From assembly GCA_963678705.1 (NCBI GenBank), contig OY783205.1, forward strand, positions 2,046,001 through 2,110,000: a stretch of DNA of 64,000 nt. Direction: 5' to 3'. Every line of letters starts with the position of its first letter. Position 1 is the first letter of the stretch. The stretch is from Panorpa germanica (Eukaryota; Arthropoda; Insecta; Mecoptera; Panorpidae). The notes under the pieces are model-generated. The model had not been told where the DNA came from. It saw nothing but the letters and a program-made list of their open reading frames with translations, and made no database searches. This document shows, piece by piece, positions 1-64,000 of this stretch. The position numbers and the translations under genes are program-made.

Positions 1-1
1 A

Positions 2-1120
2 CGGCCAGGTATCATTCAAAAAGCACCCAAACTTCAGGAAAATAACAATAAAGTAGAAAATATTCCAGTGACACACGACTTGGATAACGTAACAACAAAA
101 GAGAAACACTTCCAGATGGTGGATAGAAACATCATACAGAAAGCACCTGGTAAACCACAAGATGAAAATAGGACAACAATATTAAATACGAGTTGCGAAT
201 TAACAGAGATAAATCTTATCTCTGATGACGATTCAGTTCCAGAAGTTCCAGAAGAAAAAGTTATTAAAAAGACAATAAAAAAGAAATTTAAGAAGAGTAA
301 AAAGAAGGAAATAAGAAAATCTAAAAACATACCAGTTTTTAGTTCCGAAATTACGGAAGAATTAATTGATGATCCTGGGAATAAGCAAATTAAAAAACCA
401 AATTTCAATGTAGTCTTCCGGGACAAATCGCTTAAGCAAAGTAAACCAAAGAGAACCATCAACCGGAACAGAAAATTCAAGCAAACGAATTTTGATGCGA
501 AAGTGGAACCGCAAACTATCCATTTCGAGGTTATTCCAAAAAGACAACATCCCTTGATTGACAACAGGCGAAATAGAACTATCTTAAATATAGGCACAAC
601 AGCGAAGGAACTCAAGTTGCAATGCGAGTGCGAACAAGAGTTTGATTCTGCGTCGGAGCTACTGCAGCATGCAAAGCTGCAACATTATGAATGTGACGTT
701 TGCAGCAAACAGTTCACAGATGTTGACTTACTGAAAGAACATGCTGCGCAATATGACTCCAAGTTTGTCTGCAATGTTTGCAGAAAGGTTTATAATAATA
801 GAACTAGTCTGTACATTCATCAAAGAAAGCATTTTCCAGGTAAAGCGTATGAATGTGATATTTGTGACAAGACGTTTACTAGGGTGGATAATTTGACACG
901 ACACGTGAAGGCGCATTCTCAGAAGAAAATGGAGAAATGTGATCGCTGTGGACAAACATTTGCACAATTAGCTTCTTTGCGGCGACATTTAAAGGAACAC
1001 GACCGCGTGACGCTTCATAAGTGTCCGTACTGTGATTACAACAAAACGTTTACACAAAAATCGAATTTAATACGACATATTAAAAATATGCATGATAGTG
1101 GCTACACGATGGATAAATGA
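2..1120 (+). CDS. C2H2 zinc-finger protein, 3' terminal part (5' end outside window)
   Basis: The frame is open from the left edge to a TGA at 1118-1120, so only the C-terminal part (about 372 residues) is visible. The first 190 residues are low complexity and rich in Lys, Glu and Asn, with basic clusters resembling nuclear localisation signals around 270-330. The C-terminal half carries six C2H2 units from about nt 620: two degenerate ones (the first has C-x-C, the second lacks a properly spaced final His), then four good ones starting FVCNVC, YECDIC, EKCDRC and HKCPYC. Linkers are not the canonical TGEKP, unlike the array genes further right. Such proteins usually bind DNA in the nucleus; no target can be inferred. 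An IIQKAP motif occurs twice, 40 residues apart (nt 11 and 131), hinting at a repeat continuing upstream. No initiator is visible. Confidence is high for the family and low for any specific role. Confidence 0.9.
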   Translation, partial: RPGIIQKAPKLQENNNKVENIPVTHDLDNVTTKEKHFQMVDRNIIQKAPGKPQDENRTTILNTSCELTEINLISDDDSVPEVPEEKVIKKTIKKKFKKSKKKEIRKSKNIPVFSSEITEELIDDPGNKQIKKPNFNVVFRDKSLKQSKPKRTINRNRKFKQTNFDAKVEPQTIHFEVIPKRQHPLIDNRRNRTILNIGTTAKELKLQCECEQEFDSASELLQHAKLQHYECDVCSKQFTDVDLLKEHAAQYDSKFVCNVCRKVYNNRTSLYIHQRKHFPGKAYECDICDKTFTRVDNLTRHVKAHSQKKMEKCDRCGQTFAQLASLRRHLKEHDRVTLHKCPYCDYNKTFTQKSNLIRHIKNMHDSGYTMDK

Positions 1121-1471
1121 GTACCAACTCTTCAATTATACTCGTAATTTGACTTTTTAACGGTGACTATGCAAGGAATTAAATCTATATTTTAATTATG
1201 TATGTCAACATGTGATATTCGTTTAATGTGCAATATATTGTATACGTATACGTATTATTAAAATATTTTTACAAATGTGATGTTATACATGTACCTTAAA
1301 CCTTGATGTTTCACGTCAGCAACTTAGACTGACTAAATTGTAATTGTAATTGTACAATATATTTATCTATTTATTTATTTAATACCTAATGCCCATATGT
1401 TCATATCGAGAGTAAATCATTGTACTGTAAATCTTCCTGATGAAAATATTCATTTGTCTGTATATTGTGAT

Positions 1472-1477
1472 AATAAA
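1472..1477 (+). terminator. Probable polyadenylation signal AATAAA
   Basis: AATAAA lies about 350 nt after the stop of the zinc-finger gene in AT-rich 3' flank. It is the best-placed hexamer seen, but AATAAA is common by chance in DNA this AT-rich. Confidence 0.45.
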
Positions 1478-1681
1478 TATTATTTAAATTGTTAAGTGAA
1501 GTTTCACTTTATTACAACTTTCTTATGTGGTGTAATTGTGGTGCACTTGTGTATTTGATTATACTTAAGGGTGCACAGTAGTAAGACTGAGTCTACTTAG
1601 AATGCAAAATTTATAAAAACAGTCTACGTAAATATGCAATATTTAGTTATATTTCAGTGGGCTCTGAATAAATTATTTTAT

Positions 1682-1885
1682 AATGGGCTTATGTCCTATG
1701 TCTTAATTTCTATAAAAGTGTACTATATATTGGTAAAGTTGGTTACTAGAACCTCAAATGTTCAATTATTTTTTAATAACTCTTTATATGTTAAGAGATA
1801 TTAACAATTAAAAAAGTCATTTTGTCTCTTTAATTATTAAATGGATTCAACGTTGTACACATTCCAAGTGCATGTGACATCACTA
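1682..1885 (-). mobile_element. Fragment of a TIR element, AATGGGCTTGTGTCC family
   Basis: The fragment starts AATGGGCTTATGTCCTATG and matches the terminal 200 bp of the complete member at 9277-9859 (there in the opposite orientation) and of 26224-26849. It stops abruptly at 1885, so only one end is kept. No coding sequence. Confidence 0.75.
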
Positions 1886-1995
1886 TGTGGTAGTAAGGCA
1901 ATCAGAGGGGGTACGGAGCGTTCCGGCCGGTGCAGACATGCTGTCCAAAGCTTCATGTAATGTCTAATAGGATTCCAATCACCATTCAGAATGAA

Positions 1996-2257
1996 CCCAG
2001 TAAACATTTGGTGAAGTGTCCCTTTTTGTGACGTTTCTATCACTATTTCACTTCTATTATAGTTCGCATCAACTTTATCTTCATTTGTATTCCGACAGGT
2101 GGAGTGGTTCCGTCATCTGTAGCCGATAAAACAGACATTTCATATGAACGATTGTGAGAAACTGGACTATAAATGAACTCTTTCATGACAAAAAAATCAT
2201 ACGCATCTCCAATATGATGTCAAACTGACTCCAAAATGCTCCAAAATGTTTACTGGG
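1996..2257 (-). mobile_element. Short TIR element, CCCAGTAAACA family (262 bp)
   Basis: It begins CCCAGTAAACA and ends TGTTTACTGGG, perfect 11-bp inverted termini. The interior is the reverse complement of 4676-4929 (for example CACTTCACCAAA and the GAAGTGAAATAGTGATAGAAA block). It is non-coding and non-autonomous. The superfamily is not recognised. Confidence 0.85.
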
Positions 2258-2339
2258 ATACGATTCGCATCTAATTGGATTCCGATCAAAATTGTTTGTA
2301 GGGTATTTTCTTAATATTTACATGTCATCTGCAAAGATA

Positions 2340-4171
2340 CCCAGTAAACATTTTGGAGTAAATTCTACTTAATTTCGATTACATATCATGAATTTTTTGT
2401 CTGGAACGTGTTCGTTTTCTATTCACTCGTTCATAGGAAAGGCCCTATTTATGAGCTACAGACATTGCAACGACGGTTCACTGGTGAATTAAAAGCGGAG
2501 TCGGTTTATGATTTATGACCGGAGTTATAAATTATAATTTATGCCCTGCTGTGATTGGACAGAGAAATTACATTAAAATTAAGCGGGAAGTTTAAACAGA
2601 GTATTTATTTTGAAAAATAAAATCGATTTTTATTAGAAAACAAATTTATAATGAAAAAAAACAATAACTTTATGTAAGAATTTTATTAATATTTTATTAA
2701 ATTTAATTTATTTACAGCATTATTTTTGATCAATTGTCAATATAACATTAGTCTACATTGTTAAACATTAAATAATCATACACTAACTATTCTATATACT
2801 TGAATATACACTGGGCTTGAACTTTAGCTTTAGTTTTATCTAGGAGACAGTTTCTGAAAATGAAATTAAATGTACTTTACATATTTATATAGTAATAACT
2901 CTTATAAATAATATCTTGTAAGGGTACCATTTTATTTACCAGTAATCAAATCAAATCAGTAGATCAAATCTTGATTTGTAATTAAGTTCTGCTTATTTCT
3001 CCTTACAACAATTTTTGGGTACCGTCTAATTTTGTGTCTGAAATATAAAAGAAAAATTAAAACAAATTTCTGAATGAAAAATGTTGAAATATATGTAGAT
3101 GAAGAAACGTATATAAGATGCTTCATAAAATGGCGACTGAATATATATGTATTATGTAAATATGTAAATATGTACTTACCAAACATTTAATTTAAGAAAC
3201 TTATAATTTCTTTGAACACTATTTTATATTATTGTTTTTTTAATGCAGTATTAAAACTGATTAAGAACATATATTATTTCACAAAACTATCAAAATATTA
3301 CACAAAGAAACTTAGTAACTGACAGGACTCTAGGACCAGAGATAATAGCTAGGACGAGCATTTGTTATCGCTAGTTGGCGCTACTTGTACTTCAGGGGTA
3401 TAAAACTTAATCGATTCTACTTTTAGATTTTGCAAAATATAAATATTTAAATTAAGAAATAAATTGATGTAATCTTTAGTACGGATCGTTTATCGTTTTT
3501 TTAATGAATATTTTTCATCTTTAACAATTCTGGTTATATTAGTTTTTTACATTGTTCTGGTGATTTAAAAATCTACGATCGGCAGCTCTGCGTTAGGTTT
3601 AAAAGCTCTGTCTTAACAACGCTGGATAGATATTTGGGGATGGAGGGAGACAGCGTCTGACTATTACCATTAAAGAAATATTTGTTGAAAAAGGATAGCA
3701 TATACTTTATACATACTGTCCTGAACAAAATACTTTATAAGTATACAAGTGTAACGGTGAAAAATATATTTTGCTTGTCTAACACATCCCGTTTCTCTCT
3801 CACTTTAATTGTACTTTGTAATAAATGAACTGAATGTGAAGTTATAAAAAATATATCGATGTGTGAAAGGAACAGAAATACTTAATGAATGATGTTGGAA
3901 AAAGAAAGAATATTATTATGAAAAATCTGTGACAAGTAGAGAATGAATTTTAACTAAAAGCGACTTTTGTGTACCACTTTTGAACTATTAACGAACTTGC
4001 TAAGACTACATACATCAGATTTTATTTCACAAAATCTTGACATGTAGGGAATAAATTTTAACTAAAATTGGTTTCTGTGTTGTTCCTTCGAACTTATAAA
4101 GCGTTAGAATAAAATTGTACGAGTGACTCGAACGTCACTAAATAGGACACTTCACCAAATTGTTTACTGGG
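2340..4171 (+). mobile_element. Long member of the CCCAGTAAACA TIR family (1.83 kb)
   Basis: Same termini as its relatives: CCCAGTAAACATTTTGGAG at the left and CACCAAATTGTTTACTGGG at the right. The outer parts match 38431-39309, but an extra block of about 0.85 kb (about 2535-3390) is present here and absent there. No open frame of convincing length was found, so it is either a larger non-autonomous form or an element with its own nested insertion. Confidence 0.75.
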
Positions 4172-4675
4172 TATTGTTCTTATTTCCTATTTGTATTTTT
4201 AGCTAAACAGTGATCATGGTACTTAAGGGGGTATTCTACTGTAGAGGCATGAATTTCGCCCGGTTTTAGAAGCGCTGTACGAAGGAAACAAAAAATATTT
4301 TTACAATCAATTTTTTTATTATTTGTTTATTGATGTTTAATTATTACATAAAAAAATTATTAAAAAAAAAAATTAAAATTGACAAAGTTATGAGCAGTCA
4401 AAGTGGGGGGTCAAAAAAAAAGAGGGTGTCCTGGCGTGCATTATTCCAACCCTCCTGGTGTTCTGAAACACAAAAAACAGACGGATTCTTAATTATTATA
4501 GATGTTGCTATCGTATAACCTTTGGATAAGTTACGGTTATTTATACACTATTTTTTATTTACCGTCATGTTAACAAAATGTATAATGGTGTTTATTAGAC
4601 AACTGTTTATTAAAATCAAAATTTGTGGGCCTGGGGCGGGACATATGTCCCAGGAGATATATATCTCCTTCCCCT
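4172..4675. other. Non-coding gap between two TIR elements
   Basis: No gene is seen. A TTAAGGGGGTATTCTAC motif at 4226 resembles the start of a dispersed repeat (compare TTAAGGGGATACGG at 41354 and 59680), but its other end was not found. The right end holds two adjacent palindromes. Confidence 0.5.
4638..4668. repeat. Two adjacent perfect palindromes
   Basis: GGGACATATGTCCC (4638-4651) is followed after one base by GGAGATATATATCTCC (4653-4668). Both are perfectly self-complementary, and they lie 7 bp left of a TIR element. Confidence 0.85.
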
Positions 4676-4929
4676 CCCAGTAAACATTTTGGAGTCACTT
4701 TGACATCATATTGAAGATGCGTCATGATTTTTTTGTCCAGAAAGAGTTCATTTATAGTTCACTTTCTCACATTTTTTCATATAAAATGTCTATGTTATCG
4801 GCTACAAATGGCGAAATTACTCCACCTGTCGGAATACAAATGAAGATAAAGTTGATGCGAACTATAATTGAAGTGAAATAGTGATAGAAACGTCACTAAA
4901 TAGGGCACTTCACCAAATTGTTTACTGGG
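4676..4929 (+). mobile_element. Short TIR element, CCCAGTAAACA family (254 bp)
   Basis: Perfect CCCAGTAAACA / TGTTTACTGGG termini. It is the best compact reference copy of the family and is collinear with the inverted copy at 1996-2257. Confidence 0.85.
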
Positions 4930-6323
4930 CTCTGTACACTTTTGATGGTGCATGTTAGATAGGCAGAAAAACCTGGATTTAAATTTAAGTTATGATAAAA
5001 AATGAAGGTGTAACCAGTTTCTTTGTTTATCTTGAAAATTATAACTTTCACACAAATTTTGTAACGTGCCTTTTTATTGGTAATGATAACTTTTTATTGT
5101 GACTTTTAAAAAAGTTATAAGCAATAATAAAAGTAATGAACATTGTTTTTTTCATACCAATAGAAAACAATGGATTTACATAACGGGATGTTTATTGGGC
5201 CACGAAAGATGTTAAAAATAGATATCAAAATTAGATCACTAACGACATCTATCATATAAATGGAATACCTATTGTTAAAGATTACTTCTTGACTGGCAAC
5301 CAACGAGTTTTATTAGATATACATTATGCAATATTATAAGATATAAGACATATTATCCTTAGTTGATCAGTAGTCCATTGCACACCAGGGCGCAGTTAAA
5401 TTTGAAGTATATATAAACTAGATTACAGCAGAAACAATTGATGAGTGTGCATAAGAAATGTACACAGCATAAACAATGGTAGCCCGGAAACACACCTTTG
5501 AATTGTAGATTTCTTTTCACCTAGTTATTAGTAAAGATTATCACCAAATTGTTGTCATATAAATATAGAAATACACATTCAGGTATTTGATCAGATCCGT
5601 ACATGTTAAAATTATTAATATTTTGCCTCACAGCTGGTCAATACATTTGTGATTAAATTAAAAACACTTATTAACATCATATTTAAAATTTATCAAATTC
5701 TGTAGAAAAGTCTTCTTAATTTCTTATTAATATTTCACTAGTCTACTTATTGTGAACTAATTTGCATTATTAATGCACTTATTGTACATTTATTTGCAAG
5801 TGCTGAGGCAGAACATTGTTAAAACTTATAGGTAGCGTTATTTTAGCTTAGTATGACAGGTTTTTATAAGCTGAGTACAAGGTTGCTGCTAGAATAATAT
5901 AAATCACCATGACTTTAACGAATAAGACCGTCCCCATACGGGTCGATTGATTACAAACCGATCTGCCCGAACCGAATGAGAATGGAACTGTGTTGATAGT
6001 GAGACGAAACTAAACTGGTTTTGAGCACGTTTTGAGCGACTGTGTTTCTCGGTCGCAGGACATGCAACTTGGTTGCATGCTTTTGATAGTGATATCATGA
6101 AAAAAGATGTGCACAAATATTATTCAAAAATATTTAAATACATACATACATATTGTTACAAATTCTATAGAGTCACGAAACACGGCTGGACTAGTTCGCA
6201 ATCAGTCGACTCGTGTGCGGAGTGCCTAACTAAGCATTAAAATAGCTGTAGCTTACTTTTCGAGCGTACTGTGATTAACTATGATTTCGAGCGTATTGAA
6301 TTTTTAAAACGTCTTTTGTAAGC
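4930..6323. other. Intergenic, no gene seen
   Basis: AT-rich sequence without a supported gene. A somewhat GC-richer patch at about 5920-6080 holds a short inverted repeat (TGCAACTTGGTTGCA) but no convincing exon. A block at 6150-6215 is repeated at 8730-8790. Confidence 0.5.
6150..6215 (+). repeat. Dispersed 60-bp repeat, copy 1
   Basis: It shares AGTCACGAAACACGGCT, then GACTAGTT and GCAATCAGTCG, in the same order with 8730-8790. It may be the edge of an unrecognised dispersed element. Confidence 0.6.
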
Positions 6324-7051
6324 TTAAGGAGGGACAGGACGTTAATGTAAGTGATGAAAACGTTGGGAAATTTGGAGGGTCGATACAAATAGTTAAAATA
6401 CATGCTGTCTTAATTTAAGAGACTTAGGGTTCATAGTTTTCTTTTTATACATGATTAAAAATAGTAATTTTCTATACAAATCATAATTTTTAGCTCAATT
6501 TTACCACATAATATAACTTTTAACTATAAAAAAATGGTGACACGGCTTTCAAAAACTAGGTGTATATAAAATAATCTTTTCTGTAACTATTGCAAAAAGA
6601 AAATTATCAAAAGGATACATATTTACGAAAATATTTAAATAAAACAAGTAAGAAACAGTAAATGTAGGTTATAAGCCGGCAACGTTGCAAATGCCAATTT
6701 GAGCGGGATATTCAAAATCGGAATAAATGTTATATAAAATATAACAATTTATTGGTCAAAGAACCAAATCACGCATGCGTTAACACACGTAAATTTGCAG
6801 CGTTGCAAAATTTAATATTCCTTTTTCAAAATATTTAATTTGAATTTAAATTGAATTAATATAAATTTGATATTACAGGTAATTTTTCATTTATTAAAAT
6901 ATTATATGCATCAAAAATCATTTTAACAAGCAAAAAGCAGTTTAATAGGGAATTGGAAAATTTATTTTCTAAGGTACAGTCCCAATATTTGCTCGTCGTA
7001 TTACCGAGAGATAAACTTTTTGCATTGACGGTATGTCCTGTACCTCCTTAA
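6324..7051 (+). mobile_element. TTAA-flanked TIR element (728 bp)
   Basis: The left end reads TTAAGGAGGGACAGGACGT and the right end GTCCTGTACCTCCTTAA. A close relative in the opposite orientation occupies 14952-15705, and a truncated one 19972-20615. TTAA at both ends fits the piggyBac-type target duplication, but no transposase is encoded, so superfamily assignment is inference. Confidence 0.75.
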
Positions 7052-7739
7052 CACAAGAATGCTGCTAAATAAAAATATATACGAATTTCAATTTATTTCT
7101 ATAATTTTTAATATTATAATTTTCATTGCGATAACTCTGTCAACTTTTGGATACTTAAAGAAATCAATAAAAACGTCAATATGCATATATTAACCAATAT
7201 GTCAACAAAAATAAAAAAGTGACTCCTAAGAAATGAGATCACACCACGTACCCCTAGTATACTTTAACACAGCCCTTGTATAAATTTAAAATCAATCCAT
7301 TTATTGATGTTAGCTTCGTCGTTGTTGGGAATTCTTTTGGAAATATAAACCTTTAAAAGGTCTTTTAGTGTCTAAGCTTTCACAAAGGGAGACTATATTG
7401 TAAAAACAATCCGCTAGCTCTGCTAACGCTAAGAACGCAATATAAGATCAAAGGGACTATAAAATAGCTGTATAAACGATAGGACTACGTTCCAGGACAA
7501 AGCCTGGTGATAAGGAAGACATTCACAGCATCTGTTATCAAAGTTATGCGTTCGTTAATGGGAAGTTTATTTTATTATCCATTACAAGTACATACTTCTA
7601 TATCGACCGGCAATTAGTACCGGAAAAGTGCTTGGGGACTCATTTGTTTAATTTGGGGCTGTTTGTTTAATTTATTACTGCGTTTTTCTTAAAATATGAT
7701 TGATATATTTTTGAAAAGGTCAAATTTCGTGGGCTTGGG
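7052..7739. other. Intergenic, no gene seen
   Basis: AT-rich, with no open frame, RNA gene or repeat structure that can be supported. Confidence 0.5.
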
Positions 7740-8585
7740 ATAACTTGGGTTATTTTGTTATGTTGGTACACTCGTCTCGAACATATGTTCACAGTTTTAC
7801 CTATATAGCACATTTAGTTTGTTTGTGAGAAGCATAAAAGTTAGAAGTGTTTTGTGTGTTCGGCGATTTTCTGCTGTCGAAAAACATGGATCAAAGAGTT
7901 TGCATTAAATTTTGTGTGAAACACTTGAAATGTTGAAAGTGGCATACGGTGTGTCTACTTTAAGCCAAAAAAATGTTTACAAGTGGTACAAGCTTTTCAC
8001 AGAAGGTCGAGAAGATGTGAATAACGACGCTCGCTCTGGACGCCCAAGCACATAAACAACCGATGAAAATGTTGAGGAAGTGAAGAAAATTGTTATGCTG
8101 AGGATGTCGGAATATCGGTTGGCTCATGCCATGCAATTTTTTCGGAAATTTTGGGCATGAAGCGTGTGGCAGCGAAGTTTGTTCCAAAATTGCTGAATTT
8201 TGACCAAAAAAATTTTAATTTTTAATTACTTACAATTTTTAATTTGTAATTTTTTGGCCAAAAACAACACCGTAATCATGCCTCAGCCACCGTATTCATC
8301 AGATTTGGCCCACTGCGACTTTTTCCTGTTCCTAAGATTGAAGAGACCTCATAAAAGGACGGCATTTTGAGACGATTGAGGAGATACAAACCGAATCGCT
8401 GATAGAGCACAAGAGCATACCAAAAAGTGCATATCAGAACTGCTTCGAGGATTGCAAAAAACGCTGGCACAAGTGTATTATATCTGAGGGGGACTACTTT
8501 GAAGGGGACAAAATAGGAATTGATGAATAAATAAATATTTTTTTGAGAAAAATGAAAATTCACCTTATTTTTTGAACAGACAGCG
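7740..8585 (+). pseudogene. Dead mariner (Tc1/mariner) transposon
   Basis: An ATG at 7886 opens a mariner-type N-terminus (MDQRVCIKFCVKH). A second frame gives KNVYKWYKLFTEGREDV and DARSGRPST, the conserved linker region of mariner transposases. A C-terminal piece around 8280-8330 reads PPYSSDLAHCDFFLF, matching the PYSPDLAPCDFFLF region that carries the last Asp of the catalytic DD34D triad. The middle of the gene, including the first two catalytic residues, is missing: about 8170-8270 jumps from the KRVAAKFVPK region to the C-terminal part through A/T filler. There are several frameshifts and stops. The 3' end near 8560-8585 (TTATTTTTTGAACAGACAG) looks like a mariner TIR, but the matching left end was not pinned down, so the left boundary is approximate. 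It cannot move itself. A frame on the opposite strand here is only a shadow. Confidence 0.85.
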
Positions 8586-8729
8586 TATGTAACTTAAGGT
8601 GGACAGAGATATTTTCAACCACCGTTTGACATCACACAAAAACTGTGGAACAGAAAATAACTTGGGCCCGTATCACATACATATACATACAAATACGACA
8701 CAATAAAATCCCCTATTATGATATTGTTA

Positions 8730-8790
8730 AACATTCTATAGTCACGAAACACGGCTCGACTAGTTTGCAATCAGTCGCCTCATGTTGTGT
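8730..8790 (+). repeat. Dispersed 60-bp repeat, copy 2
   Basis: Collinear with 6150-6215 (ATTCTATAG, then AGTCACGAAACACGGCT, then GCAATCAGTCG). The flanks differ. Confidence 0.6.
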
Positions 8791-9210
8791 CCTTCTTTGT
8801 TCCATTACTCACGGCATCATTCTCTCAATGGACACGCTCGTTTTGCAATACAACACAAAAATTATTGACCCATACTAAAAGTTAAGGACGACATTTGTTT
8901 TAACGTTGGTTTGCCATAAATGCTGCAGGAACATCCAGATGTTCCAAGGAATGACTCGCGGTAACATAACTCCTAAACATAAAATAGAAACCTATAAAAA
9001 TAAGGACGTGTACAAATCAAGATTTATAGGACCAAAAACAAGATACAAAGTAGCGTGGTTTGGTTGTATTAAATAGTTGTAAAAAGACGATAAAAACCAG
9101 TGCGCAATAAAATTACAAAATACATACTGAGTTTGTGTGAGCCAAGTTATAGTGGTGGTATTGTCAGTTATGTAGGCGGCTGTAATTGGTTTGTTCGATA
9201 GAGAGTATTT

Positions 9211-9265
9211 TCAGTGTCCATTGAGAAATATTTGAATAAATGTGCGTTCAGTGTCCATTGAGAAA
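9211..9265 (+). repeat. Direct repeat, 18-bp word at 37-bp spacing
   Basis: TCAGTGTCCATTGAGAAA occurs at 9211-9228 and 9248-9265, just left of a TIR element. The preceding 8.9-9.2 kb contains no supported gene. Confidence 0.8.
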
Positions 9266-9276
9266 GACTGTGGATA

Positions 9277-9859
9277 AATGGGCTTGTGTCCTCATTTTTT
9301 AGTGGTCTATTTTATAAATATCAAGATATTGACGGAGATTAGCAATTGAATTGTAGTTTTAGCGCTAGAAATGGTCGGCCATATTTTTATGACGTGAAAT
9401 GCATTTTAACGTCAGTTATTTGTTGAGTAGGTCAGTGCTGTGGTAATGTTTTGTAGCTGTTGGTAGTCGAAATAATCAAGTCAAATCAAAGAATAATAAA
9501 TTTTTATTTAATTTAACCCTGTTACGGCAGACATAATATTGGAATTTGAGTGTTCCTTGAAATAGCTGTAAATAATATTTGATATTTTGATATATAGCAT
9601 AAATACATATAGCAGAGATTTATGATCTGTAAGGTTGGTAATCTTACACAAGGATTGTGAAGTCACAAGCACTTGCAATGTTGTTCAACTTTGAATTTCT
9701 TTATTAATTAAAGAGACAAAATGACTTTTTTAATTGTTAATATCTCTTAACATATAAGGAGTTATTAAAAAATAATTGAACATTTGAGGTTCTAGTAACC
9801 CACTTTATCAATATATAGTACACTTTTATGGAAATTAAGACATAGGACACAAGCCCATT
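9277..9859 (+). mobile_element. TIR element, AATGGGCTTGTGTCC family (583 bp), complete
   Basis: The left end AATGGGCTTGTGTCCT (9277-9292) is repeated as a perfect 16-bp inverted end at 9844-9859. The interior is collinear with the reverse complement of 26224-26849 (shared ACGTCAGTTATTTGTTGAGTA, CATTTCTAGCGC and similar words). No coding sequence; a miniature non-autonomous element. Confidence 0.85.
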
Positions 9860-10341
9860 CTTCTGAGTTTATATGCAGTATTTATATTATAGCAGTTATA
9901 TTATATTCATATATTTGTTATGTTAATGAAAGTTCAAAGTATGTATAAAGTGACAGATGCATACTGCTTACAAAGGAATGTGCCGACATGAGAACGGAAA
10001 TAATTCCATAGTGCGTGTGTCGACATTCATCTATATGTTCCACACAAAGTAAGGTAAGGAAAAAAATCTCTTTGTGCCACGATTATTCCTCAATGGAGTC
10101 TAGCCCTCCTAAACTGATACAGTCTAGTAGAAAGAGATAGACAATTGAACTCACACTAAATTAAATTTCATAGATTAACTATATACTTTAGATATACAAT
10201 AATTAACGTGTCCCGTTGCTGAAAATTGAATCTTACTACGAGTATGTTTGGCGTTTATGTGGTACTTGGGAATTATCTACAGGGGCTACACCACATCTCT
10301 GATTATATAATTTGTTGTAATCATATAACATCTAGTCAAAT
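9860..10341. other. Intergenic, no feature seen
   Basis: Nothing recognisable on either strand. Confidence 0.5.
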
Positions 10342-10847
10342 CTAATATTGCGCTAGTCCGTTAACAGAATTCAAAGATACAAACGCTAGCATCCGAGTAA
10401 TACCATTCTCCGCCATTGTGCCGCATAAGCTAAGTATCGATATAAACATATCGATTTGATTGACTCGCTGTGCGAACGATACGAACATGACTGTCTCAAG
10501 GCGCATGTCAGTCGGTAGAATGCTTTCGGGAATGCAGTCGCTACAGAACAATCTCGAGAACGGATCGTTACTGCAATAAAAAAATACGGTTTAGATGTAC
10601 TATTAGTAGATTACACCTTTCACATATTTAAAAAATACTTTGCGCGTCTGTGGCATTCTAATGTCCATTTCAATACACAGATTTGTATTATCGCAACAAG
10701 AAATATTAAAAGTGCTGCCATTCTTGGAACTTGGAAAAATGTCCCACATCCCTGGCGACACAAACCGCTTGTTATGTAGTTAAGGAGAAACATTACTTCA
10801 TGGTTATATAGTTGGATATAGATGGAGACAGTGTACGAATATGACAA
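10342..10847 (-). CDS. Unrecognised two-exon gene candidate, 3' part
   Basis: Two minus-strand open stretches join in phase across a short intron. The upstream exon (to 10639) ends GCA AA before a GTATTT donor. The downstream exon starts at 10570 after TTTTTTTATTGCAG and continues T AAC GAT CCG. The intron is 68 bp (10571-10638). The upstream exon encodes one hydrophobic segment (MAALLIFLVAIIQICVL) followed by KWTLECHRRA, a membrane helix with a basic flank. The downstream exon encodes about 76 residues with two cysteines near its start (FCSDC), ending LAQY and stop at 10342. The 5' end is unclear, and the upstream frame may start at another acceptor inside the first exon. No family was recognised. 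In-phase splicing favours a real or recently real gene over chance, but the evidence is thin. Confidence 0.35.
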
Positions 10848-10850
10848 TCG

Positions 10851-12536
10851 ATTTGCAACTTTGTACTAGCACTCAATGTTTTCAAATATAAAAACGTTAT
10901 TAACTTTGCATAAGTTTGAGCTATTTAAACCATATAAACTTTAGGAGTCAGATAAATGTTCAAGCTTTGTTTATAAATAGATCATTAATTAATATATTAA
11001 TTATTTAGAAACATATATTCATATTTGTAAATCGTTTTTAGTGAAAAGTTGTAAAAATAAAATTTGTTCCAAATTTTATCTTTTTTAAGATTGATTAAAA
11101 CTACCGAAACCGTAGAAACAACCAGTGCTGAAATATTTGAAATAAATAAAAAAATTATTTATTAAATTTATAATAATTGAAAGATATTTTAGGGAAAAGA
11201 AAGTATAGAAATTTATGTGACGACACAGTGGGCATGAGCATAGACCACTGTATCTTCGGAATCGATCCCCGGACCAAAATTATATTTCCTGGGTTTGGTT
11301 GTTATTAAGTTAAATTAAAGGCCACAACCCAACAAATACTGCCAACATAATAGGTCGCCGTAAAAGTTTCGTACTTTTTAGAACTCAGCTAATATTATAA
11401 TATCAACTTAAGGTCCTCACTGGCAATGTCATTATTTTAATAGGCAGTAAATTTTTTTAATAAACGCTTTTATTTGTTTTTTTATAAGGAATTGATGATT
11501 CTACAATTCTGAGGAAACTTGAGACTCCTTGTATTTCACCATCACAACAAATAAGGAATCTTTAAAAAAGAATCTCTGAACAATAACAGTTTATATTGGC
11601 CACATTTAGGAATAATTTTAAAACAATTTGCATTAGGAAGAAAAAGTCATATTCATTTTAAATTATTTCATTCTTTTCGTTTCGTTTTTCGATCTTCTAA
11701 CTTCTTTCTCCGTCTTTCCGGTTCTTCGTCAGAGTTTCCAACTCGAGTGTCTGCCGAGTAAAACCCGACTTCCGTATTCCGAGAACTACCAGTATCTAGT
11801 ATCATCTCAGGGTTAACGTATAATGCAAATAATTTGTAATTACTTTGATGTTCTGGTATTTTATTTTCATCAGATTTTTTGTCATTAGCTCCGCAACGCT
11901 TCTCTCCTCTCCCCTCCGCCCCGTTTCGTTTATACCCATTTTCTGCCAACGTTTTTTGTTCTTATTTTCTATTACAGAAACCACTCATGTTTTTTTCTGC
12001 TACTAAAACATCAGAATCCCCACCCCCACCCTCACCACACGACGTCTGATGAACTTTGGTACCGTTGAGTTAAGCGTGAGTTAGATGGGCAAGAGGGGGA
12101 TAGGGACTGAGCTGTATAATGTACCCTACGGTGATAAGAAGGCTAAGAATCTAGTGCATAATACCGCACTTTATCGCTTAAGCGCTGTGCTGAGTCTTTC
12201 AACCGATGTTCATACTGTCGGATATTTCACATCGATACCGATATATCGACATCGATGTCTCTTTGCAAGAAAAAGAAGAAAAAATATATCTTATTTTGTT
12301 TTGAAGTTACAAAAAAATTAAAATCTTTCGAAAATTGAAACACCTTAAGATGTTTTTAACTGCCATGACCACAATCTTTTAAAAATTTCTGATTTTTTTT
12401 TTGTATAGGCAACCTAAATAGCACTGCTATCCACCACAACCATTAAAAATCCAAGAATTGCTAGTAGTGTTAGTACGTAAATTGTGAACAAAGAGAAATA
12501 ATCTTTATTACTTACAAATGCATAAGGGCCAAAACA
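10851..12536. other. Intergenic, no supported gene
   Basis: AT-rich apart from 11.67-12.25 kb, which is less AT-rich and has a charged minus-strand frame at 11668-11949 that could not be supported as an exon. No RNA gene seen. Confidence 0.45.
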
Positions 12537-13590
12537 GGGGCGCTATTCCTGAGTTCAATCGAATCGTAAACTCTTCTTCTTTCCGTAAAAATCACTCGAT
12601 TTACTCAAAAGTGCTATTCCTGAAAATTTTACGAAAATTTACGAGTAGAGAAATCGAGCAAAAAAGTGAACATTTGCACGTCGACTATTTAGCTTGCGAA
12701 TGTACGATCGAACAGTAAATTTTAGTGACTTTTATTAGTTATCACTGTTTCAGGCAAGAGTATTTAGTAAAATTTGTGTTGCTTGTTCTATTTTGCTGAA
12801 GTCATTTTTTTTATTTTTTGAAATGTCAAAAAAATAAATATTTGTTGAAGTTAACCTAAAATTTTTCTGTTACTTTTTATTGCGTTTTATATTAATTTAA
12901 TAAAAATGACATCTCTAAGAAAGAATAATTTAGCTACGCTTGAAGAAACGGAGTTAAATTAAATGGAAAATGAAATACAGTTAAGAAAATACATCCATTA
13001 AAATCAGAAACTAGACGTAGCCAAAACACTTAATTAATAGATCTTATTTATAATAGAATATACTGTTTATTTATTAATAAAATTAGAAATAGTATATTGT
13101 GTTTATTCTTAAATATACTTATTAAAATAAGTGCTGTTTTTTTAATCAATCGTAATTTAACAAATATAATGTATTATATAATATTCTATTAATGCATATA
13201 ATTTTTTAAATTCAATTGTGAAATGATTAAATGTTCTATAAAATTAATAAATAGGAGAATATATAAATTATTATGCAAACTCTGTATTCAATATTAAATT
13301 TGTACTATACTAAGATAAATGCTTCTTTTAAAATGCAGAAAAACGGTAGAAATAATAGTTTAACCAGATAATCATATCCAACTTACAAAAAATATTTAAA
13401 TTAATTTAAATTTCCCGCATTTTGCTAGTCTACAAAACGTTCTACACAATATATTCAATCGAATGGAGAATGTTAGTTTCGATCGTATTCAGGAATAGTG
13501 TTTACAATTGTGATCGAATCTTACTTCACTCGTTTCGATCGAATCTGTTCGATTGCGAATATTGCTCGCAAAACTCAGGAATAGGGCCCC
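12537..13590 (+). mobile_element. Non-autonomous TIR element, GGGGCCCTATTCCTGAG family (1.05 kb)
   Basis: The left end GGGGCGCTATTCCTGAGTT and right end AACTCAGGAATAGGGCCCC are inverted copies with one mismatch in 19. Subterminal sequence near both ends carries several TTCGAT/ATCGAA words. The interior is very AT-rich with no transposase. The GG-rich TIR start is reminiscent of PIF/Harbinger elements, but no clear 3-bp target duplication was seen, so that assignment is tentative. Confidence 0.65.
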
Positions 13591-14951
13591 AGAAATTAAT
13601 ATTTAAATATATAATTTTCCGTCAAGTTTTGGATATTTAAAAAACTAACATATATTTTGTTGTGTAGTACTTTCTTAATGATGGTACCCATGCGGATCTG
13701 TGGACGCTTATCTATAACGTATTAAAGCATTTATTTCTCTTTGTACCCACTAATATATTAATTTACACTTATATCGATAAATACGCTTAACTTTGCAACA
13801 GTGGCAACACTATTCCACGCTTCCCCCACCACTACTACCGTAATCCCTAAAGTCCCACAAAACACCTTGGGGGCATTGGGCAACCTAACCGCGATAACTC
13901 ATCAGGAATTCTGTTGTGTGTGTGTGAGAGCGAGATAGCGACCAATTTAATATGATGTATGAGTGAAATAGCTTATCTTTCATTGGACAACTATGGAATA
14001 ATTGTATTAATTTTAAATTAGGAAAAATAATTTGTTTGTAAATGCTTTAATGTGTAATGGCTTTGTGGAAAATTATTTTACTGGCAGACAAGGGACAAGA
14101 GACCCAGGACCATGGGACCATGGGAAATTCATTTTGTATTCAAATTAAAGTTCCATTGTTTAGTTACTTTGTTCGTTGAGTTTCTGCAAGTTTTAATTGT
14201 ATTTTGGTAAAAGAGAATTTCACTAACTAAATTAATTATAGGCAAAATGTTACATCTGAATAAACACTGAGATCAATCAATTTCCTTGCTCAAATAAATT
14301 AGCTTGGGAACCATGGCTTTATTTCTAAAAACAACTGTACTACCAGGATCTCAAATGTTCAATTTTTCTTAATAAGTCACAATATTAAAGGAGATAATTA
14401 CAATTGAAATAGTAATTTTTGTTTCTGTAATCATAAAAGGGACTCAAAGTTATAACAAATCATATTCACATTCACGTTATGTCCGGTGCTCATCCTGTTC
14501 TCTTCTATGAATTGCTATCTCTTTCATACAACAGAATGTCAAAGAGCCGCTTAAAAGATTAGTTAAAAGTTAGTTTACTTACGTAAATTAACACGTGTAC
14601 CATAAAAAAAAGATTATGCATACTCTTTTTCATTCTGTACGTGAGGAAAGTCGAAAACGATTAAAAGTAACTTACTTTCAACATATTTTATTAAAGACAA
14701 ATATCGCTTGATGTAATTTTCTTTGTACGACAATATTTGTCATTATTCTCAATTAATGATTTTTTCATCAAGTTTTTCTAAACAATCGTAAGAATATTAC
14801 TATTAATATACCACAAAACATTCGTTTCAACATAGGTCGGTGAAGGGTGCGTATTTTAAAAATGCAAATTTTTCTAGTCAGAATCTAAAAATTTAGTATC
14901 GCAAGGAGTTAACTTTAACTTAACTTGCTCTAACCTTACGTATAAAGGGCA
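13591..14951. other. Intergenic with decayed repeat piece
   Basis: No gene. A short GT run lies near 13915-13930. About 14325-14420 resembles a decayed piece of the AATGGGCTTGTGTCC family (TCTCAAATGTTCAATTTTTC followed by AATAAGTC and AATTGAAATAGTAA). Confidence 0.45.
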
Positions 14952-15705
14952 TTAAGGACGTACAGAATGTACCGTTAATGCAAAAAGTTTATCTCTCGAT
15001 AATATGAAATGCAAAATACGAAGTACATGAGGGACGAACAAATATTGGGACTGTACCTTTGAAAATGAATTTTTCAATTCCCTATTAAACTGCTTTTTGC
15101 TTGTTAAAATGATTTTTTATGCATACAATAGTTTAATAAATTAAAAACTACCTATAATTAATATCAAATTTAAATTAATTCAATTTTAATACAAATTAAA
15201 TATTTTGAAAAACGAATATTAAATTTTGCAACGCTGTAAATTGACGTGTGTTGACGCATGCGTGATTTGGTTCTTTGACCAATAAATTGTTATATTTTAT
15301 ATAACATTTATTCCGATTTTGAATTTCCCGCTCAAATTAGCATTTGCAACGTTGCCGGCTTATAACCAACATTTACTGTTTTTAACTGGTTTATATAGGT
15401 ATTCTTTTGATAATTTTCTTTTTGCAATAGTTACAGAAAAGATTATTTTATGTACACCTAGTTTTTGAAAGCCGTGTCACCATTCTTTTATAGTTAAAAG
15501 TTATATTATGTGGTGAAATTGAGCTAATTTTTTGAATGATTTGTATGGAAAATGACTATTTTTAATCATGTATAAAAAGGAAACTATGAACCCTAGGTCT
15601 CTAAAATTTGTATTTTTGAGACAGCATGTATTTTAACTATTTGTATCGACCCTCCAAATTTCACATCGTTTTCATCATTTACGTTAACGTCCTGTACCTC
15701 CTTAA
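14952..15705 (-). mobile_element. TTAA-flanked TIR element (754 bp)
   Basis: It starts TTAAGGACGTACAG and ends CTGTACCTCCTTAA. Collinear with the reverse complement of 6324-7051 through shared words such as CAACGTTGCCGGCTTATA and CGCATGCGTGATTTGG. Non-coding. Confidence 0.75.
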
Positions 15706-18700
15706 AAAAGAGTTTTGAAACGTTCTCTGTCGAAATTGTTTTATTACTGTATTGTAAAACACGAAACATATTTAATACAAATAGATGCCAAACAAAACTA
15801 TCGCATGACTAATCTGAAATTTTGAATATCGTTGTTTGAAAGATGGCACTACACGAGAGTAATGTCAACTTGCCATAGCAATGATGACTGCCTTCATACA
15901 CGGGTACCTCTAGATCTATCCTCGTATGCATTCATTTTTGTGCCCTCACTTTGCAAGATATAACGGGCAGCCACTGGCATCTTTAACCGGTTCACATATT
16001 CAAATAGACGGTCCTAGCTCCGTGAAGAATTTATTTAACATGTAATACTCTCGCACTTCCGCTTTAATTTATTGTTATTTTACTGTAATCGTTTATACGT
16101 TTTAGCAGTTTTTCCCGTTTCGTTTCCGTTCCGTTCCATTCCGTTTCGGTACGTATATTTCAGAAAACTTCTTTTTTGTTAAATTTTATGGAGTCGGGAA
16201 CCCTTCTTTCAAATTTATTACACCAAGTAGTTCGGTCTTAGATGGTTTTTACATCTGGATAAACTTGATGCTGAAGAACTTCAAGAGAAAAATGGCTATG
16301 GATAGCATTAACACAGTGGATAAATCGTATTAAATGTTCTCGAGGAATATATTTTCATTTAAATAATTATTATGCAAAAGTTCGTGTGTTATACGTTGCA
16401 TATGCTTCAGGCGCTTTATAGTATTTTTACTAATTTTATTAGTAGTCAAACTTGATAGTCAAAACAGACAAATGCTATATTTTCTGAGTTTGGCTGTTAT
16501 CAAGTTTATTTGATTATGTGCTGGTTAATATTAGATTACGAGCTACAGATGTTTTATGTTACATTCTTTGAAAACTCGCTCATAAATTGCATTCAATAAT
16601 TAACTAAAATATTAAATAACAAGAGTTCTTGTATGTTCAGTAAATAAATAGAACCAATATCTTACTTTACCCCAAAAATCATAAATTATACATTTAAAAA
16701 CCGTAAGTCAGAACCATGACACTTGTAACCTATGTAACAAATCCCACCCTTATTCAATTCACTTGACACTTGACTAAGGGCTCTAACCTTAGGTTAATAT
16801 ATAACTAGTATATATACAGTTCTTAGAGATATTTTAAGTTAGTCTGTAAAAGTACAAGCATCAATCGGAATCGCTTAACTTATACTTTCTCAAAGAATCT
16901 CTATAGAAACATCACAATCGCTGTACGTGTTTCTTTGATTCAGTAATGGTCAATTTCTATCGCCGATTATTGACATTACCATAAATTAAATTTAAAATAC
17001 AAAAGTCTAAAAAGACAGAAGCTTAAATTGCAAAAGAAACGAAACAAATCCGTATTAAAATAATATTGTAATAACTAATAATGATAATAAATAGTATTAG
17101 TGTAATAATTAAGTGAAACATCAAATATATAAAAATACATTTTATTAAATAATCGTTTTATTTCCAAAGCCGCGACATATAAACCAATAAACAAATTAAA
17201 CTATCCAATATAAATTTGTTAATTACTTTCGGCTCCCAGAAAGTACACATTAACTTGCTTACATTCGATTACTTATTCGTTATACGTGGTTATAAACTGT
17301 ACTGTGTAATATGTCGTATATGCACATTGGCTTGTGAACTCATCTTTTATGGGTTGTTCCTTAAAATTCTATTAAAATACAAGATACTATATGTGTATTG
17401 ACGTTCTTATTTGCTTTAATATCAAAAAGTTGACCGAAATACTCGTATAGCTGTTTATTATTTGAATTTCAGTATTGCCGTTTCTGTTTGTTCTGCGTAT
17501 GACGTCACATAAGTAAGAAATAATCAAAATTATTTTCCTTTATCAACAGTTGCAATATAAAACTTGATGGGATGCAGAACTCACCTTTTAATAGAAGAAG
17601 GCGTGTCACACACACAGTCGTCTGTTGTATAAAAGAGATGGCAAATCTAGGACGCATATTTATTTCTTATAAACTTGGGTCAAAAGGTAAATTTCAATTG
17701 TCAATATCTCCTGTAATATTGTGACTTATTAAAAATGAATAGGACTTTTTAGGTCATACTTATAGTATAGTATTGGAGTACAGTTTGCTATAAATTAATG
17801 CATGGTTCGCACGCCCACTGTCCAATTTTCAATAAATTATTATAAATATTTTATATATTATACATTATTATAACTCAATTGAAAATTAATAATTAAATCA
17901 AACTTTTATCACTATCAGTTTTATTTACAATTTGACCACTGAATTTTACCATTTTCTGTGCAAATTTTCCCATTTTTCTTTCTTTATAAACCTTATTTTG
18001 ACTATTACAAACATTTAAATTTTTTAAGCTAAATCGGTACAGCCGTTCTCAAGTGATGCACTTACCTAGGAACAACATTTAATTTTTATTTATTCTCTAT
18101 ATTATTATTTTTCTTATACCTATGCTTATACGTATCAATATTAACCTGTTTTATTAAACATAATGTTCAATAAATTAAAGAGTGTACGGGTTGCATGCTA
18201 TAGGCGTATTCCGCAGTTGCCGAGGTTTCCCAAGTTACTGTATTGTATTTTGTTCCTTCTTTGTAGCCTATATTATGTGGTTATATTACAGGTATATAGT
18301 GTAATAAACACATCTCATATTTAGCGGGTCTTTTTATTGTTACATTTGCTAAAATAACCGTTCCATAAATTCGTACCGTAATCAAATATCAAGATTTACA
18401 TAAAACAAAGTTATTAAATACGTTATGTGAATTCATTTACGGGTGAGATTATATTTGTAGAACACATTGTTACCTTCACCTTCACCTTTAGAAACTGTTT
18501 GTTTTGTTCCTGTACAGTGGAACAAAACCCAACTCGTTTATTGTCCAAATACCCGGCGTGCCGTTCCCCATTATAGACTAGTTCCACAAGTCAGAAATAT
18601 GGTACGTCTCTAAATTACTTTTGTATTTCGAAGTATTAAGCATTTAATGTTGCTGCATTAAATTTGATATGTTTATTAACCACACGTAAAAATATACAGT

Positions 18701-19971
18701 TATGACCAGGGGTTCTATTTTTACATTTAGTATTTTCAAAAAGAGTAACAAAACTTCAGATTGTAATTCGTCACATCTAAATTAGTTTTTGTTCACAATT
18801 CCTAGACCTAGATAGACAGAAACCATTCTAGGTGTATTAACGATTGCGCCTCGCATACCCGTGCAAATAAAGTGTTGTGCTGGGTCTGGGTCTTGGACTT
18901 TACTAGTGCGGTTTGTGGCTAAGCTTTTGAACCTACGACTAGATTTATTTAACGGTTTATTTGCGAGGCAAACAGTAAATAAACACAACCCCCTTCACAG
19001 CCGTGTCACATCATTAATTCATTTGTTTTGGCTGGAACCAGAACAAGGCGCCACGACGCAACCACAGCAACAGTCGGAATCGAGAAGCGAAGGTAACGTC
19101 AGGGCCGTCGCAATCTGGGTGTCAAATTATTCGGCAACTAATGTTGAGGAATGTAAGGTAGTTACTAAATATTATATTTAATTTTGTTATAATATTTTTT
19201 AACCTTGCGGGTAAAGCAAAATTTCCCTTTAATTTAATATATTTTTGTATTTTTTAGTTTAACAGGAATATTATGTTATTTTCAATTATTTGATTATATC
19301 TTTTTCTATTGTTATGAATATTTGGTTCAATTACTTCTTTGTTGTCTCATATTCAAGGTTTAAACGAATTGTTGCTGGTTAAATCACTCTTAAAACGGCT
19401 CTCAAACCAGCAACAGCCAAAACAACAAAATAAGAGCATTCTCAAATAAGTTAAGAATAATTACCTTTTGTATTATATTTGTATTCTGTTATTTTAATTC
19501 TGTGTAATGTAGGTGTGTAAAAACATAACAAGTGCCATTTCATTTACTAAAACCAAACCCAACCAAGTTCAGAAAAGGTATTTCCTTAAACTAAACATCT
19601 ACAACAAAACACTTGCCTTTTTATTTCAATTTAATTTCAATTTTGGTGAGACATAAAAATGACATGTGTTCGTAGATATTTCTGTTGATGACCTTAATTT
19701 CGTCCTTTACGTAAGGCATACAAAGTAGAGATGGCAATTCTTCTTAAAAAAGATCGATTTTTTAATCGATTCGAATCGAAGTCTAAAGAAACGATTCAGA
19801 AAAAGTCGAAGTCTAGAATATCGATTTTTTAAAAATCGATTTTTCGAAACCTTTTGGGTTTTTATATAAAGAAAAAGACACTAACCCAAAAAAAAAGAAA
19901 AGAGAAAACGATCTTTTATCCATTTTATTTTTATTAAATTTGTACAAAAATACAAATACAAATACGTATTT
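15706..19971. other. Long intergenic stretch, no supported gene
   Basis: No gene could be supported. Small features: a TTTCCGTTCCGTTCC-type simple run at about 16110-16150; a decayed AATGGGCTTGTGTCC-family piece at about 17690-17760; a GC-richer patch at 18850-19160 with a frame ending before a GTAGTT donor-like site; a 10-bp-stem hairpin (GTTGCTGGTT 19371-19380 / AACCAGCAAC 19405-19414); and ATCGATTTTTTAAAAATCGAT near 19820-19842. Confidence 0.45.
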
Positions 19972-20615
19972 GTACGTACCGTCAATGCAAAAAGTTTATC
20001 TCTCGGTAATACGAAATGCAAAATACGAAGTACATGAGGGACGAGCAAATATTGGGACTGTACCTTTGAAAATGAATTTTTCAGTTCCCTATTAAACTGC
20101 TTTTTGCTTGTTAAAATGATTTTTTATGCATATAATAGTTTAATAAATTAAAAATTACCTATAATTAATATCAAATTCATATTAATTCAATTTTAATACA
20201 AATTAAATATTTTGAAAAAGGAATAATAAATTTGGCAACGCTGCAAATTTACGCGTGTTGACGCATGCGTGATTTAGTTCTTTGACCAATAAATTGTTTT
20301 ATTTTATATAACATTTATTCCGATTTTGAATTTCTCTCTTAAATTGGCATTTGCAACGTTGCCAGCTTATAGCCTACATTTACTGTTTCTTAAATGTTTT
20401 ATTTAAATATTTTCGTAAATAGGTATCCTTTTGATAATTTTATTTTGCAATAGTTACAGAAAAGATTATTTTATATACACCTAGTTTTTGAAAGCCGTGT
20501 CATCATTTTTTCATAGTTAAAAGTTATATTATGTGGTGAAATTGAGCTAAAAATTATGATTTGTATGGAAAGTGACTATTTTTAATCATGTATGAAAAGA
20601 AAACTATGAACCCTA
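19972..20615 (-). mobile_element. Truncated TTAA-family element
   Basis: Matches 14952-15705 from GTACCGTCAATGCAAAAAG to ACTATGAACCCTA, with both outermost ends missing or altered. Non-coding. Confidence 0.7.
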
Positions 20616-21194
20616 TGACAAGTACTACAGCACAGCGACACCATCTATATCATACAGTGTAGTTTTTCACATGACTGCACCAAAACATCACAATATTGTT
20701 CACATACATATATTATATTCCCTATCAAAATATTATGATACCTCGCCCTTACGTTGTGGGTGGACTAGACAAAACTAAACTTCTCTCTCTGAATCTCCGT
20801 GTATCTCTGATATACCTGTCTTTGTCTAACGAATGACTCCGCCTCTGTTTGACTAGTGCGATAGAGTTGCAGCAGCATTTCCGTGGCCTTCGGGCGACGT
20901 GAACTATGACACAGTAACTTGTTTACTGCTTTAGATGAGCCGAATCCCTCGGGAGCTAAATTTTGTTAGGAGGAAACATCTATTGCTTCTTGTTTTCGTT
21001 TTTATTTTTATTTTGTTGTTTTTCGTAACAATACAAAGTACTCAAATAAAAAAATTGGAATTTCAAGCTCAAGCAATATTGTCTCCAGGCTTTCCTGATT
21101 AAACAGTTTATCCTGATTTGCAATTTACAGCGATTCTATGTTCGCGGCTATATGTACATTATAAAATTACTCGAGAATTCCATGAGTATACTCA
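20616..21194. other. Intergenic, no gene seen
   Basis: Includes a less AT-rich patch at 20740-20960 without an interpretable frame. Confidence 0.4.
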
Positions 21195-21356
21195 CCCAGT
21201 TAAGAATTTGGTCAAGTGTTCTACTTTGTGACGTTTCCATCACTATTGCACTTCTATTATACTTTGCATCAACTTTATCTTTATTTGTATACCGACAGAT
21301 GCAGTGGTTTCGCCATGTGTAGTCGATAAAGTTCACATTTCAAAATGTTGACTGGG
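21195..21356 (-). mobile_element. Diverged short CCCAGTAAACA-family element
   Basis: The left end CCCAGTTAAGA and right end TGTTGACTGGG are decayed forms of the family termini. The interior matches 1996-2257 (GTGACGTTTCCATCACTAT and the ACTTTATCTTTATTTGTAT block). Confidence 0.7.
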
Positions 21357-21485
21357 CAGTGAGTCGCTACACAAACAATTGGGTTATAAATCGTAACTGA
21401 ATTAATATAAAACTGTATTGTATAAAAATCTAAGAAATATTGAAGTATTCTTATTCAATTCACAATATTATAGAAGTAATTAGAG

Positions 21486-22090
21486 TTTATCCCCGTCGCA
21501 AAGCGACGTCTTTTTGGCGTGTATGATTGGAATCCAATAAAATAATTCGTAATTACATTTCATATTTAATTCTATTTTTAAATTGAAATAATAAATAAAC
21601 TCGCTCAATAATAAAATAATTTTTATTAACATATTTAATTCTAATTTTTAAATTGAATTAATAAACTCGCACAATAATAAAATAATTTTTCAATTTATCA
21701 AAATAAAAAACATTTTCAATTTATGCGTTATTTGACCAACTTTTTTTCAAAATTTGGGATTTTTTTTCGATTCGTAAATAAGTTACCAATTTCAAAATTT
21801 TATTTGGGGTCACGGGTGCGGTTTTTGCCGAGGATAAAAATTGTACTAGAAAGTTGAAATTTGTTATATAGGCTAACTTTGATACCTTATTTTCGAATTA
21901 AAAAAAAAATCCCAAATTTTGAAGAAAAAGATGGTCAAATAATGAATAAATTGAAAATAATTTTTATTTTGTTGAAAAAAATACGAGTATACTTTTTTAT
22001 TCAGTTTTTTAGAAAAATTATTTGTTTTTATATGTAAAATTTATATAGAACGAGTTAAATATTTCAATTTAAAAATGGATTTAAAATTTG
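21486..22090. mobile_element. Fold-back Helitron remnant
   Basis: The left end is the inverted 3' terminus of the Helitron family of 27.6-32.8 kb: on the minus strand a CGTCGC/GCGACG hairpin, then GGGGATAAACTCTAA followed by T. From about 21715 to 21960 the sequence folds on itself: TTTGACCAACTTTTTTTCAA on the left reappears inverted as a TTGAAGAAAAAGATGGTCAA-like stretch on the right. The right end matches the opposite orientation of the family (compare 58950-58990). It therefore looks like two Helitron pieces head to head. Confidence 0.6.
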
Positions 22091-23147
22091 AAATGAAATT
22101 CAATTTGATAAGGTGATAAAATATTTTAGAAGTAAGTAAATACAAAGTAGGTTACGTAAACTCAACATAACTTAGTACTCTTCCTGAAGACTGCACTCAA
22201 TACAACTTGTGTGATGAAGTTAATACTAAAGAAGCGGGAGGAGGAGCAACTGGCCAACTAAAGCTGCACGCATAATTATCCCAACGCTAATCATGTTGAA
22301 GTGTAGTGTTGAAGGAATACACATAGTTAAGTACACAATAGGCCTGGTTTTGTTGACACAGTTGCACCGAAATCGGTAGTTTAATTATTGGTAATAACAA
22401 GTAACATAAAGCAGTCTTACACATCAAAATGTTCAGGCGACACTCACTAAATTACATTTACACTTTGCTTTAAAAACATATGAATAATAAGTTATGTTAT
22501 AATTTCATTTTGACGCATGTTTTTGTACACATGACTCTCTCTATCTAAACTAATTATTACTTCTCCTATATAAAACAGATATAAATATACAACCGTCTTA
22601 TTTTTAACATTATTTGCTAAAATGGATGTACAAGCAACTCTCTGTCAGTTACATTAAGAATGTGTCCACCACATTTCAGTCAAATCACATCAAGAAATAT
22701 GAGTCCCGATAATGGACTTGCCGATACCATCATAGTTACCTATCGGCACTAAGTATAGCCAAATCAACGCTGAGCTTAATTCTACGTCTAACTTCATTTA
22801 AATTAGTGATTTAGTTTAAAAGTTTTACTCATGCAAATATTTTGTAAATAAAAACACTTTTAAAAATGAATAATTAATTAATTAACTTGTCAATAACTAA
22901 AAATTATTAAATTACTTACTACATTTTGTTAAACCCATGTTAAACTTGCTTAAACTATGTGAACCTCTGTCTAAATGACGTAATAATACAATATATAACA
23001 CATAACGATAAGGTTTTTAAATTTATTAAAATTGAAAGTTTTTTAATGTGTGTGTTACGTACACAAAGTCTCATTAGTTGAAGATTCTGAATAAATGACC
23101 TTCCCCATTTAACACAATGGTAAGACTGTTAAACGGTATGAAGTCTT

Positions 23148-23920
23148 TTATCTTCGGCTAAATGACATTTGACACAAATCACAGGTATAAGGTTTTTCTC
23201 CCGTATGTGTGAGCATATGACTTTTCAAGTTATTATTCTGCCTAAATGACATGGAACACTTACCACAAGGATAAGGTCTTTCTCCTGTATGTGTAAGCAT
23301 ATGAATTTTCAAGGTATCTCTACGGTTAAATGACATTGAACACTTATCACAAGGGTAAGGTTTTTCTCCCGTATGTGTACGCATATGACTTCTCAAGTTA
23401 TTATTCTGGCTAAATGACATTGAACACTTATTACAAGGGTAAGGTTTTTCTCCTGTATGTGTACGTATATGAATTTTTAAGTTACTTCTACGGCTAAATG
23501 ACATTGAACACTTATCACAAGGATAAGGTCTTTCTCTCGTATGGATACGTTTATGATCAGTCAAATTTAATAAAGACGGAAATGATTTCCCACACTGATC
23601 ACAATAATGACGTATTGTCTTAGTGTCTGATCTCTGTGTAACACCCAATAAAGTTGGGGACCAATTCGATGCATTATTACGTGAGTTATCAGAATAAAGT
23701 GTTCCTACATTGTCTGAGTTTGCATTGACTCCACTGGAATATAGCTTATTTAATTTATCGCAAGACGACATCTTCTTGGATTTCTTTGCACACAAAGGGT
23801 TTTGCAAAATATTTGTTGATATAAAGGACTCTTGACATGTATCACAAAAGAACTTTTCCTCTAATAATCCACTTGGGGTCAGAAGATCTGGTTGAGTTCT
23901 TTCCATATTTACCAAGTTAT
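23148..23920 (-). CDS. C2H2 zinc-finger gene copy 1, finger exon
   Basis: Terminal exon, read from an acceptor at TTTCAG|ATAAC (exon base 23920) to TAA at 23148. The preceding exon ends in G, giving GAT AAC, so the frame does not depend on an ATG here. It starts with a linker (NLVNMERTQPDLL), then a degenerate CDTCQES finger whose usual His is Pro in this copy, then [10 protein letters not shown] and four YPC(D/N/G)KCSMSF fingers with TGEKP/TGERP linkers. The last finger (YTCDLCQMSFSRR) stops after its first half: compared with copy 4, the rest of that finger and the final YKCDHC finger are deleted and the join reads straight into TAA. That leaves five complete fingers. It is predicted to be a nuclear DNA-binding protein. 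An AATAAA on the minus strand at 23022-23027 lies about 120 nt beyond the stop and is kept in all copies. It may still be expressed, though shortened. Confidence 0.85.
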
Positions 23921-24330
23921 CTGAAAGATGTTACAAATAAACAATATTGAAAAATATTTTCAAAATTTACGAAGTGATTCATTCATAATAAAGGTCAAAC
24001 AAAATGAATTAAAAATAAATTCAATTATCGAGCGACCAAAGAACAATTGCGTTCAGAAATCAATATAACTTTGTTACTTGTGAACAGAAATTGTGGTTAG
24101 AACGTATTTTCAAAATCGGAAGCGACGTAAACTTCAGCAAATAAATAAATGTGTAATTAATTAAACAATAAATTATGATCAAAAAAATTATAAGAAATGC
24201 ACACCCCGAAGACAAACAGTAAATGTAAAAGCGAAAACGCCAACATTTTGACAAAGTACAAATATTGCAAATAATCAAATAATTTGTATTAATTACTTTT
24301 CATAGAGGTGTTCTTCTAAATCGAATTTAC

Positions 24331-24877
24331 CTGCTTCGGTCGTACTGATTGTCGGTAATGAAGGATCTAATACTGCATCACTTTCTTGTCTACAAGGCAG
24401 AGTGTAGTTGTGTGTCTCAATTTCCACTTCTTGTTTAACCGACCTAGAATATAGTAACTGAATTGCATTAGCATCTGCTGCTGTGTACCTTTTGAAGTAA
24501 CTTAATATTTTATTCCGTGAACTATTTTAGAAATTTAGTGCTAAAATGTTTAGAAAATGATCCGAAACTGATCATACGTACTGACAGATCTCGCAGATAA
24601 CTTGATTGGGATCATCTTCGACTTCTTCTTCCTTATATGTCAGTACGTATGGAATTCAGGATTTGAGGAAGGGCAGGCGGACCTACTGCCCCGGGGCCTC
24701 CACAAGTGACACAAAAACAATGAATTATTGAAAGAGTTGAAGAGAAAAAGAGTGTACCTTTTGTTCGGAATATAATTAGAGGCCTCCACTGGTTCGTCGC
24801 ACCAGGGCCTCCACATCTCTGAATTCGATACTGGTATAATTGGTACTTTATTTTCCATCCTGATTTTCTTTTTGCAC
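24331..24877 (-). CDS. Zinc-finger gene copy 1, upstream exons
   Basis: Exon 2 is 24331-24443 (113 bp), from TTCTAG|GTCGG to GAAGCAG|GTAAAT. It encodes SVKQEVE, then an acidic linker containing YTLPCRQESDA, and ends in phase with the finger exon. An upstream exon at 24758-24877 runs from ACTTATAG|GTGC to AAAAG|GTACAC and contains the ATG of MENKVPIIPVSNSEMWRPW at 24858. Between them, around 24573-24690, lies a remnant encoding DDPNQVICEIC that ends at once in a stop (QYV*), because the following 0.7 kb found in copy 2 is absent. How these exons join is uncertain: the MENK frame does not run into the remnant's frame. Splice sites were chosen by conservation among four copies. Confidence 0.55.
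24573..24651. repeat. 14-bp inverted repeat at deletion junction, copy 1
   Basis: CATACGTACTGACA (24573-24586) and TGTCAGTACGTATG (24638-24651) flank a 51-bp spacer. The left arm sits exactly where copy 2 has 0.7 kb of extra sequence. Confidence 0.9.
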
Positions 24878-24980
24878 CTATAAGTAAAATATATGTAAGT
24901 AAGTTTGGTAATTTTTGTTTAATCATTTCTGTTGCTTACGTGTCTTACAAAGTGAGGTTAGGTTTTCTATTTGAACAACT

Positions 24981-25211
24981 GACAATAATTTGACGAATTA
25001 TAAAATGGTAAAGCAAGATGGACTCGTTACTATTTTGACGTTTGCGGATTCATAAAATGCTTTTGATGTAATTTATGCTAGTAGAAATGTCTCCCATTTA
25101 CACTGTTCTGCCTCTCTTCAACAATTATTAACAGGAAAACAAAGCATCTATTGAAACATCGCATGAAACACAACTTGTTTCCTTCAATTACTGGTTTTGA
25201 ACTTTATATTT
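24981..25211 (-). promoter_or_regulatory. Near-invariant 231-bp upstream block, unit 1
   Basis: From GACAATAATTTGACG to TTTATATTTA this block reads the same in all four units, with one base different in unit 3, while flanks and even exons have drifted. It lies 0.1-0.3 kb upstream of the first conserved exon. It contains only a 15-codon minus-strand frame (MGDISTSINYIKSIL). Promoter or first non-coding exon are the simplest readings; function is inferred. Confidence 0.5.
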
Positions 25212-25813
25212 ATTTTTTCTATTGATTTTATTTTCTATTGTATTTTACTTTCTGTAGATAAATTGTTTTAGCATTAAAGAAATTATGGTTTAAAATTGTA
25301 GTCAGTTACAGATATTACATTGGAATATTCGAGAAGGATTCTTGTTCTAACTTGCACTTCTATATTATTATACTCGTATTAATTGATTTCAAATACAAAA
25401 CTAATCATGCAAATCAGGCTACAGCAACTCAGACCAATACAATACAACCACACTGTAATTCTGCTAATACTGTACTGGCGGTAAAATTGTAGTAGTACAG
25501 TGTACAGTGGTGTATTCATAAATTTTAAAGAAGATTCTATCACCGTCAGTTTATCTTATGATAAGGTAAACTAATGCGAAACACTCTAATACATCCAACT
25601 TAAAAAGTCGTCGTAGCATGTAGTATGCTGCAGTGCAAGAGCGACCTTAAATTTTTAAATTATGATTAGATATTGAAGAATAGAATAAGATGGTACAGAA
25701 TTAAGTAAATTGCAACAACGATTTAATATATTTTTTCTAAAATAAATCATAGTGTCATATGATACTGCTATTTTAACAGTTACAGAGATCAAAAGTTAAA
25801 AAAATTAGAACAA

Positions 25814-25826
25814 CACGTGACGTCAC
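25814..25826. promoter_or_regulatory. E-box/CRE-like motif CACGTGACGTCAC, unit 1
   Basis: CACGTG overlaps TGACGTCA. The same 13 bp is kept in units 2, 3 and 4 at the matching place, about 0.9-1 kb upstream of the first conserved exon. Such sites are bound by bHLH and bZIP factors; use here is inferred. Confidence 0.45.
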
Positions 25827-26223
25827 TGGTGTGTCCTGAGTTATCAACTGATTAGTGTGTTATAAATTTATATAAATAAATCTGCTTATAAGCATATTAC
25901 ATACATATCAATAAAAATACTTAAAAATCTGCTCTAAAAACTGACAAACGATTTATTCTTGACTTGTCACACTATAAATTTTAATACTAAAATATAATAT
26001 ATTGTTGAGATAAATAATAAAACAATTTAATTAAACTAAATTAGTGTTATTAAAAGAGTAATTACTATTAAAACAATTCACTGAAACATAAAGATATAGA
26101 TTAATCTTCTTCATTCGTTTGCGGGCATTGTAGTACTGGCTTTGTTAGATTTGTTTTCCCATATTAAAACAATAAAACAAAAATATTTTAAAAAATCACA
26201 ACTTCAAGTTAGATGTATTACAG

Positions 26224-26849
26224 TCTGTCCTATGTCTTAATTTCTATAAAAGTGTGCTATATATTGATAAAGTGGGTTACTAGAACCTCAAATGTTCAAT
26301 TATTTTTTAATAACTCCTTATATGTTAAGATATATTAACAATTAAAAAAGTAATTTTGTCTCTTTAATTATTAAAGGGATTCAACGTTGTACACATTCCA
26401 AGTGCATGTGACATCACAATCCTTGTGTAAGGTTACCAACCTTACAGCACATAAATCTCTGCTATATGTATTCATATTGTATATCAAAATATCAAATATT
26501 ATTTCAAGGAACAATCAAATTTCAATATTATGCCTGCCTTAGCAGGGTTAAATAAAATAAAAACTTATTATTCTTTGATTTGACTTAATTATTTGACAAC
26601 CAACAGCTGCAAAACATTACCACAGCACTGAACTACTCAACAAATAACTGACGTTAAAATGCATTTCACGTCATACAAATATGGACGACCATTTCTAGCG
26701 CTAAAACTACAATTCAAACTTTTAATTGCTATATCTGCGTCAACATTTAGATATTTAATGAAATAGACACGCCAATACACATTTATTAACATCAATTTCA
26801 ATGAACAATTGAAAAATCGACAACTAAAAAATGAGGACACAAGTCCATT
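26224..26849 (-). mobile_element. TIR element, AATGGGCTTGTGTCC family, in unit 1
   Basis: Reverse-orientation relative of 9277-9859. The right end AGGACACAAGTCCATT is kept and the left end is decayed (CTGTCCTATGTC). Compared with units 2-4 it replaces about 45 bp of unit sequence (the TTTAAGCATTTATTAAATT region), so insertion was followed or accompanied by a small deletion. Confidence 0.8.
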
Positions 26850-27311
26850 GTTATGTATTTTATCCAACCATATAATCTATGAATTATTTGAATTAAGTGA
26901 ATATAAGTATAGTGAATATAAGTAAAAAAATATATATAAATTTATTTATTTTATTTTATTATTATGTAATTGTATGTTTCTTAGTAACAAAAATTACATT
27001 TATGAGTTAATGTTAATATTATATTTTTTTTATATTTTAATTAATATTATTTATATGGATACCCTTAAATAACAATATTTATTATATGCACAAATAATTT
27101 TCGAAAAAAACTTAACTACAAAATACAAATACCTCGTTATTTTCCTATTTCAAATACAAAATATAAAATAAATTTCATGTTAGTATTTAAATACAAAATG
27201 CAAAATACGTATTTTAAAAATACTTTTGAGAAAATAGAATACTCTTCATGTGAGTAATATAAATGATATTTTTTTTAATAATTATGAGAATTTACATAAA
27301 ATATATGTTAT

Positions 27312-27433
27312 TTATGTCATGGATTTTAATACCACTATTTGTTCAAATAATTTATCTTTAATTTTTCGTCGATGAGGTCTCATTATCATTCCACCAAACG
27401 AAAAGAGCAGTTCTACTGGGGCAGAACTTGGCA
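27312..27433 (-). pseudogene. hAT transposase C-terminal fragment
   Basis: The minus strand reads [18 protein letters not shown], then [11 protein letters not shown], and ends at a TAA whose complement lies at 27312-27314. This is the conserved C-terminal dimerisation motif of hAT transposases (family form PVERLFSxGGxIxxxxRxxL). Only this end of the protein remains; the upstream reading is broken by a frame change. Its position, close to the left terminus and pointing outward, is where the 3' end of a hAT gene should be. A plus-strand frame over the same bases is a shadow. Confidence 0.75.
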
Positions 27434-27632
27434 AACAGGTGTATTCATAAAGTCACAGTATAAACAAACAAAAAATCAACCTTTACACTACGACGTAATT
27501 TTTCACCAATTGATACTCCATTGCTACCTGGTATCTGGCAAAGCCAGTGCGACTCAAGATTCTTAGTAGCCACTTATTCTTACCTGCTGTAGTTCGTACT
27601 TGCGCTAAAAAAATGTCAGCCTTTATAAAATG

Positions 27633-27716
27633 ACTAGCTTTTACCCCCGTCGCAAGCGACGTCTGTCTTTTGCGTGTGGCTTGAACTTAAAAAAAAACGC
27701 AAAAATTTAAATTCCA
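27633..27716 (-). mobile_element. Helitron 3'-terminal stub
   Basis: ACTAGCTTTTACCCCCGTCG (plus strand), which on the minus strand is a CGTCGC-TT-GCGACG hairpin followed by GGGGGTAAAAGCTAG and T. The body is cut off after about 80 bp by the next Helitron. Confidence 0.65.
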
Positions 27717-29218
27717 GCAGAGTTTACCCCCGTCGCAAAGCGACGTCTTTTTGGCGTGTATGATTTAAATCCAATAAAATAATTCGTAATTACATTTCAT
27801 ATTTAATTCTATTTTTAAATTGAAATAATAAATAAAGTCGCACACATACATTAACACATATAAATTGACTAAAAAAATATATTTCTTTATCAAAATAAAA
27901 AATATTTAATATTTGTCAAATTTTAGGCATAACAATCTATTTTGCTCGTAACAATTCTCTCTACCTTTATAACCTTTATCTACCTCTACTTTTATAAATG
28001 ATCGAAATTTCAAAATTCAGCTCTTTGGCAAAGCCTTTCCCGCCCCCACTTCCCCAATTTCACGCCGCTACTAAGGTTAAATTTATTTTTCGCAAATATC
28101 CACATGCGTAGTTTCTATTTTTTTAATTTGATATTTGGGGCTGCTAACTATTTCCCCCCTATACCTCTCACTACTGTTCGATTTCACAGCACAAAAAACG
28201 TACCAAAAATCAATTCAATTCTACTATTGAATGTAATTTGAAAATATTATCGTTGTACCTCTATTTTGTTCTTATACTCGGTTTATCACACCCCACTCTA
28301 GTGTTACACTTAAGAAAATGTAGTTTTTTTTATATTTTTGTTATTAATATGTCAATCTATATCTGCATACTAAATTTTAGCTTTGTATTAATATTTTAGC
28401 ATTAGTACCCCCCACATACCTGCGCTACTGAACAAGTTTGTCAAATTTTACAACAGGGATCTATTTTATTTATATCTAAGAACATATATTCTAAACTATA
28501 GCCTTTCATCTCTATATATTTCATATTTCTGGTCTTTGGCCCCCAGCGCCCGCCGCCTCTGGAAAGTTGCAATTTTCTATAGTGTGTCTTTAATGACACT
28601 CTATATAGGGCCCACGTTCCAAATATCAACGTTCTAGCTCTGTTGCGAAATTGCCCCCAAAAAATCACGCCGCTACTGAATTAAAATTTTGGTAATCCAA
28701 TTATTGGCAAACATGCGCAATTAGTGTCTTAATACATACCCTAAGTTATAATACTACATTTTCAATATTTTTGGCTTTTACTGTCTCAACTCCCGCCGCC
28801 ACTGGAAATTTGGAGCTTTTTATTTTTTTTCATTAATTACTGTCTACAGCGAGCCTACATATTAAATTTGAACGTCCTAACTCTATTCTAACATTGCCCC
28901 CAAAAATTCGCGCCGCTACTGAACTCAAATTTCAAATTTCCAACTATTGGAAAATGTGCACATTTATAATCTCAATACACATACCAAATTTCAGTTTTCT
29001 ATCTTTTCTAGTTCGTCAGATATTTGCAAAAGTATTTTTTCGAATTTTCCAGTTTTTCCAAAATTACAGGTTTCCAGGAAATTCAGGGAAAAATCCGGGG
29101 ACGCCAAAAGTCTTAGAATTTTTTTCTCTACGAAATAGGAAATTTTTAAAAAGATCGCCGGAGCCGTTTTCGCGCTGCCATACAAAATTCAATACCAAAC
29201 ATATAAGAACATAAGAAT
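27717..29218 (-). mobile_element. Non-autonomous Helitron A (about 1.5 kb)
   Basis: 3' end at the left (minus-strand hairpin, then GGGGGTAAACTCTGC), 5' end truncated at AACATATAAGAACATAAG. The interior has a repeating module of about 120 bp marked by CGCCGC(T/C)ACTG(A/G)A words at about 28425, 28550, 28672, 28797 and 28915. No transposition protein. Short plus-strand frames inside recur in sister copies but are by-products of the repeat. Confidence 0.65.
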
Positions 29219-30658
29219 ACTAGCTTTTACCCCCGTCGCAAGCGACGTCTGTTTTTTGTGTGTGGCTTGAATTTCATGTCAAAATTTAATTTCATTTTTA
29301 AATTGAAATAAAACATAAACTCGTCTCATACTACTTTTACGTATAATAACAATTAATTTTTCATACAAACTGGCTAAGAAAATATATTTTTTTTATCAAA
29401 ATAAAAAATATTTTCAATTTATGCGTTATTTGACCAACTTTTTTTCAAAATTTGTGATTTTTTTTTGATTCGTAAATAAGTTACCAAGGTTAGCCTATAT
29501 ACAAAATTTCAACTTTCTAGCACAATTTTTACTCTCGGCAAATACTGCCCCGTGCCCCCCAATAAAATTTTTGAAATTTTGAATTTTTTTTTTATTATTA
29601 ATATACTTATTTATTCTAGAATCCAGAATACGAACTTTCTCCAAAGTTCCCTACTGGGCACCAGAATTTCTTCAACCCCCCCTTTTTCAATTTTTAAATT
29701 TCTAATTTTTGAGAAATGTCAGCATTGAATGCCTTAATACACATGCAAAATTTCAACTTTCTATCTTTTACGAATTAAAAGTAATACAGCAAAAAAGGGC
29801 TGCATTAGTACCCCCCACATACCACCGCTACTGAACAAGTTTGTCAAATTTTAGCACGAGGATCTATTTTATTTGTATCTAAGAATATATATTCTAAACT
29901 ATAGCCTTTCATCTCCATATATTTCAAATATCTGGTTTTTGGCCCCCAGCGCCCACCGCCTCTGGAAAGTTGCAAATTTCTATAGTGTGTCTTTAATGAC
30001 ACTCTATATATGGCCCCCGTTCCAAATTTTAACGTTCTAGCTCTGTTGCGACATAGCCCCCAAAAAATCACGCCGCCACTGAATTAAAATTTTGGTAATC
30101 CAATTATTGGCATACATGCACAATTAGTGTCTTAATACATACCCTAAGTTTTAATACTACTTTTTCAATATTTCTGGCTTTTACTGTCTTAACTCCCGCC
30201 GCCACTGGAAATTTGGGGCTGTTTATTTTTTTTCATTAATGACTGTCTAGAGCGAGCCTACATATTAAATTTGAACGTCCTAACTCTATTCTAACATTGC
30301 CCCCGGAAATTCGCGCCGCTACTGAACTCAAATTTCAAATGTCCAACTATTGGCAAATGTGCACAATTATGATCTCAATACACATACTAAATTTCAGTTT
30401 TCTATCTTTTCTAGTTCGTCAGATATTTGCAAAAGTATTTTTTCGAATTTTCCAGTTTTTCCAAAATTACGGGTTTCCAGGAAATTCAGGGAAAAATCCG
30501 GGGACGCCAAAAGTCTTAGAATTTTTTTCTCTACGAAATAGGAAATTTTTAAAAAGATCGCCGGAGCCGTTTTCGCGCTGCCATACAAAATTCAGTACCA
30601 AACATATAAACATATAAACATATAAGAATAGATTCAAACACCTGGGACATTATAATAT
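29219..30658 (-). mobile_element. Non-autonomous Helitron B (1.44 kb)
   Basis: Minus-strand 3' terminus hairpin plus CTAG followed by T at the left. The right end is GGGACATTATAATAT, directly abutting the next copy. Closely collinear with A, including the modular interior and the GGAAAAATCCGGGGACGCC block. Head-to-tail with its neighbours. Confidence 0.7.
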
Positions 30659-31529
30659 ACTAGCTTTTACCCCCGTCGCAAGCGACGTTTGTTTTTTGTG
30701 AGTGGCTTGAATTTCAAGTCAAAATTTAATTCCATTTTTAAATTGAAATAATAAATAAACTCGTCCTATATTGATTTAACATTTAATAACAATTAATTTT
30801 TCATACAAACTGACTAAGAAAATACATTTTTTAATTCAAAATAAAAAATATTTTCAAATTATGCGTTATTTGACCAACTTTTTTTCAAAATTTGGGATTT
30901 TTTTTTCGATTCGTAAATAAGTTACCAAGGTTAGCCTACATACAAAATTTCAATTTTCTAGCACAATTTTTACTCTCGGCAAATACTGCCCCCGTGCCCC
31001 CCAATAAAATTTTGAAATTTTAAATTTTTTTTTATTGATAATATACTTAATTATTCTAGAATCCAGAATATGAACTTTCTCCAAAGTTCCCTAACGGGCC
31101 CCCGAATTTCTTCAACCCCCCCTTTTTCAATTTTTAAATTTCTAAATTTTGAGAAATGCCAGCATTGAATACCTTAATACACATGCAAAATTTCAACTTT
31201 CTATCTTTTACGAATTAAAAGTAATACAGCAAAAAAGGAATCACTTTTTTCCAGATTTTCCAAAATTACGGGTTTCCAGGAAATTCAAGGAAAAATCCGG
31301 GGACGCCAAAAATCTTAGAATTTTTTTCTCTACGAAATAGAAAATTTTCAAAAACATTGATAGAGCCGTTTTCGCGCTGCCATACAAAATTCAGTACCAA
31401 ACATATAAGAATATAAGAATATAAACATATAAGAATAGATTCAAACAGTTGGAACATTATAATATAGGATGATGATGATGATAAGAATATAAGCAAACAA
31501 ACATACACCTCGGATATTATAAATATGAT
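30659..31529 (-). mobile_element. Non-autonomous Helitron C, internally deleted
   Basis: The left terminus ACTAGCTTTTACCCCCGTCG joins B without spacer. The interior lacks most of the ~120-bp modules that A and B carry and jumps to the GGAAAAATCCGGGGACGCC block. The right end has GGAACATTATAATATAGGA and a GAT-rich run. Confidence 0.65.
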
Positions 31530-31533
31530 AGAT

Positions 31534-32850
31534 AGAGTTTACTCCCGTCTTTTTGGCGTGTATGATTTGAATCCAATAAAATAATTCATAATTAAGTTTC
31601 ATATTTAATTCTATTTTTAAATTGAAATAATAAATAAACTCGCACAATACATTGACACATATAAATTGACTAAAAAAATATATTTTTTTCAAAAAAATAT
31701 AAAATATTTTCAATTTATTCGTTATTGGACCAACTTTTTTTCAATCGTTGTACCTCTATATTGTTCTTATACTCGGTTTATCACCCCCCACTCTAATGTT
31801 GCACTTAAGAAAATGTATTTTTTTTTAAATTTTCGTAATAAATATGTCAATCTGCAGATTGACGCAGATGCAGATATCTGCTTACTAAATTTCAGGTTTT
31901 TATTTATATTTTAGCATTAGTACCTCCCACAAACCTCCGCTACTGAACGAGTTTGTCAAATTTTAGCACTGGGATCTATTTTGTTTGTATCTAAGAACAT
32001 ATATTCTAAACTATAGCCTTTCATCTCTATATATTTTATATTTCTGGTTTTTGGCCCCCAGCGCCCGACGCCTCTGGAAAGTTGCAGTTTTCTATAGTTT
32101 GTCTTTAATGACACTCTATATAGGGCCCACGTTCCAAATATCAACGTTCTAGCTCTGTTGCGACATTGCCCCCAAAAAATCACGCCGCTACTGAATTAAA
32201 ATTTTGGTAATCCAATTATGGGCAAATATGCGCAATTAGTGTCTTAATACATACCCTAAGTTATAATACTACATTTTCAATATTTTTTGCTTTTACTGTC
32301 TCAACTCCCGCCGCCACTGGAAATTTGGGGCTGTTTATTTTTTTTCATTAATTACTGTCTACAGCGAGCCTACATATTAAATTTGAACGTACTAACTCTA
32401 TTCTAACATTGCCCCCAAAAATTCGCGCCGCTACTAAACTCAAATTTCAAATTTCCAACTATTGGAAAATGTGCACAATTATAATCTCAATACACATACC
32501 AAATTTCAGTTTTCTATCTTTTCTAGTTCGTCAGATATTTGCAAAAGTATTTTTTCGAATTTTCCAGTTTTTCCAAAATTACGGGTTTCCAGGATATTCA
32601 GAGAAAAATCCGGGGACGCCAAAAGTCTTAGAATTTTTTTCTCTACGAAATAGCAAACTTTCAAAAACATTGACGGAGCCGTTTTCATTCTACCATACGA
32701 ATTTCAGCAACAAACAAACATATAAACATATAAACATATAAACATATAAACATATAAATATACACCTGGGACATTATAATATATGATGATAAGAATATAA
32801 GATCATAAGAATATAAACAAACAGTTGGAACATTATATTATAAAATGATG
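31534..32850 (-). mobile_element. Non-autonomous Helitron D (1.3 kb)
   Basis: The left terminus GAGTTTACTCCCGTC has lost half of the hairpin. The body again has the ~120-bp modules. Two candidate minus-strand 5' termini occur at the right, TCATATATTATAATGTCCC (ending about 32784) and a TCATTTTATAATATAATG form (ending about 32848), each preceded by A on the minus strand, as Helitron insertion between A and T predicts. Confidence 0.65.
32718..32758 (+). repeat. (ACATATAA)n microsatellite
   Basis: About five 8-bp units near the 5' end of Helitron D. Shorter versions lie at the same place in A-C. Confidence 0.9.
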
Positions 32851-32875
32851 TAGGTCTGGCTGACCTTGGCTCTTA

Positions 32876-33030
32876 ATATATACGGACTATTCATAAATGA
32901 AGTCACACAATTTTTATACTTCTTGAATCCCTCCTCTGTCCTTGCCACATCTTGTCACACTTTATTAAGGTGTGACAATTTGTAGACCCCTTTCCTAATT
33001 TGCGTGTGACGTAATTAAGGGATGGCCCCT
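32876..33030. other. Short dispersed-repeat-like patch
   Basis: Contains ACTATTCATAAATGAAGTCA and, at its far end, TGTGACGTAATTAAGGGATG. From memory, similar words occur in dispersed elements of several arthropods. The ends were not defined. Confidence 0.35.
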
Positions 33031-34737
33031 AATTCAACGAGAATTAACATAATTCCTGGCTTATGATTTTACTTTCAGAAAAGGTATTGGAATTGTGTGT
33101 TGTGAAATAATAGATAAATATTTAATTATAATATTTTTCTTATATTTTGAGATCGTATTTCTAATACAATGTTGTTCCTTGATAATGAATAACTTAAGTA
33201 TAGACAGGTACTTTTATCAGGAATTATTTTTATATTGTAGTAGGATAAAATATTTATATGTAGTTGGGTTAGTTTAGCGATTAAAGCCGACAAGTGTTAA
33301 GGTGACTAGGTAAAATAACATATATATATGTATATACATGTCAGTAAGGAATGTAGTGGAATGATTGACTTGTAGTAAAACGAATAATGAACGAGAAAAT
33401 ATGATAAACATATTTAGGTAAACCTAAATCAGATGTCTTATAGTGAAAATAACAGGAAGGATAATAAAATATTAGACACTTCTATCATTTTAAATTAGAA
33501 TTATTAAGACAATTGTGCAGATACTTTTAGATCATAGATAGTGCTAAAGTTAGTGGGGTTTTAAGTTTATATTAAAAAAAATAATGTTTATATTATGAAG
33601 TAACAAAAATGAAAAAAATATTTTGTACTTTCCAAAAATAGAAAATAGGTTTGTGAAAGTTTTCAAATAAAATATAAAATTATATACCCTTAAAAGATAT
33701 TTAAATAGATATTTAGTATTTTGTAATTGCATTTTCAGAATACGTATTTGAAAAACGCACATCTCTGTTTATTATAGTCTTTTAAAATGTTGCACACATC
33801 TTCATGCGCTATGGTATATGACAAAACAAAACTCGAGCAGTAAAAGACAAAGGCCGTGTTGCAAACCAACCAAACACATTACTGACCAACCTGAAGGTAA
33901 TAAGGTGTGATGAAGGTAATACTAAAGAAGCGGGAGGAGGAGCAACTTGCCAACTAAAGCAGCACGCAAAATTATCCCAACGCCAATCATGTATCGTGTT
34001 GCAGAAATACACATAGTTAAGTACACAATAGGCATGGTTTTGATGACGCAGTTGACGCACTAAATTACATTTACACTTTGCTTTAAAAACATATGAATAA
34101 TAAGTTATGTTATAATTTCATTTTGACGCATGTTTTTGTACACATGACTCTCTCTATCTAAACTAATTTATACTTCTCCTATATAAAACAGATATAAATA
34201 TACAACCGTCTTATTTTTAACATTATTTGCTAAAATGGATGTACAAGCAACTCTCTGTCAGTTACATTAAGAATGTGTCCTACACATTCAGTCAAACCAC
34301 ATCTACAAATATGAGTAACGATAATGGACTTGCCGATATCGTCATAGTTAGCGGCACTAAGTATAGCCAAATCAACGTCGAGCTTAATTCTACGTCTAAC
34401 TTCATTTAAATTAGTAATTTAGTTTAAAAGTTTTACTCATGCAAATATTTTGTAAATAAAAACACTTTTAAAAATGAATAATTTATTAATTAACTTGTCA
34501 ATAACTAAGAATTATTAAACTTACTTACTACATTTTGTTAAACCCATGTTAAACTTGCTTAAACTATGTGAACCTCTGTCTAAATGACGTAATAATACAA
34601 TATATAACACATAACGAAAAGGCTTTTAAATTTATTAAAATTGAAAGTTTTTTAATGTGTGTGTTACGTACACAAAGTCTCATTAGTTGAAGATTCTGAA
34701 TAAATGACCTTCCTTATTTACCACAATGGTAAGACTG

Positions 34738-35714
34738 TTAAACTGTATGAAGTCTTTTATGCTGTTTTAAGTTGCTAGAGTAAGAAGACGAGAAATTGCA
34801 ATGATCACATTTATAAGGTCTTTCTTCCGTATGTGTAAGCATATGACTTTTTAAGTTATTATTCTGGCTAAATGACATTGAACACTTATGACAAGGGTAA
34901 GGTCTTTCTCCCGTATGTGTACGCATATGAATTTTCAAGATATCTCTACGGCTAAATGACATTGAACACTTATCACAAGGGTAAGGTCTTTCCCCCGTAT
35001 GTGTACGCATATGGATTTTCAAGGTATCTCTACGTCTAAATGTCATTGAACACTTATCACAAGGGTAAGGTCTTTCCCCCGTATGTGTACGCATATGGAT
35101 TTTCAAGATATCTCTACGGCTAAATGACATTGAACACTTATCACAAGGGTAAGGTCTTTCTCCCGTATGGATACGCATATGGATTTTCAAGCTACTACTT
35201 TGGCTAAATGACATTGAACACTTATCACAAGGGTAAGGTCTTTCCCCCGTATGTGTACGTATATGTCTTTTCAAGTGACTATTCTGCCAAAATGACATTG
35301 GACACTCATCACAAGGATAAGGATTTTTTCCTCTATGGATATGTTTATGTCTATTCAATTTTGATAAAGACGGAAATGATTTTTCACACTGATCACAATG
35401 GTGACGTATTGTCTTAGTGTCTGATCTCTGTGTAACACCCAATAAAGTTGGGGAGCAATTCGATGCATTATTACGTCTGTTCGCAGAATAAAGTGTTCCT
35501 TCATTGTCTGAGTTTGTAATAACTCTACTGGAATCTAGCTTATTTAATTCATCGCAAGACGACATCTTCTTTAATTTTTTTGCACATAAATGGTTTTGCA
35601 AAATATTTGTTGATATATAGGACTCTTGACATGTATCACAAAGGAACTTTTCCTCTAATAATCCACCTGGGGTCAGAAGATCTGGTTGAGTTCTTTCCAT
35701 ATTTACCAAGTTAT
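34738..35714 (-). CDS. C2H2 zinc-finger gene copy 2, finger exon
   Basis: Terminal exon from TTCCAG|ATAAC (35714) to the stop after KRLHTV at 34738; about 325 codons. Order: NLVNMERTQ linker, one C2HC-like finger (CDTC...HLC), a spacer of about 70 residues, then eight C2H2 fingers with TGERP linkers. Six share the scaffold YPC(D/H)(E/K)C(S/P)M(S/T)F, and the last is YKCDHCNF. Helix residues differ between fingers (QNSHLKR, QSSSLKI, RRDILKI, RRDTLKI, QNNNLKS), and the RRDILKI finger occurs twice in almost the same DNA. This is the longest and most intact finger array of the four. Predicted nuclear DNA-binding regulator. AATAAA on the minus strand at 34631-34636. Confidence 0.9.
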
Positions 35715-36129
35715 CTGGAAGATGTTACAAATAAACAATATTGAAAAATATTTTCAAAATTTACGAAGTGATTCATTTAAAGGTCAAACAAAAATGAATT
35801 AAAAATAAATTCAATTACCGACCGACCAAAGAAGGATTGCGTTCAGAATTCAATATAACTTTGTTACTTGTGAACAGAAATTGTGGTTAGACCGTATTGT
35901 CAAAATCGCAAAATCGGAAGTGACGTAAACTTCAGCAAATAAATATAAAGTGTAATTAATTAAATAATAAATTATGATCTAAGAAATTATAAAAAATGCA
36001 CACGCCGAAGACAAACAGTAAATGGAAAAGCGAAAATGCCAACATTTTGAAAAAGTACAAATATTGCAAATAATCAAGTAATTCGTATTAATTACTTTTT
36101 ATAGAGGTGTTCTTCTAAATCGAATTTAC

Positions 36130-37384
36130 CTGCTTCGGTCGTACTGATTGTCGGTAATGGAGGATCTAATAGTGCATCACTTTTTTGTCTACAAGGCAGA
36201 GTGTAGTTGTGTTTCTCATTTTCCACTTCTTGTTTGACTGATATAGAATGCAGTAACTGAATTGCATTAGCATCTACTGCTGTGTACCTTTGAAGTAACT
36301 TAATATTTTATTCCGTGAACTATTTTAGAAATTTAGTGTTAAAATGATTCGAAAATGATCCGAAACTGAGGTTCAGAAGCAAACTGTAATACCTCACGCC
36401 AACTTAGATTTCAAAAAAATGGTTTTAGATTTCCCCATCTAGAATAAACTAGCGCCAATAGCCCGACCAGAATTTCATTTGTAATCCCTGCCTGGCTATT
36501 CCATTGCGATTCTAAGGGACGTAATGTAAAACACAGTAGTAAATCGCAGCCAGTTCGTAACTGACAAACCCAGTAACAATTGAATTTCCGAATTCATAAT
36601 AAATACTTTGAGAACTCAGCGCATCTGTCGTTAATACAGATGTAGTAATTACTGACATCTCCACCACAAAAATTATTTCAGCCAGCGATGTGCCTGCTTA
36701 ATCTGGAAGAGGCCAATATCAATTATCTCAAAAACTAGACCTGATAGGTGAAATCTGACGGTAATTTTAGAATAAACTGGTTAACCCAAGAATTATCTTC
36801 AAAGGGTTGAAACATGCAGGTACCAAAACGAGTGTTGGCCCGTATTTTTGTTATGAATATTTACTTTTAAACACGACATCGTCTTGAGAATTATTTCTCT
36901 TTGTAAATGACATAATCCCTTTAAAGATGGTGCTCCTCTTGCTTAGTGTACAAAGGTGAGCACCACGCAAAATAATAAAATGGTAATATTACGTTATAAT
37001 TTATATTTTAGTAAACAAACCCATCGTCAGCCCCTCCCATGACTTGATCGTAGGGGTACTTAAATGCTAAGTTTACTTTTTCATGACAGATCTCGCAAAT
37101 AACTTGATTAGGATCATCTTCGACTTCTTCTTTTTTATATGTCAGTACGTGTGGTATGCAGGCCCGCATTTGAGGGAGAGCAGGCGGACGTACTGCTCCG
37201 GGGCCTTTACAAGTGACATAAAAACAATGAATTATTCAAAGAGTTGAAGAGAAAAAAAGTGTACCTTTTGTTCGGAAAATAATTAGGGGCCTCAACTGGT
37301 TCGTTGCACCAGGGCCTCCACATCTCTGAATTCGACACTGGTATTATTGGTACTTTATTTTCCATCCTGATTCTTTTTTTGCAC
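36130..37384 (-). CDS. Zinc-finger gene copy 2, upstream exons with ZAD-like half-domain
   Basis: Exon 2 equivalent is 36130-36242 (KQEVENEKHNYTLP..., donor GCAG|GTAAAT). Further up, 37060-37169 opens with an ATG (MRACIPHVLTYKKEEVEDD) and encodes DPNQVICEICHEKVNLAFK before a TTTAA|GTACCC donor. Its 110 nt end in phase for exon 2 (AA|G TCA). The C-x2-C followed by a hydrophobic/aromatic helix resembles the second half of a ZAD domain, the N-terminal dimerisation module of many insect C2H2 proteins; no first C-x2-C was found. At exon 2 the acceptor that reads TTCTAG|GTC in copies 1 and 3 is TTCTATATC here, so splicing may use another site. A further exon (37265-37384, MENK frame) precedes. The exon model is inferred. 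Confidence 0.5.
36371..37083 (-). other. 0.7-kb segment present only in copy 2
   Basis: Absent from copies 1, 3 and 4 at the same place. It contains the 3' part of the ZAD-like exon and its donor plus what reads as intron. No repeat termini were seen at its edges, which argues for deletion in the other copies rather than insertion here. Confidence 0.7.
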
Positions 37385-37487
37385 CTATAAGTAAAATATA
37401 TGTAAGTAAGTTTAGTAATTTTTGTTTAATCATTTCTGTTGCTTACGTGTCTTACAAAGTGAGGTTAGGTTTTCTACTTTAACAACT

Positions 37488-37719
37488 GACAATAATTTGA
37501 CGAATTATAAAATGGTAAAGCAAGATGGACTCGTTACTATTTTGACGTTTGCGGATTCATAAAATGCTTTTGATGTAATTTATGCTAGTAGAAATGTCTC
37601 CCATTTACACTGTTCTGCCTCTCTTCAACAATTATTAACAGGAAAACAAAGCATCTATTGAAACATCGCATGAAACACAACTTGTTTCCTTCAATTACTG
37701 GTTTTGAACTTTATATTTA
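37488..37719 (-). promoter_or_regulatory. Near-invariant upstream block, unit 2
   Basis: Reads the same as 24981-25211 by eye. It lies just upstream of the first conserved exon. Confidence 0.5.
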
Positions 37720-38332
37720 ATTTTTCTATTGATTTTATTTTCTATTGTATTTTACTTTTCTGTAGATAAATTGTTTTAGCATTAAAGAAATTATGGTTTA
37801 AAATTGTAGTCAGTGGTGCTAAGGGTAGGATTAGGTAGATTTTACATTGGAATATTCGAGAAGGGTTCTTGTTCTAATTTGCACTTCTATATTATTATAC
37901 TCGTATCAATTTATTTCAGATACAAAACTAATCATGCAAATCAGGCTACAGCAACTCATACCAATACAATACAACCACACTGTAATTCTGCTAATACTGC
38001 ACTGGTGGTAAAATTGTAATAGTACAGTGTACAGTGGTGTATACATAAATATTAAAGAAGATTAGATAACCGTCGGTTCATCTTATGATAAGGTAAACTA
38101 ATGCGAAACACTCTAATACATCCAACTCAAAAAGTCGTCGTCGCATGTAGTATGCTGCAGTGCAAGAGCGACCTTAAATTTTTAAATTATGTTTAGATAT
38201 TAAAGAACAGAATGAGATGGTACAGAATTAAGTAAATCGCAACAACGATTTAATACATTTTTTCTTAAATAAATCATTTGATAATACTATTTTACCAGTT
38301 ACAGAGATCAAAAGTTATAAAAATTAGAAGAA

Positions 38333-38345
38333 CACGTGACGTCAC
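38333..38345. promoter_or_regulatory. E-box/CRE-like motif CACGTGACGTCAC, unit 2
   Basis: Same motif and relative place as in unit 1. Confidence 0.45.
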
Positions 38346-38430
38346 GGGTGTGTCCTGTGTTAGCGATTAATTAGTGTGTTGCAACAGAGTCTACAAGAGC
38401 AAGCATTTCAAACGATCTTTGTAGTCCTAA

Positions 38431-39309
38431 CCCAGTAAACATTTTGGAGTAAATTCTACTTAATTTCTATTACATATCATGAATTTTTTGTCTGGAACGT
38501 GTTCGTTTTCTATTCAGTCCTTTTTATGAGCTTCAAAAGGTCCTTTTTATGAGCTTCAGACATTGCAACGACGGTTCACTGCTGAATTATAAGCGGAGTA
38601 GGTTTATGATTTATGACCGGAGTTATAAACTTAAAACTAGCAATGGTATAAAACTTAATTGAATTCTACATTTTAGAGTCTGCAAAAAATAAATATTTAA
38701 ATGAAGAAATAAATAGATGTAATCTTTAGTACGGATCGTTATTTTTTTAATGAATATTATTCATCTTCAACAATACTCGTTATATTAGTTTTTTACATTG
38801 TTTTGGTGATTCAAAAATCCACGATCGGCAGGTCTGCGTTATGTTTAAAACCTCTGTCTTACCATCGCTAAGTACTATCTTCGTTTATATACATTCTATT
38901 CGGGGATTGAGGGAGATAGCGTCTGTCTATTACCGCTAAAGAAATATTTGTTGAAAAAGGATAGCATATACTTTAAACATCTGTACAGAACGAAATACTA
39001 TACAAGTATACAAGTGTAACGGTGAAAAATATATTTTACTTGTCTAACGCACCTCGTTTCTCTCTCACTTTTAATAAATAAACTTTCATTTACAGAATAA
39101 ATGAAATGAATGTGAATTTAAAAAAAATATATCCATGTGGGAAAGAAACAGAAATACTTAATGAATGATGTTGGAAAAAAAAAGAATATTATTATGAAAA
39201 ACTAACACAAAATCTGTGACAGGTAGAGAACTTGTAAAGCGTTAGAATAGAATTGTACGAGTGACTCGAACTTCACCAAATAGGTCACTTCACCAAATTG
39301 TTTACTGGG
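38431..39309 (+). mobile_element. CCCAGTAAACA-family element in unit 2 (879 bp)
   Basis: Perfect termini CCCAGTAAACA / TGTTTACTGGG. Units 3 and 4 give the empty site: the unit reads CCTAAATGTCTGAC there, and here CCTAA and AAATGTCTGAC flank the element, implying a 2-bp (AA) duplication. Related to 2340-4171 but without its central 0.85 kb. Confidence 0.85.
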
Positions 39310-42051
39310 AAATGTCTGACAGGAACCTAACCAATCCTGAGGCTCAGTTTCAAATATTATCTACAGGTGTTCAAACAACAATAACATTTCTTATAAAATG
39401 ACCGTTGTAAATAGGGTTGCCTAGGAATATCAAAACATTTTTAAATCACTGACGTACTTAACATACAAATTACGCCGACAAAAGATGGCTTAGGTAAAAC
39501 TGAAGCGGAAAACCAAAATTGTAAGTAAATTTATATAAATAAATCTGCTTATAAGCATATTACATACATATCAATAAAAATACTTAAAAATCTGCCATAA
39601 AAACTGATAAACGATTTATTCTTGACTTGACACACTTTATATTTTAATACTTAAATATAATACATTGTTGAGATAAATAATAAAACAATTTAATTAAACT
39701 AAATTAGTGTTATTAAAAGAATATTTACTATTAAAACAATACTCTGAGACAGAGAAATATAGATTGATCTTCTTCATTCGTTTGCGGGCATTGTAGTACT
39801 GGCTTTGTTAGATTTGTTTTCCCATATTAAAATAATAAAACAAAAATATATTAGATAATCACAACTTTAAGTAAGATGCATCACAGTTTTAAGCATTTAT
39901 TAAATTACAATTGCTCTGTTCATGCTAAGTGATTTATCCAGCCATATAATCTATGAATTATTTGAATTAGTGGAAATATAAGTCTTTTAATATAATTAAT
40001 ATAAGGTAAGTTTAAAACGTTAAGACAGCCCTGTTAAGATTTATAAAAACCACGTGGTTTTCTATAAGGCACGTCGCGTAAGAACATAATCGAGCTCGAA
40101 TTTATACCTTGATTTTTTATTTAATTTTATTATATATTTTTTATTTTATAAATCGCTATCTGGGGGTAGTGACTTATTTGTGAAGAAAATAAGGGATGTA
40201 AGCTTAATACAATATATTTTAACTTTTACCGTATGAACGTATAATTACAACTCTTATTTTAGAACTCACTTAAAAGTAACAAAATCTAATTTTAAAACAA
40301 TATATAATGTACAATGGAATAGGATAACAATATCAATAGACAATAATTTCCTTTCTCTTGCGAACAATTATAAATATTCTGTAAACAGTGTTAGAACAGA
40401 ATCAATTCAATAAAACATGATCAATTATATAAAAATGATAAACATTTAAATTAAAAACTACATCAAACTATACAGAAATACGTTTGCTTCGATCCACGAA
40501 ATACTGAACAATCTCGATAAAATTGTGTGCTTCAATGTTCTATTGATGATGGTCTATTATTTTAGGTTATAAATTTACATATTTCATTTTATTATTTTGT
40601 AATTATACGTTTTTTGTAAAAAAAAACTACATCAAGATCTTGCGATAGCTACAGTAAGGCAAGATATTGAAACTGAAGCAGTAAAAGATAAAGGCCGTGT
40701 TGCAAACCAAGCAAAGACATTACTGACCAACCTAATGTTGTGTCACTGTTGGAACAGTCACAATATTAATAAATTCAAAAAATTAAACTAAAGTGTTAGA
40801 GGCTACAATGTTTTAATTTTTTATACAATTCAAGAATTTATTTCATTGCAAGTATTGTTTAGCAATTTTAATGAAATGGATAAGGTGAGAAAATATTTTA
40901 GAAGTAAGTAAATACTAAGTAAAAAGCGTTACGTAAACTCAACATAACTTAGTACTCTTCCTGAAGACTGGACTCAATACAACTTGTGTGATGAAGTTAA
41001 TACTAAAGAAGCGGGAGGAGGAGCAACTGGCCAACTAAAGCTGCACGCATAATTATCCCAAAGCTAATCATGTTGAAGTGTCGTGTTGAAGAAACACACA
41101 TAGTTAAGTACACATGCACTCGCATCTCGGGCTGCATAAAAGTCTTTTAAGAACTTTGTTATACAGTCCCGTATTTGTGGAACACACTAGCATCATGACC
41201 TACGCGATTACTAAAGTGGTGCTACTTTAAGTTTTTAAAATTAAAATATTCACTTGCATTCAACAAGATCTGGTAGACATAAAGTAGACATAACAAACTC
41301 AATGTTACAAACATATTATTATCAATAAATACGTTCAACGAATATCTGTCTTTTAAGGGGATACGGTTTTACCTTATTTTTTCATTTTCTTATATTTGTT
41401 TATATTAATGTACAACATATTAAGTTTATTGTGTGAAAATTTGAAGTCGATTGGAGAAAAACTGTCGGAGATTTAGACTTTAAAGTCTTCACCTCTCTGG
41501 TCTGGTTTTGTCTTACTTTTGAAACTTTTAATGCGTTGTTCTCACACATACCTTTTTCAGAGTCGGTGCCCTTTTTAGCTGAAAATCTACTGGGCCGATT
41601 CTTTTAAAATTTTGCACATTTTTTCTTTACATAAATTTCGTGGTAACGGTGTTCAGTTTTTTTTAATTTTTTTAGAATACCAAAGTTTTTGATTCTTTTC
41701 ATGAAAAATCGGTATTTTGACTGAATTGAAAAATCAATAAAAAATAACTCGATAGAGTTACCTGCAGAAACTTATCAACTAATGAAATTATTTTGGATTT
41801 TTGATTTCAGAAAATCCTTTGATGCGTTATGAGTGGCACCGTAATGTTACTTTTTTTTGCAACGTCTGCGGAGATTCGCTGTCAATGGCTCATTTCTTGA
41901 TATTTATTTATGAAAATTTTACAGTGTTTTTTAAATAATACTTTATCATGTAATGATTATAGTAATAATTATATATTAACTGTGTCCTCAAAAACATTAT
42001 CGAAAATATGCTTTTAATTATCGTTTTCTCTTCAAATAATAGCATAAAATA

Positions 42052-42585
42052 TTTTATGAAAATTTGTTAAGGGGCCCAAATAATGGCTAAAGATTTTTTA
42101 CAAAAGGAACAAAAACGCTCGCATTGAACTAAATAATTATATATTGATTATACGTCATTACTTACAATTAATACTCCTAGGAACTTGGCTAGCCAAACAA
42201 TTCTAATCAAATATATACTGTTCTTGCCTTTTGTTGGGCGAATTTATTTATTAAATCATTTAAAGAAGCGAAACTGAAGGCGATTTCAGTTTTTCTAAAT
42301 GTTCTGCTTCTATAGACAATAGTTACAAGTCTGATAGCCTTTCCAGTCCCATAGAAGTGTTTAGAAGAATAGAAAACATGGTGTTGTTACCTCCGGAAAA
42401 CTGGATGCAAGGCAATTGAATTTTATCAGTAATAATTCCTTGAGTTCCTTACGAAATGAATTTTCTGAATTTCAGATTTTAAGCATGTTTGCAAAGCAAT
42501 GAATTGTTCATAAAGATCAACTGACATGTCTTTACTGTATTTACCAGACAATTTTCCTGCATACTTTTTTATTATTTCGTTTACT
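42052..42585 (-). mobile_element. Deleted hAT (ZMYM1-like) remnant in unit 3
   Basis: Matches the left ends of 50353-53585 and 60400-61909 (GATTTTTTACAAAAGGAACA, then the ACTGGATGCAAGGCAATTGA block). Both termini are lost, and the right side joins directly to the CTCTGTCAGTTACATTAAG unit sequence. Confidence 0.75.
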
Positions 42586-43072
42586 CTGTCAGTTACATTA
42601 AGAACGTGTCCTACACATTTCAGTCAAATCACATCAAGAAATATGAGTCCCGATAATGGACTTGCCGACACCGTCATAGTTAGCTATCGGCACTAAGTAC
42701 AGCCAAATCAACGCCGAGCTTAATTCTACGTCTAACTTCATTTAAATTAGTAATTTAGTTTAAAAGTGTTACTTATGCATATATTTTGTAAATAAAAACG
42801 CTTTTAAAAATGAATAATTTATTAATTAACTTGTCAATATCTTAAATTATTAAAATTGCTTACTACATTTTGTTAAACCCATGTTAAACTTGCTTAAACT
42901 ATGTGAACCTCTGTCTAAATGACGTAATAATACAATATATAACATATAACGATAAGGTTTTTAAATTTATTAAAATTGAAAGTTTTTTAATGTGTGTGTT
43001 ACGTACACAAAGTCTCATTAGTTGAAGATTCTGAATAAATGATCTTCCCTATTTAACACAATGGTAAGACTG

Positions 43073-43797
43073 TTAAACTGTATGAAGTCTTTTATGTTGT
43101 TTTAAGTTGCTAGAGTAAGAAGACAAGAAATTGCAATGATCACATTTATAAGGTCTTTCTCCTGTATGTGTACGCATATGATTTTTTAAGTTAGCCCTAA
43201 GGCTAAATGACATTGAACACTCATGACAGGGGTAAGGCTTTTCTCCCGTATGTGTACGCATATGTATTTTCAAGGCATCTCTACGGCTAAATGACATTGG
43301 ACACTCATGACAGGGGTAAGGCTTTTCTCCCGTATGTGTACGTATATGTCTTTTCAAGTGACTATTCTTCCAAAATGACATTGGACACTCATCACAAGGA
43401 TAAGGTTTTTTTCCTCTATGGATATGTTTATGTCTATCCAATTTTGATAAAGACGGAAATGATTTCTCACACTGATCACATTGGTGACGTATTGTCTTAG
43501 TATCTGATCTCTGTGTAACACCCAATAAAGTTGGGGACCAATTTGAAGCATTATTACGTGTGTTCGCAGAATAAAGTGTTCCTGCATTGTCTGTGTTTGT
43601 AATGACTCTACTGGAATATAGCTTATTTAATTCATCGCAAGACGACATCTTCTTGGATTTATTTGCACATAAATGGTTTTGGAAAATATTTGTTGATATG
43701 TAGGACTCTTGACATGTATCACAAAGGAACTTTTCCTCTAATAATCCACATGGGGTCAGACGATCTAGTTGAGTTCTTTCTATATTTACCAAGTTAT
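43073..43797 (-). CDS. C2H2 zinc-finger gene copy 3, finger exon
   Basis: Terminal exon from TTCCAG|ATAAC (43797) to the stop after KRLHTV at 43073; about 241 codons. The early Met found in the other copies is Ile in the homologous position (NIERTQ), which does not matter if the frame enters by splicing from exon 2. One C2HC-like finger (CDTC...HLC) is followed by five C2H2 fingers: HQCDQC, YPCDEC, YPCHEC twice, and YKCDHC, with TGEKP/TGERP linkers. Helix segments are SLSKLDR, KNSHLKR, RRDALKI, LRANLKN and YSSNLKQ. Shortest intact array; it lacks the middle fingers of copy 2 but keeps its first and last. AATAAA on the minus strand at 42966-42971. Predicted nuclear DNA-binding protein. Confidence 0.88.
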
Positions 43798-44231
43798 CTG
43801 GAAGATGTTACAAATAAACATTATTGAAAAATATTTTCAAAATTTACGAAGTGATTCATTTAAAGGTCAAACAAAATGAATTAAAATAAATTCAATTACC
43901 GAGCAACCAGAGAACAATTGCGTTCAGAATTAAATATAACTTTGTTACTTGTGAACAGAAATTGTGGTTAGAACGTATTGTCAAAATCGCAAAATCGGAA
44001 GTGACGTAAACTTCAGCAAATAAATATAAAGTGTAATTAATTAAATAATAAATTATGATCTAAGAAATTATAAGAAATGCACACCCCGAAGACAAACAAT
44101 AAATGGAAAAGCGAAAATGCCAACATTTTGACATAAATATAACTAACGGAAATAAAGTACAAATATTGCAAATAATCAAATAATTCGTATTAATTACTTT
44201 TTATAGAGGTGTTCTTCTAAATCGAATTTAC

Positions 44232-44858
44232 CTGCTTCGGTCGTACTGATTGCCGGTAATGAACGATCTAATAGTGCATCACTTTCTTGTCTACAAGGCA
44301 GAGTGTAGTTGTGTTTCTCATTTTTAAATTCCATGTTAACGGAACTAGGATTAACTGACGCACCATTATCTTGCTTACGCGGCAGAGTGTATTGTTTCTC
44401 AATTTCCACTTCTTGTTTGACTGACCTAGAATGCAGTAACTGAATTGCATTAGCATCTGCTGCTGTGTACCTTTGAAGTAACTCAATATTTAATTCCGTG
44501 AACTATTTTAGAAATATAGTGTTAAAATGTTTCGAAAATGATCCGAAGCCTATCATACGTACTGACAGATCTCGCAGATAACTTGATTGGGATCATATTC
44601 GACTTCTTCTTCTTTATATGTCAGTACGTATGGAATTCAGGATTTGAGGGAGGGCAGGCGGACCTACTGCCCCAGGGCCTCCACAAGTGACACAAAAACA
44701 ATGAATTATTAAAAGAGTTGAAGAGAAAAAAAGTGTACCTTTTGTTCCGAATAGAATTAGGGGCCTCCACTGGTTCGTCGCACCAGGGCCTCCACATCTC
44801 TGAATTCGATACTGGTATTATTGGTACTTTATTTTCCATCCTGATTTTCTTTTTGCAC
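44232..44858 (-). CDS. Zinc-finger gene copy 3, upstream exons (extended exon 2)
   Basis: Exon 2 is 44232-44425 (194 bp), from TTCTAG|GTCAG to GCAG|GTAAAT. It is 81 bp (27 codons) longer than in the other copies and stays in frame. The extra part encodes IEKQYTLPRKQDNGASVN, a diverged duplicate of the following NEKHNYTLPCRQESDA. The upstream exon 44739-44858 holds the MENKVPIIPVSNSEMWRPW start. The ZAD-like exon is truncated as in copies 1 and 4, with a 14-bp inverted repeat at 44554-44567 / 44619-44632. Confidence 0.55.
44554..44632. repeat. 14-bp inverted repeat at deletion junction, copy 3
   Basis: CATACGTACTGACA and TGTCAGTACGTATG, same layout as copy 1. Confidence 0.9.
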
Positions 44859-44961
44859 CTATAAGTAAAATATATGTAAGTAAGTTTAGTAAATTTTGTT
44901 TAATCATTGCTGTTGCTTTCGTGTCTTACAAAGTGAGGTTAAGTTTTCTATTTTAACAACT

Positions 44962-45193
44962 GACAATAATTTGACGAATTATAAAATGGTAAAGCAAGAT
45001 GGACTCGTTACTATTTTGACGTTTGCGGATTCATAAAATGTTTTTGATGTAATTTATGCTAGTAGAAATGTCTCCCATTTACACTGTTCTGCCTCTCTTC
45101 AACAATTATTAACAGGAAAACAAAGCATCTATTGAAACATCGCATGAAACACAACTTGTTTCCTTCAATTACTGGTTTTGAACTTTATATTTA
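44962..45193 (-). promoter_or_regulatory. Near-invariant upstream block, unit 3
   Basis: Same block as 24981-25211, with one visible substitution (AAAATGTTTTTG for AAAATGCTTTTG). Confidence 0.5.
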
Positions 45194-45721
45194 ATTTTTC
45201 TATTGATTTTATTTTCTATTGTATTTTACTTTTCTGTAGATAAATTGTTTTAACATTAAAGAAATTATGGTTTAAAATTGTAGTCAGTTACAGATATTAC
45301 ATTGGAATATTCGAGAAGGATTACAAAACTAATCATGCAAATCAGGCTACAGCAACTGCTAATAGCTTCTGCTAATACTTCACTGGTGGTAAAATTGTAG
45401 TAGTACAGTGTACAGTGGTGTATTCATAAATATTAAAGAAGATTAGAGAACCGTCGGTTCATTTTATGATAAGGTAAACTAATGCGAAACACTCTAATAC
45501 ATTCAACTCAAAAAGTCGTCGTCGCATGTAGTATGCTGCAGTGTAAGAGCGACCTTAAATTTTTAAATTATGATTAGATATTGAAGAATAGAATAAGATG
45601 GTACAGAATTAAGTAAATTGAAACAACGATTTAATATATTTTTTCTTAAATAAATCATAGTGTCATCTGATACTACTATTTTAACAGTAACAGAGATCAA
45701 AAGTTATAAAAATTAGAAGAA

Positions 45722-45734
45722 CACGTGACGTCAC
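45722..45734. promoter_or_regulatory. E-box/CRE-like motif CACGTGACGTCAC, unit 3
   Basis: Same motif and relative place as in unit 1. Confidence 0.45.
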
Positions 45735-46185
45735 GGGTGTGTCCTGTGTTAGCGACTAATTAGTGTGTTGCAACAGAGTCTACAAGAGCAAGCATTTCAA
45801 ACGATCTTTGTAGCCTAAATGTCTGACAGGAACCTAACCAATCCTGAGGCTCAGTTTCAAATATTATCTACAGGTGTTCAAACAACAATAACAGTTCTTA
45901 TTAAATGACCGTTGTAAATAGGGTTGCCTAGGAATATCAACGCTTACAAAACATTTTTAAATCAGTGACGTATTTAACATACTCGTACGAATTACGTCGA
46001 CAAAAGATGGGTTAGGTAAAACTGAAGCGGAAAACCAAAATTGTAAGTAAATTTATATAAATAAATCTGCTTATAAGCATATTACATACATATTAATAAA
46101 AATACTTAAAAATCTGCTCTAAAAACCGATAAACGATTTATTCTTGACTTGACACACTTTTAATTTTAATACTATTATATAATAT

Positions 46186-47603
46186 GGAAGACTGGAGGAA
46201 GAGGTAAAAGTAAAAGAAATACTTCCCGAGACACAAGCTGGCTTTAGAAAGAGACGAGGGACTTTAGACAATATATACGCACTGAACCATAGGAAGGCAC
46301 TACAAGAAATGGACTTTAGCATACGCTGACGATATAGTCCTGTTGGCAAAAAGGGAAAGAGAGCTGCAGGAGATGGCACACCGGCTAGGGAGGTATATAG
46401 ACAGGAAAGGACTAGAGTTAAATGTGGAAAAGACAAAAATTATGGTATTTAAAAAAGGGGGTGGAAAAAGGTGACATAAAAGGTGGAAATACAAGACAGA
46501 GGACATTGAGGAAGTAGAAGAATTTAAATATCTGGGCTACACTTTTAAAAAGAATAATGGAGAAGAGGCGCAGATAAGGGAGGTGGCAAAGAAGGCAGAG
46601 CAAGCAATGCGACGGGTATGGGACTAGGGGAAAAGGTATTTGGGGGGGATATACAAAAGAGAATATGGATATTTGATAGACTGATAGCCAGTATGATGTT
46701 GTATGGAGCAGAGGTTTGGGGGTGGAAGGAACAAGAAAAGTTGGAAAGAATACAGGTGAGATATATGAAATGGGTACTAGGGCTGGACAGGTGCACGCCA
46801 GGATACATGGTGATGGAGGAGCTAAAAAGAGATAAGATACGAATTAAAACAGGGGAACGAGCAGTAAAATACGAGGAAAAATTGAACAGAGCGGAAAGCA
46901 AAATTTTAAAGAAAATAAGAGAGGATAACATAAAGAATGGGGGGGGAGGAGGTCCAAAAAATAGAAAGGAGTACTTTAAAAGGAATGGAATGGCGATCGA
47001 GGAGGCAGAGAGGAGAAGAGAAGGTGGCGCAAGTGTGGAAGAGGAGCTAAGGAGAAGGGATAAGGAGACACAACAGCAGGAGAGAATGGGAAAAATAGAA
47101 AAAAGTAACTACAATAAAAGATATAAGAGGTTATGGGAAAATAATGTACCTCAGTACCTAATAGAAAAAGACATAAAACACATAAGAAGAACAGCAAGGT
47201 TTAGATTGGGAAATGAGGAAAAAGGAAACAGATACTGGGAAAAGAGTGAGGAAAGAAAGTGTAGAATGTGTGGAGCGGAGGACGAAACACTGGAGCACAT
47301 TAAGTTTGAGTGTAAGGAAAAAGTAGCGAGCGAAAGGAATATTGGCCAGCTACTAAAGGGAGGCAGTGAAGGAAAGAGGTGGATGGCGGAAATAGTAAGA
47401 AGGAAAGGAAAAACAGGAGAATAAATAAGCTGGTGGAGAATAATAGAGAGGGTCAAAAGAAGAAGAAGCAGAAAGCACTTTTGGAAGTAGTAAAAGTCTA
47501 GAATATTTTAAGTTTAGTTTTAAGTTTGAATGTATATAGGAATGAAATGTATTAGAAATATAATACTGTAGATTGTAAAGCCGAAAGGCACACACAATTA
47601 ATA
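46186..47603 (+). mobile_element. 5'-truncated LINE (non-LTR retrotransposon) with 10-bp target duplication
   Basis: TATATAATAT at 46176-46185 and 47604-47613 flanks it. The 5' end begins inside the reverse transcriptase (PETQAGFRKRRGTLDNIY). After an internal deletion comes AYADDIVLLAKRERE, the catalytic (Y/F)ADD box, then NVEKTKIMVFKK. A 268-codon frame at 46618-47424 follows with YGAEVWGWKEQEKLERIQ and a C-terminal C-x2-C...H...C motif (CRMCGAEDETLEHIKFEC), typical of the C-terminus of insect LINEs of the R1/I/Jockey kind. The AT-rich tail ends in TA repeats. Codon use is purine-rich, unlike the host sequence. Dead: truncated and internally deleted. Confidence 0.85.
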
Positions 47604-47614
47604 TATATAATATA

Positions 47615-49109
47615 CTAGTAAACCCGGCGAACTCCGTTTCGCCATCAGATGGCTTCGTTTTATGTAACATTTCGTTTGGTGATTAAAAGATGAAGAAAAA
47701 TTTTTTGTTTGTTTTATATTTGAAAAGGAAAAATTTTATTTCATTTCACAACAGTAATGAATTCATATCGATTAGTGTTATTTAGTTGAACTTCTCTAAG
47801 TAAATGAAAGTAAATCCAAAGTAAATACTGAATCGAAGCGTTATACGTGTCCGCAAATTATCCGTTTCATTAAAGTGCTCTTTGGTTAACCACATTTTTT
47901 GTTTTTTGGTCTGACGTAAACTCAAACAAAGCAGATGGTTTCCCAACTCGTAAACACGCAACGTATAACTGCTCATGTGAAAAACAATGATTTTTTATCA
48001 TGCAAACACTAAGCGATTGGCCTTGCGATTTGTTAATTGTCATTGCGAACGCAAGGCGAACTGGAAATTCCAATCGTTTGAAGTCAAACGGAAGATCAGT
48101 CGGAATCATTGGTATTCGAGGAATACATACATTTTCACCTGCGTACTTTCCGTTAATAATGGTTGCCTCAATTAAATTCGGCATAAGTCTTTTTATCGAA
48201 AGTCGAGTACCGTTGCAAAGTCGCGGTGGATTCAAATTACGCAATATCATAATAACTGTACCAACTTTGAGTTGCAAGTTATGTGGTGGAAATCCTGGTA
48301 ACTCCAGAGAGTTCAAAAACTCCGTTGGATAATTTACTACATCATCGGGATTTGTTATGGAATCAACGGATTTGTATGTCACCAAATCGCCAGCAATTTT
48401 TGATGGAATTGTGAAATTCAGTGCGTGTACATCATTATTCTTTGCGGCAAGAATTGCTCGTTGACTTAACCAAGCATATTTCTGATAATTCTCACTAATG
48501 TTTGGGAAAACATTTTCAATAAGAGCTAATTGAGAGTCTACAAATCGGCAAAAGTCGTTGGTAAGAGTAATTAATCCAGATGTCGCATCAACTGGGACTT
48601 TTCAATTTCCAACAGCTAACAATTGTTTGGAAAATTGTGCAGCACTTTGATCATTTTGAAGTTGAACTCTCATATTAGTGGTTAGCGATAATGTTTTTAC
48701 GTTATTTCATAAAGGTGATGCCTTCAGGCAAGCATTCAATTCATCTGCAGGCGTTCCACGGGGAATTACTGGCAACGTCTGCCTGAAATCGCCTGCCAAC
48801 AATATCATCATCACATGAAATTAACTGAGCAGAGAACAATGAGTAGCTGTCAAACAATATATCACGCACCGGCGCCATCTATTAAAATATTGGTTTGTAT
48901 CTATGCTATGTATCAGAGATGGCGCTGTATGTATTAAAAGATATTCCCGCTTTTCTGTTGAAATTTTTCCTGAATTCCTGAATTTTCTTTGCTATAAACC
49001 TCACGGAGCCCGAGACCTTTCCAACGAATGCAAAACCGTGAAAATCGGTTCATGCGTTCTGGAGTTATAACGTCAGGAAGGAAAACCCGACTTATTTTTA
49101 TATAGTAGA
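47615..49109 (-). mobile_element. Helitron with helicase remnant (1.5 kb)
   Basis: On the minus strand it starts TCTACTATATAAAAATAAG after an A and ends with a GGCGAA/TTCGCC hairpin, then GGGTTTACTAG followed by T: the classic TC...hairpin-CTRR structure inserted between A and T. It lies directly beside the LINE, inserted one base after that element's right target duplication. It carries only a C-terminal helicase piece, so it is deletion-derived. Confidence 0.85.
47870..48815 (-). pseudogene. Pif1-like Helitron helicase, C-terminal fragment
   Basis: The minus strand from about 48815 reads GDFRQTLPVIPRGTP (helicase motif III region), then pieces with NMRVQLQNDQSAAQFSKQLL and LTNDFCRFVDS. The last 171 codons (47870-48385) hold LKVGTVIMILRNLNPPRLCN and LAFAMTINKSQGQSL, which match the C-terminal motifs V and VI of Pif1-family helicases in Helitrons. 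The Rep nuclease and the N-terminal helicase (Walker A) parts are absent, and the 5' portion is broken by at least one stop. In intact elements the protein drives rolling-circle transposition; here it is inactive. Confidence 0.85.
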
Positions 49110-50352
49110 TAATAATACAATATATTGTTGAGATAAATGATAAAACAATTTAATTAAGCTAAATTAGTGTTATTAAAAGAACAACATTTATTAAAATAAC
49201 ACACAGAGACAGAGAAATATAGATTGATCTTCTTCATTCGTTTGCGGGCATTGTAGTACTGGTTTTGCTAGATTTGTTTTCCCATATTAAAATAATAAAA
49301 CAAAAATATTTTAGAAAATCACAACTTCAAGTAAGATGCATTACAGTTTTAGGCATTTAATAAATTACAATTGCTCTGTTCATGCTAAGTGATTTATCCA
49401 ACCATATAATCTATGAATTATTTGAATTAGTGAAAATATAAGTCTTTGTAATATTCAGTTAACTAATTAATATAAGGTAAGTTTAAAACGTTAAGGCAGC
49501 TCTGTTAAGTTTTATAAAAAACACGTGGTTTTCTATAAAGGACGTCGCGTAAGAACCTAATCGAGCGCGAATTTATTACTTGATTTTTTATTTAATTTTA
49601 TTATATATTTTTTATTTTATAAATCGCTATCTGGGGGTAGTGACTTATTTGTGAAGAAAATAAGGGATGTAAGCTTAATACAATATATTTTAACTTTTGC
49701 CGTATGAACAAATATTTTAGAAGTAACCTAAAAGTAACAAAATTAAATTTTAAAACAATGTATAATGTACAATGGAAGAGGACAACAATATGAATAGACA
49801 ATAATTTCCTTTCTCTTGCAAACAATTATAAATATTCTGCAAACAGTGTTAAAACAGAATCAATTCAATAAAACATGATCAACTATATAAAAATGATAAA
49901 CATTCAAAATTAAAAACTACGAGTATATCAAACTATATAGAAATATGTTTGCTTCGATCCACGCAATACTGAACAATCACGTTAAAATTGTGTGCTCCAA
50001 TGTTCTATTGATGATGGTCTATTATTTTAGGTTATAAATTTACATATTTTATTTTATTATTTTGTAATTATACTTTCCTTGTAAGTAACAAAACTTAATT
50101 TTATGAGTACCTGTTAATGTTATTATTATTATTTTTTATATTTTAATTATTATTATTTATGTGGATACCCTCAAATAACAATATTTATTATAGTCTTTTA
50201 AATAGTTGCATACATGTTCATGCACTATGGTATATTACAACAAAGAAAACTACAGCAAGATCAAAAACTCAAAAACATTATCGAAATTATGCTTCTAATT
50301 ATCGTTTTCTCTTCATATAATAGCATAAAATAGTTTATGCTTCTCCTATATG

Positions 50353-53300
50353 CAGTGGCGTAGCGTGCCTTAGAGGGGCCCCGTATCAAAATTTGTTGGG
50401 CGGCCCTAATAATAAGTAAAGATTTTTTACAAAAGGAACAAAAACGCTCGCATTGAATTAAAATAATTATATATTGATTATACGTTATTACTTACAATTA
50501 ATACTATTAGGAACTAAGCTAGCCAAACAATTCAAATCAAATATACACTGTTCATGCTTTTTGTAGGGCGAACTTATTTATTAAACCATTTATAGAAGCG
50601 AAACTGAAGGGGATTTCAGTTTTTCTAAATGTTCTGCTTCTATATACAATAATGACAAGTCTGATAGCCTTTCCAGTCCCATAGAAGTGTTTAGAAGAAT
50701 AGAAAGCATGGTGTTGTTACCTCCGGAAAACTGGATGCAAGGCAATTGAATTTTGTCAGTAATAATTTCATGAGTTCTTCACGGAATGAATTTTCTGAAT
50801 TTCAGATTTTAAGCATGTTTGAAAGCAATGAATTGTTCATAAAGATCAACTGACATGTCTTTACTGTATTTAGCAGACAGTTTTCCTGCATGCTTTTTTA
50901 TTATTTCGTTTGAAAAAGATAAGAGTTTCTCCGGTTGTAATACTTCGAACATACTACTTAGGCCACAGAGACCCTGAAATCTTGTTCACTTTGAGAAATT
51001 AATCTATCTAAACAGCAATAGTATATATTGATTTTGAAGTTCAATTCCGTGTTTGAAATTCTCTCATATTCTCATAACTCATCAAAAAACGCTTCGTTAT
51101 CTTCCTTCTTTGATTTTTGAAAACAATTGTTACACCCAACTGTTTTGCTAAATTTCTGGACTCGTTCAGCAATCCATGGTATGAATTTGGATTTCTTATT
51201 TCGCTCAGTCCATTCAAAAGATTACTTAGAAAAATGTTAGCTTTCTGTAAGTCACTAATTTCATGCTGTAGAGCTCTAGAAACAGGATTAATGATTTCAA
51301 ATAGTGAAGAAAAAAAGGCGACAGGCACTACAAAATCCTAGATCTCTGAAACGTTAGTTATATTCTTACATTCGTCACGTTCGTCTTTTTTAGTGGAAAT
51401 TAAATTTAGTTGGTAAGAAGTTTTCATTATTAAAGGGTATATGCAGAAGAAGGATGTTGATTGCAATCAAACCTTCAGCCCAGTGGCTAGAATGAGTACA
51501 GTTAGAGCTCTGATAAGCATTGCTGCAGATGAAAAGTTGCAATTGACTTAATTTGATATATCGACTGCATTTCTATATGGAAACATTGATAATGAAGGGA
51601 GTCATATTTATATGAAGCAACCTAATGGCTACAAAGATGGTAGTGCACTTGTTTGTAGACTGCAGAAGAGTTTGTATGGATTGAAACAAGCACCTCGATG
51701 CTGGAATCAGCGCTTTAATGAATTTTTGTATAAACTTGGGTTTAAGCAAAGTGATGCTGATCCATGTTTATTTATAATGAAAAATGGAAATGAAAAACTT
51801 ATGTTGACTATATTTGTTGATGACGGACTTTTGGCTTCAAATAGTCAAGAAATGTTAAACCAGTTTCTAATTAATCTGAAAAATGAATTTAAAATAACAT
51901 ATAAACCTGCAGATTTTTATTTGGGATTAGAAATTGAACATGTTGAAAATGGAATAAAATTAAGTCAATCTTCTTATGCTAAAAGGATTTTAGAATATCT
52001 TAAAATGGAAGAATGCAAACCTGTATCAACCCCATTAGAGACATCAACTACTACTGAAGCAGGGAAAGAAATGAATGACATTGCTGGTTATTCATATAGA
52101 CAGGTTGTAGGTGCACTAATGTACCTCATGATTGGATCAAGACCTGATTTAGCTTTTGCAGTGGGAGCATTGTCCAGGTCACTAGAAAATCCAACCTATC
52201 AAGACTGGTTGAAGGTTAAAAGGATTTTAAGATGTATAAAAGGAACCTTCGATCGTGGAATCATTTATAAAAATAATTGTGAAAAAGTATTGTTATGCTA
52301 TAGTGATGCTGATCATGCAGGGGACATTACAACTGGTAGGTCCACTTCTGGAGTACTAAGCATGTATGCAGGTGGCTGCATTTCCTGGTTTAGTAAACGG
52401 CCATCTCAACCACAAAAGCTGAGATTGTAGCAGCTAGTGAAGCACCGAAAGAGGCTGTGTGGCTGAAAAGGCTGACAGAAGATATGGTGGAGCTACAAAG
52501 TAATCTTGACCTCTATATTGATAATGAAGCAGCTTTGAAACTTTCACAAAACCCGGAGTTCCATAAAAGAACTAAACACATACGTGTAAGACACTTCTTT
52601 GTTCGGGAACTTGTAACCGAGGATGAAATCAGCGTGAAGAAAATTTCATCTGAAAATCAACTAGCTGACTTATTGACAAAACCCTTGCCTAGATCGAGAC
52701 ACATAGTGTTATGTAATAAACTTGGACTTAGTGCTATCAAAAATAACCTATAAAAAGAAATACCTAACTGTAAAATGAAGGGAAAGTATTGAATTTTGTC
52801 ATATTCAGTAGGCTTTGTTATTAATAAGCTTTTGTTTTTTGTGTGATTATTGAATATATTAAATTGCCTTCAGCAAATGTTTTTGTTACTCTTATTATTT
52901 TATATATAGATATAAAATAGTTAGTAGTTAGTTTGTTGTCAGTTCAAAAATACAAAAATTTTATATTTTTCAAATAAATCGTTAGTCAACATTGACCAGC
53001 GTTTTATACTATTGCTAAGAGAAGTATTTATTTTTTCCAAGTTATCGAGAAAAATGGACACTTCAGGAACACGTATCGCAGCATCGTTTAAAATTAAATT
53101 TAATGCGTGTGTCACACTATGAACATAATCGGCATTTGGGGCATGCTCATTTTTAAGGGCTTGTAATCCTCCATATACACCTGACATAACATTTGCTCCA
53201 TCGTAATTCTGCCTTCTACATTTGAAAAAATCAATTCCATATTATTTTATGGTATTTAAGATTGGTCCAAAGTTGGTCCATTTTTGACAGGTCTTGTGTT

Positions 53301-53585
53301 ATATCCAGAATATTCGCCAGAAATAGAACTTCTACAATTTCTAAAGCAATATTTTCTGTAACTGTGCCACAAAGCAAATAAACAATATCATTTTGAATCG
53401 AAAACTTTTTTAGACACGTTGGACACTGTTTTACGATATAATTTTTTCTAAGGAAGTACAGCCTAAGAGTTTAAGTGAGATTGTGCTTAACATTTTACGA
53501 ATTTTGGCTTACACATGTTTGAAGCCCCTATAGTCCGGGGGCCCTTATCATTATTATGGCTGATACACTGGTAGCTGCGCCACTG
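50353..53585 (-). mobile_element. hAT transposon (ZMYM1-like) with 8-bp target duplication, copia fragment nested inside
   Basis: CCTATATG at 50345-50352 and 53586-53593 flanks it. Termini are CAGTGGCGTAGC and GCTGCGCCACTG. Units 1 and 2 show the empty site TCTCCTATATAAAACAG. Minus-strand pieces encode parts of a DUF4371/hAT transposase as in ZMYM1-like proteins: NYDGANVMSGVYGGLQA and YVHSVTHALNLILNDAA (53.0-53.2 kb), then SLFEIINPVSRALQ (51.2-51.33 kb). The N-terminal region is largely missing. A retroelement fossil at about 51433-52956 interrupts it; the unbroken sequence is seen in 60400-61909. Confidence 0.85.
51433..52956 (+). mobile_element. Ty1/copia retroelement fossil, 3' part
   Basis: Contains the reverse transcriptase and RNase H region of a copia-type polyprotein (RT recognisable by SLYGLKQAPRCWNQRF and the FVDD active-site box, RNase H by the closing DLLTKPLPR motif), then a purine-rich tract near 52775 and an AT-rich 3' LTR remnant. 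The 5' half (gag, protease, integrase) is missing, and the remaining part has about one or two further breaks. It is inserted into the hAT. Its LTR remnant does not resemble the LTR at 62150, so it is probably a different family. Confidence 0.85.
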
Positions 53586-54150
53586 CCTATATGATACAGA
53601 TATTGGGATACAACCGTCTTATTTTTAACACTATTTGCTAAAATGAATGTACAAGCAACTCTCTGTCAGTTACATTAAGAATGTGTCCTACACATTTCAG
53701 TCAAATCACATCAAGAAATATGAGTCCCGATAATGGACTTGCCGACATCGTCATAGTTAGCTATCGGCACTAAGTATAGCCAAATCAATGCCGAGCTTAA
53801 TTCAACATCTAACTTCATTTAGATTGGTAATTTAGTTTAAAAGTTTTACTCATGCATATATTTTGTAAATAAAATGGCTTTTAAAAATGAATAATTTATT
53901 AATTTACTTGTCAATAACTAAAAATTATTAAAATTACTTACTACATTTTGTTAATCCCATGTTAAACTTGCTTAAACTATGTAAACCTCTGTCTAGATGA
54001 CGTAATAATACAATATATAACATATAACGATAAGGTTTTTAAATTTATTAAAATTGAAAGTTTTTTAATGTGTGTGTTACGTACACAAAGTCTCATTAGT
54101 TGAAGATTCTGAATAAATGATCTTCCCTATTTAACACAATGGTAAGACTG

Positions 54151-54952
<802 letters not shown>

Positions 54953-55355
54953 CTGAAAGATGTTACAAATAAACATTAATGAAAAATATTTTCAAAATTT
55001 ACGAAGTGATTCATTTGAAGGTCAAAAAAAATAAATTCAATTACAGAGCGACCAAAGAACAATTGCGTTCAGAATTCAATATAACTTTGTTACTTGTGAA
55101 CAGAAATTGTGGTTAGAACGTATTGTTAAAATCGCAAAATCGGAAGTGACGTAAACTTCAGCAAATAAATATAAAGTGTAATTAATTAAATAATAAATTA
55201 TGATCGAAAAAATTATAAGAAATGCACACGCCGAAGACAAACAGTAAATGGAAAAGCGAAAATGCCAACATTTTGACATAGTACATATATTGCAAATAAT
55301 CAAATAATTCGTATTAATTACTTTTCATAGAGGTGTTCTTCTAAATCGAATTTAC

Positions 55356-55906
55356 CTGCTTCGGTCGTACTGATTGCCGGTAATGAAGGATCTAATAGTG
55401 CATCACTTTCTTGTCTACAAGGCAGAGTGTAGTTGTGTTTCTCATTTTCCACATCTTGTTTAACTGACCTTGAATACAGTAACTGAATTGCATTAGGATC
55501 TGCTGCTGTGTACCTTTGAAGTAACTTAATATTTAATTCCGTGAACTATTTTAGAAATTTAGTGTTAAAATGTTTCGAAAATGATCCGAAACTGAATATA
55601 CGTACTGACAGATCTCGCAGATAACTTAATTGGGATCATCTTCGACTTCTTCTTCTTTATATGTCAGTACGTATGGTATTCAGTCTCGGATTTGAGGAAG
55701 GGCAGGCGGACCTACTGCCCCGGGGGCTCCACAAGTGACACAAATACAATGAATTATTGAAAGAGTTGAAGAGAAAAAGAGTGTACCTTTTGTTCGGAAA
55801 ATAATTAGGGGCCTCCAATGGTTCGTCGCACCAGGGCCTCCACATCTCTGAATTCGATACTGATATAATTGGTACTTTATTTTCCATCCTGATTTTCTTT
55901 TTGCAC
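55356..55906 (-). pseudogene. Zinc-finger gene copy 4, upstream exons
   Basis: Exon 2 equivalent 55356-55468 (acceptor TTCAAG|GTCAG, donor GCAG|GTAAAT) and first-exon equivalent 55787-55906 with MENKVPIISVSNSEMWRPW. The ZAD-like exon is truncated, with the inverted repeat ATACGTACTGACA (55598-55610) / TGTCAGTACGTAT (55662-55674). Confidence 0.55.
55598..55674. repeat. 13-bp inverted repeat at deletion junction, copy 4
   Basis: Same layout as copies 1 and 3, with the outermost base pair changed. Confidence 0.9.
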
Positions 55907-56009
55907 CTATAAGTAAAATATATGTAAGTAAGTTAAGTAATTTTTGTTTAATCATTTCTGTTGCTTACGTGTCTTACAAAGTGAGGTTAGGTTTTCTATT
56001 TGAACAACT

Positions 56010-56240
56010 GACAATAATTTGACGAATTATAAAATGGTAAAGCAAGATGGACTCGTTACTATTTTGACGTTTGCGGATTCATAAAATGCTTTTGATGTAA
56101 TTTATGCTAGTAGAAATGTCTCCCATTTACACTGTTCTGCCTCTCTTCAACAATTATTAACAGGAAAACAAAGCATCTATTGAAACATCGCATGAAACAC
56201 AACTTGTTTCCTTCAATTACTGGTTTTGAACTTTATATTT
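56010..56240 (-). promoter_or_regulatory. Near-invariant upstream block, unit 4
   Basis: Reads the same as 24981-25211 by eye although the gene below it is broken. Confidence 0.5.
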
Positions 56241-56832
56241 AATTTTTCTATTGATTTTATTTTCTATTGTATTTTACTTTTCTGTAGATAAATTGTTTTA
56301 GCATTAAAGAAATTATGGTTTAAAATTGTAGTCAGTTACAGATATTACATTGGAATATTCGAGAAGGATTCTTGTTCTAACTTGCACTACTATATTATTA
56401 TACTCGTATGAATTGATTTCAAATACAAAACTAATCATGCAAATCAGGCTACAGCAACTCATACCAATACAATACAACCACACTGTAATTCTGCTAATAC
56501 TGTACTGGTGGTAAAATTGTAGTAGTACAGTGTACAGTGGTGTATTCATCAATATTAAAGAATATTAGATAACCGTCGGTTCATCTTATGATAAGGTAAA
56601 CTAATGCGAAACACTCTAACACATCCAACTCAAAAAGTCGTTGTCGCATGTAGTATGCTGCAGTGTAAGAGCGCCCTTAATTTTTTAAATTATGTTTAGA
56701 TATTGAAGAATAGAATAAGATGGTACAGAATTAAGTAAATCGCAACGATTTAATACATTTTTTCTTAAATAAATCATTTGGTAATGCTATTTTAACAGTT
56801 CCAGAGATCAAAAGTTATAAAAATTAGAACAA

Positions 56833-56845
56833 CACGTGACGTCAC
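56833..56845. promoter_or_regulatory. E-box/CRE-like motif CACGTGACGTCAC, unit 4
   Basis: Same motif and relative place as in unit 1. Confidence 0.4.
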
Positions 56846-58314
56846 GGGTGCGTCCTGTGTTAGCGACTAATTAGTGTGTTACAACAGAGTCTACAAGAGC
56901 AAGCATTTCAAACGATCTTTGTAGCCCTAAATGTCTGACAGGAACCTAACCAACCTTGAGGCTCAGTTTCAAATATTATCTACAGGTGTTCAAACAACAA
57001 TAACATTTCTTATAAAATGACCGTTGTAAATAGGGTTGCCTAGGAATATCAACGCTTACAAAACATTTTTAAATCACTGACGTATTTAACATACAAATTA
57101 CGCCGACAAAAGATGGCTTAGGTAAAACTGAAGCGGAAAACCAAAGATGTAAGTAAATTTATATAAGTAAATCTGCTTATTAGCATATTACATACATATC
57201 AATAAAAGTACTTAAAAATCTGCTCTAAAAACTGATAAACGATTTATTCTTGACTTGACACACTATAAATTTTAATACTAAAATACAATATATTGTTGAG
57301 ATAAATAATAAAACAATTTAATTAAACTAAATTAGTGTTATTAAAAGAACAACATTTATTTAAACAACACATTGAGACAGAGAAATATAGATTAATCTTC
57401 TTCATTCGTTTGCGGGCATTGTTAGAATTGTTTTCCCATATTAAAATAATAAAACAAAAATATTTTACAAAATCACAACTTTAAGTAAGATGCATTACAG
57501 TTTTAAGCATTTATTAATTTACAATTGCTCTGTTCATTCTAAGTGATTTATCCAACCATATAATCTATGAATTATTTGAATTAGTGAAAATATAAGTCTT
57601 TGTAATATTCAGTTTACTAATTAATATAAGGTAAGTTTAAAACGTGAAGACAGCCCTGTTAAGTTTTATAAAAAACACGTGGTTTTCTATAAGGGACGTC
57701 GCGTAAGAACCTAATCGAGCGTGAATTTGTTACTTGATTTTTTATTTAACTTTATTATATATTTTTTATTTTATTAATCGCTATCTGGGGGTAGTGACTT
57801 ATTTGTGAAGAAAATAAGGGATGTAAGCTTAATACAATGTATTTTAACTTTTACCGTATGAACGTATAATTACAACTCTTATTTTAGAACTCACTTAAAA
57901 GTAACAAAATCTAATTTTAAAACAATGTATAATGTACAATGGAAGAGGATAACAATATCAATAGACAATAATTTCCTTTCTCTTGCGAACAATTATAAAT
58001 ATTCTGTAAACAGTGTTAGAACAGAATCAATTCAATAAAACATGATCAATTGAAACTATATCAAACTGTATAGAAATACGTTTGCTTCGATCCACGCAAT
58101 ACTGAACAATCTCGTTAAAATTGTGTGCTCCAATGTTCTATTGATGATGGTCTATTATTTTAGGTTATAAATTTACATATTTTATTTTATTATTTTGTAA
58201 TTATACTTTTCTTGTAAGTAACAAAAATTAATTTTATGAGTACCTGCTAATGTTATTATTATTATTTTTTATATTTTAATTATTATTATTTATGTGGATA
58301 CCCTCAAATGATAT

Positions 58315-59032
58315 TCATATATTATAATGTTCCAAGTGTGTATTTATATGTTTGCTTGTTGCTGAAATTCGTATGGTAGAATGAAAACGGCTCCGTCAAT
58401 GTTTTTGAAAGTTTGCTATTTCGTAGAGAAAAAAGGGTTTCCCCTGAATTTCCTGAAATCCCGTAATTTTGGAAAAACTAAAAAAAAATTTTTTACTTTT
58501 TGCTCTATAAATTTTAATTTGTAAAAGATAGAAAGTTAAAATTTGGTATGCGTATTACGATGTTCAATTCTAACATTACTTGAAATTTAGAAATTAAACA
58601 ATTGGAATAGGTTGCGTTGAGAAAATACAGGACCCGGTAGGAAATTTTGGTGAAAACTCAAGTTTTTAAATACTTAATAATAAAACATGTTATTAAAAAA
58701 AAAAATTCAAAAATTTTATTTGGTGGCACAAGGGCGGTTTTTGTCGAGGGTAAAAATTGTTCTAGGAAGTTGAAATTTGATACATGGGCTAATTTTTGGT
58801 ACCTGATTTACGAATCGAAAGAAAAAATCCCAAATTTAAAAAAAATGTTGGTCAAATAAGGAATAAATTGAACATATTTTATATTTTATTGAAAAAAAAT
58901 AATATTTTTTTTGTTAATTTATTTGATAAATTATTTTATTATTGGGCGAGTTAAATATTTCAATTTGAAAATAGAATTAAAATTTGAATGAACACTAAAA
59001 AGACGTCGCATTGCGACGGGGGTAAACTTCAG
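58315..59032 (+). mobile_element. Helitron of the 27.6-32.8 kb family, opposite orientation
   Basis: It starts TCATATATTATAATGTTCC and ends with the imperfect hairpin ACGTCGCATTGCGACG, then GGGGTAAACTTCAG followed by T. It sits between ACCCTCAAAT and TATTTATTATAG, the same unit edge where the 6.7-kb hAT landed between units 1 and 2. Shorter than A and B; the modular interior is lost. A 70-codon frame inside is not a gene. Confidence 0.7.
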
Positions 59033-59036
59033 TATT

Positions 59037-62000
59037 TATTATAGTCTTTTAAATAGTTGCATACATGTTCATGTACTATGGTATATTACAAAAAAAAGAC
59101 TACAGCAAGATCTTGCGATAGCTACAGTAAGGCAAGATATTGAAACTGGAGCAGTAAAAGATAAAGATTTATTTCATTGCAAGTATTGTTTAGTAATTTT
59201 AATGAAATGGATAAGGTGAGAAAACATTTTAGAAGTAAGTAAATACTAAGTAAAATGCGTTACGTAAACTGAACATAACTTAGTACTTTTCCTGAAGACT
59301 GGACTCAATACAACTTGTGTGATGTTGGTAATACTAAAGAAGCGGGAGGAGGAGCAATTTGCCAACTAAAGCTGCACGCATAATTATCCCAACGCTAATC
59401 ATGTTGAAGAAACACATATAGTTAAGTACACATGCACTCGCATCTCGGGCTGCATAAAAAGTCAGTGCGGTAAGAACTTTGTTATACAGTCCCGTATTTG
59501 TGGAACACACTAGCATCATGACTTACGCGATTTCTATAGTGGTGCTACTTTAAGTTTTTAAATTTAAAATATTCACTGGCATTCAACAAGATCTGGTAAA
59601 GTAGACATAAAGTAGACATAACAAACTCAATGTTACAAACATATTATTATCATTAAATACGTTCAACGAATATCTGTCTTTTAAGGGGATACGGTTTTAC
59701 CTTATTTTTTCATTTTCTTATATTTGTTTATATTAATGTACAACATATTAAGTTTATTGTGTGAAAATTTGAAGTCGATTGGAGAAAAACTGTCGGAGAT
59801 TTAGACTTTAAAGTCTTCACCTCTCTGGTCTGGTTTTGTCTTACTTTTGAAACTTTTAATGCGTTGTTCTCACACATACCTTTTTCAGAGTCGGTGCCCT
59901 TTTTAGCTGAAAATCTACTGGGCCGATTCTTTTAAAATTTTGCACATTTTTTCTTTACATAAATTTCGTGGTAACGGTGTTCAGTTTTTTTTAATTTTTT
60001 TAGAATACCAAAGTTTTTGATTCTTTTCATGAAAAATCGGTATTTTGACTGAATTGAAAAATCAATAAAAAATAACTCGATAGAGTTACCTGCAGAAATT
60101 TATCAACTAATGAAATTATTTTGGATTTTTGATTTCAGAAAATCCATTGATGAGTTATGAGTGGCACCGTAATGTTACTTTTTTGCAACGTCTGCGGAGA
60201 TTCGCTGTCAATGGCTCATTTCTTGATATTTATTTATGAAAACTTCACAAAGTGTTTTTTAAATAATATTTTATCATGTAGTGATTGTAGTAATAATTAT
60301 ATATTAACTGTGTCCTTAAAAACATTATCGAAAATATGCTTTTAATTATCGTTTTCTCTTCATATAATAGCATAAAATAATTTATGTTTCTCCTATTTGC
60401 AGTGGCGCGCCTTAGATTCCCGTATGAAAATTTGTTGGGGGGGGCCAAATAATCGGTAAAGATTTTTTACAAAAGGAACAAAAACGCTCACATTGAATTT
60501 AAATAATTATATATTGATTATACGTTATTACTTACAATTAATACTCCTAGGAACTAAGTTAGCCAAACAATTCAAATCAAATATACACTTTTCTTGCGTT
60601 TTGTTCGGCGAACTTATTTATTAAATCAATTATAGAAGCGAAACTGAAGGCGCTTTCAGCTTTTCTAAATGGTCTGCTTCTATAGACAATAGTGACAAGT
60701 CTGATAGCCTTTCCAGTCCCATAGAAGTGTTTAGAAGAATAGAAAGCATGGTGTTGTTACCTCCGGAAAACTGGATGCAAGGCAATTGAATTTTATCAGT
60801 AATAATTCCATGAGTTCCTTACGGAATGAATTTTCTGAATTTCAGATTTTAAGCATATTTGCAAAGCAATTAATTGTTCATAAAGATCAACTGACATGTC
60901 TTTACTGTATTTAGCAGACAATTTTTCTGCATACTTTTTATTATTTCGTTTGAAAAAGATGAGAGTTTCTCCGGTTGCAATACTTCGAACATACTACTTA
61001 GGTCACAGAGGCTCTGAAATCTTTGTTTAGTTTGAGAAATGAATCTATCTAAACAGCAATAGTATATATTGATTTTGATGTTCAATTCTATGTTTGAAAT
61101 TCTCTCATCTTTTCATGACTCATCAAAAAAACGCTTCGTTATCTTCCTTCTTTTATTTTTGAAAACAGTTATTACACCCAACTGTTTTACTAAATCTCAG
61201 GACTCGTTCAGCAAACCATGGCATGAATTTGGATTTCTTATTTCGCTCAGTCTATTCAAAAGATTACTTAGAAAAATGTTAGCTTTTTGTAAGTCATTAA
61301 TTTCAAGCTGTAGAGCTTAAGAAACAGGATTAATGATTTCAAATAGTAAAGAAAAAAAGGCGACAAGCACTACAAAATCGTAGATCTCTGAAATGATAAT
61401 TACATTTTTACATTCGTCACGTTCGTCTTTTTTAGTGGAAATTAAATTCAGTTGGTATAAAAATTTCATTATTAATGAATAATTTTTCCTAATAACTGAT
61501 AAAGCGTCGTTTCTTATAGACCATCTAGTAGGACACATCATTTTGAGGGTAATTTTATATTTTTCAAATGAATCGTTAGTCAACATTGACCAGCGTTTTA
61601 TACTATTGCTGAAAGAAGTATTTATTTTTTCTAAGTTATCGAGAAAAATGGACACTTCAGGAACACGTATCGCAGCATCGTTTAAAATTAAATTTTATGC
61701 GTGTGCCACACAATGAACATAATCGGCATTTGGGGCAGGCTCATTTTTAAGGGCTTGTAATATAATTTTTTCTAGGGAAGTACAGCCTAAGAGTTTAAGT
61801 GAGATTGTGCATAACATTTTACAAATTTTGGATTACACATGTTTGGAGCCCCTATAGCCCGGGGGCCTTTATCATTGATACGGTTGATACAGTGGTAGCT
61901 GCGCCACTGCCTATATTATACAGATATTTAGATACAACCGTTTTATTTTTAGCACAATTTGCTAAAATGGATGTACAAGCAACTCTCTGTCAGTTACATT

Positions 62001-62149
62001 AAGAATGTGTCCTACACATTTCAGTCAAACCACATCAAGAAATATGAGTCCCGATAATGGACTTGCCGATACCGTCATAGTTAGCTATCGGCACTAAGTA
62101 TAGCCAAATCAACGCCGAGCTTAATTCTACGTCTAACTTCATTTAAATT
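59037..62149 (-). repeat. Tandem unit 5 (3' flank only), interrupted by a retroelement
   Basis: Begins TTATTATAGTCTTTTAAATAG and is collinear with unit 3 through TTAAGGGGATACGGTTTTACC (59680) and with units 1-4 through TACAAGCAACTCTCTGTCAG (61975) to ACTTCATTTAAATT. A fifth zinc-finger gene would be expected past the retroelement, beyond the window. Confidence 0.8.
60400..61909 (-). mobile_element. hAT (ZMYM1-like) remnant in unit 5
   Basis: Termini CAGTGGCGCGCC and GCTGCGCCACTG, flanked by CCTATTTG and CCTATATT, decayed forms of the unit 4 duplication, so the insertion predates the duplication that made units 4 and 5. The minus strand encodes SIFLDNLEKINTSFSNSIKR and MMCPTRWSIRNDALSVI (TRW is a hallmark of this hAT group), then FEIINPVS. 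The N-terminal region is missing and there are frame breaks. It is not interrupted by the retroelement found in the unit 4 copy. Confidence 0.8.
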
Positions 62150-62409
62150 TGTTGGAATTACAAGACATTCCAACAGTATTGTTAATTCATGATTATCTCA
62201 AAGACTTGATTTATTATTTTATTTAATAAACTAGTTCAAAGCTATTGTTATTAAATTCTATAACAACAATCAAGGCGTTGATAGTTACACTAAATATTTT
62301 AATTGTCTATAAGAAATTTTGTCTGAGGACTTTCTGTATAATTTCAGTCTGAGGACTTATTAATTAATAAAATATATAATATATAACTGTGCATATAATA
62401 TCTGCTACA
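62150..62409 (+). repeat. 5' LTR of copia-type element
   Basis: Starts TGTTGGAATTACAAGACATT, ends CTGCTACA, about 260 bp, followed at 62411 by a TAGGTTATGGGCCCAG-type primer-binding site like that of Drosophila copia, known to pair with an internal part of initiator tRNA-Met. Confidence 0.7.
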
Positions 62410-64000
62410 ATAGGTTATGGGCCCAGATAACAGGTGCATTTAATTAAATTTAATTAAAAATTAATATGACGACATCAGTGAGTGCTACAAGATTTGAGCT
62501 GTTGAGTAAGGACAATTATGAAGCCTGGAAAATTCATGTTGAGGCGCTATTGATCAAAAATGATTTGTGGGAATATGTCAGTGGTGAAAAACCGATTCCT
62601 GTTGCTGCGGAAAATAATCAAGAAGAAAGAAATGGATGGATAAAAATTGATCGTAAAGCTAAGTCAGAAGTAATATTAGCAATTAGTTCAACGGAATTGC
62701 AGCATGTCCGAGGTTGTAATACTTCTCATGAAGTTTGGCAAAAACTTGCCTCAGTTTATGCTTCCAAAGGACCTGCAAGAAAAGCTTTATTACTTAAGCA
62801 ACTTATGCTTCACAAGATGTCTGAAGGTGGTGATGTCAGGGATCATGTAAACAAGTTTTCGGATATAGTTGATCGACTTGGAGCTATGGATATTGAAGTG
62901 AATAAAGATTTATTGTCTGTAATGTTATTATATAGTCTACCAGATAGCTATGAAGGTTTTAAATGTGCTATGGAATCACGTGATGAACTCTTGGAGGTTG
63001 AAGCTCTTAAGGTTAAGATACTTGAGAAGAGTGAAATTGGTTCAAATTCAGTTGTTGAGTTAGCTGGAAATGTAAGGGCTGAAAATCAACCGAGTTACAA
63101 AAATATTTTTAAAGGATATTGTTTTAAATGTGGAAAACAAGGACATAAGTCTCCTGAATGTCCAACTCAATTGAAACCAAATTTCAGAAGAAATGGACCA
63201 GATAGACAGAATAGATACACACAAGAAAACCAATGTTCTCAAGCGGATGATGATACTTTTGCAGTATTTAATGTTGAATTTGCTGGTAGTGTTCCAAGTT
63301 GTCGACCTTGGATTCTTGATAGTGGCTGTACAACACATTTATGTGGTGATAAACAATTATTTAAGTCTTTAAATGAAGAAATTAGTGGGAAAATAAATTT
63401 GGCTAATCAAGCAAGTAGTGAAATCAAAGGAAAAGGTACTGTTAATTTGTCGATTAGTAATGGTAAACAGCTGAGGTCAGTAGATTTTTCAAACACATTA
63501 TTTGTACCAGATTTAAGGTCAAATCTAGTATCAGTATGGATATGACTGGAAATGTTAAATTTGTTGCTGAAAGGCGTGGTGATCTCTATTATTTACAAGA
63601 AGGTAATGAAGAAGCTTGTATTGGAGAAGATAAAGCTAATTCTGAGTTATTGATGTGGCATTGTCGTATGGGTCATTTAAATGCTAAGGATTTATTTCGG
63701 GTGATTAATCAGAATACTACAAGTAAAGTAACCTCTGAACAATTGAAATGTTTGTCAAGATGTGAAGTGTGTCTACGAGGCAAGATGACAGGGTTACCGT
63801 TTTCAGGAAGTGAACGACAGAGTGAAGAACTTCTTGAAATAGTTCATACAGATATTGTTGGACCGTTTAGGACACAATCAGTGAATGGAGCAAAATATTT
63901 TATTACATTTATTGATGATTATTCTCGATGGTGTGAAGTATACTTTCTTAAACAGAAGAGTGGTGCACTAGAAGCTTTCAAAATGTATCAAAATCAAGCT
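62150..64000 (+). mobile_element. Ty1/copia retroelement fossil, 5' part, runs off window
   Basis: LTR, primer-binding site, gag-like region from about 62.47 kb with a CCHC zinc knuckle (CFKCGKQGHKSPEC), protease region with a DSG-type motif (ILDSGCTTHLCG) near 63.3 kb, and the start of integrase with an H..H..C..C zinc-binding motif and IVHTDIVGPF from about 63.65 kb. At least one break is visible; the remainder lies outside the window. Inserted in the 3' flank of tandem unit 5, which it interrupts after ACTTCATTTAAATT. It looks comparatively young, since most of the reading is open. Confidence 0.85.

Follow-up and report, generated by a model that had tools for sequence, protein, structure and literature searches.

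A young tandem cluster of C2H2 zinc-finger genes in Panorpa germanica whose predicted first coding exon appears to derive in part from a hAT-type MITE

The window analysed here, a stretch of 64,000 nucleotides on chromosome 2 of Panorpa germanica, carries several copies of a C2H2 zinc-finger gene. The initial annotation described it as a birth-and-death cluster of five duplicated whole units starting near 22.1, 33.8, 40.6, 50.2 and 59.0 kb, and the low ends found by us (approximately 22442, 34055, 40836, 50268 and 59167) lie close to these starts. Because self-comparison of the window revealed long direct repeats across gene, introns and both flanks, the similarity extends well outside the finger exons, contrary to the alternative raised in the same annotation. 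For example, the match of 22565-25865 to 53586-56884 covers 3334 aligned columns at 91.6%, and that of 40836-42582 to 59167-60951 stands at 92.7%. The five-unit array is thus real, but the fifth gene is not in the window: only the 3' flank of unit 5 lies there, and its gene was found past the right edge (window-equivalent 67224-69107), beyond a 4.7-kb Copia element. The four gene copies inside the window are all on the minus strand.

22442..26224, minus strand: unit 1, comprising the gene and both its flanks; matches 34055-36369, 53586-56884 and 57154-57501
34055..40628, minus strand: unit 2, from self-comparison; keeps a stretch of about 660 bp (36425-37083) and has extra sequence at 38431-39309
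40836..50192, minus strand: unit 3, interrupted at about 46185-49097 by non-unit sequence with a Pif1-domain frame
50268..58326, minus strand: unit 4, with an interruption from 51433 to 53436 and, at 51552-52430, a frame for a Copia-type reverse transcriptase
59167..62152, minus strand: unit 5, 3' flank only, from self-comparison; gene beyond the right edge
62150..64000 in the window, continuing to window-equivalent 66821, plus strand: Copia element splitting unit 5, with LTRs

The LTRs of this element differ at 2 of 263 positions, and the 5-bp sequence AAATT is present on both sides. On self-comparison, a long 3' block common to units 3-5 was not shown by units 1 and 2. The array had been expected to extend to the right, and it does so by the gene of unit 5 alone; no further C2H2 finger pattern was detected between 67.7 and 214 kb in window-equivalent positions (strict pattern, six frames).

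The cluster would be young and would have grown by duplication of whole gene-plus-flank units. Divergence between the units is 2-8% for most noncoding parts, with one part reaching 11%. Searching the genome with the family linker identified 12 places: the five described here, six on chromosome 3 and one on an unplaced contig. Trees, suggested as a check in the initial annotation, gave a mixed outcome. The five units came together weakly (55/25), and units 2, 3 and 5 were joined strongly (99/95) in the exon 4-to-linker tree, which was midpoint-rooted and had copy C3b on a long branch. A deletion that sets units 1, 3, 4 and 5 against unit 2 conflicts with the grouping of 2, 3 and 5, and no clean unit tree could be obtained, all ten possible two-against-three splits occurring among the 49 informative sites. 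The 660-bp stretch of unit 2 is absent from units 1, 3, 4 and 5; its first 250 bp recur in five chromosome 3 relatives, and 514 bp of it in copy C219. The conflict between tree, deletion and sites fits exchange between units. Signs of conversion came from the longest shared runs of the pair of units 2 and 5 (0 of 1000 shuffles) and of the pair 3 and 4 (P 0.005; uncorrected values for ten pairs, the remaining eight at P >= 0.067), and from a neighbour-compatibility test among the units (P 0.04). Such conversion may have reshaped the cluster, as may decay, the insertion of transposons, and finger repeats of 84 bp being gained or lost.

The predicted gene would be spliced from exon 2, with the start codon, through exon 4, encoding a linker, to exon 5, encoding further linker and the fingers. 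In-frame models are 411 aa long in unit 2 and 354 aa in unit 3, and each of the five units retains the predicted GT and AG splice sites.

24758..24858, minus strand: unit 1, exon 2 coding part, running from the start codon to the donor and partly transposon-derived
37265..37365, minus strand: unit 2, exon 2 coding part
44739..44839, minus strand: unit 3, exon 2 coding part
55787..55887, minus strand: unit 4, exon 2 coding part
24331..24488, minus strand: unit 1, exon 4, VKQEVE-containing linker
36130..36287, minus strand: unit 2, exon 4
44232..44470, minus strand: unit 3, exon 4, 81 bp longer
55356..55513, minus strand: unit 4, exon 4
23148..23920, minus strand: unit 1, exon 5, encoding linker and fingers; a 17-bp gap has removed the final finger
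34738..35714, minus strand: unit 2, exon 5; open as far as the shared stop, 8 fingers
43073..43797, minus strand: unit 3, exon 5; open as far as the shared stop, 5 fingers
54151..54952, minus strand: unit 4, exon 5; gaps of 2, 4 and 1 bp disrupt the frame

Finger number and integrity vary between the copies as annotated, and the birth-and-death description holds: by pattern, units 1 to 5 have 5, 8, 5, 6 and 6 fingers, the number changing in 84-bp steps, and a full open frame is kept only in units 2 and 3, the other three genes being damaged each at different points. The fingers are of the tandem C-x2-C-x12-H-x3-H type with TGE[KR]P-type linkers, and PF00096 and PF13465 scored over cut-off in all three exon-5 frames scanned (units 1, 2 and 3). 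A motif filter selected 37 of the 64 fingers found; in these, zinc ligands, Phe and Leu are invariant and helix positions -1, 1, 2, 3 and 6 variable; DNA-contact positions thus vary while the scaffolds stay fixed. The genes are presumably expressed, and their predicted proteins would most likely bind DNA through the fingers, act as fast-changing transcription factors and perhaps, by analogy with other such clusters, repress repeats. The cluster itself is of an ordinary, fast-evolving kind. What appears to be new is that the predicted first coding exon is chimeric, deriving in part from a MITE.

This element is approximately 180 bp long, with inverted-repeat ends CAGtGCCGaATTTAGAGG and CCTCAAATCCGGGCCTG and an 8-bp target duplication; on the basis of its ends and the duplication length we take it to be of the hAT type. 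All 40 genomic places scored, drawn from 1646 first-look candidates, matched it. Eighteen copies were examined for the duplication, which was perfect in all five whose flanks were both fully read by script and in a sixth read by eye; the right flank was truncated in two copies, of which one agreed (3/3 bases) and the other did not (1/2). In the zinc-finger family the flanks agree at 7 of 8 positions in C3c, C3d and C219 and at 6 of 8 in C3b; in the window's own units they agree at just 4 to 6 of 8.

24657..24833, minus strand: hAT-type MITE, unit 1
37159..37340, minus strand: hAT-type MITE, unit 2
44638..44814, minus strand: hAT-type MITE, unit 3
55681..55862, minus strand: hAT-type MITE, unit 4

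Counted after the A of the start codon, the MITE sits 25 bases into the coding sequence, where it supplies codons, including those of a WRPW tetrapeptide, and the predicted splice donor of exon 2. The donor GT is present in all 11 family copies with exon 2 and in none of 19 element copies, of which 18 were read by script and L046 by eye; this set is the yield of a protein search and biased toward open, WRPW-like copies. Some family copies depart from the common form of exon 2: C3a and C3f lack WRPW, C3f also has a stop, and C219 lacks the start codon.

The pyrimidine tract of the exon 4 acceptor appeared weak by eye. A separate exon 3 was considered because CEIC-like codons are present at about 24.6 kb in unit 1, and was rejected: this region consists of the far MITE end and the stranded remainder of an old exon, shows no acceptor fitting its frame, and is mostly lost in units 1, 3, 4 and 5. 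Likewise, a GAAAA/GT donor where the open frame of exon 4 ends was rejected because joining it to exon 5 creates a stop; the GCAG/GT donor joins in frame.

Taken together, a young five-copy C2H2 cluster formed by unit duplication, with a chimeric, MITE-split exon 2 and splicing as predicted, is the explanation we favour with modest confidence. A different, rather unlikely reading places the MITE in plain 5' noncoding sequence, translation starting at a later methionine in exon 5 and yielding a protein that consists of linker and fingers and is free of transposon-derived residues. An ATG of this kind (MSSC/F/S) is indeed present in all 12 copies, and an earlier one in exon 5 (MERTQ or MEITQ) in ten, units 3 and 5 being the exceptions. 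The lengths of the upstream exons argue against it. Exon 2 is 71, 98 or 101 nt long (11 of the 12 copies have it) and exon 4 140, 158, 239 or 2423 nt (both sites were found in 10 of 12), all 2 mod 3, whereas intron 4 falls into all three modulo-three classes among 11 copies. The exons hold this class through gaps of 30, 3, 81 and 18 bp, and through 84-bp expansions in one copy; furthermore, exon 4 is stop-free in nine of the ten copies measured. In a hand-tallied comparison covering exons 2 and 4 and the linker, with unit 4 left out, coding gaps were multiples of three in 5/5 cases and noncoding gaps in 5/17 (P = 0.0096), a fragile result, which changes to P = 0.052 on adding the 17-bp finger gap of unit 1, to 0.085 on adding the two linker gaps of unit 4, and to 0.23 with all four frame-breaking gaps.

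It is rather unlikely that the cluster is a decaying leftover of duplication with pseudogenes only, a reading that shares the cluster history with our preferred one, so that their odds overlap. Three of the five genes are damaged, and the non-finger coding parts are no more conserved than noncoding sequence: among units 1, 2, 3 and 5, 61/568 sites vary in the former and 140/1725 in the latter (P = 0.06). For the linker alone the figure is 36/309 (P = 0.048), a higher variable fraction than in noncoding sequence. Linker dN/dS, 0.69 over 12 copies, is 0.91 among the same four units, near 1 within the cluster. Against general decay stand the full open frames of units 2 and 3, the splice sites retained in every unit, the invariant finger scaffold with its variable contacts, and the preserved length classes.

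The favoured explanation, a chimeric exon 2, implies an older exon that was not split. A first exon without the MITE occurs at six places in the genome, five of them open and with a phase-2 donor; because four of these five are near-identical, they represent about two independent cases. A link to a zinc-finger gene was shown for none of the five open copies. When the MITE was removed by script, an open frame into the old module resulted in units 1, 2, 3 and 5 and a stop in unit 4; none of four chromosome 3 or C219 copies tried gave an open frame. Of the two forms, the unsplit one presumably came first. The MITE would then have split this first coding exon, and a GT within it, in phase 2 like the donors of the unsplit copies, would now serve as splice donor; with this donor in use, the old CxxC...HxH N-terminal module would be cut out and about 25 transposon-derived residues would stand in its place.

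A bolder proposal, that a non-autonomous hAT element gave the gene both its donor and a Groucho-recruiting WRPW in place of the old module, creating KRAB-like repressors that multiplied on chromosomes 2 and 3, is improbable. If true, DNA-binding proteins with a possible role in silencing transposons would have acquired their repressor motif from a transposon. WRPW is present in 9/11 family copies with exon 2 and in 17/19 element copies, a set biased by its WRPW-holding query, and no selection on the motif beyond the element background was found. Him and Ripply1 are WRPW proteins binding Groucho, with the motif near the N terminus in Ripply1 (PMC1955682), as in the predicted Panorpa proteins, whose WRPW, unlike theirs, comes from a MITE.

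Membership of the ZAD-ZNF class, common in insects, is very improbable. This is an insect genome with many zf-AD matches, and the tandem C2H2 array is C-terminal; however, PF07776 did not exceed its cut-off of 28 bits in any of four sequences scanned (unit 2's piece of the old exon scored 13.8), and the cluster contains none of the 148 zf-AD matches listed, for which 150 of 273 candidates were scored. Like the ZAD-ZNF genes as outlined in PMC7655104, the Panorpa family combines an N-terminal part, a linker and C-terminal fingers with gene turnover and linker change (in ZAD-ZNF the linker is one of the parts with signs of adaptation), but its predicted N terminus is partly MITE-derived.

That the array is an assembly artefact, another alternative of the initial annotation, is hardly credible, whether through joined haplotypes or collapsed repeats: such errors existed before curation, since curators removed 14 haplotypic duplications, but the assembly is HiFi at 52x with QV 59.9 (PMC11464959), the 264 kb read contain no N, and the units diverge by several per cent over most of their noncoding sequence and have private insertions and deletions.

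It is chiefly the N-terminal part that distinguishes one large C2H2 family from another, and its origin is usually lost; capture of transposases by host genes includes KRAB cases. Mammalian KRAB-ZNF clusters are described as arising through duplicated blocks of genes and transposons, with pseudogenes and variable finger arrays (PMC12575710); the Panorpa cluster is similar, but has five copies, and no KRAB family was found up to E 10 in the predicted N-terminal part and linker. Judged by description alone, the FiNZ-ZNF family of cyprinid fish is also lineage-limited, and its short N-terminal sequence resembles no known domain; the outline in PMC10547256 does not give a transposon origin for it. 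Transposon sequence enters host proteins when transposase domains are captured (PMC12062965); here, in contrast, a short element without transposase would give codons and a predicted donor. Among titles in one open collection, none dealt with Mecoptera zinc-finger clusters or a MITE-derived N terminus of a zinc-finger family. In this genome many copies of the donor element persist, the flank repeat can still be seen, and the presumed older exon survives in unsplit form, so that the steps by which a zinc-finger family may lose one N-terminal module and gain another can be set out.

The cluster is genuine and unremarkable for C2H2 genes, and the point of interest at the locus is the first coding exon, which is predicted, from sequence anatomy and the kept length classes of the exons, to be chimeric. 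Self-comparison of the window, extended by 50 kb leftwards and 150 kb rightwards, yielded direct repeats covering genes, introns and flanks, confirming the tandem array of wholly duplicated units proposed in the initial annotation.

Features of the array (window at C2:2046001-2110000; genome of 464.2 Mb)
23.2 kb, minus strand: finger exon of unit 1, 5 pattern-matched fingers
34.8 kb, minus strand: finger exon of unit 2, 8 pattern-matched fingers
43.1 kb, minus strand: finger exon of unit 3, 5 pattern-matched fingers
54.2 kb, minus strand: finger exon of unit 4, 6 pattern-matched fingers
67.2 kb, right of the window, minus strand: finger exon of unit 5, 6 pattern-matched fingers
62150-66821: Copia element cutting unit 5; LTR divergence 2 of 263 positions, AAATT on both sides

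The array had also been expected to extend to the right. It does so by one gene (67.2 kb) and no further, as a pattern search found no finger pattern to the right of the fifth array up to window-equivalent 214 kb. The finger-exon positions and this empty stretch show an array of five units; the window contains four of the genes, and the fifth, beyond its right edge, is the last. Leftwards, the sole other finger-pattern match was a three-finger C2H2 stretch (770-1000, plus strand), separate from the cluster and on the opposite strand. Direct repeats of about 1.4 kb lie between units 1 and 2 (28249-32837; 28399-29798 is 92% identical to 29802-31238), and related segments occur near 21.8, 58.4 and 70.3 kb. 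The interior of unit 3 holds a 288-aa open frame without a Pfam match (46558-47424, plus strand) and a Pif1 2B domain frame (47870-48601, minus strand), perhaps a piece of a Helitron.

The cluster behaves as ZNF birth-and-death arrays do elsewhere: in the mouse, a KRAB-ZNF cluster is described as growing via duplicated gene blocks that include their transposons (PMC12575710), and a preference for binding transposons has been predicted for ZNFs from diverse animals (PMC10547256). Domain tests of the family for ZAD-ZNF and KRAB-ZNF membership were both negative. When the exon-5 linker was searched against the genome and 150 of 1696 candidates were scored, 12 strong places were found (E <= 2.4e-39; next match E 0.0014), five in the cluster, six on chromosome 3 (C3a to C3f), of which four lie near 25.55 Mb and two near 15.9 Mb, and one on the small contig C219; all 12 linkers were read.

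Pairwise divergence between units in seven noncoding segments was 1.9-7.7%, excepting the intron part derived from a MITE (see below), where it was 2.6-11.3% with unit 2 as the outlier. At an insect mutation rate near 3 x 10^-9 per site and generation, and one generation per year, 4-5% divergence would correspond to some 7-8 million years, a figure that is only a guide. A tree grouped all five units with weak support (55/25) and units 2, 3 and 5 with strong support (99/95), whereas a stretch of about 660 bp is shared by unit 2 with copies on chromosome 3 and C219 and absent from units 1, 3, 4 and 5. This conflict points to sequence exchange between units, as do the long runs of identity that unit 2 shares with unit 5 and unit 3 with unit 4.

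The gene model was derived from the five-unit alignment, with exons joined in silico. Exon 2 has 101 coding nt (ATG to AAAAG/GT), exon 4, from AAAG/G to GCAG/GT, is 158 or 239 nt long, and exon 5 runs from CAG/AT through the stop, giving predicted proteins of 343, 411, 354 and 387 residues for units 1, 2, 3 and 5, respectively. The last finger is lost via a 17-bp gap in unit 1 and via a TGA in unit 5, and gaps of 2, 4 and 1 bp disrupt the frame of unit 4.

A search with the exon 2 plus exon 4 protein revealed that the second half of exon 2 recurs genome-wide. Of 20 places read, 19 were copies of a hAT-type element (MITE) of about 180 bp, starting with CAGTGCCGAATTTAGAGG and ending with CCTCAAATCCGGGCCTG, and one was the family member C3a. 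Among 18 copies examined, 8-bp target duplications were perfect in all five whose flanks were both fully read by script and, by eye, in one more; one copy with a cut flank had a mismatch at one of two bases. In a DNA search all 40 places examined, out of 1646 first-look candidates, matched, so that the element has at least 40 copies and probably far more. In the family the insertion begins 25 bases past the A of the start codon. Of the 8 positions compared between its two flanks, 7 agree in C3c, C3d and C219, 6 in C3b and 4 to 6 in the cluster's five units.

Six further loci carry the exon unsplit: one each on C16, C13 and C5, two on C174 and one on chromosome 2 at 14.16 Mb. Since the C16, C13 and C174 copies are near-identical, these represent about three sequence types. 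Five of the six have an open frame, a start codon, the pattern EEVxDPN...CxIC...NLxxEDPHxH and a phase-2 GTAAGT donor; the remaining copy has a stop and lacks this donor. No Pfam family matched the unsplit exon above cut-off. When the MITE and one flank copy were deleted by script, units 1, 2, 3 and 5 opened into the old CxxC...HxH module, the presumed earlier first-exon module that the MITE splits in this family, farthest in unit 2, and unit 4 hit a stop. The same deletion put all four copies tried from chromosome 3 and C219 out of frame, as expected if the old-module part is now intron. At the position where the family has AAAAG/GT the element copies have AAAAGGAAC; each of the 11 family copies that contain exon 2 has GT at the donor position, and none of the 19 element copies does (18 read by script, L046 by eye). 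The predicted new donor is in phase 2, as in the unsplit exon, so exon 4 can be read in frame. The old module also lies just upstream of a Myb/SANT-like frame (PF13837, 45 bits; G000:C5:22887101-22890090, L066 and L079), and may be common to different transcription-factor types. A 562-aa frame downstream of one unsplit copy (G000:C13:16050239-16052738, L078) is reverse-transcriptase-like by eye, thus some unsplit copies may lie beside or within repeats.

Among the 12 copies, the 11 that have exon 2 show lengths of 71, 98 or 101 nt for it, and the 10 with both exon 4 sites show lengths of 140, 158, 239 or 2423 nt for that exon; every length leaves remainder 2 mod 3. Intron 4 lengths (11 copies) leave more than one remainder. 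The gap test was less clear than these length classes: with damaged stretches excluded, multiples of three made up 5/5 coding vs 5/17 noncoding gaps (P 0.0096), and counting all frame-breaking gaps, 5/9 coding gaps (P 0.23). Exon 4 of units 3 and 5 is 81 bp longer and contains one extra copy of a 28-residue repeat. In C3a exon 4 (G000:C3:25543216-25545258; L031, L039) this non-finger repeat occurs about 25 times, with a period of 84 bp, equal to that of the fingers.

The MWRPW of exon 2 resembles the Groucho-binding tetrapeptide, reported for Ripply1 to function near the N terminus (PMC1955682). Among the 19 element copies, whose selection was biased by the query, 17 encode WRPW in the same frame, and 2 of 11 family copies lack it. 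As the motif is element-encoded and missing from these two, no selection on it is evident.

Of 64 fingers found, 37 passed a motif filter; in these the zinc ligands, Phe and Leu were invariant and the most variable sites were helix positions -1, 1, 2, 3 and 6 and the residue preceding the helix. A fixed scaffold with a variable helix is the usual pattern of arrays maintained as DNA binders with shifting targets. Constraint is low beyond the fingers, where the variability of coding sites equals or slightly exceeds that of noncoding sites (61/568 vs 140/1725, P = 0.06). Linker dN/dS was 0.69 (12 copies), 0.60 (the seven outside the cluster) and 0.91 (units 1, 2, 3 and 5); exon 2 gave 0.39 (7 copies, excluding C3a, C3d, C3f and C219) and 0.56 (five units), descriptive values based on few changes. 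Adaptive linker change has been reported for several ZAD-ZNF genes (PMC7655104).

Two further zinc-finger loci were seen in the genome. At G000:C5:16.670-16.694 Mb, open frames of 3812, 2596 and 3272 aa, free of internal stops and with C2H2 matches, possibly encode giant finger proteins. At G000:C3:20.824-20.867 Mb, seven equal-scoring zf-AD matches, most spaced 6.2 kb among the matches listed, are likely a tandem array of near-identical ZAD exons.
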